64,000 nt of DNA from Agelas oroides (taxonomy: Eukaryota; Porifera; Demospongiae; Agelasida; Agelasidae): NCBI GenBank assembly GCA_949130485.1, contig OX422184.1, positions 9,712,996 to 9,776,995 of the forward strand. Reading direction: 5' to 3'. The translations under genes were made by a program, and so were the position numbers. Within the stretch, counting starts at the first letter, position 1; every line of letters starts with the position of its first letter. Positions 1-64,000 of this stretch are shown here, one piece after another. The notes under the pieces were generated by a model. It searched no databases, had not been told where the DNA came from, and worked only from the letters and a program-made list of their open reading frames with translations.

Positions 1-685
1 GTAGCATTGCTCGCCAAGTTACTTGCGATCAATCAACTCAGTTATCAAGTCCTTCAAGGGATATGAATAAGTGGATATCAACCACAGCATTTCCTATCAA
101 ACATCAATAGCTTCATGGTGTCTTGAACTGTACTGTCAAACTGATGGACTGGACCGGACCCTCTCTCTCAAGCTGAAAGAAGTCTGGCGTATATCAGTGT
201 CCTGGGCATAAAAGATGGACTTCTTCACATTGCTCTCTGAGGTCACATGACTGGCCCCTAGCTTGCTCTCTCATTTCAACCAACTTAGAGATCTCGAACA
301 AAACTCAGTCCCTGACAGTATAGTGATGATCGAACTAGCACTGACAGCAAAGCTCTACGCATCCTCCTGAAGGGTATGTCAGGAAGGGCAAAAAAGATGA
401 CAGAAGTTCATAAATTCATTGGTTATTGCTCTGGCAACAAGTAAACATGAACAATGTAAGTACCAAAAACTGCAGATGATCAAATAACTTCAGCACTGCA
501 CTAACATCATTACGATTTCAATTATAGGTAAATTTATTGTCCAAGATCTCAACTCAGTTTTTATCCATTTTCGCTAGTTCTTGAGATTAACAAGGCCACA
601 TGCGGCTGGATTCTTGAGCAAGAACTTCTCTTAGCGCTTCCGCGACAAAGCCACACCCATCACGTTATGACGTTTCAAGGTACTG
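1..685. other. Flank left of the composite transposon, no gene seen
   Basis: No open reading frame of convincing length, no splice-supported exon and no repeat shared with the rest of the window is visible. It is the outer flank of the composite transposon that starts at 694; the 8-bp target duplication copy CCACCGTA follows it directly at 686-693. Confidence 0.5.
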
Positions 686-693
686 CCACCGTA
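686..693 (+). repeat. Target-site duplication, left copy (CCACCGTA)
   Basis: Exact 8-bp match to 10990-10997 on the other side of the composite element. The extra C at 694 leaves 7 versus 8 bp ambiguous. Confidence 0.8.
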
Positions 694-1122
694 CGCGAAT
701 TTCTATCTGACGCACCCTTTTCGAACTTAGTCGTACTGTACTTACCCACATCGCGGGGTGCTCACTGAACCGTGGAACATTGCCGTTTTGGGGGTTGCTG
801 CAACTCAAGACCATCACAGAACAGTGGCTTAGGCTGTGTTTTTCTCCATGTTTCTGCCAAAGCCAGTGTCCCAGGCTTTGATCCGAGGTACTATACTACA
901 ACTATTTCTGTAATAAGCTTACAACCAATTGCAAGATGCATACATCAATATTACTCCTAAAAAACTTCAGCAACGGATTAAACTATGTATGAATTAATAA
1001 TACAAGTTAGTACAGTAGCTGTCGTGGGTCTTTAGATCATCACAGTCAGCTGTAGAAATGTACAAAGAGTAACGATACAAGACTTTATAATGTAACGACA
1101 TCAATAACTGCTATCAACAGGG

Positions 1123-1413
1123 GTGATGAGCACCAGGAGAAAGTCTACTGTTACTCACACAGCAAAGAAGCAGCTATTATTCTCAAAATACCACCCACAA
1201 AGACCATGCAGCAATTGCATATTGTGTGGTAAGTCCACTTGTCATTATACTCACTTCGGAGCATTGGGTGGAGACAAAAAGGAATTTGTTGCCCAACACC
1301 TCAGTAGAACCCCTTCACCTGGTAGTTGCATGTGTAAAGCACACAATGCTGAAGCGAAGCGGTACTGGTCACAGGAAGGGTATACGCCTAAATGGAAGGA
1401 GTCAATCACAGTT
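1123..1413 (+). pseudogene. Composite-element protein, N-terminal cysteine cluster (part 1)
   Basis: The ORF opens with ATG at 1123 and runs 97 codons to the point where the 3.8-kb transposon is inserted. Visible are CSNCILCG, a histidine-rich YTHFG, then PGSCMCKAHN and GYTPKWKES, a probable zinc-binding N-terminus. The frame continues beyond the insertion: the inserted DNA plus one target copy (1414-5232) is 3819 bp, a multiple of three, and ends back in the same frame at 5233. I recall similar N-termini in long uncharacterised sponge and coral proteins that carry the same downstream motifs. Function is not established. Confidence 0.6.
1410..1413 (+). repeat. 4-bp target duplication AGTT, left copy
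   Basis: Matches AGTT at 5229-5232. The sister element at 5863 has AATT, so the shared pattern is A-purine-T-T. Confidence 0.7.
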
Positions 1414-2226
1414 GAAGGGCTGAGAGGTAAAGTGGACTAACCCACATGTACACTTTTTTTCAAATCAACAGCTTAAAGTTGACATGCTGTACTAAATTCA
1501 TTATCACTTTTATCAAACATTTCACCCCACAGACATGTTTAGCATCCCCAAAGAAGTCTTTCAAGTGAATACATATCAAGAAGTTTAGCCCAAAAACGGA
1601 CATTCAATCCAGTTAAATCATCAAAGGATGTAATAATTTTCACTTGTTGTCACAAGTTGTCACAAGTTGACCATCAAAGAAGGTGTGACTAAGACCTGCC
1701 AACTTTTCATGGGTTCAAAGCAATAAGCCTTCCATTTTTAATGCTAAAATGACGGACTTAAACAGCTGTGTAATTTGATGTAGTAGGGATGGTTTGTTAG
1801 TTCAAACCTTGTCTAATTCAACTCCAGGGTACCTTTTTTAAAGTAGTTTTGACAGTGATCTACATCTCAAGTTATGAATTTTGCCATACATTGTTCTATG
1901 AGGCTTCTGAGTTGATATAGCAGCAAAATGACGGACCTAAATCACCACGTAGCAGCACAAACTATACATGACTATGTGCATTTCAACATGTAGATTCCAG
2001 TTCCAGGGTACCTTTTTAGAATTGAGCACTCAAAATCATTTTATGGCCAAAAATATAAATATTTCTTTGATGTTTTAATGAGTTATAAGATTCTAATTGG
2101 TGAGAAAGTGGGCTAATGTCCGCTAACTTTCTGATATGATTTGAAACCTTTCAACTGCAAATTTGATTACAGGATGACAACAACAATTCAACACCCACTC
2201 AACTTTACTACAGGAAGGTTCAGAGT

Positions 2227-4924
2227 TTAATCCTCATCCTCTTCATCCTCTTCACCCTCTTCAGCCTCATCACATGCAGCCAAGTTATTGCAAAATGCAT
2301 GGTGGATAGGTGGAACATAGCACAGCAGATCTTTTAGATCTTTTAGCTTTGCTGCTTTGATAGGCCGTGGGGCAGTGTAGAGAGGTGGCAAGTTAGGTCT
2401 TCCAATGTCAGAAGGGCGGCCTTTTCGCTTAGGGCGAATGTTGACAGTTTTCCACTCCTCCAAGGTATTCAGTGTATAGCGATACTTAAAGGAAAATGGA
2501 GAAGCTTTATCCACACGAATCCAGTGGATTTTGAACCATTCCACTTTGTCCCCATTGGTGTAAACTTTTCGATTCACAATCATTGCTTTTAGCGAGCTAC
2601 TGGTGACAAAATCGGTCTGGTGCATTCTTCGCACCTGAAATGCATTCTTCCTTCGTGCATTTTCAACCAGAGCACACCAGTCATCGGGGACAAAAAGAGA
2701 TGATGCGCGACTTCTTGCCAACTCGATTCCCCCAAAATCCCGATCATTGGGGAGGTATGAATGCCCACTGACCATGAACTTGTGGTCAATAGTGGTATAG
2801 CTGTAGTTGTCATTACTGACAACATTAAGCCACAAGCAAACGGTATTGATGTTTCGGTTCTGCCCACCACAGCTGTCACTGTACATGATGAGGTGTGAGG
2901 CGTTTGTAGGATGGACCTTTAGATACGTCAAAACACAGGAGCCAACCTCCTTGGAACCCCTCGAAGCTTCACCCTCATGCCACATGTGCATGTAGCCTGT
3001 CCCAGTTCCGCAACAGTGAATTCCCAGATTGTAAGTCCACAGTTGTCTCTTATAGAAGACGATGCTTGTTGTGAGAACTGGGGTTGGTAGAGACTGCTGC
3101 AAGTCGAACGTTATCGTGTCTACATCGGGGTTGCTCTTTGCCAGGGCTGAATCTTCTCTGAGTTGTTGGTACGATCTTTCAGCTTTTCGATGGTGGAGTT
3201 CCCACTCAGCCTTGAGCAGGCGACAGGTATCTGGATCTGTTTCACTTTCTACACGAATTTTCATTTCGTCACATGTCTTGCAGGTGTCGCTTTTAGGCCT
3301 GAGAAAGGGATGTAAAGGCATTTGCATTAGCAGTGTGTGTATGTGTTTGTGCTGTGTGTATGCGTGTGCATGTGCGTGCATGCTGTGTGTGTGCATGGTG
3401 CTGTGTGTGTATGGTGTGTGCATGCATGTGCTGGTGAATGCATGCGCATGTGTGGTGTGTGTGTTTGTGTGCGTGTGTGTGTGCGTGTGTGTGCGTGTGT
3501 GTATGCGTGCGTGTGTGCATGTGTGTGCGTGTGTGTGCGTGCTGCGTGTGTGCGTGCGTGTGTGCGGCGTGTGTGTATGCGTGCGTGTGTGCGTGTGTGT
3601 GCGTGCTGCGTGTGTGTGTGCGTGCGTGTGTGTGCATGTGTGTGTGCGTGTGTGTGCATGTGTGTGTGTGTGCGTGTGTGTGTGTGTGTGTGCGTGTGTG
3701 TGTATGTGTGTGTGCGTGTGTGTGTGCGTGTGCGTGTGTGTGCATGTGTGTGTGCGTGTGTGTGTGTGTATGCAGCTGTGTGCATGCATTGTGGGTGTTG
3801 GGCGTGCATGTATGCAAGTATGAAATGAGTGGGCTGTGAGCACATGGCTGTGGGTGGGTGGGAAGTGTGTGTATTATCTGCGTATGTGACATACCTTCCA
3901 AACGAGAGATTGAATTCCTCACAAAAAGTCTTCCTGTAAACCCAATCACTGACAGGTCTGCAACCATTCTCATTGCATTTCTCCTTATATAGGTGGTACA
4001 TTTTGGCCTGTGAAAGGTCAGGTGAAAGGTATCGTCGATGGGGATTATCACTTCTAGAGTAGTGGCTCTCATATACTGGAAAAGACTCAATGTGCTGCCG
4101 AATAAAAGCCTTGTCTTCTTCTGATGTCTTATTAGGAGGTTCATGGCGTTCGCGAGTGTCTAGCTTGGGAAGTCCCCCTTGCTCAGCCTGACCCGCCAGG
4201 ACCCGTGACAGTCGACCATGTGATATTCCATGAATACGCAAGAAGGCCGTCTTGCAGATCCTGACAGACCTCTCACCGTTGTTCACATAATACACCCTTG
4301 TATTTCCTCGTTTCGATTCGGATGTGTAGTGCCGTGCAACTGGTAAGACTTTCACGCATCCACATAGATAGGTGTTTTGAATATCAAAGTTACATAGCGC
4401 CCAGAATTTCGTGAAAATTGTGCGCCTCTGCTCTGTTGTCAAAGTACTGAAACACCGCAAAGCACATTCACACGACACCTCACACATTACTTTCCCATCA
4501 ACCTAGAAAGAATGCAAATTCAGCTTATAAAGCACTGGCTTGGACCCAGTTTTGTAGTATTATAGCCTCTAAAAAGTATCTACTCTGGACAAGCCCGAAT
4601 TTGAAGTCCAGACTGCTGGTTATGGTGTCTGCATAGTCAAACTCAGGCTTGTCCGTCTGTGCTAGTTTATTTACGTGCTCTTAGCATTATCCACAGACTA
4701 GCAGTTATGTTTAGTACCTGTTTTCCAGCTTTAGAAGTGTATGACTCTCCTGAATTTCGTAGCTTCTTCCGCTTTGTACACTTCCATTGATCCTCTTTTC
4801 TCAATCGCTTTCTACTCGATCTTGTAGTTTCACTCTTACAGGAGGAGCTTGGGGAAGTTGGAGAGTTAACTGAAGCTACTGCAGAACGAACACCAACGCC
4901 ATCAGCGCCACGAGCAACAGACAT
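2227..4924 (-). CDS. Three-exon gene of the 3.8-kb transposon, putative transposase (628 aa)
   Basis: Exons on the minus strand are 4924-4718, 4502-3895 and 3298-2227. Donors are CAG/GTACTA and AAG/GTATGT; acceptors are TTCTAG/GTTG and TCTCAG/GCCT. Spliced together they give 69, 202 and 356 codons plus one split codon, with no stop: 628 residues. N-terminus: serine-rich with a basic stretch (KRLRKEDQ, TKRKKLRNSG). Middle: HGRLSRVL, the phrase NLSFGRPKSDTC that is created by splicing, then CKTC. C-terminal half: ITFDLQQSLPTP, YKRQLWTYNLGIH, YSDSCGGQNRN, and FMVSGHSYLPNDRDFG; an acidic tail ends the protein. YSDSCGGQNRN fits the RNase H-like motif of a family I associate with Pfam DUF7869, often annotated only as uncharacterised. 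Lying alone between perfect TIRs, it is the obvious candidate transposase. That role is inference. Confidence 0.8.
3331..3790 (+). repeat. (TG)n microsatellite inside intron 2
   Basis: A long imperfect TG/TGCG array, read CA on the coding strand. It fills most of the 596-bp second intron (3299-3894) of the transposon gene. Long His/Thr or Cys/Val frames here are artefacts of the repeat. Confidence 0.9.
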
Positions 4925-5228
4925 AGCAACAGCTACAAGAGTACAATACTATCTTGTGCGTGTTCTTACTTGCACTCGCACGTGTACGTATGACATCATC
5001 ATCATCTCACGCCCTCATTGGTCAATCTCAAGAATAGTCCACTCTACCTCTCGAGAAAACATTGAATTTACTTTCGCGTAAACTTTAAAGTTCTATAAAC
5101 AGTGCGCGTTGACCTACCTTGCAGTATGAACTTTCTCAGGGATTGGGCTGACCATTAGGTAGCCTACCATGTATTTTTTGCCATATTGATGCATATGTGG
5201 GTTAGTCCACTTTACCTCTCAGCCCTTC

Positions 5229-5862
5229 AGTTGAAGGCGGTACTATTCACTCCTGTATACACCCCCATTGTGTAGTGACCAGTGCTACAGTAAAACTTGT
5301 ATCCCCAGCATTTGAGGAGATTGACAACCTTGAGGCAGAATTATGTGTGCAGAGCACTTCTGATCATCCATTCTTAGTCTGCCCTAAACACTACCAGGAA
5401 CATTACAGGCAGTTTAAGAGCCCGCAACCATGTGCAGGCTGTGGAGTCAAGCCAAAATCTAGTACCTACTTTACAAGGCATAGCCCTGATGCTAGCACTG
5501 TAACCAACATACTGACACAAAATTCAGGCTTTGATAGGGTAATTCTTCCTACAGACTACTTGTGTTCAATGTGTTATAAAGTGCACTTAGCTGTGCTTCG
5601 TTCACTTGAAAGTGAATACATGACACCAGACAATGTGCTACGTGACAACATTAAAATCTGGCAGTATAAGCTTTCACAAGAAGACACAGACAAACTTACC
5701 AAGGCGGTTTTGCAAGCAGTTTTGTATGTTGCCAAGGAACTTGCAAATCAGCGAGCCGTCCTACTTCCAGTTGTCTCGCAAGTATTCCTTGATGCTTATG
5801 AGCCCACTCAACCTGATGAATCATCCAGTCAGGTACACCTAGATGTTGGTGAGGGTACAATT
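5229..5862 (+). pseudogene. Composite-element protein, part 2
   Basis: Continuation of the frame broken by the 3.8-kb insertion, from the second AGTT copy to the 224-bp insertion at 5863. It carries further cysteine pairs (CPKHYQEHY, CAGCGVKP, LCSMCYKVH) that look like paired zinc ligands, followed by a helical region. No stop occurs between 5229 and 5862. Together with 1123-1413 and 6091 onward it makes about 800 uninterrupted codons once the two insertions are set aside. Confidence 0.6.
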
Positions 5863-6086
5863 GAATGGCTGAGAAGCATAGTAGTCTAACCCAAAATGAA
5901 GTACTGGAAATTGCATGAATTGTGCAAATATGCAATAAAAAACGTACGTACCATATGAACATGTGGTCAGAAATTTGACATTCCTAAATGTTCAGCATCT
6001 TCTGAAATGCATTTTAAGAGTATTCCCATGTTAGGGGGGGCTAACTCAACATTTGTGGGTTGGACCACTATGCTTCTCAGCCCTTC
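5863..6086. mobile_element. 224-bp MITE related to the 3.8-kb transposon
   Basis: The left end (GAATGGCTGAGAAGC) and right end are inverted repeats resembling the termini of the 3815-bp element at 1414-5228, with several substitutions. It is flanked by AATT at 5859-5862 and 6087-6090. Insertion plus one target copy is 228 bp, again divisible by three, so the surrounding frame resumes after it; however the insert reads a stop in the coding frame shortly after entry (SIVV then TAG). Confidence 0.85.
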
Positions 6087-6090
6087 AATT

Positions 6091-7632
6091 AAGTATTCAA
6101 CACAGTGGCTACTGAATCAACTCATTGTGTATCTACAGCAGCACATGAGTTACAAATGTATTCACAAGAGGTTTGGTACAGTGCTTTTTCATACAGGTGG
6201 AGATCTTCTAACCAGCCTCTCTTGGGCACTTGGTAGAGCTTCAGTTGAAAGTACCAACCAAGTTCAGGTTATTCTGGAGCAAAAAGATGTTGCTACAGAT
6301 GCTCACAAAGAGAAGGTTCTTAATGAGGCAGGGGATATAGTCAACCTCATTCATGCAGAGATCAGTCTATCACACAGTGATCTGTTAATGGCTAGCCCAT
6401 CGCAGTTCAACATTGAGCAGACTATCCAAAATACAAACCCCCTTCTCTGGAAGTTCCTTGTATCTGCCACTCGCACAGCTCGGGAACGCCACAGTTCAGC
6501 CATGAGTTGTGATAGTGGCACTACCATGCACAAGAAGAGAATTAGACAATTCTATATCTTGTGCCAACTTATGTATTGCACAAATTTAAGAAAACCCACT
6601 CCCTTGCATACACTCTTAGCAGATGTCATTGAGGTGTGTGGGGGTTCTAGAAACCTTATAAAGATCCTCAATCAATTGGGGGCAGTATGTTCCACTGATA
6701 CCCATGATTGCTTTGTAACTGCAGTTGCTGAAAAGCAGAGGGAGAGAGACGTATGGTGTGAGCTTCCTGACAATGTGTTTACTGTTGCGACAGCAGATAA
6801 TTTTGACATGCTGCAAAGTCATGCAGCCGTGTACTGTGGTGACCAGCATCGCAGTTACCATGGAACTACAATACAGATAATACAACCAGACCCAAAGCTA
6901 GTCCTTCCCGTTGCAGAAAGACAAAATGCTGTGCTTCTCACTACCCTTGAAGAGGGTCATCATGAGTCTCCAAGTATGGTAGAAGGCCAGAAAGACCCAC
7001 TCGGACAACTCCTACTCCCGATGGAGGATCCATCTGCGTCCCCACGGTTCCTGAGATTGGGAGAAGGCCAGGCAGACCCACCCGGGCAACTCCTACCCCC
7101 TATGGAGGACCCATCTGCGTCCCCACGGTTCCTGAGATTGGGAGAAGGCCAGGCAGACCCACCCGGGCATCTCCTACCCCCTATGGAGGACCCATCTGCG
7201 TCCCCACGGTTCCTGAGATTGGGAGAAGGCCAGGCAGACCCACCCGGGCATCTCCTACCCCCTATGGAGGACCCATCTGCGTCCCCACGGTTCCTGAGAT
7301 TGGGAGAAGGCCAGGCAGACCCACCCGGGCATCTCCTACCCCCTATGGAGGACTCATCTGCGTCCCCACGGTTCCTGAGATTGGGAGAAGGCCAGGCAGA
7401 CCCACCCGGGCATCTCCTACCCCCTATGGAGGACCCATCTGCGTCCCCACAGTTCCTGAGATTGGGAGAAGGCCAGGCAGACCCACCTGGGCATCTCCTA
7501 CCCCCTATGGAGGACTCATCTGCGTCCCCATGGTTCCTGAGATTGGGAGAAGGCCAGGCAGACCCACCCGGGCATCTCCTACCCCCATGGAGGACCCATC
7601 TGCATCCCCACGGTTACCAATTTACCCAATAG
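6091..7632 (+). pseudogene. Composite-element protein, central region (part 3)
   Basis: The frame resumes at 6091 and stays open for about 500 codons. Motifs include [32 protein letters not shown] and [19 protein letters not shown] followed by [12 protein letters not shown] recall the DNFD...SYHGTT phrase as the conserved centre of a long uncharacterised family in corals and sponges; its Asp could be a first catalytic residue of a DDE-type fold (inference). The 3' third is a coding minisatellite (7000-7610). A one-base loss near 7586, where one repeat unit reads CCCCCATGG instead of CCCCCTATGG, shifts the frame so that the native continuation is in the next frame. Confidence 0.65.
7000..7612 (+). 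repeat. 81-bp coding minisatellite, about 7.5 units
   Basis: Seven full units of 81 bp plus a partial unit. They encode a 27-residue repeat that begins P/S-S-A-S-P and contains [17 protein letters not shown]. Units differ by only a few substitutions, so the array expanded recently. Unit length divisible by three keeps the frame until a single-base deletion in the last unit. Confidence 0.9.
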
Positions 7633-8397
7633 TACCCCAAATAGACTTTCCAAGATATGAAACCCCATGGCATAGCCAGTCTAACCAACTAGAACCTATT
7701 GCTACAGTTAAATCAAAACGTATGGGTCAGTGGTCACCAGCTAGCTCACCTCATAAACTGGGTAAAGCTGGTCCAAAGATGCGGCGTACTGTGAGTGCAT
7801 GGCCTACATGTTAGTCGGGTTCCTCCCACAGACTCACAGCAGTCATGTAATCCACCCCAAAATACGTGTAGTAAAGCCTCCACTTCCACCCTAACGCTAG
7901 AAGGATTCCAAGAGAGTTCAGAGGAGAAGACTGAAAGAGAATGTCTAGGAAAGAAGACCTTCTTATACATGGTGAGCAAGCAAGCTTTCAGCACAAAAGA
8001 TGGTAGTGTTCTGAAGGAGTTCAACACCACTTCTTGCTCCAAGCTTGGCAAGGGATGTATAGGCAAATGTTGCATGCCTACATGACGGAACAAAATACAC
8101 TCCCGCAGTTGTCATCCCTATACAGCACCCTAAAAGAGAAGGATGTGACAACTAAAGAATTCCTCACTACAGTGGAAGGACTACTCAGTGAGATTGGGCA
8201 AAATGATTTTCAGGCTTTCATACAGAGAGTTTCAAGTAGGCTTGTTCTTGGCAATAAGATGCCAGAATTGGAACCTTAGGGTGTCTAGCCTGAAGAAAAT
8301 GGCTCCTCTGTTTTCAGCCTATGACCGAACAACATACCAGCGGTTAATTCCGAATCATTTAGCAGATATTCAAACCTATCCTGCTCAGGTTCTACAG
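7587..8397 (+). pseudogene. Composite-element protein, part 4 (frameshifted)
   Basis: Coding continues in pieces after the minisatellite: a Pro/Ser-rich linker (7587-7800), then ESSEEKTERECLGKKTF near 7920, and SWQGMYRQMLHAYMTEQN from 8040. The segment closes with FSAYDRTTYQRLIPNHLA and TYPAQVLQ ending at 8397. At least two frameshifts and a stop at 8278 separate the pieces. The YDRTTY...YPAQVLQ phrase is the lead-in to the inverted block at 8398. Confidence 0.5.
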
Positions 8398-8572
8398 TGT
8401 AAGCTGCTATGCGGTACCTGAGGAACATTGACGTTTTCTGAAGGTATGCTTTAGTGGGTCTAACTACTGCTGCCTTCATATCCTGGTTAATGCACATTTC
8501 ATGTGCCTCATCTAGTGCTACCGAGTGGCCTCTGAAACCCCTAATGCTCACCACAAATGCTCCTGCTTGCAC
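8398..8572 (-). pseudogene. Inverted block of the composite-element protein
   Basis: About 175 bp coding on the minus strand within a plus-strand gene. Its minus frame reads VQAGAFVVSIRGFRG, HSVALDEAHEMC, VRPTKAYLQKTS and FLRYRIAAY. These belong between VLQ (ending 8397 on plus) and KNMLQQLFPTPSQ (from about 8573 on plus). Both joins are in frame if the block is read in the other orientation. The block ends carry near-inverted repeats (TGTAAGC at left, GCTTGCAC at right). VALDEAHE may hold a second catalytic acidic pair, which is inference. Confidence 0.75.
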
Positions 8573-9110
8573 AAGAATATGCTTCAGCAGCTATTTCCAA
8601 CCCCGTCACAATACGCTCAAGACCATATAACTACCACTGAACCTGAAATCACAAAGCGGGAAGACAATGTGCTAGCTATGATTAAGGAGATAGAAAATAA
8701 CAGTGTCCTACCACACAATGTTCTCTACAATCGTGGTCTACTGAATGTATTTACTGGTACTGCAGCCACACCACAGCAGGCTGATGATCTCTTAAATTAT
8801 AGGAAAATTAGGTCTGATGACTTAGTTCAGTTCATAACTTATCACATTCTCAGAAAACCCAGTACTGATGCTCCTATAAGGCGCAACAGGTTACTCACTA
8901 TGGCACCCCCTAAGATAGGGAAGCAGAGAATGTCACACAAGGAGAGGGAGTTTAAACAAGTGACAAAGTGCCTCCGTCGGTGACTAGCATGGTGCAATCG
9001 CACTGGTCAGTCATATGACCCTGCTATCGAGCAGTACTCCATGTTTCCCCGAGCTATTTCTGACGAAAATGGCTATCCTCATAAAGGAACTAAGTAATCA
9101 TGGACAGAGA
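8573..9110 (+). pseudogene. Composite-element protein, part 5
   Basis: From KNMLQQLFPTPSQYAQ the plus frame is open to a stop at 8981 and contains NRGLLNVFTGTAATPQQ, RRNRLLTMAPPKIG, and KQVTKCLRR. The next frame continues with AWCNRTGQ, EQYSMFPRAISDENG and PHKGTK up to about 9095. A frameshift at about 8980 and a stop near 9095 break it. Confidence 0.55.
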
Positions 9111-9910
9111 AACTAAGCAAACACTACAACAGTCCACACCTACCAATACTCATGAACACTCTTCCCCAGGGATTGAGTCCTCAAGCAGTAATAATTGATG
9201 GTATGTTCCTTATCAATTGCAAACCACTCAGGCACACTTCCACTGTTGCGGAGTATGCAACTCTGTTATTCAACCGCTTTATTTCCCCACATTATCAGGC
9301 CGGGGCAATAGAGGTGCACTTAGTTTTTGATACTCCCAGCAAACAGCCATTTAGCCCAAAATGTTATGAACGTAAGAGGAGAGACGAGTCTCATCCCAGT
9401 ACTAACCACAACTATCTTTCTTTTACTCCCAGCACCAAGGTTCCACAATCATGGAGATCATACATTGAGTGCCGTCAGTGTAAGCGTGCTCTTATTGAGG
9501 CTATAGGATTAGCCTAGCTATACAGTCAGCTAGGTTTCGGCTACAACAGCACCAGCGTTTTATTATTGCTGGGTGCATGTCAGACCAAACAGGTGATGTG
9601 CCATGGGTTATGTCAGGGGGAAACAGCCTACCATTACCAGATCTGAACTATCTATCAAATGCAGAGGAAGCCGACATGAGAATTTGGAGGCATGCAACAC
9701 AGACTAGTGCACAACACATTCTTGTGTACTCTCCTGATACAGATGTATACAACATAGGGGTACCAATTATTCAAGAACGACGGTTGTCTACACAATGCAT
9801 TATACAACTCAATGGTCCCCACTCTCAGGTGCTTAAATACCTCCACATCAACAACCTCACACAAGCACTGGAGGACGACCCAGATTTGGCTACTCTTCCC
9901 ATGCAACAGA
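9110..9910 (+). pseudogene. PIN/FEN-type nuclease domain of the composite element
   Basis: Motifs in order: AVIIDGMFLIN (first acidic residue of a PIN fold), VHLVFDTPS (second), FSPKCYERKRRD, CRQCKRALIEAIGLA (stop and frameshift near 9515), then FIIAGCMSDQTGDVPW, NAEEADMRIWRHA (EEAD acidic cluster) and ILVYSPDTDVYNIG (D-T-D). The spacing of D, E-E-A-D and S-P-D-T-D resembles FEN/XPG-like nucleases. After DDPDLATLP (about 9897) the expected helix-hairpin part is missing and the C-terminal segment follows directly, so I infer an internal deletion near 9905. As it stands it cannot make an active enzyme. Confidence 0.65.
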
Positions 9911-10508
9911 CACAGCAAAATCAGTGGAGGAGAGACACAAGGATTGGTATTCAGAAATCAGAAGTACTGTTAGTGATAGGATATCAAATGAGGAGGAACG
10001 AGTGCCCTCACAAACATCAATGTGGCGCCACTGGCTACGTTCATGCTGGGTGTCTGAAATGTGGAGACATGCACCAGAATCTGACATTTTTGGTGAATTA
10101 AACCCCCCAGAGCAAAGTGGATGGAAAAAAGAGGATGATGGGAGCTATGTGTTTGATTGGGATAGTCCAGAACTACAGGAACAGGTGAAAGGCACAATAG
10201 AATTTCTTACAAAGGGTTGCTCTTGCAAAAAAGGCTGCAAAACAAAGCAATGTGGGTGCCGTAAAACAGGACGGCATTGTGGTCCTGGGTGCGACTGTCA
10301 TGGCTGCACCAACCTGTTTGAAGGTACAGAGTCAGACCACCAGGATCCGGATGACCAATCTGATGCCGAAGGTGAGGAGACGGACCAGGAGGACCAGAAC
10401 TCACAATGCTCAAGTGGCTCTGAGGATGGAGAGGAGAATGGTATAGAGACAGAGATGATTACAGACACCTTTGACCAGCTAATGCTGGAACAGTTACACA
10501 TGACATAA
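9910..10508 (+). pseudogene. C-terminal CXC domain and acidic tail of the composite element
   Basis: The frame runs from about 9924 to a stop at 10506-10508. It holds VEERHKDWYSEIRSTV, RHWLRSCWVSEMW, and the cluster CSCKKGCKTKQC-G-C followed by CGPGCDCHGC. That is nine cysteines in the spacing of CXC (Tesmin/TSO1-like) DNA-binding domains. A Glu/Asp/Ser-rich tail follows. The C-terminal position fits a DNA-binding role at the transposon ends (inference). This is the last coding piece before the right TIR, about 450 bp downstream. Confidence 0.7.
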
Positions 10509-10509
10509 G

Positions 10510-11010
10510 ACTGTAGCTACACATTGCACACTTTTTACTGTAATTAATACCCTATTCATTCTGGGCAAGCATACTTTACTTTAGCTACTTGTCATATCTA
10601 TCTCTATCTGAGTTTGTTATGTACTACATGTATGCGGTAATGCATGGCTCTACTTTGTGCGTGGAACACTTCCGTAACATAGATAGCTCCTACCACTCAC
10701 ACATGTGCTGCAGTAGTATTAGTACAACTTAAAATCACTGTAGAACTTAGGTACTCGATCATTACAATTTATATATACTTGGGGTTGTGTTGATCAGTTC
10801 AGAGTGTACCAAAGTAGATGCATGACACTGCCTTGCAAACGTTTAGTAACTATAGCTCACCTTGCTTGATGACTGAAGATATTTTGGGGTTCATGGGTAC
10901 AACTCCACCCACTCACGCATGCGCAGTTCGCTTTATGAACTTTGGTGCAGACACTAAGTTCGAAAAGGGTGCGTCAGATAGAAATTCGCCCACCGTATCA
11001 CGTGAGAAAT
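10510..11010. other. Non-coding right end of the composite element and flank
   Basis: AT-rich with no convincing ORF. The right 36-bp TIR occupies 10954-10989 and the target duplication 10990-10997. Confidence 0.6.
10990..10997 (+). repeat. Target-site duplication, right copy (CCACCGTA)
   Basis: Directly follows the right terminal inverted repeat and matches the left copy at 686-693 exactly. Confidence 0.8.
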
Positions 11011-11016
11011 CCGTCC

Positions 11017-11078
11017 AGGCTTTCCCTCCGATTTTTCTCCAAAGCCGTGAGACAAAATCCGGAACGGAAAGCCTGGGT
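11017..11078. repeat. Fold-back short repeat (CCAGGCTTTCC family)
   Basis: Imperfect inverted repeat: CCAGGCTTTCC at left, GGAAAGCCTGG at right, with ATTTT/AAAAT-bearing inner arms. It resembles the other dispersed AGGCTCTCCC-type fold-back repeats in this window (37907, 43673, 44785, 59757). Confidence 0.55.
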
Positions 11079-11275
11079 TCGAGGCTAGTCCTTGAGTAAA
11101 CACTTCACCACGATCGCGACAATACTCTAATTAGACCCCTGCCCTCATGACCGTATATCTAATTATTCATTTCCGATAAGTAACTGCCATTACGTATTCA
11201 ATAACGCGGCGCGCGCTCGCGAGAGGTGTGGTTGGCAAAAAGAGGCAGGAAATTGCAGGTGATAGTCCAGAATCG

Positions 11276-11645
11276 ATGGCTACCGGTTCCTCCCCAAGTA
11301 CTGCCTCTACGGAAATCTGGCATCAGCAGGCAATCCAGCTCCTACGCCGAAGTCAAGGCCAAAGTGGAACGGATAGGAAGACTATCGAGAAGGCGGTTTT
11401 TAAGCTGAGAGGTGTGTAGAGAGTTTAAAGTCAAGATAAGTAAAGCTAACAAGGCGGCTTTGTGCGGTAGGATTATCAGTTACTGGCAGACTGGACTGTT
11501 CCGCGAAGACAAGCTTTGCTCCCGTAGCTGCTCAGCTGACTCTCCTCTCTCGGTAATAACTCCCTCGATTCGACAATCTTTGAAGAAACTTGGAAAGCTA
11601 TCCTGCTTTACCGATTATACGCTAAGTTCATTGGAATGCAATTAA
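11276..11645 (+). pseudogene. N-terminal exon of a SAP/SWIM-type (YqaJ-like) gene
   Basis: ATG at 11276. The frame gives TEIWHQQAIQLLRRS and RKTIEKAVFKLR, is disturbed by about 10 bp between two AGAG copies at 11406-11420, then continues FKVKISKANKAALCGRI and KKLGKLSCFTDYTL. In the coral and sponge family I recall, an N-terminal SAP-like region ends in a LPSFT phrase and is followed by the SWIM exon seen here at 12330. Plausibly a host-like or captured gene whose 3' part is absent from the window. Confidence 0.45.
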
Positions 11646-11993
11646 CCTGAAACGCGGGTAATTTTGGTGTCACGTGAGGTCAACATTATAAAAACTTGCA
11701 TCTAAAATTTTAAGCATCTGAGATCTGAAACAAAACTCTACAGGCTGAGGAAAAAAGATGGAGAAAGGTTCTACGCGGTTAATTTTTACATAGGTAAGTT
11801 GTTACGAAGCATGCAGTACCGCTTTGCGCGGAATGCTTACTTGTTGATAGTTGTGAGTAGCGTCTTTGGCTTTTCTCGTTGACAGCGAGGCGCAATCCCA
11901 GAGCTGCTTTGATATGTATAAAGCCTAAGGCCAGCTGCACCTTCGTAGGTAGCGTTGTGTCTCTGCTTACAGGCGTTAAGAAAACGTGGCTAA

Positions 11994-12080
11994 CATTGTT
12001 CTAAGGTGACGCGTATACGCGTCTATCGCGTATAATGGTTATACGCGATAGACACGTATACGCGTCACCTTAGAACAATG
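11994..12080. repeat. 87-bp near-perfect palindrome rich in TACGCG
   Basis: Arms 11994-12035 and 12039-12080 (42 bp each) are reverse complements with a single mismatch around a 3-nt loop (TGG). Both arms contain GTATACGCG. A third degenerate arm copy follows at 12081-12113 (CATTATACGTGG...TACGCGTCAC). It lies between the SAP-like and SWIM-like exons, presumably in an intron. Confidence 0.9.
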
Positions 12081-12328
12081 CATTATACGTGGTAGACGCA
12101 TATACGCGTCACAGCTGCAGTTGAGTTTTATCACAGCCGTAGGCTATTAGCAACAGCTTTGATATCCGGTCTGTGGTTAGGTTGGGGCCTCCCCTAGTAA
12201 TATGTGGGGTTTGGTCTAGAAGCCCTCAAGGTGCGGAGCGTAGTGAATGCCAGAATCCATGACGGTCGTCGATTGGCTCGATCGCGAAAGTCAGTTGTTA
12301 CTGGAAGAGAACCCTGTCGTCGTTAGCA

Positions 12329-12609
12329 GATTTTACGTTCATGGATCTCTTCACTTACCTCGTCGAGAGCAAGGATAATACCTTCGATCACGGAAGCATG
12401 AGAGCCTTCAAGTCACTCAAAGCCTTCAGGTATTTCGCAGATGGGTTTGTCCAAAATGTCTGGGCAACAGAAGTAAACCGAGGAAGTGATTTTGCTGATC
12501 ATAAGGTGTTACTGCTTCTCATCTTTGAAGTCTGGTACACAAACCAGGTGTTCGTTTGCCTTAGCCGTAGTGGTGATGTCTACTCAGCTGAATGCAAGTG
12601 TGTTGCAGG
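12329..12609 (+). pseudogene. SWIM-domain exon of the same SAP/SWIM gene
   Basis: A likely acceptor (GTTAGCAG) precedes the frame; the exon reads FMDLFTYLVESKD, SMRAFKSLKAFRYFADGF, VWATEV and SGDVYSAECKCVAG. It ends at a GG/GTAAGT donor at 12609. The C-x-C-x-A-G ending is the first half of a SWIM zinc motif; the partner Cys/His should be in the next exon. I see no such exon downstream, where Penelope-like DNA begins, so the gene appears truncated. Confidence 0.55.
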
Positions 12610-12613
12610 GTAA

Positions 12614-12970
12614 GTCAAGCTCATCATTAGCTATGTATATTACAAGTATATAGTGCGTAAGTATGTGAGATAAGCAATACAAAGTCATGGGGTCTACCCA
12701 GTTCTCTCAAAATAGCTAGATGTCCATGTACTCACAGTGTAGGTACTGTGTGTGTGTGCATGTGTGTGCGTGTGTGAGAAGATACCTGATTATATGTATT
12801 ATGTATTTCTATATATCTTTCTGAATGGCAGATGGGTGTGGTATGGGTGGGGTTGGGACAAAACCTAAACCTTTGCTGAGTATCGAAGTCTCCTCTTTGG
12901 TGAGGGTGCAGGAGGACAAATTAACACAGTGGTCATTGTTTTGTACTCTATTTGGTTTTTGTTTATGTTG
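12614..12970. other. No gene seen
   Basis: Contains a short TG run at 12747-12775 but no supported coding sequence. Confidence 0.4.
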
Positions 12971-12974
12971 ATTG

Positions 12975-14432
12975 TTATGGAAGAATGAGTGCCATTAGGG
13001 GGGGTGGGGGTAGTTTGAGTGACATGAGGGGTGGGAGAGGTTGTGTGTGCATGTGTGATTGGGTTGGGATATGGTGGTACTGCGGTGGTGGGGGGTGTGG
13101 TCTTTTCCTGTGGCACGTGTGTGCGTGTCGTTGGGTTGGGATGTGGTGGTATTGTGGTGGAGGATATGGTCTCATCCTGTGGTGTGCGGCTTGTTTTCGT
13201 GGGAAAGCCAGCTTGTTCCCACACTTGCCGTTTGGGTGTCGTGGGGATTGAGGGTTTGGTATCCGAACATTATTTCTTGAGGCTTTCTTCTCTCTTTTCT
13301 CCCTGAGTTGATTTCTTAATTTGTTAGCACGGTTTTCAATGGGAGTTATTTTGTTTTCAATCATCTTTGTGAGCCTTTGTTTGTCTTTGATTGAAAGGCT
13401 TGAGGCTTCTGCCTTATTAAACATGCTCTTTTTGGTCGATTCTATCTTAGATTCAATTGTATTGGCTAGGCTCTTATAATGCTCGAGTACCAAGTCTCGT
13501 AACCTGTTACCGATTTCGGTTTGGAGGGATAAGATTTCTTTCCGTAGGTTTGAGTTTTCAAAGTCTGGCACTTGGACTGGCAATTTTATCCTAAATCCTT
13601 TCGGAAAAGAGTGTTGGTTGGCCTGTATGCTTAGAAACTTGGTGTGATGTCTAACTCGTTCCTGTTTGAGCCTAAGGGCGGACAATGCTTGTCTGAGGCT
13701 TTCCAAATTTGGGGTGGGGCTTACTGAGTCTTGCGTGTGGGGACTAGTGTGCGTGTCGGTGGATCCATTGGTGGATGCTGCGGGTTCCCCATTTGTCAGG
13801 CTGACAGGCTCTTGCACTGTACCTGAATTGTCAGAAGTTGGGGTATCGGGTGGGGGAGCGCCAACACTGCTACGCACATCGTAGCTCTCATTTGTTGAGG
13901 CAAGGCTCGCATAGTTGTGTAAATTGTGTCTTCTCCTAATGCGTGGGGATCGTTGAGGGAGAGGGGGGGGTGATGGCCACTTGTTCTGGATTATGCTGGG
14001 GGTGGGGCTGAATAGTTCGATGGATCCAGATAGGGATTCTTCATGCTGGGGGCTAGTGCTATGGGAAGAGGTTAGACTGTTAGTGGGGCTAAGTGGAGGG
14101 GGAGGTGGCTGGTCCTGGGTGGAATCAGGGGTAGGGGCATGGACTGGGCTTGCGGTGGGTGTGGGGCTAAACAGTAAGGGGGAAGGGCTATGGTTGACAG
14201 ATTCTATACTACTTATACAGGGCATGCACGGGGTTACCGAGAGTGCCAGCCTAAATTGGCTGTTCGGTATCTCTTGTATGCTGCTGATGCTGTCATCCTG
14301 CGTCTGGGGGGGCTCTGACAGTATCTCCGGGGACGTAATCAGTTCCTCGGTATAGATCTCCCTGGACCGAAGTGTGTATCTCAGGCGAGTAGTATAGGTT
14401 TGCTTAGTAACAGCGTGTATGATAACTAGCAA
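12975..14432 (-). pseudogene. Penelope-like element, N-terminal half of the ORF (485 aa)
   Basis: Open for 485 codons on the minus strand. The first 230 residues are rich in Ser/Pro/Thr. Then comes ALSALRLKQERVRHHTKFLS, FPKGFRIKLPVQVPDF and LVLEHYKSLANTIESKI, a coiled region, and a basic KLRNQLREKREKK stretch. I recall the KGF-R-K-L phrase in this position upstream of the reverse transcriptase in animal Penelope-like ORFs. The last 70 residues are a Pro/His-rich repeat (PPPPQYHHIPTQ twice), and no reverse transcriptase follows. It lies directly downstream, in the minus direction, of a Penelope C-terminus (14630-15475): the partial-tandem layout typical of these elements. Confidence 0.55.
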
Positions 14433-14629
14433 CGGCGTGTATCTAGTGATAGCGTGTTTGCCATGGCAACAGCATGCTATCGTAAACTATGTAAGGCCTA
14501 AGGGATACAGATTGTGAAAGGCCTAAAGGGACTTCAAATACAAACAAAAAATAATAAGGGAGGTATACTCCAGGGAACGAACCCTGGAGGGACAACAAAA
14601 CGGGAGCAATGGCAGTAGGTGTAGGGAGG

Positions 14630-15475
14630 CTATGGGATGATATTTAGTCCGTAGGGTTCTATTGTTCTTAAGGCCTTGATCCAAGCACTTTCTCTCTTCT
14701 TCAGACTTCTTTGATCTTCTGTGCTTTCAACGGGCTGGACTTGGACGTCAGAGGGGATGTGGTGGTTCTGTTGGACATGTCTATACAGGTGAGTTTGTAC
14801 CCAGTTAGCTGGTCTTTTGGTGAACATTTCTCTCAAATGGTTTCTGAATCTATTGTGTAAGGGTTGTGTGGTCATTCCTGCATATTGTAATCTTGAGGTT
14901 GTGGTATGTACCTTTGGAGGTGCTCTTAATATAAGGTTTGGTATCGAGGGCTCTGCATGTCAAGCAGTTATTACTGCATCTTTGATTAGTGGGGGTGCAT
15001 TCAGGGCAGGCAGGGGTTCACAAAGGAGAGTGAGGTCTCGGTCAATTTTATATACGATCTTTGAGTCCTCTAGTCTTGCTCGGGTAAGCTGTTTTCTGAT
15101 GCTCTTATGGGTTCTAAAGGCTACCGTGGGTCTATTTGGGAAAAGTCTAGAAAGTAGTGGGGATTTCTCGATGAGGTGCCAGTGTTTAACAAGCAATCTT
15201 CTGAGGCGGTGTGTTGGTAAATGCGGTGAATATGTAGTAGTGAAAGTTAGGCGTTCATCTCCAGCGTGTGGTTTGCTTGCTAGAGTTTTTAGTCTGTCAG
15301 GGAATTTAATCCCTCTAATGCTCTAGTCTATGGTCTCTTGCCTATATCCTCTTTTTTTCATATTTTCGACATGCTTTTCTCCGTGCGTTTGGAATGTAGC
15401 TTCGTTTGAGTTCGTTCGGAGGTATCTAAGTAGTTCTCCTTTGATCAATATTTGCTACATTTGGGGATTACATCC
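14630..15475 (-). pseudogene. Penelope-like element, RT C-terminus and GIY-YIG nuclease
   Basis: Read on the minus strand: IKGELLRYLRTNSNEA, MKKRGYRQETID (then an in-frame TAG), RGIKFPDRLKTLASKP, LVKHWHLIEKSPLLS and NRPTVAFRTHKSIRKQL. After a frameshift comes NNCLTCRALDTKPYI, then QYAGMTTQPLHNRFRNHL and finally KKRESAWIKALRTIEPYG-L-N. The last two phrases are the GIY-YIG-like endonuclease. The catalytic RT palm (LDVSSLYT and YVDD-type motifs) lies upstream of 15475 and is missing, so this is a 5'-truncated copy. Confidence 0.75.
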
Positions 15476-15479
15476 ATAC

Positions 15480-16003
15480 CCTTCATATGTCTAAGTTGAT
15501 GTTTGTATTTTCAGTTTGTGAAGTTTCATGGTGAAAAGGAAAGTTGCAAGTACAGTAACAGAGCCGGTTTTACACATAACTTTTAAAGTACACTATCGAC
15601 TGATTTCCTTATTGTAAGGCAAACAATATGTCTAAAACAATGTGGTGGAAGATATGATCTACAGCAGCAGCCCACATCCTCCAGACATGAATTTATCAGT
15701 TGTTAGGCCGCTGTGTTGTGTGTACTAAGTCATTCTAATCATTCAAACAGAGTTCTATACAGTCTATGCAGATTCTCAAACCCCTGTGAACGTAGAGACC
15801 AGGGACCTTGCCACACTCTTGATCGTAGACCTGCCTACACAAGAGTTATTTACAACAAGCAAACCCAGCCTAGTCAGGTGAGCATGAATAGGGCCGCATA
15901 TTTTGGGCTGATGTCTTGCCAACTTGTGACTTTTTATTTATCTGAAAGTGACTTTTTTTTTTATTTATCTGAAAGACAGGCTAGCTGGTTGTTTTTTGGG
16001 GGA
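15480..16003. other. No gene seen
   Basis: Weak ORFs only. It runs into the homopolymer G tract at 16004. Confidence 0.4.
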
Positions 16004-16030
16004 GGGGGGGGGGGGGGGGGGGGGGGGGGG
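16004..16030 (+). repeat. Uninterrupted G27 homopolymer
   Basis: 27 consecutive G residues, preceded by a further TTTTTTGGGGGA stretch. Length is likely variable or uncertain in assembly. Confidence 0.9.
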
Positions 16031-16119
16031 TAAAAGCAATGTTTGAAATGATCCAGAAGACACTGAAGCAACGAAGCACTGAATAAAAATGTCGTAGGTG
16101 TAGGCACAGCACTCCCATT

Positions 16120-16300
16120 AAGTGACGTTTCATGCAGCATTGTGCAGTGACGTTTCACACAGCTTTTCTTCAGTTTGCCAGGACCTCAAAACTTCTTGTC
16201 TCAGCAAAATTTGTGGTGCCACAGTCAGGCATTCTACATTCTTGGCATCGTCCACACCTCTTTTTCTTGTTGGAACGACCATCTGAAGACTGTTGGTGTT
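16120..16300 (-). pseudogene. Decayed CXXC zinc-finger exon
   Basis: Minus strand: KKKRCGRCQECRMPDCG matches the first half of a CXXC domain. After a frameshift the second half reads F-C-stop-DKKF-stop-GPGKLKKSCVKRHC, matching the C-x-x-C, KFGGPG and K-x-C-x-x-R-x-C elements of the fold. Two stops replace conserved positions, so it is broken. CXXC domains bind unmethylated CpG in animal chromatin proteins. A duplicated AGTGACGTTTCA-type segment at 16122-16158 follows it. Confidence 0.65.
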
Positions 16301-16699
16301 TTTCTCGATCATTGGCTACTTTTGAATCTGGCAGGGATTGTGACTGAGTATCTGGTGGCACATCTTCCATTTGACTCCCCTATATGTGTACAGAATCTAA
16401 TTTACACTGTATTATATCTGTATAGCCTTTCCCTGGTTCTCCCTGACGATTATCAATATACCAGTAATCAATTGAACTTTATGCAGTAAATCATTAAATC
16501 CATAGGCATCCATACCTGCTATTCATTGGCCAAACTGTACAACCAGTGATGTTAAAAATGAGGGAAGCACAGAAACCCCTCCAACAGCAAAGCCAAGTGA
16601 TCCATTGGATAATGGAACAGATGAAGACTACATTGCTGGTGTTACAATTACATCTGAAGGAGAGGACTCCAGTGACACCACAGGTATTGAGCGAGTGTA

Positions 16700-16889
16700 C
16701 ATGATGAATGTGCTTGCACATATGCCCATTATTGTAATCATAACAAGAACATGTGTACAGGTGGTGGCAAAGAAAAGAGCATTCAGCTCTCTTACACACT
16801 TTGGAATCTGTGCATTCACTACAGGTGTCTTTCACCTTGATGGAGAGAAGTAGTGCTGTAGCAAATAGCTGTACAGTAGGCCGATTCAA
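16700..16889 (-). pseudogene. SWIM zinc-finger exon
   Basis: Minus strand: DTCSECTDSKVCKRAEC, then LCHHLYTCSCYDYNNGH and MCKHIHHVHSL. The C-x-C-x(n)-C-x-H arrangement is a SWIM zinc-binding motif as found at the end of MULE-type transposases and related proteins. The exon probably ends at a donor just after HHVHS. With the C2H2 exon at 17367-17586 and the CXXC remnant at 16120-16300, all on the minus strand, it may be one gene. Confidence 0.6.
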
Positions 16890-17366
16890 GCAGACTGAAT
16901 TGTGTTTGCTATGGTAATAATTATGGTACGCTTATTGCAAAGTAGTTTACCGTGTATGTTAATAATGTTGAAGCATGGGATTGTATATACTATCTAATGC
17001 CAGGGTGCATTGCAAAACTGTTTTATTGCTGCATGTAGTCCGCAGCAACTTAGAAGATATACTGTATAGGCTCTTGAATACCACTTCTAGCCATCATAAA
17101 CTAAATTTGCTACCTTGAAGGATCCGCTTTGATGGAATTCCTGGACTTCTGGTGGTTTCATTTCCTTTTTGTGATCCTGGGTTTCTTATTTCCCCGATAA
17201 TTGTCATCCCGGCAGCACCCCTAGTAGTAACGACACTTAACATGCGTGCATGGGGGAGGTGATATGCTAAATTCAGAAGTCATGTGATACATATAGGTGT
17301 GTAAATATTAACCTATCCTAACCTTGGTTTGTTGATTTGGGAGAGTATGCATGTGAATAAACTTAC

Positions 17367-17586
17367 CAAGATTTTCTTTGTGCTCCTTCTTACAGTGACT
17401 GAGTAACTCAACCATTGTATGCCAAGGGTGTTTCCCACACTTGAAGGGACACTCAAACCGTCTATGTTGGTTTGTAGGCTCAGGGTTGTGGACCTTTCTG
17501 AGATGCTCATTCAGTTGATCACACCGACAGTAGGCCTTGGGACATTTTGAGCATTTAAATGCTTTGCCTTGGACCCTACCATACAA
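17367..17586 (-). pseudogene. C2H2 zinc-finger exon
   Basis: Minus strand: FKCSKCPKAYCRCDQLNEHL-RKVH is a classical C2H2 finger; FECPFKCGKHPWHTMVELL-SHCKKEH is a second, atypical one. The exon ends at CTTG/GTAAGT (boundary 17367). Its upstream neighbour is the tandem-repeat ORF at 17604-17966. Confidence 0.6.
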
Positions 17587-17663
17587 CAGTATAATGTTAA
17601 TGATTATATTTTCTGTATGTATGTATTATGTTGATCACCAACCTTTCTTTTCTGATATTCACT

Positions 17664-17885
17664 GGTGGCTGTCTGAGACCGATCCATAGCTAGATCACTA
17701 GTGGCTGCCTGAGATTGGTCCATAGCTGGAATAATGATGGCTGTCTGAGACTGATCCATAGCTAGATCACTAGTGGCTGCCTGAGATTGGTCCATAGCTG
17801 GAACAATGGTGGCTGCCTTAGGCTGGTCCATAGCTAGATCACTAGTGGCTGCCTGAGATTGGTCCATAGCTGGAACAGTGGTGGA
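17664..17885 (-). repeat. 36-bp coding tandem repeat, six units
   Basis: Six 36-bp units in an alternating two-type (72-bp) pattern inside a minus ORF (17604-17966). They encode repeats of the form AATSDLAMDQSQ. It could be a linker of the zinc-finger gene or a non-coding minisatellite. Confidence 0.75.
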
Positions 17886-18079
17886 TGGATGCCTGAGGTT
17901 GATCAATACGCACTCACACAGAGGTAGCGACAGACACAGGATGGGAGTTTCTTGATGGTTAATCACTTATGCAGTCCAGGTGAGCTTGGTGTAGGGTGGG
18001 ATTGGTTGCCATCCACGAATGAGGAATAACTGTGTTAACAGGGGGTCCTAGCATTTGTCCAAGCTTATGTATTTCACCT

Positions 18080-19230
18080 TCTTGTACTGCCACAGGATCC
18101 ATTGATCGGACTTTATTCTCTTCGTGCATTCGAATCAAACAATCCAGTTTTCAGTCGCTACTTTAATTCCATCACCTGTCATTCCCCATTACTTCTTCGA
18201 ATAATCAGCCTGCGTCCTGTTAACACTGAAATGCAGGAGCGTCTGTTTGGACAAGCCAAACAAATCACAAAAGGCACATCTAATATCCAGAGCTTTTTTT
18301 GTACTGCAGTTGAAATTTGCCAGATCTTGTACGTTCCAGATTCAAAGCGCACACCCAAACTTGTCCTGTGACTACACAACCTTGTGTACCAACATGGCAA
18401 GACATGCAATGGCCTTTTTGCTCACTCAAGAAGTTGGAGATAACATGGTTTGGCTTTAGACTATTAGTGCTTCTGGATTGCTTTAGAATTTGGTAGATCA
18501 GGATCAAGGCCTTGCGATAGTCTGGGTGCATTTGTTGAGGACTGTGTGCTGCACTTGTTTGAGAATCTCCTTGCTCTCACCAGATGTTATTTTGGTTGCT
18601 TCATCTATAATGTGTTTTTATATGGCCTTTTAGGTCATGTAGTGGCTCTGTTGGAAACCCTCTTGACAAACTCAGGATAGCACAGCTTAGAACAGAACTG
18701 GAGAAGAGAGGCATCAGTAAAAAAGGGAAGAAGAAGCCTCAACTAGAAGAACTGGCAGATCTGCAAAAGGGAATCAGTAATGTACCAGCAATCCTACAAA
18801 AAACACCAGAAGCCTCACTTGCCAGTTTAACGGAAAATACGAAGTCTTGATAGAGGAGTACTTCTATGCTTCACCTTGTAGAATGAAGTCTTGGCGCTCA
18901 ACTAGTGTGGGACGATGTGCATGAAAGCAGTAGGCCAGGTCATCAAAACGTGAGCTATGAGCCTCACAACCAACACAGCAGTAGTGCCCACCAGTCTTGT
19001 TGCCAGCTTCAAATTGCATTGGTGGTCCATCTGTGTAAGTCCATAGACTGTCTGTCCCAGGGTGTAAGTCCATGGACTGTCTGTCCCAGGGGTGTAAATC
19101 CATAGACTGTCTGTCCCAGGGGTTCAAGTCTGTAGATTGTCTGTCCCAGGGTCTGCTTTGGTTGGACTGAGCCATCTCTACCAGGGTAGTAAAGCAGGAA
19201 ATGTCTGTCCCAGGGTCATTGAGCACCTAA
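18080..19230 (-). pseudogene. Scrambled transposon-family gene, minus strand with three inverted blocks
   Basis: Domain phrases of one family I recall from corals appear in minus-strand order but on mixed strands. Minus 19065-18870: MQFEAGNKTGGHYCCVGC and LVERQDFILQGEA. Plus 18655-18850: LDKLRIAQLRTELEKRG and ISNVPAILQKTP, ending in a YEVL phrase. Minus 18655-18465: EPLHDLKGHIK, ILKQVQHTVLNKCTQ and DYRKALILIYQILKQ. Plus 18296-18465: EICQILYVPDSKRTP and LHNLVYQHGKTCNG. Plus 18090-18295: SPLLLRIISLRPVNTEMQER and GQAKQITKGTSN. Known members have YEVL next to EPLHDLKGH, and TEMQER near the C-terminus. So three blocks are inverted in place. Function of the family is unknown to me beyond its association with mobile DNA. 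Confidence 0.6.
19030..19160 (-). repeat. 33-bp minisatellite, about four units
   Basis: Units read GACTGTCTGTCCCAGGG with 15-17 bp of linker. On the minus strand they encode PWDRQSMDLH repeats. A related isolated unit lies at 19200-19215 (ATGTCTGTCCCAGGG). Confidence 0.75.
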
Positions 19231-19464
19231 CAGACATGCCAGGGTACATGTGCCAGATAACAAGGGCTAGCCCACGCTTTAAATGACCCTCATGGGTCAT
19301 ATATGACCAAAACTTCCATCAAGTAATCCATGAACCTTCTCTTGAATCAATATGCATGTAGCTGCTACTGTGATACCCCCACAGTGATGAGCTTGCTATA
19401 TGACACAGGAACATGTAGGCTATAAATGCACAGGAAGTTTCAACAGCTGTCAGTGCAGCAGTAG

Positions 19465-19612
19465 CTTTCTTGCAAAGGCAGCGTTGTGATTCTGCTTTTG
19501 ATAGATTCTATGATGCTACGGTTGTAGAAGCACAGGCTTACACTCAAGAACCCACACTGCCTAGACCAAGGAAAGTGCCCAAGAAGTTAAATGATGGTGC
19601 TCCTGGTCATCA
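19465..19612 (+). pseudogene. hAT (ZMYM1-like) transposase fragment
   Basis: Plus strand: RQRCDSAFDRFYDATVVEAQ and EPTLPRPRKVPKKLNDGAPG. The FYDATV phrase is shared with the hAT copy at 57444-57902 (FNRFYDATVQIAEQ), which supports the family call from within the window. It is cut at about 19612, where minus-strand BEL/Pao sequence starts. Confidence 0.55.
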
Positions 19613-19900
19613 TGACACCCCAAACACAACACGTGCGAACCGCAATACAATTGTCTCAGGGTTTGGTTTGGACACATCATTTATCCATAGGAATCGCAAA
19701 ACATCACGATCCTTCTCTGTCATGGCGATCATCAAAAATGCCCTTTCGATATCTGCGGCGACTGCAACCTTGTGAATGCGAAATCCGAGCAAAATGTCAA
19801 CGTAGAATATCATAGATTGGTATTCCAGCCTGTGTGTGCAGAACCGTGTCCATATCCGACAAATGCTCTCTTCTGCAGTCGATGAACTCAGTTTGGTCTT
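19612..19900 (-). pseudogene. BEL/Pao reverse-transcriptase fragment
   Basis: Minus strand: LLGFRIHKVAVAADIERAFL, MTEKDRDVLRFLWINDV and VLRFARVVFGVS. These match the Pao-type RT palm around the first catalytic Asp (ADIERAF). An upstream piece (SSSTAEESICRI...FCTH) is frameshifted. Only about 90 codons remain, with no protease, integrase or LTR found. Confidence 0.7.
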
Positions 19901-19984
19901 CAAGTGAGCTGGAGGAATGACCAAAAATATGTACTTGGGGCTCTTCTACTACTGTTGGTACATCTACAAACGCTTCCAGAAGCG

Positions 19985-20260
19985 GGACTTACACCCATGA
20001 TATGTTACGCCCAAGGTAAAAAAGCCACCATTAGTCTCATCCATGACAAGTACGTACTTCACACTGCACGTCCTATTTATGGCCCCAAACTATGCCATAC
20101 TCAAGTAGCTGACGACGATCAGTCAGATAAACCTTGGAGTGAAGGTTGTATTGAACGATTTGTAAACGGACTCATCTGGAAAGCAAGGTTCAAGATTAGA
20201 GATAACTTTGCTACAAAACAACCTAATGTCCCTATGCAGCAGTTCCAGATTTCATAGTAA
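19985..20260 (+). pseudogene. ORF preceding the DFSENY-type family, not recognised
   Basis: Open for about 90 codons: GLTPMICYAQGKKATISLIH, LIWKARFKIRDNFATKQ, stop at 20257. It precedes coding pieces of the next family by a few bases and may be its N-terminus. No known domain seen. Confidence 0.3.
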
Positions 20261-20339
20261 CCTGCTCAGTGGATGAAGTTAGTGAACTTACTGAACATTA
20301 TTCAGAACTTCTTTGTCGTGAGCCACTCAGTACAGTATC

Positions 20340-21365
20340 TACAGACTCTCAGGCTGTAATAGAGTCAAATGGGAGCTTCTAAAGTATGTCGTGTATGAGA
20401 ACCACAAGAAGGATTTTGTATCGGTAAAACAAGAGGGTAAGCGTGTGCATGTCCAAAAGCAACTGATGCTGAGCAACTTGAGAGAGGTGTATCGTGAGTT
20501 TCAAAGAAAAATTTCCTGATCAAAAAATTGGTTTTTCTTGCATTTCTGAAGTTTTAATGTAACTCGTTTATGGAGGACACTTACCTGCCGCGTGTTGTGT
20601 GTACTGTCTTTGGCTCTGCTCGTTGATTAACAAGGCCCAACTCGAATCTGTCTTGAGAAATAAAGCTTTATAAAAATTGACATCACGTGAAGTTAATCTA
20701 TTTTCATATGTTGTACTATCTGATCTACCAACATATCATCATTGCTTGGCAAGGATCATTTGCAACCCACCACTGCCTAGATGCTACTTGGGTGAGTGTG
20801 ATGCCTGTCCTGGTGTTGTACACACACATACAGAGTGTGTACCACTGGCTCCCGCCAAGATGCAGTGTTTAGGATTGCATGCTAAACATCAAAGAGGAGC
20901 TTATTGTTCTCCTAGATGAAATTGACATGGACCAAATTGTCTACAAGCAATGGGTTTCTACTGACAGATCAACACTTGAAACATTTTGTGTGCCACCTGA
21001 GGAATTCGTTGAGATCTGTGAAAAGTTAGAGCTCCTACGCCCACATTCTTTCATAAGGTAAACTGCTATAGTGTCGTGGTGTAGGCAATCTGAAATGATC
21101 ACATAGCTCAGGTGGCATAGCTCTCCAGAATCAACATAATAGGCAACAAAAGGGTGGAGTGTTGCCTGTGAATTATTCCAGTGGAACCCTTGGGCAGCAT
21201 CCTTGAGAATGAAGGAGTAATTTTCAGAAAAGTCAACAGTGACCAAAATTTCTCCTGGCTGCAGACTTGTTTTGGAACACTCGTAGATCCAATAACAAGA
21301 ACAGGCCGTGTTTACACTCTGTCTAAGAAACTACAACTACTTCTGAAAAGTTTCGAATTATGACA
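20340..21365 (+). pseudogene. Transposon-family gene with DFSENY motif, copy 1, with inverted block
   Basis: Plus strand, frameshifted: KYVVYENHKKDFVSVKQ, LMLSNLREVYREFQRKF and PDQKIGFS; then CNPPLPRCYLGECDACPG; then VYKQWVSTDRSTLETF and LELLRPHSFIR ending at 21058. From 21058 to 21315 the code is on the minus strand: TSLQPGEILVTVDFSENYSF, then HWNNSQATLHPFVAYY and VIISDCLHHDTIAV. The plus strand resumes with YTLSKKLQLLLKSFEL. VDFSENY resembles the first Asp motif of an RNase H-like transposase (inference). The inverted block is bounded by GTAAAC (21058) and GTTTAC (21310). A second copy of this repeat is at 50010-51210. Confidence 0.6.
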
Positions 21366-21960
21366 GCAGAGTAAGTCATGTTAACAAAAGTTTTGACATG
21401 ACTATCTCAGAATTGGACGAAACTTGGTATGCAGGTAGTACCTTTGGTTTTGTGATGCCAGACAAAATTTCAGTCCCATTCATTGTATGGTTTCCTGGTT
21501 AAGGCCAATGAAAAATACAACTTTTAAAAAAAAATTCTGCGCTGACTATTTAATTTCCTGTAACTTTGCCATTTTAAGTCGCTTTGCAAAATAAATTACA
21601 TCACCTTGCAGCTTAAAGAATGGGCTTTCACGTGGTGTATTATATGGCTTCATCCGATAAAGGTACAGAAAGACCACATTCTTTAAGCTTTGACCTCTCA
21701 AAAAGTGCTATTTTTTTTCCAGATAATTTGTGTGGATACTCTCTAGACCCTTCTCTAACAGCTTACTGTGTAATGACTAACCTGACTAAGAATTGATTGT
21801 ATTGTTCAAACTCTTGACAAAAGGCCATAATGGTGGGGAAAAATGTAGTGAACTTGACTGAAATAGCCTACATACCACTCTATACCAGTATGTATCTCCT
21901 GATCCCAATGAAGCCCCAAAATAAAATTTGTACTGCATTATTCGTTCTACAGTAGACAAA
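21366..21960. repeat. Non-coding part of repeat copy 1 (blocks X and Y)
   Basis: Block X (21366-21775; begins AGTCATGTTAACAAAAG and includes CATTCTTTAAGCTTTGACC) and block Y (21776-21955; includes TACCAGTATGTATCTCCTGA). Both recur near 50395-51210, but there Y comes first and X is in reverse orientation with about 230 bp inserted. X starts with an inverted-repeat stretch (AGTCATGT...ACATGACT). Confidence 0.75.
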
Positions 21961-22199
21961 GTAAAAAAAAAGCATAAAATTAATAGAGTTTTCTTTGGAA
22001 TGACCCAGATGGTAGTTGCAATCCAGGCAGATAGTACCTGCCTACCCTCGTTTGCATACTTCTGGCAATCAAGTGATACTAACAAGACTAAAGAAACGCC
22101 TACAGTAGGCGCCAAAAAAAGTGTTTTCGTTCAGTATAGTCTTTCGGTAAAGCAGTTGAACAGCTACTGATAAAAAGTGAGATGGATGACATCAAAACC

Positions 22200-23300
22200 A
22201 TGGTGGAACATTTCGTCCCATTCCGTCTACTAAAATATGGAATCTTGAACAGCTACAAACATGGTAAACAGTATATTTTTAAGTTTACAGGAACTGTGTA
22301 CAAATGAATAATAGCAGTAACCAGTTCTTGCATGGGTAACAGATAAAAGAAACTGCTGCGTATCTCCAATTACTGCAGTTTTCATCAACTTTGCACTGCG
22401 CAGGTGGCAAATGGAAAACTAAGATAAATTCAATTGGTGGAAGCCATACCAGTAGTTTTGGCGGTTGAATCGTGTAAGTAGCTAGCTGTGAACGAGTCAA
22501 CAGTCATGATGGAATGCCATTGTGAAGGTTCCTATCCTTCGTGGAATGACCCGTACTTCACAACAGATAACCACTGAAAAAATGGAAGCAGGCATGAGAA
22601 AAACACCCTGTGCATGGTTTCCTGATGATGGGATACTCCCTAACCAAGAGTTTATAGATGAGAAGGAGCGAGTAATGTGTAATCTCCGCAGCCTGAAGTG
22701 AAGCCCAGCCATGCTGCATGCTGACTGAAAATTGAGTTTTTTGGCATTATCAGATGTACACTTAGACATTACCCATCCGTCCGTCCACATGGGTGGGAGA
22801 TTTGTGATTCAAGGTTGTCCTACCTTAAAGTAATGTTGCTAGGTAACTGGTTATATCCCATTTGCTGGGTGGTCTTACTGGTGTCATAGCAGGAAACAAA
22901 TTTTTTAAACACCCGCCTTCCAGGTAGGGATGAAAGTTGAATTGGTGATGAGCAACCAGAACGTGCCTTTGATACTACTCAGCAGAGAAGTGCTGTTCCA
23001 CATGGCCAGCTGCAACTGGCATGTACTCGTTACAGCCCATATCCAGCTTATAACAGTCGGTTTAATTATCTGAGGAGAGGCGCAAACAACCCTAACCCTA
23101 GTAACCAGAGGTCACTTTCCCAACCGTAGTAGTACAACAAGATGTGCAGGAAACACTGAAAGCCATATCCACGGTGGGTTATGTCCGTTTTACCTTTGAC
23201 ATTGCTCACGTGAGAAAAAAATACCAGGCTCTCCCAACCTTCACAATAGCTATGTTCACATTTTGGAACAGAACTGCATAAAGGGTTTATACTCATTTCG
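22200..23300. other. No gene recognised
   Basis: Only weak ORFs. The phrase CCCATTCCGTCTACTAAAAT near 22220 belongs to the CCCATT-CGTCTA repeat seen again at 23300. Confidence 0.35.
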
Positions 23301-23385
23301 TCTAATCCCATTCGTCTAATCCCATTCGTCTAATCCCATTTGGTCTACTACAAAAATTTAAATATGTCCCATTTCGTCTAAAAGT
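23300..23385 (+). repeat. 14-bp tandem array CCCATTCGTCTAAT
   Basis: Three to four units of CCCATTCGTCTAAT at 23300-23345 with degenerate units to 23385. A reverse-oriented relative lies at 23685-23740 (AAAATGGGACACG ... GACGAAATGAGATTAGAC). This may be an approximately 440-bp terminal-repeat element. Confidence 0.7.
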
Positions 23386-23861
23386 GATGCAAGTTAGCAG
23401 TGATTACAGTGCAACCCAGTGCAGCTAAAATGACACCCAATGGCTGAGCGTATACTGTACCCCTGATGTACTAGTGAACAAGCTCCTCGAGTGGTCGTAA
23501 CGAACACCACTGCTGCCAGTAGAATAAACTCCCCCTAGGAAAGCATCCCTTATATACTCCAGCCTATGCTTGAAGTCGATTGATCTGAGTGTAAGCAACC
23601 CTAACCTTTAGTACCCCTGGGACTCAACAGGACAGTCAAAGGAACTAGAAATTGCTTAAAAAAAACTGCTTTTGGATTTTAGATAAAATGGGACACGTGT
23701 CCATTTTTTTTTGACGAAATGAGATTAGACAAAATGGGCTGACACCACAAAGTCACAGCAAGAAAGCAGTTGAAAACTACTTGAATTGCTTGTACACTCC
23801 TGGTTGGGTCTATGTTATTTTCATGTAGTGTGGCAACGACTGCAACATGAAGCTCTAGAAG

Positions 23862-24010
23862 TTGACCAATACAGATTTAGTCAGTGGAACTAACAACCAT
23901 CTGAAGGGTTGGCATTCACGAAAATCTGATCTCATGGGAGGACATCAATACAATCATGCAAGATACATTAAAGTTCTGAATCAGTCCAGAAGAACATCAC
24001 ACCTGGAGGT
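23862..24010 (+). pseudogene. MULE/FLYWCH-type transposase fragment
   Basis: Plus strand: LVSGTNNHLKGWHSRKSDLM and YNHARYIKVLNQSRRTS. The T-N-N-x-x-E/K-G-W-H phrase is characteristic of the C-terminal part of FLYWCH-associated MULE transposases. Only about 45 codons survive, with no flanking domains. Confidence 0.5.
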
Positions 24011-24644
24011 AGGAGCAAGATACGAATCAGCAGTTGATGTGGAGCATAAATGTGCAGTAATTTATACATCACTTGCAATATGAAAGCTGGGGAGAGAGCC
24101 TGGATTTACACATGACACCACAGCATGACAATGATATGGCAATAGTTGCCAAAGTCAAGATACTAATGCATAACCATGTGTGATCAAGAGTGACAGTAGC
24201 CTTGTTTCCAGGCCTATTTGAAAAATTAAAGAAAAGGGCCTGGTATCCACTCAGGCAACCATGCTGTCCGGAGGATCCCTTGGACATCCCGGGATCCTGT
24301 GCTGCTCTCCTAGCCCTTTGCCCAAGCCTTCAAACCACAGTGGTTATCGCTTGAACTGTGCTGTCGTTGCAGGACGATCTATACACTACAAATGTAAGCT
24401 ATAACTTGCAAAACCCATAAAGCGTCCTCATAGATGCTTTGTTTTCGAGTTACAATACTGTCCTGAACTGTGACTACATCTGCGAGATCTCAGCATTGTT
24501 AACTCCCGGCGCGCATGCGCGAGGGTTACAGTAGTTGTCCTGTGTGTCTGTGTGTCTTTGTGTGTGTCCGTTTTCTCTATTCTGCCTTCTCGCGCTTTTA
24601 GGCGTTCAACGAGAGGTATCAGCAGCTACAGCACGGAAAATGCA

Positions 24645-24780
24645 GTAAAATTGGTGATCCTGCCGAAAGATGTGCCATCATGACAGGCTGCTGCCGAAAG
24701 ACGTGCCATCTTGGCTAGCAGTCATGAAACACACAAACACCAATGAAATAGGTGATCCTGCCGAAAGATGTGCCACTTAT
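24645..24780 (+). repeat. Repeated CCTGCCGAAAGATGTGCCA motif
   Basis: Three copies at about 24658, 24692 and 24757 (CTGCCGAAAGA-C/T-GTGCCA). The outer two share GGTGATCCTGCCG. Confidence 0.6.
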
Positions 24781-25130
24781 AGTAGGACATGTCTGCTTTC
24801 ACAAGATGCGCATCAAATGGAACCATACTCCGTAGCTTCCGCTTGAGGACAGCATCAGCAGAAGTAGCCTATGATGGAAACTTACAGTGAAGTCTACGAT
24901 ACCTCTAGCAAGAAGCTCAGTAGAGAGAAGACTACAGAAGAGAAACGAAAGATGAGAAGGTCGAGGGCTAATGTTTCATGTCGGTTTCAAGACATGGCAA
25001 AAGCAGCCTAAGTCATGTATCCATAAACATATGAAGTATTTGGGCACTCAGTTCTGGGTAAAACTTCTTTAACTGCAACTTTGATCCCTACTGCAAACAT
25101 TTCCAAGTAATTTCCAAGTTAGGCAGGTGT

Positions 25131-25361
25131 TCAAGAAGTGTGCAAGATGTATACAGCATTGACATCAAAAAATGCACACTGATGCCTGTCACCCAAAAAA
25201 CCTTGTGCACACACATCTAGACGAACTCTGTCTTCGGAATTGGAGGTCCTGTGTTCTGAGAGTCTTTCTCCTGTAATCGGCTGTAGAGGCGGCTCTGTTG
25301 CCACATTGTGGCACACCTCTGTCAATAACTTTGCAGTTAGATCTCTAATGCACTTTACCAC
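25131..25361 (-). pseudogene. Mobile-element-associated ORF fragment (EPPLQPITGE motif)
   Basis: Minus strand: IRDLTAKLLTEVCHNVATEP, PLQPITGERLSEHR, VRLDVCAQGFLGDR and CAFFDV. I recall this phrase order (RHDEIRDLTA...EP-LQPLTGE...ARLD...FFDVRV) from ORFs that sit beside reverse transcriptases in cnidarian genomes. Function unknown; truncated on both sides. Confidence 0.5.
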
Positions 25362-25999
25362 TAATTATAACATCACTGTAATCAGTAAATGCATGCATTG
25401 AACCATCATTACTCACAAATCCTGTGCAGAAAAATGGCCAGAGTGAGGATGTGTTTGTGGGACGTGGTTGCTTGGAAACTTGAAGTAGACACAATGTGCA
25501 CAAGACCTGCCTACTAGAAGTGTATCATTTCTGAAGACTGCTTGCTCACTAGGAATTTCACAAGACCGGAAACCCTGGGACACTCACTTCCTTACCACAA
25601 ACCACTTAGCTTTACTCATCACACCTATGTAGCACACCCTCCAATTTACTGAAGCCTAGCAGGCAGCTTAGCTTGTAGCAGAATCCATAGCAACAGCTAA
25701 CCCATGGTGTAAGGATGAGCCATACCCCCCCTTTCCTCTTTGAATTGGTGGGGGGGATCTGGGTGAGAGTGGTGTGATCACAGACAGCACATGGAATAGC
25801 AGTTTTATGCCCTTCTGATGCAACACATTCATCACTACTTTCATCACAAGGGGAGAATGCTGCGGGACAATGTTCTTCATCAACCCTCCAGATAGCAGAC
25901 AACTTTGCAGCAGATCATGACATATCAAGTGAACAGTTGTTTACAGCCCACGCTCATCGTGTGCTGCAGCTGCAAAGCTCCCGTTTTTATGAACTCAGG

Positions 26000-27340
26000 G
26001 TTCATAGGGATAGGATTTGGCGTTTACTGCCTTGGGTTTTTATAAGAATGCATTACTGATTGCTCATTCAATTCTTCAGGGTGGTCCAGGGTTTCCTTGC
26101 CTGTATCCCGCAGTATTCAGCTATATTTTGCACGGAAACGTTATGCACAAAACTCATGCTTTGAGTTCTGATGCTACATATACAACATGCCCATAAAATA
26201 CCTCCTGTACGCATTTTGAGCATGAGTTTTGTGCATTTTGAGCATTACGTTTCCGCATTTATAGCATAATGTCTCTGCATTTTCCACTTTGGAATTCCAT
26301 AATACCAGCGTGACACACAACGGCTTAACACAATGCAGATAGCTTGAAACAATAAAATTAAATGTAATGGAACATAATTCAGAGTTATGGGTACATAGCA
26401 ACAAAATACTGCCCCTGTAGTGACCAATGCCTCATATTATACTTACGTACAGAACTCAGTGATCTCTATGGCTCATGATGACTGTTACTGTGTCACCTTT
26501 GAAATGTACTATCAAGCTCCGTTTACTAGCAGTTGGACACAACAGACTGGACAGGTATATTGCGCTATGATTCAAAGGACTTAGAACAGAGAGAATAAAA
26601 CATGATGTTAAATCCTCTACAGATGGTAAAGGACTTTATATTTTGAAAAGCCAACTGCCCCCCGAAGTTGAGTCCTCTTTCATTCTACTGTGGTCTGCAT
26701 GATGATGAACCTGATGTCAGTACAAATACACATAACAGTACGTCCAATAATGATAGCAAGTACTATTGAGTCAGATAAACGATCACAAACGTCTGCGGCT
26801 CGTGAAAATACGGCCGCACCCATCAAATAAATATATGTATATTTCCGAGAGGGAACATGTGATATGGGCAATGCTTGATAATTGTTGATAAGCATGTGCC
26901 AATCACCAGGATATAGAACAACCGAGCTGAATTCTTCTCGAGACTTGAGAAGTTGATTTCAAATGGTGACTGGCCATCTTTTGTTCGGAAAGTTTGATTT
27001 GAGAAAGGACAAGGTGGGTCAAGAGTGTGTTAGCTTTTTGTACTACGAAGACGGATGATAGAGTGTACTGTGTCTGGAGCAAAAAGGTATTCGGCTGATG
27101 GTATGTACTATACTTTCTATAGATCTAAACTGGGATCAGAGGGGGATAAAGATCATGCCATGGAGGAGCAAGGTTCTGATTCCGCTTAACAAAGTTCATC
27201 CTCTTTAGCAGTGAGTAGGCCCAGAACCTGTTCAATGTCACATGCCCTCCAAACTCGGTCAGCTTCGAACTGTCGCACAACATCAGAATACCTCGAACAG
27301 CAGCTACAGCAACCTGTGCTGTTACATCATCCGAGATGAT
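26000..27340. other. No gene recognised
   Basis: Short unconvincing ORFs only. Confidence 0.35.
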
Positions 27341-27344
27341 TCTG

Positions 27345-27615
27345 AACTAGGGCAATCTTGCTTTGCCTTGCTTTGCCTAATTTCAAAAAGGGTTTTAGTA
27401 GCTCATTAATATATTCATATATTCATGAACCCAAAATTGCCACTCGATGGATGCATCTACATGCTCACTGTAGGTAGCGTCCTAACCACCAATGTATCTC
27501 AAATCAGTCTGTGCCAGCTTTTGTTCAGAGCTACTCTCAAAGTCAGGCTAGACTCACGTTTGTTGCACGTTGACAAGAAAGCTGCAGGAGTTGTGTGTGG
27601 AACAGAACTGTGAGT
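27345..27615 (+). repeat. Dispersed repeat, copy 1 (second copy 51735-51985)
   Basis: The phrases TAGGGCAATCTTGCTTTGCC, AAAAGGGTTTTAGT, ACCCAAAATTGCCAC, GTAGGTAGCGTCCTA and TTTGTTCAGAGCTACTCTCA recur in the same order at 51735-51985. Copies are about 80-85 percent alike by eye, with indels. Confidence 0.8.
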
Positions 27616-27960
27616 TGTTTAGCGACATAAGGGGGAGAGGTGGGGCTAGTAATGCTTGCTTCCAAGTTGTCCATTCCAAGAGTAGCCAATGATATATTAC
27701 GCATTCTAGTTAACCCTTTAACAACGAATGACGACTATAGTCATCGAAATTCGGCCGCATGTTATCAGTTGGCGCAATCCGTTTTGAAGATAGGTTCTGC
27801 GCTAGCAGAAAGGGTGGGACAGGGGGAGGTGGGTGGGTGCACCGCTCTGGCTGACAGTGCATGGCGGCTGTTGCAGCTGGCTATAGAAAGGGCCTGGTCA
27901 GCACTGGATGGCCAATTCTTCTGCTTTCTTGTACAAACAAGCGTAGAAAACGGTGCTTTC

Positions 27961-28055
27961 ACCTTGTATGGACTCCATTTCTGGCTTTTTAGGCAGCTTT
28001 CAGTCTGGAGGAGCGTTCTCTGCCTAAAAAGCCAGAAATGGAGTCCATACAAGGT
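27961..28055. repeat. Perfect 35-bp palindrome with 25-nt spacer
   Basis: 27961-27995 (ACCTTGTATGGACTCC...) is the exact reverse complement of 28021-28055. Each arm ends outward in ACAAG/GTGA, which looks like a splice donor, so an exon end may have been copied in inverted orientation. The plus ORF across it (27640-28140) is symmetrical with the minus one and probably not a gene. Confidence 0.9.
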
Positions 28056-28469
28056 GAGATTTATAGCATGTCAAGCGTATTTAATCTTCGAATTATTTCA
28101 CCTTCAAACCCTTTCATCTCTTGAAGGTGCCGTTGAATAATGTCATGTTTTGGGCAGGGCCTGTGGTTGGTTTGTTTCAACTGCACGGTGTAAAGACAGT
28201 TGTGTTTTTGTGGAACTTCAATATATCAACTACAAAGCTGTAGATAGGACTAAGCTTAGGTACAGACATGCGGAAACCTCTCCTTCTTGGACATCCAGAT
28301 TACCCACCATCCCAATGGGGATCTGTCCACCACAGTCTATCAGATAGTGACCCACGCTGATAAATACCTGGAGCTCCAGTCCATCACCCACTCGCTCACA
28401 ACCTCTTTTGAAAACTGTAATGACTAGGAATGGAAGATCGAGAAAGCAGTTTTCACCCATGTAAAGCTC

Positions 28470-28640
28470 CTCCAAGCCACTTTAAGTGTCAGTAAATATC
28501 AAACAAGCAGTTTTCACCACTGTGGAGGCCCTGTGAAGCACGTGCAGGCTTGTTTAAGTGCCATTGAAAATCGTGAAAGCACTTTTCACCACTATCGAGG
28601 CCCTGTGAAGCTCGTGCAACAAATAAGAAAAACCTATATC
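28470..28640 (+). repeat. About 72-bp tandem repeat, two units, plus orientation
   Basis: Units of the form GCAGTTTTCACCACTGTGG, AGGCCCTGTGAAGC-A/T-CGTGCA and TTTAAGTGCCA. The same unit recurs singly at 29160-29245, inverted at 29860-30060, and at 31320-31460. Confidence 0.75.
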
Positions 28641-29159
28641 AGCAACTATGTACGTAACAGGTTATATAGTTAATGACCACATACGCAGGAATCAGTCACT
28701 GAAGGCCAGGAACTCTTTGCGTTTCTGTTTGACCAAAAAAATTTAATCTAACAAATTCCTGGAATTTATGGGGGATCTAACTTAACGCATGTCCACTCAA
28801 ATTGTTTAATTGCATGTGTTTACAAACTCCAGATTAATTAAAGGCCTAGGATAAATTGGGCTTATGAACTATAGTAGAAAGGTGGTGCAGAAGGCCTGGT
28901 ACATTTTATCACATGATGCGTGCTCCAGACGTAATTTTACGCCACACCCAGCATAGAACAGGTCATGAGCATAAGACAGACTATATAATAGTAAACTCCA
29001 GATGAAGAAGACAAGGACCTGGAATCAGGGTCCCACGTATATAGTAACACTATGTTGAATCTTTCCTCGCACTTAAACAGGCCACTACTATTCACTGTTT
29101 GCGAGAACCCTGCGATAGAGCACTTGAACAAATGATCCAGTGCACGTCATTTGAAACTC

Positions 29160-29245
29160 GTTCAGCCCTGTTTAAGTACCGTGAAAGTTTGTATAAACGT
29201 AGTTTTCACCACTGTGGAGATCTTCTGAAGCTCGTGTAGAATAGG
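29160..29245 (+). repeat. Single unit of the 72-bp repeat
   Basis: GTTTAAGTACCGTGAAAG followed by AGTTTTCACCACTGTGGAG and GAAGCTCGTGTAG. Confidence 0.65.
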
Positions 29246-29859
29246 TAGGTATGAAACACCCTCTCTACACACAGCTATTGAAATGCTAAGTGGGAAGCCA
29301 GGATAGAACTACATGGACGTGGATACGAGTCATAAATTTTCGCGGGTTTACATTTTTTACGGATCCCACTTGACCACCACATTCTGGTGGTCAACTGACA
29401 TCTGCAGCTGGCAGTCAGGCTGTCATCAGCAACTTCATTCATGAAGTTGCAAAAACAGTGGCAGATTCGTGAACAAAAATTTCAAGTGACTAATGCACAT
29501 GTACAAACGTGCAGGAATGATAGTTGTCACTTGTGAACTCAGACCATTCTAGTTGAATCCAACGTCTGTAGTCAGAATTATATCCATTGAACAAGAGATA
29601 CATACTACGTAGCATTAAGAATGCCAATGTCGGAGGTACATGCATGTTGGCCACCCAATTATGTGTTAGTGTCTGCTTGATTTGAGTGTCTAATGTATGT
29701 ACACCATGAAAAACACCAGTTTGTGCGTGAACGATGTCCGTGGACATCGTAAGTATTCTGTCTCGGGTATATGGATGTTAGGAAAGATCTCTGGACATCG
29801 TCAGAGGTCTGTTCAGGTAATTAGAGGCTAGGAAAGGTCTGTTTACGTACGAAGGAGAT

Positions 29860-30060
29860 CTCTGGACACAGGACCTCCACAGCAGTGGAAACTGCTTTCT
29901 ATATATTTCCTGGCACTTATACTGGCCTTCACGTGCTTCACAGGACCCCTACAGTGGTGAAAATTGCTTTCTTGATCTTTCCTGACACTCAAAAAGCGTG
30001 CACAAGCTTCACAGGACCTCCACAGCGGTGCAAACTGCTTTCTATTAACCACCGTGGATG
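29860..30060 (-). repeat. 72-bp tandem repeat, three units in inverse orientation
   Basis: Three units reading ACAGGACCTCCACAG-C-AGTGG, AACTGCTTTCT and CCTGGCACTTA, i.e. the reverse complement of the units at 28470 and 31320. GAGCTTCACAGGTC half-units continue to 30140. A 69-codon minus ORF here is just the repeat. Confidence 0.75.
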
Positions 30061-30732
30061 ACCTGTGAAACTCGTGGAGGCCTGTATACTGCGAGCTTCA
30101 CAGGTCGTGAGCTTCACAGGTCATGTTAAGCGAGCTTCATAGGTCATGTTAAAAATGTGGTGCTTCTCCAGCACCCCAACTTCAGTCTGTAGTGGTAGGG
30201 GGTGTTACATGGCACCTCAGGGGTGCTAGCACGTAGAGGTTCGGTAAACACGTTTTTGACAATGCACCAATCACAGTGTCACATTATGTGGCTGCTTCTA
30301 CAACTTGATCGGAATGGAAGGGCTCACCACACACTAAGAACTGAACATTACCAAACACCACAACAGCTGGTCGATCCTCGGACTTCATCTGGAGATGTCC
30401 ACAACAAGTGAATGTATTTGCTGCTCTGTCCATTGCTACCACACCTGATTGTAAAAAGGCTTACCAGCTTGTTTTACGTTTGTCGATGTATCAGTAAGTA
30501 GTTACTGTATCTGTACTCTCCAACCTAGAAATAACGCTACCTACACCCCCCGTACGAATGCTATACCTGAAAAATTAACTCATACACATACCCTACACTA
30601 CAGATGATGAAGATCTGGCAACTCCAAACACTTTCAATCCTTTGCTTGTGTACACTTTCACCCGCAATCACACTTCCTCTACCAAGTCCACGTTGGAACA
30701 GACCGAACTGGAGTGGAATTGCGTGCAAAACT

Positions 30733-30826
30733 TTTTAGAAGGAGGAGGGGGGGAGGGGAAAGAAGGGGGGAGGAGGAGTAAAGGAGGGGGAAGGAGGGAG
30801 AAGGGGGGAAACAGGCAGGAGAAAAT
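30733..30826 (+). repeat. Polypurine G-rich tract
   Basis: About 94 bases almost entirely A/G with many GGGG runs (GGAGGAGGGGGGGAGGGG). It could adopt triplex or quadruplex structures; that is inference from composition. Confidence 0.8.
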
Positions 30827-30886
30827 ATTCAGAGAAACTTAAAACTCCAATACTAACCCTTCTAGATCTGAACACACACACACGCC

Positions 30887-31023
30887 TTAACACCTAATTG
30901 TTATTCTAATGCCAGCTTGGTATCCGCTTCGGCTGAATCCCTGGCAGCTCAGCCTTAAGTACCCGAATTCGGCCACTGAGTTGCCGAGTGACTTCGGCAG
31001 CTCGAACAACAATTAGGTGTTAA
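30887..31023. mobile_element. 137-bp MITE with 16-bp perfect TIRs and TTAA ends
   Basis: TTAACACCTAATTGTT at 30887-30902 and its exact reverse complement at 31008-31023. Both ends coincide with TTAA, as for piggyBac- or Kolobok-type insertions. The interior has nested short hairpins (CTTCGGCTG, CGAGTGACTTCGG) and no ORF. Confidence 0.7.
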
Positions 31024-31319
31024 ACCTTTTTAAAACGAGGAGCCTCGAGCGCGAGGCGCAGAGGCTCAGATTTTTAACATGCTCCAGACCTGACAGTCAG
31101 ACCTTAAACCTAAGTCAAAGTCAGAGAGAAAGGTGGGAAATAAAGAAGAGAAAATAGAGAGGGGAAAAAAAGACAGTTACTCAGGAAGGGACTCAAACCC
31201 GCAACCTGGCAAATGGCCTGCCATTGATATTCATCCACATTTGACACAATGGGGCTTGGTTTCAATAGCTCATTCACCTCCATAGCTTTCACGTCACCAG
31301 TAGTTTCAATAGCTCAATC

Positions 31320-31460
31320 ACAGTCCTGTGAAGCTCCTGCAAGCCCGTTGAAGTGACAGGAAAGCTCTGGAAAGTAATTTTGTCCACTGTGGAGGTCCTG
31401 TGAAGCACGTGTAGGCCTGTTTAAGTGCCAGTAAACCTCGACAAAGCAGTTTTCACATTC
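31320..31460 (+). repeat. 72-bp tandem repeat, two units, plus orientation
   Basis: CCTGTGAAGCTCCTGCA and CACTGTGGAGGTCCTGTGAA with GTTTAAGTGCCAGTAAA between. Same family as 28470 and 29860. Confidence 0.7.
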
Positions 31461-31847
31461 TTTGTTAACAATTCACCTCTGAGGTCATATTTGTACCCAA
31501 ATACCACTAGTCCGACCAGAGTGCATGGCGGGAGCAATACCGCCATTCGCCACGATACATGTCAGTTGTCATGATCGAACGCATGAGTTTAAGACCCAAG
31601 GTGAGCAGGATTTTGAAATAGCTGGCAGGCTAAACTTGAATTTAGCCTTAGGCCCCTGTCAAACCCTTCACTGACTGTAACCCGTGTCAGGTGTGTCATG
31701 GATGTCATCATAAAGCTATGAATCTCATTGAAAGTCCTTTAGCTTTATGTTTGGACATATTTGTGGGTCATGAATGCCATTAGCAGCCATGCAACTTTAC
31801 TGATCATAGTTACTCAGGCCTACCTCCAGGTTCCAGGTTAAGAATTG

Positions 31848-31900
31848 GGGGGAGGCTAAAGCCCCCCTAGCCCCCCGTTTCCGCCGCCTATGTTGTGATC
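31848..31900 (+). repeat. hAT-like terminal sequence (GGGGGG...CCGCCGCCTA)
   Basis: GGGGGGAGGCTAAAGCCCCCCTAGCCCCCCG followed by CCGCCGCCTA (read in short parts). It resembles the right end of the hAT element at 59285-59330, whose terminus reads CAGGGGCGGA on the minus strand. Confidence 0.45.
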
Positions 31901-31921
31901 GGATAAGAAGGGGGTTGGCGT

Positions 31922-32323
31922 TTGCAGAATTTTGACCTTGACAGTTCAGATGGTGAAGTCAAAGAGAAAGTGGTGTCAGATATCCCACCAATGCAGCCTG
32001 AAATCCTGTTTGAGCTGTCATTGGGTAAAAGGTATGAGATTGTCCTCGTTATTCAGCAGACATACTTTGTTACGTTGTGTGTTCAGGGAAATTGGTCAGA
32101 GGTGAGACTCTTGTCAACTACGACCGCCCAATTGATAATGACATTCAGTAGTAAGGGGCCAGGCACATATCCATATATGGCTCCTGAGATGTTCAAGAAG
32201 GGCAGAAGAGGTTGTGCAGTGGATGTCTACTCACTTGGATGTTTGTATTTGGAGGTTTTCAGTAGATGTCGAGTGTGGCCTGGTCTCGATTCCACTGAAA
32301 TCATGATTTCCTGCATGCCTTAG
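31922..32323 (+). pseudogene. Protein-kinase domain fragment
   Basis: The frame includes GPGTYPYMAPEMFKKGRRG, the activation-segment end with the APE motif, and AVDVYSLGCLYLEVF, the DxxSLG helix-F motif. The catalytic loop (HRDLKxxN) and DFG are not in this ORF and are expected in upstream exons I could not identify. A stop at 32321-32323 follows shortly, and the next frame reads YRKFKICPRAEELQ. It lies 0.6 kb upstream of the HECT exons on the same strand and could be part of the same host-like gene. Confidence 0.55.
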
Positions 32324-32879
32324 AGTACAGGAAATTCAAGATTTGTCCCCGTGCAGAGGAACTCCAAGCTGCTGCAGCATTTCCTGGCCTCCAGGTCACT
32401 TCAGCCTGAACTGTCCCTGTCCTGCATGACCAAATGTTCCCCAGTAACAATGCCATAAACTGCAGGAATAGAATAGATGTTTAGCCAGTTCTTGAATTGG
32501 TCTGCAGTCTATCTATAAACTGACCACACAATAAATGATCAAGTGGTACATACAAATGCATCGCAAATGCTTCGAAGAGAGTAGAACACCATAATTCAGC
32601 TGGCTTGCCAATCATATAGCGACTTGGATGGGGGGAGAACCATGAAACACGTGCAAGTGTCCACAGAGCACTCATTTGAGTTCAAACTCATCAGACACTT
32701 TATTATCCAGAAGAAACTGTTGTAACAGTTGAGGTTCAGGGTGGTATGTGAAATTGGTGACGGCTTGTTGCATGAGTCACTGTAACCGTAGTCAAAGTTT
32801 TTGGGAAACTTCAAGTAAATACCAAGTGTTGGGTGGTTGGGAAATGTCAGCTCACAATGACTGATGTGCCAGCGCTGAT

Positions 32880-33807
32880 GAAATGTGTGGCTCTTCACAG
32901 CACTATCCTGAAGGTCAAGGCTGAGCTGGACCAGTTCATGTCTGGGCTAAGTGAGGCAGGGGTGCTTTCCTGTTCATTGCAGCTGAAACGCCTAGTCTGA
33001 ATGCAGGTGGGTAATACTAGGTAGAAATCCAGATTTACTATTGATTTTATGTGTGCAGACACAATATTTGCCTGAAGTGTGGTAGTGGTGGGTTTTGCAA
33101 TGACTAAGCTTTTGAGCAAAAGTGTGATGTATATGTAGTCCCACCTACACAAGTGGTCTGTTGAACAGTGAGACATATAATGTTTATATTTCCTGTAGAA
33201 TGTATGTTGAACCTGTTCACAGAGGTGTTCTCAGACGCTGGAAGTTCCTCATTCGAAAAGGAACAATTGACATATGTCTTCTTCCGGGATGTGTTGGAGG
33301 AAATTGAACGTAAGTATACCTATATACTTACTAGCAGGCATGCATTAAGTGTTTTGGTGTGTTCAATTGCACTAGTTGCATAGCAACTAGTGCAATTGAA
33401 CACTTCTTGCTATCTAAAGGGTTTTGTTGCTAATTATGTGACCCATAGCTAAATTACAAAAGTGGTCACATGAACACCACATTGAAGGTCCAGAATGCAC
33501 ACTTGAGTGTGCATTAAATGGATAACACACTTTCCAAATTGCCAATCAGAAATCCATTAAAGTTAAGTGTATGCATGTACAAGCAGGTAAAGCTCGCATA
33601 CTATTGTAGCAATAGGGCATCACATCTTACACTGTGCATCTTGCTCATTGTCCAATAGGAGGAGAGGTTGACCTCAGTATGGGGGACGTACTGGCATTTT
33701 TCACTGGGACAGACACTCTCCCACCACTGGGCTTAGAAGTAGGCCCCACTCTCAACTTCAGTGCAATCAATGTGTTTCCTACAGCGTCAACCTGTACAAC
33801 TTCCTAG
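32880..33807 (+). pseudogene. HECT-domain (G2E3-like) ubiquitin ligase fragment, three exons
   Basis: Exon 1, about 32880-33004 with one frameshift, reads LKVKAELDQFMSGLSEAGVL then AETPSLNA and ends at a GTGGGT donor. Exon 2, 33199-33309, reads CMLNLFTEVFSDAGSSSFEK and VFFRDVLEEIE. Exon 3, 33659-33807, follows an AATAG acceptor. Exons 2 and 3 join in frame to give EEIERGEVDLSMGDVLAFF-TG. Exon 3 continues TLPPLGLEVGPTLNF and FPTASTCT before an early stop. FTG...PPLG and P-x-A-S-T-C are the C-lobe signature of HECT ligases including the ubiquitin-accepting cysteine. The C-terminal LP segment is lost to a frameshift. G2E3-like HECT genes are numerous in sponges and corals. Probably a decayed paralogue. 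Confidence 0.65.
33359..33403. repeat. Perfect 21-bp palindrome, 3-nt loop
   Basis: GTGTTCAATTGCACTAGTTGC, loop ATA, then its exact reverse complement. It lies in the intron between HECT exons 2 and 3, 50 bp past the donor. Confidence 0.9.
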
Positions 33808-34074
33808 TTGTTAGAGTATCTTTACTGTTGGTACCTATAACTCGTGATTTAGTGTACCACCTTTGTTGGTTTGTATTTGTTCACTTGTTTGAAGAGCAAA
33901 TGATTGTTGAAATGGTGCAGAACACATTAAAGGAGGTGAAACATCCATTAAATTGCAGCTTGTACAAAATAGAGAGTTTCCAGATACTGATCTATTCCAT
34001 AGTCTCCCATATTGGAGGAGGGATCCACACGTCCTTGCAGCTGTGCATAGTGTATGAGGGTGGGATAACGAACC

Positions 34075-35017
34075 ATGCCGACATTCGGCCAGATCAACGA
34101 GTTTCACCCCGAAAATGAGTCGTTCTCTGTGTACCTGGAGAGATTCGAACTCTTCGTATTAGCCAACAGCATCGCAGACAGCAAGAAGGTACCGTTGTTC
34201 CTAACAGTACTGGGAGGGAACACGTACGGGCTGTTACATAATCTCATGGCGCCAGACAACTCAAAGGACAAAAGCTTCGAAACAATCACAGGCGTACTCA
34301 AGGCGCATTTTGAGCCCAAACCTCTCATCATTGCACAAAGGTTCCATTTTCATCGAAGAGACAAGGCTCAAAACCGCTCCTCCAAAAGAGCCGGATGGGT
34401 AGACTCAGACCCCCAACAGCCTCAAGAGACTGGAGAAGAGGTCCTTTTTCATGTAGGCCAGAAGTCCTCGCATCCATATCAAGTCACGCTGGAACTTGAA
34501 GGCAGGGCTATAACAATGGAGATAGACACAGGGGCGTCCGTATCCCTGATCTCTGAGGAGCTTCAGAAAACAGTGTTCCCAGATGCACACCTTACAAACC
34601 CCACATCGACTCTGCGCACATACACATCGGAGCCCATACCAGTAGTTGGTCAGATGACAGTGAAGGTGAAGTATGGTGATTATGTGGGCGACCACAAGCT
34701 GTATGTGGTGAAAGGGAAGGGAGCGTCGCTGCTTGGACGAGACTGGCTCAAGCACATTCGCTTGGACTGGGCCAACATCAAGATGCTGTCCATTGAGGGT
34801 AGTCTACCTGCCCTAAAAGAGCTCTCCGACAGATACGCAGAGGTGTTTCAGGACAGTTTGGGCACCATGAAGTCGTTTCGTGCTCACCTGAGCTTGAAGG
34901 AAGGTGCCACACCTCGTTTTCATCGTCCTCACTCTGTGCCATTTGCCATCAAAGACTCTGTAGGTCGAGAACGTGATGGCTTGGAGGAAGCTGGGGTTCT
35001 TCACAAGATAGACCACA
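34075..35017 (+). pseudogene. Gypsy gag-protease-RT N-terminus
   Basis: Gag-like start MPTFGQINEFHPENESF and FELFVLANSIADSKKVP, then an apparent deletion near 34350-34440 that removes the zinc knuckle. Protease: TMEIDTGASVSLISEELQK holds the catalytic D-T-G. RT lead-in: LKELSDRYAEVFQDSLG and EAGVLHKIDHS. The open frame after 35018 is spurious because the block there is inverted. Confidence 0.75.
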
Positions 35018-35196
35018 GTGAGATCGAGTTTGGTGAACTGCTCTCCACCAGTAAGGTTTGCCATTAGTTCTGTTGTGTTTGGGAGGGGGTACTGGTCCAC
35101 CTGTAATGCAGGGTTTATGGTGACTTTGTAATCACCGCACAGGCGGATAGTCCCGTCCTTTTTAGGGACGGGGACGACTGGTGCAGCCCACTCACT
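35018..35196 (-). pseudogene. Inverted Gypsy RT block
   Basis: On the minus strand it reads EWAAPVVPVPKKDGTIRLC, then YKVTINPALQVDQYPLPNT and LTGGEQFTKLDL, the canonical RT fingers/palm entry with the first catalytic Asp (KLDL). It belongs between KIDHS (plus, ending 35017) and SAYQQMLLDSEED (plus, from 35198). The block is bounded by AGTGAG (35018-35023) and CTCACT (35191-35196). One base is missing at the right join. Confidence 0.85.
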
Positions 35197-35197
35197 C

Positions 35198-35300
35198 AGC
35201 CTACCAGCAGATGCTGCTCGATAGCGAGGAAGACCACATGAGAAACCTTGACAAGGTGCTGCAATGACTTACTATGGAGGATACGCACACCAACCAGAGA
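35198..35300 (+). pseudogene. Gypsy RT, short continuation
   Basis: Plus strand: SAYQQMLLDSEEDHMRNLDK then VLQ and a stop. This is the normal continuation of the KLDL motif held in the inverted block. The YVDD region and RNase H are absent. Confidence 0.65.
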
Positions 35301-35813
35301 CTGCTCTTATGCCATGCAGCTTTGAATTACCTATAAGCTGATAGGTTAAATGCAGGCTTTTGTACTGACAAATGACCACAGTAAAATTAATGTGAGCTAT
35401 AATTGGTATGACCTTAAACTTCATTAACAATACCTGTAGTGCTAGGACATCAAGCCTTTTTCATGCACAATATTGTTATTGATCGGAAGAGGATATCTTT
35501 GCAAGTACAACAGTAGCCATCTTCAAATAGTCACTGCATGCTAGTCTGAAGACCACACAATTCATTCTCTCAGGTAGCTGAGGCATGCTCCACAATATCA
35601 CAGCAGACTGGTAGGCTGCTACTGACGACCCATTGGCAACTCTTGTATCATTTGAACTATTTGCCAACATCAGTACTGCATGTCCACACAACCCACAAAG
35701 TAGAGCGCCTGATCCAACACCCACACCCATAGCCAAAGAGAGCCCAAATGAACCCAGTAAACCCTCATGATTTTGTTTTATCCACATGAATGCTCCACAG
35801 ATGCAAATTCATG

Positions 35814-35935
35814 TGGGATGGGATGGGTGAGGGTGTGGGATGGGATGGGTGAGGGTGTGGGATGGGATGGGTGAGGGTGTGGGATGGGATGGGTGAGGGT
35901 GTGGGATGGATGGGTGAGGGTGTGGGATGTGTGAG
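35814..35935 (+). repeat. 22-bp tandem repeat (GGATGGGATGGGTGAGGGTG)
   Basis: About five units of GTGGGATGGGATGGGTGAGG-GT, with two shortened units at the right end. It separates the RT remnant from the integrase end. Confidence 0.85.
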
Positions 35936-36000
35936 AGGTGGTGGCTGCCTTCCTTTAGGGTTACAGGACCACCCCACATTCTACCACAGGTGTTGCCCCA

Positions 36001-36498
36001 AGCACTTTGTTTTTGGGTCGTGACCTCCGCACCCAATTAGACCTACTCAGACCAGATGTTGGTAAGCATGTTCATATGCAACAAAGCCGCCAGAAAGCCC
36101 TTCATGACCAACATGCTCGTGACAGAGAGTTTTCAGTCGGGCAGTCGGTGTGGACACGCAACATGCGAGAGGGACCATGCTGGGTTCCTGGAACTGTGGT
36201 GGAGATACTTGGTCCTGTTTCGTGCCTGATTCGTGTGCAGAGTGGAGAACTGTGGCGTAGATGATGGTGGTGCCTCACCTCCTGACACAGAGAGTGGAAA
36301 CAGGTTCAAGGGACACTGAGGATGATACATTTTCTTCAGAACTGCCAGTGATCCAACCTTCGCCGGAAGACTCTTCCTCCTCTGTAACTCAAACTAGTCC
36401 TGAGTCCACTCCTCAGAACAGTGGCTCTTACACAGAACAGACAATTGAACCACGATGTCTGTCACGTATTCGCAATCCGCCAGATCGTTTCATGTGAT
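36001..36498 (+). pseudogene. Gypsy integrase C-terminus and terminal region
   Basis: FLGRDLRTQLDLLRPDVG, SRQKALHDQHARDREFSVG and SVWTRNMREGPCWVPGT match the C-terminal segment of Gypsy integrases. The ORF ends at the WRR position (36264); the next frame continues to RIRNPPDRFM (stop 36498), a common end of the pol polyprotein in this group. Confidence 0.75.
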
Positions 36499-37139
36499 TT
36501 TTCAGCCAAGGAACATTGTGTAAGAGGGGAGGATATGTAGTGTATTCGCCTGTATGTTGTAATCATGAATATGCATACATGATGATGTAATTGCAATTGT
36601 AAGTGTGCGCATGCTGAGTGTGAGTGTTTTAACTGCCGTGCCGTGTGTTGTGATTTGACAGAGAGACTGATCTGCCTCCATGTGGTGTACTACATAACAC
36701 ATAGGCATGAGGACTAAGGGGATTTCGAGTAGGTGCAACTTCAATGAAATCAGCTGTGGCATCACAATCCAAAGGTGCATCCCAGTCGATCCCATATAAC
36801 ACTGCTTGATCCTAAGAGTTGAAAGTATATTTGGGGGTCAGAGTACACTAATTATCATGAATACATTTATGTGTGAGAGAATCAATTTTGTGTGTACTAA
36901 TGTTATCAGTACTTATTTAACCCTTTATACGCGAATGACGGATAAATCCGTCAAAAATTTACATGCGTTAAACATGTCATTCCAAACAACTCGTACTCCT
37001 TGCTATATATGTTGAAACAGATAATGCTCTACACAATGACATATACATCAAAGCAGCAGACTACGACACTAGTTCCGTAAGGTCCATAACAGGATACTGT
37101 TATTCTGATGAGTAGTCATGAGGCATACCAAGTAGTAAC

Positions 37140-37411
37140 AAGTAAGTACTTACTGATGTCATGGGTGTGCTCTCCTCTTGAAACCATGCCAACCCCTGCA
37201 ACCACAGCTGCTCTGGTGATAACCCCCACTCAGACTGCATGAGATGACAGTTCCAGTGCGCTCGGATCAAGGAGGGGAGAATGTCAGCCCTAGAAGATCT
37301 CAACGTAAGTGAATTGGTGAGTGCCTTGCAAAGGCCATGTTGCGCATGAACCATGCCTTGACTGTCATTGACGTCTTCCCACCAGCAGCTAACTAATCTA
37401 CTGTGTGTCAT
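37140..37411 (-). pseudogene. Integrase-core gene, C-terminal fragment
   Basis: Minus strand: SLTLRSSRADILPSLIRAHW, NCHLMQSEWGLSPEQLWLQG. The W-N-x-H...T/S-P-x-Q-L-W pattern ends the integrase-core proteins whose N-terminal HTH region lies at 37995-38503 on the plus strand. Given the order, one of the two pieces is inverted relative to the other. Confidence 0.45.
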
Positions 37412-37904
37412 TTACCTGCCCGTTTTTCACATGCAGGTGGAAAGTATCGCGCCGATGTTTAACTATGTAGCTAACTTCATGCTGCAACACCCTGAGTGTG
37501 GTCCAGGAAGAGGCCATTCATTACAGGACGGAGTGTACATAATTCCCGCATTGAGCCCCTCTGAAATGACCTCAGGCTCTTTGTAAGCAACAAATGGTCT
37601 GGAGTCCTGGCTTACATGTATGGGTCTACATGCTTGGACTAATACCAATACCGAAACAATGCACAACAAGACGCCACCTGAAATAGTTGATGACAATACA
37701 ACTAGTGGAACCTTGCATCTAACCTTATTATGTATAGCATCATTCCCAGATCCTCCCCGCCTCCAGTTTTTGATCACTTTTCAGTATACAAACACAGAGG
37801 GGGAAGGCCTGGGAGATCTTTACATGTGGTAATTTCCTTCATTGGGCACCACACCTGTCCGTCTACCATCTGTCTATATACCTGACGTTACCTGATATCA
37901 CTGT

Positions 37905-37987
37905 AGCCTTGTTCCCAGGCTCCTCTCAAGCTTTTTGTATGTTATGTGACTGAAAAGCTGGGGAGGAGCCTGGGAACAAGGCTACCA
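37905..37987. mobile_element. Fold-back MITE, 22-bp arms
   Basis: GTAGCCTTGTTCCCAGGCTC and its reverse complement GAGCCTGGGAACAAGGCTAC bound an 83-bp unit with an inner CAAGCTTTTTG...AAAAGCT stretch. Same class as the repeats at 43673, 44785 and 59757. Confidence 0.8.
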
Positions 37988-37994
37988 TCACATC

Positions 37995-38503
37995 ATTTAC
38001 AGCTTGAGCTTGTGTACCGGGAATTGGTCGCTGTAGAGCTGCTAGATGAGCCGGTATCTGTACCTCTGGAATGCGTCCGAGGAGCTCTAGCACTTGTACG
38101 AGATGCACTGGAGAGTGATAGCCCCTACCCTGGACTATCGGGCTACCGTGCACCTACATTACACGAAGGAACAAGTGGAAGGCCAAGGTTGACATTCCCC
38201 GGAACATGTTGGCATGCTTACTTGGAGATACGATTTACCGTACCTCAGATAGCAAACATACTTTGTGTTTCTGTACATACTCTGAGAAGAAGAATGTCCA
38301 AGTACGTCCTGAGTGTCCGTGCTTTGTATTTGGCACTCACTGATGACCAACTAGACAACATTTTGGGTGAGATCCAGGCACAGTTTCCTACCTGTGGTAA
38401 CAGGCATTTATGCAAGGCCATTTGCTTGCACGAGGAATACGAGTTCAGCAGAGGCGAATTAGAGAGTCTCAAAGGTGTGTTGATCCCGAGGGTTCAGTGT
38501 TAA
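37995..38503 (+). pseudogene. Integrase-core gene, N-terminal HTH region
   Basis: After an acceptor-like TTTACAG the frame reads LELVYRELVAVELLDEPVS, then TSGRPRLTFP, FTVPQIANILCVSVHTLRRR and LTDDQLDNILGEIQAQFPTC. GRP-x(n)-F-T-x-x-Q-I-A-x-x-L-x-V-S-x-x-T-x-x-R-R is the resolvase-like HTH found N-terminal to a stand-alone integrase core in animal mobile genes. The expected catalytic DDE core is not present downstream. The frame ends at 38503. Confidence 0.6.
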
Positions 38504-38862
38504 GAAGACTGAGAACCATCAATCATCGCTCTTACTAGGTGAATGGCCCATTAAAGCTAAGAAGCCTTCACACGGCAGCCATTCAGTCTCCGTAAATTGT
38601 AATGAAACGTCTGCGAATTATAGCGATACCTTCGCATACTTCCGTATCACGAACAATACATTTGGAGCCCACCTTAACCCACTTGAGCAATTTGTCTTCC
38701 ATCCACATAGGTGGCTAAGTCGCTCACTATTCTGTGCAGCGTTCTGGCACACCAATCTGGAAGTCGCTAAGTTGACCCAACTCCATGTGGTGACATCAGA
38801 GGTTCAAAGGTTAATTTGCACTGGCTCCTTACGCATGCGCACAACTGCATGCGCTCAATTGC

Positions 38863-39330
38863 ATGCTGCAGAAAGCGGTACTTAGTACTGTATGGGGAAT
38901 TAAGCTGGGACAAGCAAAGAGGGCAGCGACTCGTTCCCAGCCAAGACTCCCTATCACCCCTGCAATCTTGCGACGGCTGCGACATTTTTGGGAGGCAGAG
39001 AAGCACAACCCGGACTACATCATGCTCTGGGTAGCCTGTTGCATGTGCTTCTTTGGTTTTCTGCACTCGGGTGAGGTCACGGTCCCTTCAGCAAGGGAGT
39101 ACGACCCAGGGGGACACTTGAGTGAGGGAGATGTGACCCCGGACGATGTATCATTGGTGCAGGTCCGGATCAAGGCATCAAAGACGGATCCCTTTAGAAA
39201 AGGGGTTGTGGTTTACTTGGGAAGGGCTGATAATGACCTGTATCCAGTAGGGGCTGTAGCCGCATATCTAGCAGTGCGTGGTAGAGAACCTGGTCCATTC
39301 TTCTACATCATCAGCCAACACTTCGGCACT
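38863..39330 (+). pseudogene. Tyrosine recombinase, catalytic-domain N-half
   Basis: Plus strand: AVLSTVWGIKLGQAKRAATR, QPRLPITPAILRRLRHFW, MLWVACCMCFFGFLHSGE (first Arg box region), DPFRKGVVVYLGRADNDLYP and GREPGPFFY. This is the tyrosine-recombinase fold found in DIRS-like and Crypton-like elements. The H-x-x-R and Tyr boxes are missing after 39330, so it is inactive. Confidence 0.7.
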
Positions 39331-39619
39331 GGGTCGCCAAGAGCACCATCAGATTCGAGTTGAGCATTTGCATTTTGTTTGCAATGCACAGACTGGAGTC
39401 ACAGAGTTCGAGTGGGAGGAGGGGCTCATGAAAAACTGTGCCACTCGTGCTATTTATACCAAATTGCACGAGAGGGCCACTAGTCTTGAGTTGTGGTGGC
39501 TGCTTGGATATAAGCTTCTGAATGAATTGCACAGGACGTCGACTGTCACCAGTTGCAAAAACCTTTTGCTTCAACCTACGTTGTTGCTTCACCAAGCCAC
39601 CCTGCTGGGTTAGAATGCA

Positions 39620-41830
39620 GATAATTGCACGATGCAAAGCAAGTGCAACTGTGTCATGAGTGCTACTTATCCCAACTTTTCCACCTCCCCATGCTATCAC
39701 ATTTTTGTATGCAGTTACAGCCAGTGACATATAAATAGCAGTTAGTCTTCATCAGTGTTTTTTTGGGTGATTTTTGGGCAGAACCATCATAGAAATGGAC
39801 TGTGCAGTTGTGGAAGGAGAACTGTGAGGAACAATGTAGTGCCCTAGTACTGACAACACTGAGGATATTACTGAGCTTGCGATGATCAAGGTCTGCAGAT
39901 GCATAATCACGCAAACTTTGTTCATTGTGGTGTCTTTCATGTACTTCTCTACTTGGTTGATTCTGAGTACCACACATGACCGCTCAGGTGTTAAGGACTG
40001 GGTCAGGCCTTGGTCCCTCATTAAGGTATGGCGAAGATGAAGTTTTAAGAATAACTCCACTTCAATGCCCCAGATGGGTTATTTGATCTGCAGATTATGT
40101 AAAACTCCCAGCCCTATTATGGCCCCGCCCACTTTTGGGATCAAGTAATCTACTGTCTTTGGCATTGGGTCACTAGACGCATTTGCTGAAAGGCGGTTAA
40201 TGTAGAGACGAGCGATGGCTTTCATACTTGCATGCAGAAAAGACCTTATGGTGACCTAATCTGTCATAGTTTTAGAAGTGATTTTGATGCTACCACCTCT
40301 GAAAAAAAAAACCCCGTAATTCTAATTAATGCACACATAGCTCAGAAGCGGTGGTACAAAATGACTTCCAAATTGATAGGTTACCTAGGCTTACTTAGCT
40401 TTGGCAGAACGTGGTATAGTTAGAAACAATTGCGGTTTAAATCACCGCCTTTTGCGTTGTTTGCTTCCAGACATGGATCGGTGAGGAAGCCATATTCCAG
40501 CAATAAGAAGGTGGGCATGGTCAAAGTTTTACCACATAATAGAGAAAAGGTGTGGTGATATACCACATTTAATAGGCTTTCACATGTATTAAGGTATTAA
40601 TGCAGGTGAAACTGAAAGTTTCCCTGGAAAGGCCTGGAAATAGCCTAGTGACATCGGAAATGATTGACATCGGAAATGATTGACACTTAGTGCAGCGCTC
40701 GTATAGCCTAGTCACATGCGGGTGACTGACTATTCTACGCGGGTGAACCCTGCAAAATCCGGGTGTCACCCGCAAAAAGCGGGTGAGTTGGAAGGTCTGT
40801 CAACCCCTTTCACTAGTAGTAAACAATCCACCTGAATTGTTTGCTTTTGAGTAAGAGTGAGAATTCTGTCTCTACGCACCCACATTTAAAGTTGAACCAC
40901 AATTGCCTTGTACCACGCCACTACTACTACAACAATGGCACAGAAGGCTCTCGACTTCACTTCATCCCAGAAAACACATCGGTGCTGCATCAAATTCTAA
41001 GTGCCTAGAAAACAGTGGCCAAACGCTGTGGACGATGATGAAACTGATAAACTTATGTCTGGCTCCTCCCTTGAGGGTAAAGCTTTTTAAGAAGCCTTAT
41101 GCTAACGTAAAGCCTTTTAGCTAAATACCAGTGAACTGCATTTTGATTTGATAAAGTTTTTAGATAAGTAGTGATTACCTCACATCTTACTTAGGATTGG
41201 ACATCAAATCTGAGTTGATATTCGTTAATGGCATGGTGCACTTCTTGGTCAGCAAGTGGTCACTTTTCCCTTCTAGTCTATCACACAATGTGGGAATTAG
41301 ACAGGTGGAAACTGTCATCAAGACAGTATCAAAAGTTGAGTGTGACGTACATCAGGGGAACAAGGGGACAACGTGGAAATACTTTAACCACACGAGGAGG
41401 CTTCAAGAAATGACCGTAACATTTCCCAATGCATTCAGAAGATCTATCATCACACCTTTAACAGAAGGACAATGCAATTCCAGACACCCTCGTTTGTACT
41501 AGCACCATTCCTTACGAGTTTAGGACAGATTGCCACAACACACAACTGCGTCATAAGAGATGCTAATTCAAAGCAGATCCCTAGACATATTTAATTAGCT
41601 GATGCTTTAACGCTATCTGAATACAATACTTTACACTGAGATGGACATACTAGGGCTACACATACTAAGGTCTTGACACTTGGTGTCCAGCAAGTCACCT
41701 TCGGGTCAGCAGAAGTTGCTCTGAAAAAAAAGTCGCCTGGGAGTCACAGTTGCCACCCAAAAGCTGGAAGGTCCGACCACGTGCCTGGCAAACTCCACCC
41801 AAAAAGCATACAAGTCAGGCCCACCATGGG
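39620..41830. other. No gene recognised
   Basis: Weak ORFs only; 41197-41502 (101 codons) contains GTTWKYFNHTRRLQEMTVTF and has no domain I know. Confidence 0.35.
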
Positions 41831-41839
41831 CTCCAGATC

Positions 41840-42132
41840 ATGCATGCCATGATGATGGGTAAGACCTCCTGAGTGGCGATTGCCCGACCCTGAAAGGTTG
41901 AAGGCCACATGTACTGGAACCAGAGAGGGTTGTCTCCTTGGTTGGAAATGGGGTAACACCTGTTCTGGTGCAGAGCTCTGAGTAGCGCCGTTCGCCTAAC
42001 TGTGTGCAGGCGGCGAATTACTGTTTCTAGGCTTGCTTTGGAAAAGGTCATCCGATGAATACTTACAGTCAACGTAGCGATTCCGGAAACTCGTCGCGAA
42101 ATTAATATGCTGGAAGTGGTCATGCGAACCAT
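41840..42132 (-). pseudogene. DIRS-like RNase H segment, inverted
   Basis: Minus strand: NPLWFQYMWPSTFQGRAIAT, QEVLPIIMACMIWSPWWAG. The E-L/V-L-P-I-I-x-A...W-W-x-G phrase precedes the V-x-x-x-x-D-N motif of DIRS-type RNase H. That motif lies on the opposite strand at 42341, so this block is inverted relative to it. Confidence 0.5.
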
Positions 42133-42334
42133 CTACGTTTCGAAAATTGGCGAACTTTGACCACATGTGCACTGTTGTCTACAGTGCATGCATTGGTCAT
42201 TGGTCTCATGAGCAAAAGCAGTAGGAGCACTCAACTTTAGCAATGATGCAGCCATGCGTAACATACAGAGTTTTGATCAGACGGCTCAGGATGGCCTGTG
42301 TTTGACGTTTTCTACTTCAGGTCTTGTAGCTAAG

Positions 42335-42575
42335 TAGCAACAACATGGTGGTGGTCCACTGTGACAACCAGGCGGCAGTCTGTGTTATCAATTCGGGCTA
42401 TAGCCGCGACAACTGCCTTTGTAGCTCACCTGTACAAGGAAGGTTTCATGGCCAGCACGGTGAAGTCCTACCTGGCAGCAGTGCAGCACGCCCAGATTGC
42501 CTTGGGCCTCGGGGATCCTAAGATCCCATCACGATTGCCCTATGTGCAACTGAATTTTAGGTTTGCATTGCACTG
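42335..42575 (+). pseudogene. DIRS-like RNase H end and recombinase core-binding domain
   Basis: Plus strand: MVVVHCDNQAAVCVINSGYS followed after a frameshift by TAFVAHLYKEGFMASTVKSY and LAAVQHAQIALGLGDPKIPS. The first is the RNase H D-N motif; the second is the SAM-like core-binding part of a tyrosine recombinase. The catalytic half is not downstream; a separate catalytic half lies at 38863. Confidence 0.65.
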
Positions 42576-42718
42576 CCAACTAATGTCCCAAAATTTGTTA
42601 TAGAAGCCATACTCATAGATTTCAGATTTTGCATTTTGCTAGTTGCTCATTGCATCTTGGAATTTCTTACAACAGATAATGAAATAAATGGGGAAGCATT
42701 TCTTGAACTTTCCCACAC

Positions 42719-42788
42719 AGAGGTTTGTGGACCTGGTTGGTCCTAACAAGCTGGGAATTGTGAAGAAGATCAACCGCATACGAAATGA
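42719..42788 (+). other. Possible exon, not recognised
   Basis: RFVDLVGPNKLGIVKKINRI-RNE ends at GAG/GTGAGT. Coding character is plausible but the family is unknown. Confidence 0.3.
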
Positions 42789-43048
42789 GGTGAGTCATTC
42801 TTTTCCCATCTCCTTTCCAGACCATGTTTTATATGCCTGCTGGAAAAATGGGTCTGGTCCACTGCCTAGTCCATTTTCATTCAAATGCACCAGAGTGCTG
42901 GTGCATTGTTCTTTTCTAATTTAATGTTTGGTGTCATGGAATGCAATGTACCTTCTTGAAATTACTGTTACATCATGCAAACAGTAAACTCGGGGGCAGC
43001 TTCTTTTGAAAGATAGAACAGCCCATGAATGAGCTTGGATCACCCATT

Positions 43049-43529
43049 CAATGTCCATTTGCCAGCAGATTGTTGCCACGCAATGTTGACTGTAATCTTC
43101 AACCCAGCAAACTGCTGATGTTTTGTGACTGCAGTCATCAAATGTGATGAGAAAGTCAATGTCCTGGAACCCTCAAAAACCAGCCAAACAAGATGGGAAC
43201 GACACCACAGCACACTCACACCATCCCTACATCTTGTGCCATTTTCCCAACTATGCTTTGTGTTTGTTAGTTTTATGCATAGGACTGATAATGTCCATTT
43301 GCCAGCAGATTGTTGCCACGCAATGTTGACTGTAATCTTCAACCCAGCAAACTGCTGATGTTTTGTGACTGCAGTCATCAAATGTGATGAGAAAGTCAAT
43401 GTCCTGGAACCCTCAAACACCAGCCAAACAAGATGGGAACGACACCACAGCACACTCACACCATCCCTACATCTTGTGCCATTTTCCCAACTATGCTTTG
43501 TGTTTGTTAGTTTTATGCATAGGACTGAT
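43049..43529 (+). repeat. Tandem duplication of a 240-bp unit
   Basis: 43049-43288 and 43289-43528 are nearly identical (start GTCCATTTGCCAGCAGATTG; one A/C difference near 43186/43426). The minus strand is open through both units, so the 184-codon ORF there is a repeated 80-residue block. Recent event. Confidence 0.9.
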
Positions 43530-43667
43530 AGGAGACCAACTGTCAGGCAAGATGATCCCTCAGTGAGTGCATGCATGGATGTCCCTACATGCACTTGTTT
43601 TCAATTGGAAAACTTTTTTGTGACTTGTTGTGCTAGGTGTGTAGTGCATGTCGATGTGTATGTGAGA

Positions 43668-43742
43668 AAAGATACCAGGCTCTCCCTGCTTTTCCGTACT
43701 GCAAGTGACGGAAAGCTGGGCGGGGCCTGGGAACGATGCTAC
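43668..43742. mobile_element. Fold-back MITE, AGGCTCTCCC family
   Basis: CCAGGCTCTCCCTGCTTTTCC at left (read in parts), GGAAAGCTGGGCGGGGCCTGG at right. Arms match imperfectly; same class as 44785. Confidence 0.65.
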
Positions 43743-44094
43743 ATGGCAGGTATAGTCTGTCTTGTATGCAGAAACTGTGAGCAGTGCTGGATCTGTACGG
43801 TTGTTTGGAGTTTTAAGTTATGTTGTGAAATTCTGCTGCTGTGAACAGCTTTCCACATAAAAGGCAATCTATATCTGCCACATTCAGCAGCAATAAAATT
43901 TCACAACATACCGTATATGTATGTACGATTTGATTAGAGTACGAAAATTACCGAATATTCCCAGAAATGGGGAGTGTACGAATAAATACACCATAGAAGA
44001 CAACCCTATGTGCCATGTCCCATAACAATGCAAGCAACTGCATGAAGAAGCCTCAAAATCACTCCTTTTATAAAGTTGGAACAAAGTATGACAC

Positions 44095-44265
44095 CCCCTC
44101 CTTAACGGGGAGAGGCTATCTTGTACCCAGACTGCTTTTAGTCTCTGCCCAGACCCCACCCAGCTCACGCAAAGAGAAGGGGTCTGGTGTCACAAGTCCA
44201 AATCCTAGTCTCGTCCCAGACCCCACCCTCTCACGAGGAGAAACGGTCTGGTGAACCAAGTCGAA
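44095..44265. repeat. Two related CCAGACCCC...GGTCTGG fold-back units
   Basis: TGCCCAGACCCCACCCAGCT ... GAAGGGGTCTGGTG, then GTCCCAGACCCCACCCTCTC ... GAAACGGTCTGGTG. Two adjacent fold-back units. Confidence 0.6.
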
Positions 44266-44784
44266 TTTCTTGGGCTTGCGTGAAAAGCTGGAAGAGGCCC
44301 TCAGAATTAAATTTCGTGGTTTTAAATTTCATGGCGCGAAATTATATTTTTGCTCACATATAACGTAATGTGAACTTTGAACTCGGTACACACGATGCGA
44401 ATTTTGGGTTCGATGAGGTACGCGTAGCCAGACTCGCCGGAAAGAGTGGCTACGCGAGACTAGACGAAAAACGGAGCGCTTCAGTGTCGACCCACGAAAA
44501 TAACGCACTATACGGTAGTTCTACATGGACAACTGACTGCAAAGACGAAGGTAACACACTAAAGCCACATTTACCTGAAAAGACGGTAGTAGTCTGGAAA
44601 ATTTCGTGACACCGGGGTTAACCATGAAAATAACGAAGATTAGCACCCCACGGAAATAACCCGCTATACGGTAGTCGATTTCTGGAGTCAGTGGCAACAA
44701 CTCGAACAACAACGACGCTAACTTACAACACACAACAAATCACGTTTCTTACCATTCAGCCCGTCTGGTGCCGTGTCTTGTACC

Positions 44785-44845
44785 TAGCCTCGTTCCAAGG
44801 CTCTCCCCGCTAAGGAGGGGGAGAGCCTGGTACATTTTATCACGT
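44785..44845. mobile_element. Fold-back MITE, AGGCTCTCCC family
   Basis: CCAAGGCTCTCCCCGCTA and AGGAGGGGGAGAGCCTGG are inverted partners with almost no spacer. Confidence 0.7.
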
Positions 44846-45401
44846 GCGTGAAGTCAAGGGTAGACGCGAGGTAGACACGACTTAATTGCGCGTGGGCACT
44901 CACGGAATCCCGCCCACGTCGTTCGGAGCTCGTGATCGAGGCAGTACACGCGTAGCTGACAATGGCACAAAAACCGCTGCCTACAGCACCCGTAAATCTC
45001 AAGATAGATGGGTGTAGTAGATTCTCAGGGTGTCAGAGACACTTGCATCATAATACTTCTTTAAATTTCTATTCTCACACATATGCTGATTAACCAAGAA
45101 GCCATGCACATAACTCTTGCTGTTGCTATGAATTTTACAAACTGCCCACCTGTCACTTTGAGCTGCCAGCCTCAGAGGTTAAGCAGCTGCATCATATTTT
45201 GCTGGCTATACAACTGTACCTATTCGCGTTATTGCAGTGCAGACAGGCAGTGCCCCTCATCTGTTTGATTTCCTGCTTATGTTTCTGACAATAATCGTCA
45301 TGCTTATGCTTACCTATGGTACCAAAATTTATGCCGCATATTAGGCGCAGGCCTAGGTTGCACAATTAGCTGTCTTTTATTTATTTATTTTTTTTCTCTA
45401 G

Positions 45402-45776
45402 ATACTATCTCCTGCTGGTGGTTCCTTCCAATTTGCAACACCTGAACTTCGGACATGCATAGACAGCTTGATGTCTCCAAAATCACCTAGCCCCATGAGT
45501 CCTTTTAGTCCACCATCCGGAGATGACACAGTTTCTATAGATTCATCTGCTGCATCAGCTCATAAAGCATTCAAAATTCCCAAAACCTGGAGACCGTCTA
45601 TCATGGAATGTCTCAATGCAAAATCCGATGCAGAGAAACGAAAGAAACTAACTCCAAGCATTCGCAATGAGATAGTCCGTGATCTTGTTACAACCATGTA
45701 TGTCTACATGCCAAACCCAAATAGAGCATTTTGTACGATGGTTGCCAAACTGCTGGTTCCACCAATCCAATCTTGA
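45402..45776 (+). CDS. SAMD3-like exon (partial gene)
   Basis: After a pyrimidine tract and TTCTCTAG acceptor the frame reads GGSFQFATPELRTCIDSLMS, a Ser/Pro-rich linker, KAFKIPKTWRPSIMECLNA, LTPSIRNEIVRDLVTTMYVY, then PNPNRAFCTMVAKLLV and a stop at 45774. The R-N-E-I-V-R-D-L...Y-x-P-x-P...A-K-L-L-V phrase is typical of SAMD3-like proteins in fish and cnidarians. The continuation (usually KYPFLRD) would need a donor at LLV/PPIQS, which I cannot confirm. Neighbouring exons were not found. Confidence 0.5.
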   Translation: MLSPAGGSFQFATPELRTCIDSLMSPKSPSPMSPFSPPSGDDTVSIDSSAASAHKAFKIPKTWRPSIMECLNAKSDAEKRKKLTPSIRNEIVRDLVTTMYVYMPNPNRAFCTMVAKLLVPPIQS

Positions 45777-48469
45777 GATGACGGTAATATCATGAGAGTA
45801 GTGTTTCATTGCTCATACGTAAATCACTGAAGTGGCTTTCTATACATACATTGGTCCTCAATCCTGCCAATGGGAACAGCAATGTATATAAAAGGGCAAC
45901 ATAGCTCTGCATACGTAGTTCTGTTTGGAAGTTGGAAAAGTAAAAGCTTATAATTAAATTGGTGAGTAGTGTAGCATCTGAGATAATATGCATGGTCAGT
46001 GACTTAAATGCTCATGCAGCTGTACTTATGCATAAGCTAGTGGTGTGTTATAATTACTGCCTAAAATATTTAGCCACCTGCAGGACAATTAAATTCTTTG
46101 GCAATATTATTGCATGCAATAACGTACAAGTGTCCAGATATGTCTGATCCTGGCTCGCAAGACCTGTTTGACAACTCAGCCACTGATCCGACAGTGATCA
46201 GACATGCGCAGAATCAAATTGGTGCATGCACGATGTTGAAGACGAGCACCTCATCAGCTATGACCTGTATGCATGAATCAACGAACCACATCTCCCTTAT
46301 AAAATAGGCCTAGATACTATGCAAAGTCACCCACTGCACAGGATGCGTTGGGGCCAATACCAGGCGCATGCATGCATCTGTATATGGACGTATGCAATAT
46401 ATGCACCACTCGGCAAACCATACGTATTTCCACCCAATTTACTTCACCTTCACACGTTCTCAGAGGGAGCCAGCAAGTCAATCGGCCCAAAACGTCGAGT
46501 GGAATCCTCATGCCAACGAATGAAAATCTCATTTTTAGTTTCGTGCCTCTCGAACCACCACTTTCCAGCTTCGTTTGTCATCCTTGGTTCTCCGTATACA
46601 ACAAACGATCTTTCCAGGTACAACTGCAATCTTACACTACGTACAGCTGTCCCGTTCACTGCGGCGACGCAGTTTAGCGCGCGCTATTATTTCCAGCCAA
46701 TGAAGCTGATTGATCAGGCGCTTCGTCCAGGGTGCGCGGGAAGTACAAACTGTACGCTGTGTGTACGCATGCACACGCAGCTGCATGCACGACGTCGAAC
46801 TTAAGTTTTGAAGTGACATGTGAAGTGTATAGAAGCTAGTGGAGTTGAACTGTTGATGCCCCAATACTGATTTGTTTTAGGGGGTATTCTCTGTCGACTG
46901 GCCTCTTGCAGGCTGCTCTCTTGACTGGAGACTGAAACAACCATGAGCTTCAATACTTCACTGGGTATGTTTTGACTCATGGAGTCGTGCTAGCCTGTGG
47001 GTATGTGCTCATCAGCTACGTGTAAACGTAAGCTATTGTTGCTAAGCACATGACCAGGTGTTCTATTTGTAGTACAGTTCAATAATTTTGAATGGACTAT
47101 GGGCTTCTATAGGAGTTACACGCTCTTACTCGAGCTGCCTGTTCTTAACTTCTTATGCGCTCTTGATAGTGGTAATGGTGTGGTTATGTACAACCCTGTT
47201 AACTACAGGCAACACACTGATTAGTTTTCCTCATTATGACACTTCTTTCCTAATAGACTCGAGAGGGAGAAGTACTATAGCCATTGTGTCAAGTTACGCC
47301 ACAACCCAGATGGTTACATCACAATAATAGTTGATGGGATGGACCAACAAAAAACATGCATTCCACATTTCATCAGCCAATCAATGCTATTTCATAGAAA
47401 TACTCTATGGACACTAAATGCGTGATTCTACTAGCTATACTATTTTTTTGAAATGCCACGATTATTTACACATACTCATGCTTGAGTATAGAAATGGTTG
47501 CCAGTCCACTCTTTCCACTGACCTCTATAGAACAACAGCATGCAGTTGGATACTTGGTACCTTCAGTAAATGAACCAGTGACGTTGATCGGCCAATGTGA
47601 ATGCTGATATTGTTTATCTGTGAATTAGTACACAAATATAGTTGATATTAATAGTAGCAGCACAGAGATCACTGTGGTACATGTATTTGGGATTAAGGGT
47701 GGTCGGAATTAATTGGAGGTGCATGCGTGGCCGGTTGCTAGGGTGTTGTATCTCGACAATAAAAGGAAAAGTTATGAGTCTGCCTTGTCCACAAGCCGAA
47801 CAGTAGAGGGGCCAAGTCCAGACCTATTTGTTCATAAAACTTTTGAACAGAGTAACTTACTAACCTGGAACATCGTCTACGGAGCTGTTATTACGAGAAG
47901 AACTCAATTACAGAACACTTTTCATCGTAAGACAAACAGAAGCATGCACTTCGCAGTTTTCACGAGCTTGCAGCGTATAATGCCCGGCTTTTCAGCACGT
48001 ATTTCACGAAAAACTTTCAGTTAAGGTCAAGTCCACACCCCCAGAATGTTGCAAAGCAAACTAAAGTCCAATTCCGGTGAGAGTTTTACAAAGTTATGTA
48101 AACCGCACTTAGCTGCTCTTTGAGAAGGAACCGCCTCTTGCGCAGGCGCACCAGAGGCTTCCAGTACTTAAGTGGCTTAGGGTAATTGCCCAGGTTGTTT
48201 TATGACAGCAGCTTTTTGCTAACCCTTAATAGCAATCAGCTTCGCCTCATGTTATTTAGGGCATTACTCATGTTAGGCACTTCATGAGGACTGTAGCCAT
48301 CAGGTTAGAGTCCTCAGGAAAATGACCATAACCCATGTAAACATATGCTCCATGGCCATGTATCAGTGCACCCACAATGTGCACTTTCAGCTGTTGCTTG
48401 TTGCTTGTGGCCTAAAGGAAAGCAGAATTTGTATAGATAATAGCAGAGTTTACTGTGCTATTTGGGATT

Positions 48470-49545
48470 AATTGAAAACATTGCAAAGGAAAAGGGTCAC
48501 ATGCAACCAGTTCTGTACGTCCAAATGGATAATCCTGCAGGATAGCCTGAAAGGTCTGAAACAAACCCTGGAGAAAAAGAGAACGAGGAAACTCACTTCC
48601 CTCCTCCAAGACCGCACACCGAGACAAAGGAGCAGGAGAAGATTCCACCGCATTCCTCCCACCTCCAACACACAAAGCATTGACCCTCCGAGAACCGTGG
48701 TAAACCTATCCAACACCCAGCTCTCTGAACCAGAAGTCAGCCTACTATCCAAAGGGCTTAAATATGCCCCAAAGCCCCTCAAAATCGATACCTTCCAACT
48801 CAAACAGGACCTGGACGACTTCGAGCGCAGGTTACGGTTGCGTGGATTCTTCTATGATCCTGAGATGACAGAAGAAGAAGAAGCCCCCCCAGGCCCGACG
48901 GTTCAAAGAAAAAAGTACATGGACACCCCAATGCAATCGAGACACTGCCCTTGAGACTTACATCAAGGCAGTCAGAAAGGGACATCTGGAGTCACGCCAA
49001 GAATGTCCGACGCAGGGGAGACAACCTAACGCAAGAAGACAAGCACTGAAAGAACTCCAGAGACGCACAGACATCATCATCAAACCCGCTGACAAGGGGT
49101 CTGCCACAGTAGTGATGAGCAGGGAAGCATACCTTGTTGAAGCCCACAGACAACTCATGGACCAGAATTACTACCGTCATCTCGATCAAGATCTCACTAC
49201 TTACCACACCGAACAAATAACATCTCTAGTCCGGACCATGGTGACAGACACATTTTCAAAGAGACAGGCAAATATCTCACAACAACAAACCCCAGAACAG
49301 CCAGGTTTTACCATCTACCGAAAATCCACAAGCCTGGCCACCCAGGCAGACCCATTGTCTCATCATGCGGAGCACCAACAGAGAGAATCTCGGAGTATGT
49401 CGATCACCACCTGCGAACCCTGGTCGTACAAATACCATCATACATCAAGGACACCAAGGACTTCTTACTGAAAATTTCCAATTTGGGCCCCCTACCCCCA
49501 GGCAGCATCCTGCTCACACTGGATGTCAGCTCCCTATACACTTAC
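48470..49545 (+). pseudogene. Penelope-like element, N-terminus through RT fingers
   Basis: Plus strand with at least three frameshifts: TVVNLSNTQLSEPEVSLLSK, LKYAPKPLKIDTFQLKQDL, FERRLRLRGFFYD, then DIIIKPADKGSATVVMSREA, FYHLPKIHKPGHPGRPIVSS, PSYIKDTKDFLLKISNLG and LLTLDVSSLYT at about 49540. LDVSSLYT carries the first catalytic Asp of RT. Everything after it (palm, thumb, GIY-YIG) is absent, making this complementary in extent to the C-terminal piece at 14630-15475. Confidence 0.75.
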
Positions 49546-49849
49546 TGTCTGGATGTCATTTTCGATTCGAGCATGGGATGAACTTCTTTCATCATTATCA
49601 TCCTCTGTAAGGTACACCTTCTGCTTTCAGCCTAGGCTATGTTACATTGGTATTAAAGAATTTAGATGTTTTTGAGGCCAAAATTCCTGCCTTTAACGCA
49701 CCAACCAACATTACAATATAATATTACACGACGTAAAGATTACGTAATCTAAGGTACGGTACATGAAGACGAACCCCACACATGTACCTACGAGTCTGAT
49801 TATTACAAAGCCATACCAGCAGTGCAGTGCACCACCGTCGTCAGCAGTC

Positions 49850-49916
49850 CCTCGTAGCCGAATGGTTAGGGCTTGGTGTTACAGTTAGGGTTAGGGTTAG
49901 GGCTAGGGCCAGGGAA
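49850..49916 (+). repeat. tRNA-like A-box followed by TTAGGG repeats
   Basis: TCGTAGCCGAATGGTTAGGGC resembles a tRNA A-box region (in parts TAGCCGAATGG and TTAGGGC), followed by AGTTAGGGTTAGGGTTAGGG and GCTAGGGCCAGGG. Could be a SINE head or an interstitial telomeric repeat. No B-box seen nearby. Confidence 0.4.
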
Positions 49917-50009
49917 TGTGGTTTTTCCGTTCTTTTTTTTTTTTTTGGTCTGTGTAAAAGTGACAAACAACTTTGTCTTGTACATTAACGGTAGCTGCGA
50001 CGTTCATGA

Positions 50010-51215
50010 CCTAAGAACAACAGTGCGTGACGTAACGAAATCTTAGAGCAAAATGTTTCAAGTGTTGGTCCGTCAGTAGAAATCCATTGCTTGTAGATCT
50101 AGGAGAACAGTAAGCTCCTCTTACGCTTTCACCAATCTCACACAATTCCAGGTACAAGAAGGAAGAGTCAGGTAAAGCTAACATTTCTTTGTCCACATGG
50201 GCCTTCCAGTTCATACAAATATCCAGGAACCAAAGACATTCTTACTGTACCAATGGATAACATTTTAACACTCTGTGTTTACTCTCTGTCTAAGAAAGAA
50301 ATTACAACTGCTTCTGACAAGTTTTGAATTATGACAGCAGAGTAACGAAAACTCTTCTTACTTAGTGTACTGTATAATGAATAATGTGTTACTGTGTAAT
50401 GACTGATGACTAATTTTGACTTAGAATTGATTGTATTGTTCAAACTCTTGAGAAAAGGCCGTACTGGTGGAAAAAATAGCCTACATACCACACTATACCA
50501 GTATGTATCTCCTGATCCCAATGAAGCCCCAAAATAGTATTTGTACAGCTGTTAGTGAAGGGTCTAGAGAGTATCCACACAAATTATCAGGAAAAAAAAA
50601 ATCAGCACCTTTTGAGGGTCAAAGGTCAAAGCTTAAAGAATGCGGTCTTTCGGTACCTTTATCGGATGAAGTTATAAAGTATACCACGTGAAAGCCCATT
50701 CTTTAAGCTGCAGGATGGTGTCATTTATTTTACAAAGCGACTTAAAATGGCAAAGTCACAGGGAATTAAATAGCAGTAAGCACAGAAAATTTTTTTAAAA
50801 GTTGCATTTCTCATTGGCCTTTAACCAGGAAGCAATACAATGAATGAGAGTGAAATTTTGTCTGGCATCAGAAAACCAAAGGTACTATTGCATGCTTGTG
50901 CATAAGATATGTTATCAACGCTACAGGTATGCATGACCCATACAAGTATATAAATACAGTAATTTCCGGATTCACCTGCTTACTGTGGTTCAACACATAC
51001 CACACCAGAGGTATGGTCAGCTTTTACTTATTCCAGTGCATCACTGCCTGTTGCTTATGCAAGTAAGCAGGTATGAATACGCTCCATGAATAATTGATGT
51101 CTCTAGGCAAACAAACTCCCTTGGGTCGGCTCTGGTTGCTTTTCAGTACCAAGTTTCGTCCAATTCTGAGATGGTCATGTGAAAACTTTTGTTAACATGA
51201 CTTGGAATAACTCCT
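50010..51215. repeat. Rearranged second copy of the 20.9-22.0 kb repeat
   Basis: Matches copy 1 in four blocks. 50044-50118 is the reverse complement of 20886-20995 with about 27 bp missing (GAGGAGCTTACTGTTCTCCT, ACACTTGAAACATTTTG). 50275-50345 matches 21308-21365 directly (TGTTTACTCTCTGTCTAAG). 50395-50545 matches block Y directly. 50545-51210 is the reverse complement of block X with an insertion at about 50905-51140. So two of four blocks are inverted relative to copy 1, shown at nucleotide level inside this window. Confidence 0.8.
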
Positions 51216-51293
51216 ATTTCCATGTGATCTACTACACACATACAATGCCTATACTGATATCACATATTAGGACTTGATTTTCACATTACCTCA

Positions 51294-51570
51294 TCATTTG
51301 CTGAGAGTTTCAAATCTGCTTGAGCCAGAATATAGATCATCCCCCTTTGTCCAGAAAGACGTGCCACTTGCTGTGAATCCCTTTGCCCAGGGATAAGGTG
51401 GGCAGAACCAACCACAAGTATCAGTTCCATTTATGTATCTGCAGTCAACAGGCGGTGGTTCAAACTCACTCACAATCCCATGCCAAAGCTCATCATTCAA
51501 GTCGACTAGTACTCCAACAATGGTAGCTACATCCTGCGCAAACGCTGGGCTACCAATAGCCGGGGTACTT
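51294..51570 (-). other. Possible exon, not recognised
   Basis: Minus strand: PAIGSPAFAQDVATIVGVLV, DLNDELWHGIVSEFEPPPVD, CGWFCPPYPWAKGFTASG and SGSSRFETLSK then stop. It lies beside the 50-kb repeat copy. Composition looks like real coding but no family is recognised. Confidence 0.35.
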
Positions 51571-51734
51571 TTATCCTAGTTTATAAAGTTGGGTCAGAGT
51601 TCATAAAGTAACATCATAGATTAAAGGAACCTATCAATGTTAAGGTGGCGATGAAGTCTTTCGGTGGAGGTTAACGAGAACATAAACTTGGGTTACAGTC
51701 AGGACCAGGGTTACTCCTAGTTTCAGGGGTAGGC

Positions 51735-51985
51735 TTTGCTTTAGGGCAATCTTGCTTTGCCTAATTTTAAAAAGGGTTTTAGTGGTCATTAATATATTCA
51801 CGAACCCAAAATTGCCACATCTACACACTCACTGTAGGTAGCGTCCTATCCACCAATGTGTCACGAATCAATCTATGCCAACGTTTGTTCAGAGCTACTC
51901 TCAAAGTCATTATCGTTGGTGTTACGCTCTGGTACCTAAGGGAGCTGAACGGTGGTTTTGTGTGGAACAGAGCCGTGAGTTGTGA
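51735..51985 (+). repeat. Dispersed repeat, copy 2 (first copy 27345-27615)
   Basis: Same order of shared phrases as at 27345, with substitutions, indels and a divergent segment after CTCTCAAAGTCA. Confidence 0.8.
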
Positions 51986-52783
51986 AACCCTCCCATAGAG
52001 AAGCGGTGAATTTTTTGAAATGTGCATTCATTTTGGTGCAGTCAAAGTTGTCCATTCCAGCACTACTCACAGCTATAACACTACAGCTACAGAACTTGAA
52101 GCCTCTGTCAACGTCAGAAAGCCAGGACAATCTTATCGACATTTGAAGTTTGTAATTAAGTTAGTTAAGATGTGGCCTGGCGGAACCCTTCATGTGGTGG
52201 TCGGAACTTTGAGATAAGCTTAGATCGATTTAAAAAATATATACATAAAAAAAAAAAAGTGTGAATCTCCATTTCTTGGCGTTCCGAAGCTCCGAGAAGG
52301 ATGATCCCTGCAATGAGCTGTCTCTTTTGAGTTCTTCACAAGTGTCCATGAGTTGATTAGTCTCATTCCCAGACTATTTTTCCAGTGATAGGATTAAGTT
52401 ATTCCAACTGGGTATATGGATAATTACCCAAGGCTACTATTCGATGACTTTTCCCTCACAGCTTCAGACTGTGCGGCTGATATTTGAGGGCGGTTTCTCA
52501 TCAATAGTCAACAGTATGCATGACATTATGAGGAGGGGGAGAGGGGGGTCACAACATCACAGTGATGTTACTTTGGGAATAAATAGTTTGTAGATGCTCC
52601 CTTAGAAGGGCCTTATGCTAATCACGTTTATGCTTCTGTCTGCATTTTACTTTCACTGGCTTGTACACTTTTAAAACCACTTGTGTGATGTGATGAGGAC
52701 ACACTTTAGCACAAAGGCACACCCAGTCACCCTGTATCAGTGCTATGAAATCCTACCAGGAGGTTTGGAGAGCCGACAAAAAT

Positions 52784-52847
52784 GGCCAGATCTGGTAAGA
52801 AGTCTCTTGTATTCATACACAAGAGACTTCTTACCACATCTGGCCAC
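52784..52847. repeat. Palindrome of about 30-bp arms at a splice-donor-like site
   Basis: TGGCCAGATCTGGTAAGAAG...CTTGTA is mirrored after about 4 nt as TACACAAGAGACTTCTTACC...CATCTGGCCA, with two mismatches. The left arm contains CTG/GTAAGAAG, a donor-like sequence at the end of an ORF (52681 on; PGGLESRQKWPDL). Confidence 0.85.
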
Positions 52848-53264
52848 TTTCAGGAGTCAATCCTTGTCCCCATCCCAGTATACCCAATAAGCTACCCTCT
52901 CTCATTTATACGTAAATTAAAACATCACTAAATCTATACGCTGCCTGGGAGGGAAATTATCACAGTAAACCCCACCTGTTGTATAGGCAAAACTATACTA
53001 GGTGGGATATATGCACTGTTAGCAGGTTGCAATACGTTTGCTGAATATTTACTTGATTAGTCTCGTGTTGTCAGACCTGGCTTAAGGCTTGACTACCTCT
53101 GTGACCTGGGCTTTGTGTTTTCTTCAACTGTGCAGATGGGAACTTTTACCTGTCGAGGAGAACACGCTGCTCCTGCCATTTGCCTTCACCAATATGCTAT
53201 GACCTTTCGTCCTGGAGGCCTATCACGTGATCCGCATGGGATTGGGCGAAAAGACAGCCTCCCA

Positions 53265-54650
53265 TTAAGACTGCGGCGTCAGATAAACGCGAGTTCGAAG
53301 GTTGCTTGCAGATTTATCTAAACAGGTTGTATGCATCCACAGAGAACACTGCTCATTTGTGCATTGGATCCAATCACAGGTCACATCACCATCGTCGTTT
53401 ACATCATCCTCATACAGTCTCTCTTCTTTTTCTGCCTTTTTTTGCCGAGCGAGGAGTGGATGGAACAGAAGCTGGGGTGGATGGAGTGGACGGAGGAGGT
53501 AAACGACTTCCAGAGGAGCCTGGAGTGGATGGAACAGAAGCTGGAGAGGACGGAGAAGGTAAACGACTTCCGGAGGAGCCTGGTGTGGATGGAACAGAAG
53601 CTGGGGTGGATGGAGTGGACGGAGGAGGTAAACGACTTCTGGAGGAGTCTGGAGTGGATGGAACAGAAGCTGGAGAGGACGGAGGAAGAAACATTGAATG
53701 AATACCAAACCACAAGAACATCTGATGAAGGAAGAGTGTCTAAGGCATCCAAAGGCGTAACAGACGCAAACATGTCAGAAAGGCTTGGAACACAATCTGG
53801 ATGGAATTCCTGTAGCCAAGCAACGTAGATAGCGTCTGTATAAATGTCGTATCCATTATCAAACCTCTCTTCATACTGTGAGATCATCTCAGGTGAAAAG
53901 CTTGTTGAAGAAGCACGATCTGGCTGGGTATTTGGATCAATGTTCTCTTGCAATGGGTCATCAAGCAGTGACTGCATCGAGTTCACATCCCTTGGCTCGG
54001 TTCTGCCGCTGGATGAACTTGGGTGTGCCACGCTAGATAAGCTTGGCAATTTGCTCAAGATGGCACTGGGATTGAAGGGATAGATCCCGGTACAGTGGAA
54101 GCCAGAGACAATATTATCAATTGACATGCCTTTAGACCATGCTTGGGAAAAGAGTTTCGAAAACTGGAACTTTGTGATAACGCGCCCAGGGTTTGAAAAC
54201 AGAAAGTCACGGCAAACTTTAGACCAGTACGTTTTCAGTGGGCCAAAGCAACTGGTGTCAAAGAGTTCCCGGTCCATCCAACCAGAATCAGACATTCCAT
54301 AGAGTGTTGCAGGGACTTCTCCTTCACTCAATGCATGATTGAAGTTCTTTCCAGACAACACGACCATTGGTGGTAGCGCCTGTCCTGCTGCATTAGTACA
54401 TCCAAGGATGGTTATCTGGGTTTTGTTTCCAGATGAACGTTGCCGAACTTTCTTTGTGCCCTTTTGTGTAATAGTTTTTGGCATTTTGTGTTCAAGTGGC
54501 ATACCAAACTCATCACAATTATAAATTTGTGCAGGCTTCTCAATTACATCAGCTTTTGCTAGCGTCTCCCGCAAGAGATCAATAGCAGTCTTCACCATGT
54601 GTTTCAAGCTCGTTCACGTCAGTAAATTGCTGCGAACGTTCGCATGCTCG
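53265..54650 (-). pseudogene. pogo-type transposase with C-terminal PHD-like finger, broken
   Basis: Minus strand. VIEKPAQIYNCDEFGMPLEH holds the first catalytic Asp; KTITQKGTKKVRQRSSGNKT, ITILGCTNAAGQALPPMVVL and SDSGWMDRELFD follow. The ORF then jumps straight to TSCFGPLKTYWSKVC and ends the core with VSGFHCTGIYPFNPSAI. Between LFD and TSC about 60-70 residues are missing, including the expected second Asp (DGHxSH) and the H-x-Q-P-L-D segment. A Pro/Ser repeat region (53440-53690) with two frameshifts leads to a C-terminal PHD-like finger: CDWIQCTNEQCSLWMHTTCL. pogo-like transposases with such a tail are common in cnidarians. No N-terminal HTH was found upstream of 54607. Inactive. Confidence 0.75.
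53440..53692 (+). repeat. Minisatellite in the pogo linker, four units
   Basis: Alternating units of about 75 and 60 bp containing GTGGATGGAACAGAAGCTGG, GGAGGTAAACGACTTC and GGAGCCTGG. In one frame of the minus strand it encodes PSTPASVPSTPGSSGSRLP repeats. Confidence 0.85.
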
Positions 54651-54659
54651 TAGTGGTCG

Positions 54660-55830
54660 ACAATTGATATGTATGGTATTGGTATGTATGGTATTGGTAT
54701 GTGGTGGTGTAAGGTTGGTATGCTCTGAAATGACTACCCATGAAGTGTATAAAAGTTACTTAAGATGGCCTCAATTATCCCTTCGTAAGGGTGATCCGTT
54801 TCCACAGAGAATCCGAAAGCATTGAGTGAGCAGACTTCATATATCCTAGACCACATAGAAAAACAAATAGATTCATTCATTTGTTGTGCTATTTACTACT
54901 GATGGCAAAGTTCTGTCTGTGTCAAAACTTGACAAATAATTGAATTAGCTGTGTTCCCAGACATTTTGTGCAAAGTTTAGTCACAAAGCTACTACATCAG
55001 CTCGCCCCACGGTGATGAAGCATCTCACTAGTGTTTGCAAGCAAATCAATTACACACAAAAAGTTGCAAACAGAACATGCCTCAAAGGGATGTACAGCGA
55101 GAAACTAGAGGCAGATAAACAACCTAGCATCTTATTCGTATGTGCATGATTTATACAATTATGCAGTATAAGATTTGCTACATAGCTATCCGAAAGCAAA
55201 AATCCAAATTGAAACAAATTTAACTATAGCTTTTGTTGAGATGCCATATGTATGCAACCTACTAGGTTAATCGGTATAATTATACGTGTATATACTTTTA
55301 TATGTCTCACCATGCACAACCGGCAGCACTGCCATGTCATGATCACGCGCATGCGTGATACATACACAAGACTTCTCTAAAACGGCGACTGGCTTTGCTA
55401 CTAATAGTTCAAGTCCTCAAACTGTAAGTACGTGATCTGCAAAGGTTAAATGTAGAGTTAGGGATGTTAGCTGTTGGTCAAGCAGACAATGGATAAAGGG
55501 ATTGATGAACATCATAGTATGACAGAGAAGTGCAAATTGATGAACTTGTAGGTGAACTTATGGAAATGCAGAGTGAGAATCATAATTACACTGAACCACA
55601 GTATCGACTGTGGGCAAGGATGATTCAAAATGGTATCCATACCAGCAACCATTGAGGACATTGACACAATCATATATGCAGCATTTTCATTTATTGCTTA
55701 TGATGATTGTATAGGTTGGGTTAAAGATTCTGGTATATACAATATGTAATTACACAATAATCAACTCTTCTCTAAATCACCCTTGTGATCACAAATCAGT
55801 GCCAAGAATTGTGCTTTATGACTGCACTTC
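54660..55830. other. No gene recognised
   Basis: Small tandem GGTATGTATGGTATT near 54670. Around 55560-55655 a plus frame reads ELVGELMEMQSENHNYTEPQ and YRLWARMIQNGIHTSNH, which may be an N-terminal fragment of an uncharacterised mobile family; it is too short to name. Confidence 0.35.
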
Positions 55831-56030
55831 CATCTCCATGGTTTTCATGATTGTCTTGACCTTAGAAAGTGCACTTTCAGCTGGGCTCCAGTCAGGGGAG
55901 TATGGAGGAAGTGCAGAATAGCACCTGTGTCTAAAATGGCATGGCACAGTTGTCAAAAATCACCACACTGTTGGGGTTTGCCCCATCAAATGGCATTAGA
56001 TGTGAAACAAGGTACTTCATAAGTACTGAG
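55830..56030 (-). pseudogene. Tc1/IS630-like transposase C-terminal fragment
   Basis: Minus strand: MPFDGANPNSVVIFDNCAMP, then after a deletion or frameshift YSALPPYSPDWSPAESALSK and VKTIMKTMEMEVQ. The D-N-C-A and L-P-P-Y-S-P-D-x-x-P-x-E pair are the second Asp region and the last acidic residue of this superfamily. The upstream part and TIRs were not identified. Confidence 0.65.
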
Positions 56031-57443
56031 TACAGTCTCAATAACGGTTGTTCTAATGTGACCCCTACAGTCTTTTGTGCGTTGATAACAGCATAATTAT
56101 ATGGAGAAGCTGGATCAAGTAAAAGCACTGAAACATTTGCCATTGCAGTGAAGTGCAGCTGTCGAACACGAGCGACTTCAGACAATATCACAATGCGCAT
56201 ACATGCGCATGTATGCGCATGTGCCAAATGTTTGTATGTGGTGTGCGCATGGCCAGAGCGCATGCCTCTCTTTCTGTGGGGCCAGTGTCATGTTCATGTG
56301 TTTACTCCAATGTACATGTGTCAGCTATGCAATGACTTGCCTCCTTTTGCTACAATTGTGTCTTAAGGCACATAGGCGCCGTTCACTCCCTCAAAGATGG
56401 GTTTCATGTTTGATGTGGTTTTTACTCGTGCCCAAGGATGTTCATGAACTACCATGCGTTTCAACGCCACCTAAGGAAGAACCTTGGCTACTGCTTGAAA
56501 ACCTGCAGTCCCACCATCGGTGAGGAGCAACTAGGTGAGAGATGTAATACCTGTCATAGGTCTTCTATCTCCAGTTGCAACCTTTGTAATTGGATAATAC
56601 AAGCACAACGTCAAAATCAGGGGCAGGGGATGAATCAGAGTCTCTGGAGACTTATCCAGACTCTCAGTTTCATGTCAGAACTGTTGAAGGCACACACACA
56701 CCACACACACACTGAAACGATTGCTTTTTGGACAACACATTTGGCATGTGAATATGTATATGTGACCCGCTGAGCAAAAACCCGGCACTTCGCGCAAATA
56801 CAGAATTTGATTTAGAGGCAATTTTATCTGTACTTGTAGTTTTCAAGCTAAAATCAGATTATTGCACCAATGTGTTCTAGGGCCGGCTTGCACTGTGTCA
56901 TACTAAATTATAAAGCCGGGCTCTGCTTCTATAAGGGTGCTATAAGCCCGAACTCACAGACAGGTCAGTAAAGTAGTATTTATAGTATACGGGAACGCAT
57001 TGCTATGGACAGCTCGGTGCGCGCTTCACGATCACCGCGAAACGCGCGGCAAATTTAGATATTATCTATGGTGCAGGAAGATTGATCATACGCTAATATG
57101 CAGCATAGATTATCAATAACACTACCCCTGCAGATTATGAAACGGATGGTCCACTAATAGAAGACTACACAGAAAGTCTCTTGGTTGCAGCCAGAGGCGG
57201 AGACAGCTACCAAGAAGTGGGGGGGGGGACTCATGTTCTAAATGTTAAGCTGTGGGGGTGTGCAAGCATGCCCCCCCAATGAAATTTTTCCAAATTTGAC
57301 ACTTGACTTCTGAGGCCAATTTTGGGCCAAAATGCCACTAGCCTTACCTATGTGTTTGTACTTCCAAAACCAATTTTTTTTAATGACTTCAGACAACATC
57401 CAGGAAACAAAGTAAACATATGTTTTCCTTTCTTCGTGTAAGT

Positions 57444-58396
57444 TCACAAAATTAAGTATAATGAGTCTGTTAGTTCCTTATGAATATGAAGTAATAGCCA
57501 GCGATTTAGCCTTCTTTCTGTCATTGAGGAACGTAAATAAGTTAAAAGTCGTCGCAGTGCAAATGGCAGTCCAATTTGATGTTGCTCAGCAATTTGAACT
57601 GTTGCATCATAGAAGCGGTTAAATTCCTCCTCCGACCGTAGTCGATGATAATATGCCTTAGCTGCATCAACTGCAGACAGCGCATCCTGTATGGATATAT
57701 TTATTTTCTGGAGGGCCAAAAAGGGTGTGGGCAAGCCTAAGGCCAAAGAGAGTGTTGAATTTAATTTCTCTAGAGAATGCAGAAAACCACCTGCCTTCAG
57801 CCCATACTCATCGTGAGTGGTTGTTTGGATTTCCTCCAAGGTATCCATCATGAGGGGATAGTCTTTAAGAATGGCATTTATTGCTGCAGTTCGGCTGTCC
57901 ACCTAGTTGGACACAGGGGTTTTAAAGTAACTCCACCACTGCTAGCTTGTAAATTTGATGTGTCAAGAATGAAGGCCACACTACAAACTGATCATACCAC
58001 AATTCACTACCGCACCGAAGATTGTGTCCGTTTAAACTGCCTGAGCAGTATTTTGGCTGAGTCAGAATCACGGTCAAAATGGTTGCTGCTATCTGTTAAA
58101 GCAAGTGACTTTGTCAAGCTCCATTGAGCCTGTACCGAGAAAAGATGTAGTCTTTTCGGGAGAGACGAATGAGGTCAATCATTCCTCTGCAAATTTCTAA
58201 GGCATCCCTGAGACACACTAGCTTCCTTCCTGCATCTTGCAATCACAAATTTAACGAATGAGCACAACAATGCACTGGAAGTGCTGCAGGTTGCTCATTA
58301 CTAACCCTTGTCACTACTCCTGTTCTTCTACCTTGCATATTGGCAGCTCCATCGTATGCTTGCCCTCGACACATTGCTAGTGGGAGATTGCATCCG
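57444..58396 (-). pseudogene. hAT transposase, middle part
   Basis: Minus strand, C-ward: GCNLPLAMCRGQAYDGAANM, EQPAALPVHCCAHSLNL (stop near 58243 with a frameshift), then VDSRTAAINAILKDYPLMMD, EIQTTTHDEYGLKAGGFLH, LQKINISIQDALSAVDAAKA and FNRFYDATVQIAEQ. CRGQAYDGAANM...HCxAHSLNL is characteristic of ZMYM1-like hAT transposases. The W-dimerisation C-terminus is not present. Confidence 0.75.
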
Positions 58397-58585
58397 ATAA
58401 GCAGATCCGGTAACTGGCCCTGCATGGTTCGCAATCATTGCAGATGAGGCTACAGATGTTGTCAAAACTGAACAGCTGAACGTATCAATTCGCTGGGTTA
58501 GTGATGACTATGAAGTTCATGAAGACTCAATTGGGTTGTGCAGGGTGCCCGATACAAAGGCAGAAACCTTGTTTAAGTTTATCAT
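58397..58585 (+). pseudogene. Inverted hAT block with the DEATD motif
   Basis: Plus strand inside a minus-strand gene: ADPVTGPAWFAIIADEATDV, VKTEQLNVSIRWVSDDYEVH and VPDTKAETLFKFI. It belongs between VLRNLFIKMKE (minus, ending about 58587) and GCNLPLAMCRGQ (minus, from 58396). The block edges are GATAA (58397) and TTATC (58581-58585). Re-inverted, the left join stays in frame (with two stops) and the right join is in frame. Confidence 0.85.
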
Positions 58586-59024
58586 TCCTTCATTTTTATA
58601 AAAAGATTACGCAGCACACTGAGGCCTAAAATTTCAATTAGCTCATTAACCGCCTGATGGCTTGTATATCGATTTTCCCTAACCCAGCTTTTGAGTTCTT
58701 CATTTTCCTTACCCACGGAAATTGTTTGTACCACTGTGGTTGAAAATTCCTTTTCTTTGCAGAAAATGTTGCTAGTGTTCCCTTATCAGTAGGTTGAAAC
58801 GCTTTTTCAGTACTAAAACAGCATTCTGCTGTACAGTTTGAAGGTGTAGGTCTGTTCAGCTCAGGCTCCTTCTCACTTCCTGCCTCATCTTCACTTGAAT
58901 CTGTTTCTCTAGACTGAAACTCAGAGTGTCTTTCACTCTCGCTTTCTTCTCTCACTTTCTTTGTCGTCCACACACGGTGCAAAGTCGCTTGTCTTTTTGC
59001 CATGTAAATTTGGCCCTGGTCCAA
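58586..59024 (-). pseudogene. hAT transposase, N-terminal part
   Basis: Minus strand from 59024: acidic/serine-rich ESESERHSEFQSRETDSSED, KRNFQPQWYKQFPWVRK (BED/TTF-like finger start) and, in a shifted frame, SWVRENRYTSHQAVNELIEI-LG and LSVLRNLFIKMKE. The inverted DEATD block follows. Confidence 0.65.
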
Positions 59025-59756
59025 GCTGAACTTGATACCATACAGTGAAGCTTACTCTAATTAATGCTACCTGAGTAAAAGGGTAGGGCCAGAGGTTGCG
59101 CATGATTAAATTAGACGGCTTGAGAGCAAACTATACACTTAGTCCCGTGGGGTCTGGGCGAGACTACTATACGCTGTCGTGGGAGAGCCGCGGACCAAAC
59201 TAGTGGCAGTGTAGCCCAGTGTAGCCCTATAATCCTGGAAACGAGATGATATGGTATTTCTCTGTACAACTAGTAGAAAAATTTGGGGGGGGGCTGAGCC
59301 CCCCCTGCCCCCCCTATATCTCCGCCCCTGGCAGCTGCCATCGCAAGCACTGCTTCCCACCTGCAGCACAGATGAGTCCCCTTCAGGTCGTAATAGCTCC
59401 AAGCAGCTTCCACTAGCCCTTCTGTACCTGCATCCTTTTTCAAGGAACTGTTCCAGGTCACTGTCACTGATTGGTGTGGTAGTGACATGTTTGATGAACC
59501 GCTCTTTGTGGTCACAGGAGTGGAGCTGCCTGGAGGTGTGGTAGTCTGAGGAGAGCCACTTGGTACAGGCAATGGCAGGGCACGACCTTGCTGCACACTT
59601 TTTAGCAAGGAACATTATCAAGACATCTGATGGCAGTGTGCAGAACTCACCAGAGATGAGCTTGATATGGTCTTGATGGGGTAGATTATGGCAACTCTGT
59701 CAAACGATCCAGTGAATCTGTAACCTCAAGAAGAGCCTCCTATCAATTTAGCTGTC

Positions 59757-59806
59757 CTCATTCCCAGACTTCAAATTGGAAAGGAGATTGCAGGTCTGGG
59801 AATGAT
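59757..59806. mobile_element. Fold-back MITE (CATTCCCAGAC arms)
   Basis: CCTCATTCCCAGACTTCAAA ... AGGTCTGGGAATGATG: inverted arms of about 12 bp in a 50-bp unit. Confidence 0.65.
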
Positions 59807-59828
59807 GTCAAGTGTACATTTAATACAT

Positions 59829-61480
59829 ACCTATTCCATGAATGTCCTCTCACAGATCTGATGGCTACCATGGAAAAATGCCATTGAGGAGAGTTTTCTC
59901 TGTGTGGTTGTGGGCCAAAATTTTGCACTTGTCTCAGCTGTGAAGGCAAGCTTCATTGCGAATGGTCTAACCACCAGACGCCATGTCAACAGCAAGCACC
60001 TCCCACACAATGCTCTGACGTTTGAGGAGAATACAAATGTGGTGACCTTTCTCCACAATTTCGCAGAGGCCAATGCTATCCTGTTGCCTGGTCGTATCCC
60101 TGGGTACAAGAGAGATGATGTAATACTACTACCATCATGTACAAGCAAGAGGGTAACTTAACTCTGTACTTTTAAACTCAGTATCTAATGCCCCCCCCCC
60201 CCCCCCCCCCCCCACACCCCCCACACACCCCACTCCCACGCAGACACGCATAATGATGGATCAAAATTGTATCTTACAGAGTGTCTGGGTGGAGTACGCA
60301 GTGGGCTGCAAGGAGGCTGGAGTTCGTGCTGCTAAATACTCAACTTTCACAGCACTGTGGAGGCAGCTGACACCTCAGATCAAGGTTATGAAGCCAATGT
60401 CAGACCTTTGCTGGGTGTGTCAACAGAACAGCAAGGCCATTATGAAAGCAGCCAACTTGCCAGAGGTGCAAAAATCGAAAATCTGAACACTTAGTCTTAG
60501 TAATTTTTACTTAACCTCACCTGTAGCTATGCAATACACCTCCAGACTATCAACACCTGCTGGGCCATATCAAATGAAAAGTGTACTGTGTTGTTTTGCA
60601 GTGGTGGCAGAGAGGAGTATGGTGGAGGTGGTAAGAACTCATCGGGTGTGAACAGCTCATGAATCACTTTGTGTGACTTCTTGCAGAGGGAGCGGTAATA
60701 CGACCGCTCTTTGGTGGCAAGCATGTGTGCTTCAGCTGCTTAGGTCATAAGTAGTGTACAGTGGTGGTTATACCTTAACATGACTTTCATCGGATAGGTT
60801 CACTACCCTGTGATCCACAGCAACCAGGTCCTGTGTACTTTTTGACACCAGGAAAGTGTGCTATCTTCGGAGTGTGCTGCGAGGGGATACCACGACAGGT
60901 AGATGTGCTCTAAATAGAAAAAAAAAACACTTGAATCACTCTCTGCTTTATTTCTTAAGGTCAATTACCTTATTGATGAGGCTGCTGTATGCGACAGAAC
61001 TCATTGTAATTATGCTGGTGTATTTGCCTTACCTGTTCTTATTTTGACCACTACAGTTGTCTGCGTGAAGCTCCAAGTGGGCCTCTCCTAAGTTATGGGT
61101 CTGCAAAAAGTGGTGCACCATGCTAATAATGGTGTTTGCCCTCTTTCCAGTTTGTGCAGTTATTATCTTTTCCTGACAGATACATGATACAATACCTGGC
61201 CTGGTGAGTCCTTGTAGGACTGCACCGCTCCATTCTGCTTGGCTGATGGTCTCCAATTAGGGTCAGTAAGAAGTTCAATCTCCTTCTCTGTCTCATCACT
61301 GTACGTTTTAACGTATGCCTTACCAGGCTTTCTGCTGTCAAAATGAAAGTGGTGCTTGATGATATTGTGGGTGTAGTTGCGAGGTCGGCGGAGGTTAACC
61401 ATGCACAGCTTGTGGCAAGTAACCTTCCAGAAGTGGTTACACCAGCTGGTTTGTCAACTGAACGTCAGTGGCTCTTCTTG
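59829..61480 (+). pseudogene. D-x-C-x-G-Q-N family gene, scrambled by several inversions
   Basis: Domains follow plus-strand order but alternate strands. Minus 59895-59829: FFHGSHQICERTF. Plus 59905-60155: VSAVKASFIANGLTTRRHV, EANAILLPGRIPGYKRDD. Plus 60270-60480: KYSTFTALWRQLTPQIKVMK, DLCWVCQQNS. Minus 60740-60536: ATKERSYYRSLCKKS and VHFSFDMAQQV. Plus 60788-60897: VHYP, then QQPGPVYFLTPGKCAIFG and VCCEGIPRQ with an intron to VNYLIDEA (60968). Minus 61150-61029: GKRANTIISMVHHFL and LHADNCSGQNKN. Minus 61402-61230: IKHHFHFDSRKPGKAYV. Plus 61437-61480: VTPAGLSTERQW. The DNCSGQN motif is the one seen in the intact gene at 2227-4924, but this is a different subfamily. Beyond repair in any frame. 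Confidence 0.7.
60191..60213 (+). repeat. C23 homopolymer in an intron
   Basis: 23 consecutive C followed by ACACCCCCCACACACCCC. It lies between two coding blocks of the scrambled gene. Confidence 0.9.
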
Positions 61481-62019
61481 TGTCCCATCAGCGCTCTCCT
61501 CATTTTGTCCTTGTAGAAGACGCGTGGCAATTGTTCCAGGGTTTTACAAACAGCTGAATCAGCTATAAACTGCCAATTTCTTGCCGTCACCGAAGCGTCG
61601 AAAGGCAACTATTAACTGCGACGAAGAAGGCATGTACACGGCGGAGCGTATTATCTGCAGTCGGGCAAGTAAGATGGACAAAGTGAGCTCCTTTTGGTAT
61701 AAAGTGTGAAGTTAAAACATAATGAGAGATGGGGATGGGGCATTTATGGCTTAAATAGATGGAGACTACTGCACTACGCCCAGACCCACTTGTAATTCTG
61801 CTATCTGCATTAAACTTACAACTCAACATGTTTTCTTATGGTTCATAGCATAAAAAGAGTATACAAATAAATTCAATCACTTCTTGGCACTGCTTAGTGG
61901 TGTGAAGTATCAGCGACGTAACTGCGCGGGTAAAATCACGCCATTTAGAATTTTGTCACGTTTCAAAAACGAATCTCTGTTTTGAGGACCGTTTTTGCTG
62001 TGGTTGACGGAAATGAGAT

Positions 62020-62090
62020 GCCAGTTTGTGCAGCTCCAAGCAGCAAAGTGTGCTTGCCAAATCAGCACGTGCACAAACTGGCGTTTTCAA
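62020..62090. repeat. Inverted repeat GCCAGTTTGTGCA
   Basis: GCCAGTTTGTGCA near 62021 and TGCACAAACTGGC near 62077, 13 bp exact, spacer about 43 nt. Confidence 0.75.
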
Positions 62091-62526
62091 GCAAGGGCAT
62101 ACATTATACAGCCTTCTACCTATGACACGGACATCATTTGCACAAGGATGACAGTGTACAGGAACCAACCATCTTCAAGTCACTTCCTTCAGCTTCCGGC
62201 TCAAACTTGAAGCATTTCTCACATGAATGAATGACAGAGGAGGAATACAATCAAACTTATGTTCAACCACACCTTCAACGCTGTCTCCTGATCTCGATTT
62301 CTAGAATGTGACGTGTACATTATCCTACTTCCGCAGTTATACAACTTCCATGCACTCATTCCTCAAAATTTTCCTACGTGTACTAACACACCTTCAACGC
62401 CATCTCCCCATCTTTATACAATACACAAATTTTACTTTGTAATATAAAATCTAATTATGCAAAATATGCAAAGTTGACTTTGATTTTTGACCCCAAATTT
62501 CACCCGTTGGTTTTCTCATTCCATGG

Positions 62527-62597
62527 CTATTGTCAAACCGTAATCAAATTACTGTAATAAATGATTTATTATAGTAATTTGATTAGTTTGACAATAG
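62527..62597. repeat. AT-rich palindrome, about 33-bp arms
   Basis: CTATTGTCAAAC...TAATCAAATTACT is mirrored by AGTAATTTGATTA...GTTTGACAATAG around a short AAATGATTT loop, with one or two unpaired bases. A further partial arm (TTGTCAAATTACTATA) follows at 62612. Confidence 0.85.
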
Positions 62598-63059
62598 TCA
62601 TATTTTAGCTTGTCAAATTACTATACTTTGTTTTTAACAGTGTTTGTGATGTATGTAAAATTCTGTATTCAGTACCAAACACTTCACAATTGATTGTAGA
62701 AATATCACCACTATTAAATATCAACATCAACATACTAAACAATAACAAAGGTTAAATGTCAGGATTAGGGCATGTAATAGCTTTGTATGGGTCCCAAACA
62801 TGTTCACGAATAGTTGAAAAAAGAGCATGCCGCTCATTTGCGTATGACAGCAGAGAGGTCTGTGAAGGTGCATTTTGTTTTATTCATGTGAACTTTACCG
62901 ACAAGCAGTGAAGAATGCTACCAATGAGTAGTGCAAAGTCAAATGTGTTATGTGAAGATCGAAGGTTTCGAGAACAAGCTGCCACTTGTCTTGTAAGCCT
63001 ACCCTTGTAAACTTTCAGCTCTTTAGTAGAGAAAGGTGCATTTGTTTGGTGTATGCAAT

Positions 63060-63451
63060 GAGGGTCTACCTAAACAAGTGAATTACTTGAGAGACGAATC
63101 ACACACCATAGGGACAAATGGCACGAAAAAGGCTGTATTCTTCATGCCGATAACTGTGCAGGTCAGAACAAAAAAGGGAAGCAGTACTTGTTCTGGATAA
63201 ACCCAAGTAATAGCATATCACACTCAGCCTTGGAAAGGCGCTTAAGTGGAAATCCTAGCTTCTGCTACTTCTTCAACACTGAAGTCAGCAAAACAGTTCA
63301 AATAACAGCCACACCCACTGCGAAATCTATCACGCACAACTGTTAGTTCAGCCTCCCTCTGCTGCACTCCAGTCCGCTCCTGTAGCTGTGAGAGCCTCAA
63401 AAATAATGTGGCTATCAATGTTATGCACAACCCCCCCCCAGTAGGGGCCAC
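63060..63451. pseudogene. Third D-x-C-x-G-Q-N family remnant, mixed strands
   Basis: Plus 63070-63215: KQVNYLRDESHTIGTNG, then after a deletion ILHADNCAGQNKKGKQYLFW. Minus 63370-63255: VVRDRFRSGCGCYLNCFADF and SVEEVAEARIST. The plus piece parallels VNYLIDEA...LHADNCSGQNKN at 60968-61029, confirming the family within the window. The minus piece looks like the cysteine-rich N-terminal region of such genes. Confidence 0.55.
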
Positions 63452-63539
63452 ATGGGGGCATAGGTGGGGATTTGAACTTCTAGGGGCGGCCTCTTGAACT
63501 AATTACCCCATATCCCCCCACCCTGCATCCTAGGGACAC

Positions 63540-63775
63540 ACCTAACTGCATACACACAGTTGTGCTACGGGTCTGAGGCTCACTCATTAACATTACGAGT
63601 GTGAGCTCTCCCACACTAGACTTATCACTGTGAGGCTCTCACAGTTATGCTACGGGTGTGAGGCTCACTCATATTAATATTACGAGTTTGAGGCTCTCTA
63701 ACACTTGACTTACCACTGAGGGTCTCACAGTTGGACTAGCGGTCTGAGGCTCACTCATATTAATATTACGAAGCT
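63540..63775 (+). repeat. Satellite with about 85-bp unit
   Basis: Units start ACAGTT at 63556, 63641 and 63727 and contain CTACGGGTCTGAGGCTCACT, ATTAATATTACGAG and ACACTTGACTTACCACTG. GTGAGGCTCTCAC elements are internally palindromic. Confidence 0.8.
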
Positions 63776-63905
63776 TGTAGCTCTTCGCCCTGGGCTGTGA
63801 TAACGCTTAGCTGTAACCATAATGCCTTTAGGTGTCATTCGTCATAATTTTAGCACATGGAAATTTCTCACGCAGTTAGGCATCTTTCGCATATCAAGGG
63901 TTACA

Positions 63906-64000
63906 TTAGAAGCGCTCACACTTGACTTTCCACTGTGAGGCTCACTCATAGTTACGCTGCGGGTCTGAGGCTCACTGATTAACATTCTGAGTGTGAGGCT
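63906..64000 (+). repeat. Satellite resumes and runs off the window
   Basis: TCACACTTGACTTTCCACTG, GCGGGTCTGAGGCTCACTGA and CTGAGTGTGAGGCT are the same 85-bp unit as at 63540, after a 130-bp interruption. Confidence 0.75.

Follow-up and report, generated by a model that had tools for sequence, protein, structure and literature searches.

In a 64,000-nucleotide stretch of the Agelas oroides genome (the window), a first-pass annotation made from the letters alone described blocks of mobile genes that lie in the right position but on the wrong strand, which raises the question of whether these are true in-place inversions and how they came about. Comparison with paralogues in the same genome established that the short in-place inversions are real, since other copies of the elements hold the blocks the other way round, and, where the flanks run colinear, a block reads as the reverse complement of the homologous sequence. 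By our count from paralogue comparison, 18 inversions occurred on the window lineage (Table 1; copies are given as in C2:11.9 Mb). The ancestral orientation of most blocks was taken from intact ORFs on C11, C4 and C7 or from two to three concordant copies; it is weakly founded for 59737-59935, where it depends on seven residues that match the C4 ORF, and the block at 59407-59583 is unpolarised.

Table 1. Inverted blocks in the window and the copies with which they were compared
Position	Event	Length	Comparison and junctions
8399-8569	In-place inversion, transposon gene	171 bp (57 codons)	Edges at protein level; DNA identity about 70%
20715-20874	Two successive inversions	Outer ~198 bp in C2:5.49, inner 105 bp	Order and strand against C2:5.49, C1:27.7, C2:10.69
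21055-21276	In-place inversion	222 bp	Reversed against C2:5.49, C1:27.7, C2:10.69 and against 73-78% copies on C1, C11
21373-21996	Inversion with nested inversion (~21764-21935)	~620 bp; nested ~170-180 bp	Copies C1:25.1, C1:27.7, C21:4.65
35018-35196	In-place inversion, LTR-retroelement copy	179 bp incl. 5 bp inverted overlap per edge	Opposite in C9, C23 (letter level) and C5 (match table); aspartyl protease domain upstream
45926-46204	Two overlapping inversions	184 then 155 bp (probable order)	Sub-block order against C2:8.503; C1:17.87 and C2:10.325 match tables give the same arrangement
47385-47563	In-place inversion	About 160-179 bp	Opposite in C1:17.87, C2:8.507, C2:10.327; C2:10.327 match abuts both sides
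48275-48472	In-place inversion	198 bp in both copies	1 bp inverted overlap; opposite in 3/3 other copies; letter level against C1:17.87, junction match 78/80
58410-58584	In-place inversion	175 bp in both copies	0 bp inverted overlap
59407-59583	Unpolarised block, reversed against C2:11.9	177 bp window, 125 bp C2:11.9	Junction fit 60/80
59737-59935	Inverted block	199 bp (C2:11.9: 195)	Junction fit 56/80
60983-61159	In-place inversion, DUF7869 transposase-like gene	177 bp	C2:11.9 copy and intact C4 ORF
61240-61418	Inversion	179 bp window, 333 bp C2:11.9	Junction fit 80/80
62479-63175	C4-element deletion derivative, three inversions (~62479-62528, 62818-63175, 62931-63029)		94-99% identity to C4, orientations mixed

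Two blocks illustrate the geometry. In a tblastn comparison with an intact ORF of 1278 aa on C11, residues 443-497 match 8236-8400 (+), residues 499-555 match 8569-8399 (-) and residues 555-871 match 8570-9514 (+). The C7 copy of the block at 58410-58584 is 98-99% identical, and in C7 an uninterrupted ORF of 262 aa spans both edges. The blocks that had been announced at 8398-8572, 21058-21315 and 58397-58585 were recovered as 8399-8569 (against the C11 ORF), 21055-21276 (by paralogues in the same genome) and 58410-58584 (against C7), the one at 35018-35196 was confirmed at its exact coordinates by C9 and C23, and within the announced region 59829-61402 paralogues bear out the inverted blocks 59737-59935, 60983-61159 and 61240-61418. 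The flips at 20715-20874, 21373-21996 with the nested one at ~21764-21935, 45926-46204, 47385-47563, 48275-48472 and 62479-63175 are additional to that annotation. For 18090-18850 and 41840-42132, which it had also named, genome DNA searches gave no paralogue among the matches listed; a Pfam search of ten stop-free ORF pieces from 18 and 41-42 kb returned one domain above the cut-off (SAP, 18611-18847). An Rfam search at gathering thresholds gave no match. The window's strand arrangement was absent from the intact homologues that were checked for it.

An automatic detector of in-place inversions gave seven matches in 63 loci, corresponding to six distinct events (21783-21933 was counted in two copies), and none when the same 63 loci were shuffled once each, so that chance strand matches are rejected as an explanation. 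The affected sequences comprise a retroelement, DNA transposons and non-coding repeats, the flips sit in decayed element copies, and the block orders examined are attainable through few successive inversions.

The number of inversions was set against point mutation in three families. On the window branch there are 6 inversions per 35 substitutions, a figure that is not a genome rate since the window was picked for its flips, and in the compared copies of the same families there are 0 inversions per 78 substitutions. At the window locus, inversions are of the same order as substitutions. In this tally one of the three blocks of the 21.4-21.9 kb repeat dropped out (no C21 match), and a run with four copies of the blocks at 20.4-21.1 kb, in which 8 columns were unassigned, does not enter the totals.

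With a strict detector, 537 aligned pairs yielded six in-place triples, all of them in pairs that contain the window, a result that counts against a genome-wide process. Besides the query, 37 listed copies of a 610-bp repeat are continuous in one piece, and of 33 copies listed for the repeat at 39988-40565, 32 keep one strand throughout, C2:8.08 Mb being the exception; each list is limited to the 40 top-scoring candidates, which favours intact copies. Two comparisons over about 2 kb, of C1:27.7 with C2:5.49 and of C11 with C15, were free of strand changes. Elsewhere in the genome strand changes, most of them matched at a single edge, were seen at C1:28.53, between C1:0.82 and C11 (an inverted stretch of 1 kb with an overlap of 15 bp) and between C9:8.25 and C2:19.3. 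Comparison of C6:2.96 Mb with the window additionally revealed possible, unpolarised flips of ~162 bp at 51910-52071 and ~108 bp at 52147-52254.

The lengths of the inversions are clustered. In a list typed by hand, 13 of 22 inversions measure 150-200 bp, where two smooth laws lead to an expected share of 7.8% or 11.6%; the other nine span 50 to 950 bp. In this list the nested lengths presuppose an order and three values (620, 950 and 50) are approximate; the choice of the eight lengths regarded as clean is ours, and the entries C2:10.325 (160 bp) and C2:8.08 (76 bp) have a single matched edge each. All six distinct automatic events measure about 168-198 bp, and both sets thus peak near one nucleosome repeat. 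Flips are moreover neighboured by deletions of similar size: one example, of 172/174 bp, adjoins 35018-35196, and among 18 distinct indels 4 measure 157-179 bp, 3 about 380 bp and 11 other sizes.

The homology at the edges is short. Nine fitted events, two of them with poor junction fits, have inverted overlaps of 5, 0, 3, 1, 0, 2, 4, 1 and 5 bp (mean 2.3), compared with a mean of 0.70 bp in position controls (P about 1e-4). Of three repeat pairs that had been placed exactly at block edges, AGTGAG/CTCACT at 35018 contains the true inverted overlap of 5 bp; the other two did not hold, as the true edges at 58410-58584 have 0 bp and TTATC of the pair GATAA/TTATC needs a base absent from the C7 copy, and GTAAAC/GTTTAC was not located at both edges of 21055-21276.

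The best explanation, to which we give about an even chance, is that paired nearby breaks release a nucleosome-sized fragment that is rejoined backwards by end joining. Pairs of double-strand breaks would hit this region of the genome, and the freed fragment would most often be of about one nucleosome repeat; rejoined backwards it would leave an inversion, and lost, a deletion. End joining with 0-5 bp of chance homology would seal the junctions, and repetition over time would produce in-place, nested and overlapping inversions in any sequence present. This model is based on clean products with equal block length in both copies (e.g. 48275-48472 and 58410-58584), the length cluster, the short inverted overlaps, the similar-sized deletions alongside and the several kinds of sequence affected. 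The block size suggests the nucleosome as the ruler, a candidate source of the breaks is a nuclease that cuts between nucleosomes, and the two-break origin, the end joining and an occurrence in the germline are what we infer from these patterns. Germline circular DNA offers a parallel that is confined to size and joining: according to the available part of PMC10581685 it arises in germline cells from oligonucleosomal fragments of ~180 and 360 bp joined by short microhomology; there the fragment is excised as a circle, whereas in the window it remains in the chromosome, reversed.

Fold-back template switching, in which the polymerase during replication takes the opposite strand as template between two short inverted repeats and then goes back, so that an inverted block remains, is unlikely, although the inverted homology above chance and its occurrence in apes (PMC8755829; PMC7954356; both as far as available) speak for it. 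In the available part of PMC8755829, the human-chimpanzee microinversions number 59 definite cases, 17-33 nt long and each with inverted repeats of 3-75 nt; substitutions outnumber them by five orders of magnitude (a ratio of about one per 10^5, for 17-33 bp only). They are like the window flips in that a short block becomes its reverse complement between matching flanks, but the window blocks are mostly 170-200 bp long with 0-5 bp of homology, and their frequency at this locus is of the order of substitutions. In 4/9 fitted events the inverted overlap is 0-1 bp, and likewise 4/9, not all, reach the 3 bp of the ape cases; the authors of the ape study, in the same available part, doubt two switches within 3-4 nt. 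Short-range template switches in great apes resemble the window in that local inverted copying can yield in-place inversions (PMC7954356, available part), but that set of over 4000 is mostly below 15 nt according to PMC8755829, and the window blocks are far longer.

Local shattering, in one episode or a few with many simultaneous breaks and small fragments rejoined in mixed order, would agree with the density of flips at 45.9-48.5 and 59.4-63.2 kb, the joint occurrence of flips and deletions and the few window-specific substitutions near flips. We consider this quite improbable, as the flips are scattered across 55 kb in separate elements, nested events require sequential steps, and parsimony dates one inversion to before the window and C2:11.9 copies diverged. 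Aborted gap repair following the excision of a transposon, which leaves internally deleted, scrambled copies and is discussed for DNA transposons in the literature as far as available, fits the 62.5-63.2 kb piece, an internally deleted and rearranged relative of the C4 element; it is very improbable, since the LTR-retroelement copy was hit too and many blocks were flipped cleanly in place at the cost of little or no sequence. A library or assembly artefact has still less to recommend it: the junctions are known from assembled sequence and few substitutions accompany the window-specific flips, but the flipped state recurs elsewhere (at C2:8.68, compared with the window, C8 and C1, and at C2:8.16, compared with the window and C6), C2:11.76 and C2:9.33 have an inverted terminal segment in common, the junctions are base-exact and the lengths are clustered. 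The event at C2:8.16 adjoins a short tandem repeat. Inversion of a programmed or site-specific kind, like that of scrambled ciliate genes or of invertase switches, could explain the local density and the precise edges but is hardly credible, as the inverted homology of 0-5 bp is variable and unlike ciliate pointers, inspection by eye of 14 printed blocks found no common edge motif such as an invertase would use, and the blocks sit in decayed copies.

In ciliate gene scrambling, coding blocks occur in mixed orientation, and so they do in the window; the differences are that no pointer repeats were found here, that the elements are decayed mobile ones, and that their orders can be attained via successive inversions. 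For these reasons the ciliate and pointer half of the first-pass interpretation is unsupported, whereas its number of flips, their in-place geometry and their excess have support, and an error-prone repair habit is its better-supported half.

Beyond the two-break explanation, we tentatively propose, with rather more doubt, a separate heritable process that would flip or drop fragments of single-nucleosome length in place at a rate like that of point mutation in part of the genome, so that silent DNA would be scrambled in chromatin units. A literature search, mostly at the level of titles and with subscription papers largely outside it, brought up no earlier description that we recognised of frequent or nucleosome-sized in-place inversions. 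Small inversions are usually regarded as very rare and difficult to detect. As a caution, flipped blocks are overlooked when the decayed mobile elements of such genomes are annotated at protein level. A locus at which inversions come near to substitutions in rate, and of which close, unflipped copies exist elsewhere in the genome, would make the break-and-rejoin step readable from sequence, and it would make testable whether chromatin units fix the size of heritable rearrangements.

Eight pieces of the window were searched at the DNA level against its own genome (assembly G000, a eukaryote, 259.3 Mb in 141 contigs, where the window occupies C2:9712996-9776995), covering everything beyond bases 1-7699, and letter-level comparison was carried out for part of the copies found, these copies being the best-scoring matches listed. 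Every confirmed site had a paralogue with the block in the opposite orientation between matching flanks, which bears out for these sites the first-pass annotation that coding blocks of mobile genes lie in place on the wrong strand. The five sites given a junction match in the table are the cleanest. An automatic detector of two-edged in-place flips between homologous loci gave seven hits, six of them distinct, in 63 loci, and 0 hits in the same loci after shuffling; a strict detector found no flips in aligned pairs not including the window. Polarity was assigned from uninterrupted open reading frames (ORFs) and from agreement among copies (table; C1, C2 etc. are contigs, and C2:8.68 is a copy near 8.68 Mb on C2). 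By this count 18 inversions were assigned to the window lineage; the unpolarised blocks 59407-59583, 51910-52071 and 52147-52254 do not count among them.

Inverted blocks, their fit at the junctions and the evidence for their polarity
Window position	Block length	Junction match	Evidence for polarity
8399-8569			57 wrong-strand codons between residues 497 and 555 of uninterrupted 1278-aa C11 ORF
14125-14318	194 and 195 bp	75/80	C2:8.68 Mb copy flipped; window unflipped because colinear with copies on C1 and at C8:5722144-5724059
20.4-22.0 kb			Copies on C1, C2 and C21 concordant on orientation
35018-35196	179 bp, equal in both copies	66/80	C9 and C23 concordant by letters, C5 in search table
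47385-47563			Three other copies unanimous against window
48275-48472	198 bp, equal in both copies	78/80	Three other copies unanimous against window
58410-58584	175 bp, equal in both copies	76/80	Both edges crossed by uninterrupted 262-aa ORF in C7 copy
59737-61418			Segment order from uninterrupted 551-aa C4 ORF (DUF7869)
59737-59935			Depends on seven-residue match
60983-61159	177 bp vs 176-177 bp in other copy	67/80	Against C4 ORF, correct order kept in C2:11.9 copy and lost in window

Inversions were set against substitutions in three families, namely those with letters in several copies. Window-only substitutions numbered 8, 6 and 21 and inversions on the window branch 3, 2 and 1, respectively; the compared copies of the same families had 78 unique substitutions and 0 inversions. 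Equal inversion rates for the window and the compared copies would give this outcome with a chance of about 9e-4. One of the repeats has two further copies outside the rate comparison, C2:11.76 and C2:9.33, and these have an inverted terminal segment in common, and the window figures are not a genome rate because the window was chosen for its flips. For apes, PMC8755829 puts definite microinversions five orders of magnitude below substitutions, a count limited to events of 17-33 nt, with more than 4000 in a laxer set.

Some events were nested. At 45926-46204, the order of three sub-blocks in the C2:8.503 copy is converted to that of the window by inversions of 184 bp and 155 bp. At 61240-61418, a single gene segment is inverted in the C2:11.9 copy, and the window has this segment plus its neighbour reversed as one; by parsimony only, since the base-level junction is lost from the window, the first inversion predates the split of the two copies. 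Assembly error as the source of the strand switches is countered by these nested and shared events and by flips outside the window, at C2:8.68 and C2:8.16. In an uneven sample of the genome, clearly derived flips beyond the window were seen on C2 at 8-12 Mb.

Further features were recorded. The element at 12978-15445 has many genome-wide copies at 96-99% identity, and three copies on C1 with 4306-bp spacing (19.816-19.826 Mb) suggest a tandem array. An insertion of about 2.1 kb (57192-59330), with a further copy on C7, interrupts sequence continuous at C2:11.908 Mb, and its flanks overlap by 5 bp, as in target duplication. The adjacent 55000-57191 is colinear with C2:11908262-11912862 without flips, the latter having about 180-860 bp of extra sequence at six or more places. 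A 610-bp repeat (C1:27708634-27709242) with terminal inverted repeats of about 120 bp and at least 37 other copies is inserted at a site matching window 21431-21438, with an 8-bp flank overlap. The window also contains an 81-bp tandem repeat (6977-7615), a 240-bp tandem duplication of 99.6% identity (43050-43530), an ORF piece with a SAP domain (18611-18847) and near-palindromes of 72-107 bp, 81-94% self-complementary (11994-12080, 27959-28057, 37903-37985, 52779-52850 and 62523-62601). On C141 (13976-16550), COX1 matches in two halves about 1.2 kb apart with TGA in frame; a 397-aa ORF between them looks LAGLIDADG-like by eye and an ND1-like frame follows, a layout which we take to fit a demosponge mitochondrion. 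A second COX1-like match (C107:16176-16808), its frame without TGA, possibly comes from an associated microbe.

Block lengths of the six automatic events were about 168-198 bp, the 35018 event having a 168-bp fitted core with 5 bp of inverted overlap on each side; for 21764-21935 the detector gave a 151-bp core and the length was set by hand to 170-180 bp. In the list compiled by hand, 13 of the 22 inversions measured 150-200 bp, the remainder being 50, 76, 99, 105, 222, 333, 534, 620 and 950 bp. The share expected between 150 and 200 bp is 7.8% if lengths are log-uniform over 25-1000 bp (P ~1e-9) and 11.6% if they are exponentially distributed (P ~1e-7). The same alignments contain 18 distinct indels, four of them 157-179 bp, three about 380 bp (one being 420 bp in another copy) and 11 of other sizes, which is no more than a lead.

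Inverted overlaps at the edges of nine fitted events, including the two poor fits 59407 (60/80) and 59737 (56/80), were 5, 0, 3, 1, 0, 2, 4, 1 and 5 bp, with a mean of 2.3 bp vs 0.70 bp at random positions of same-length blocks (P ~1e-4). Judged by sequence, they are short homology as in end joining. In contrast to these 0-5 bp, each of 59 ape microinversion cases had inverted repeats of 3-75 nt according to PMC8755829. No shared motif was visible by eye at the printed block edges.

Two breaks followed by rejoining of the fragment in reverse would account for the lossless in-place products, the short homology, the mixed families, the nesting and the nearby deletions. Because block sizes peak close to the length of one nucleosome repeat, the cuts may fall on either side of a nucleosome, and a nuclease, replication or damage would be candidate sources of the breaks. 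Circular DNA of about 180 and 360 bp that forms in the germline from oligonucleosomal fragments (PMC10581685) offers the nearest parallel.
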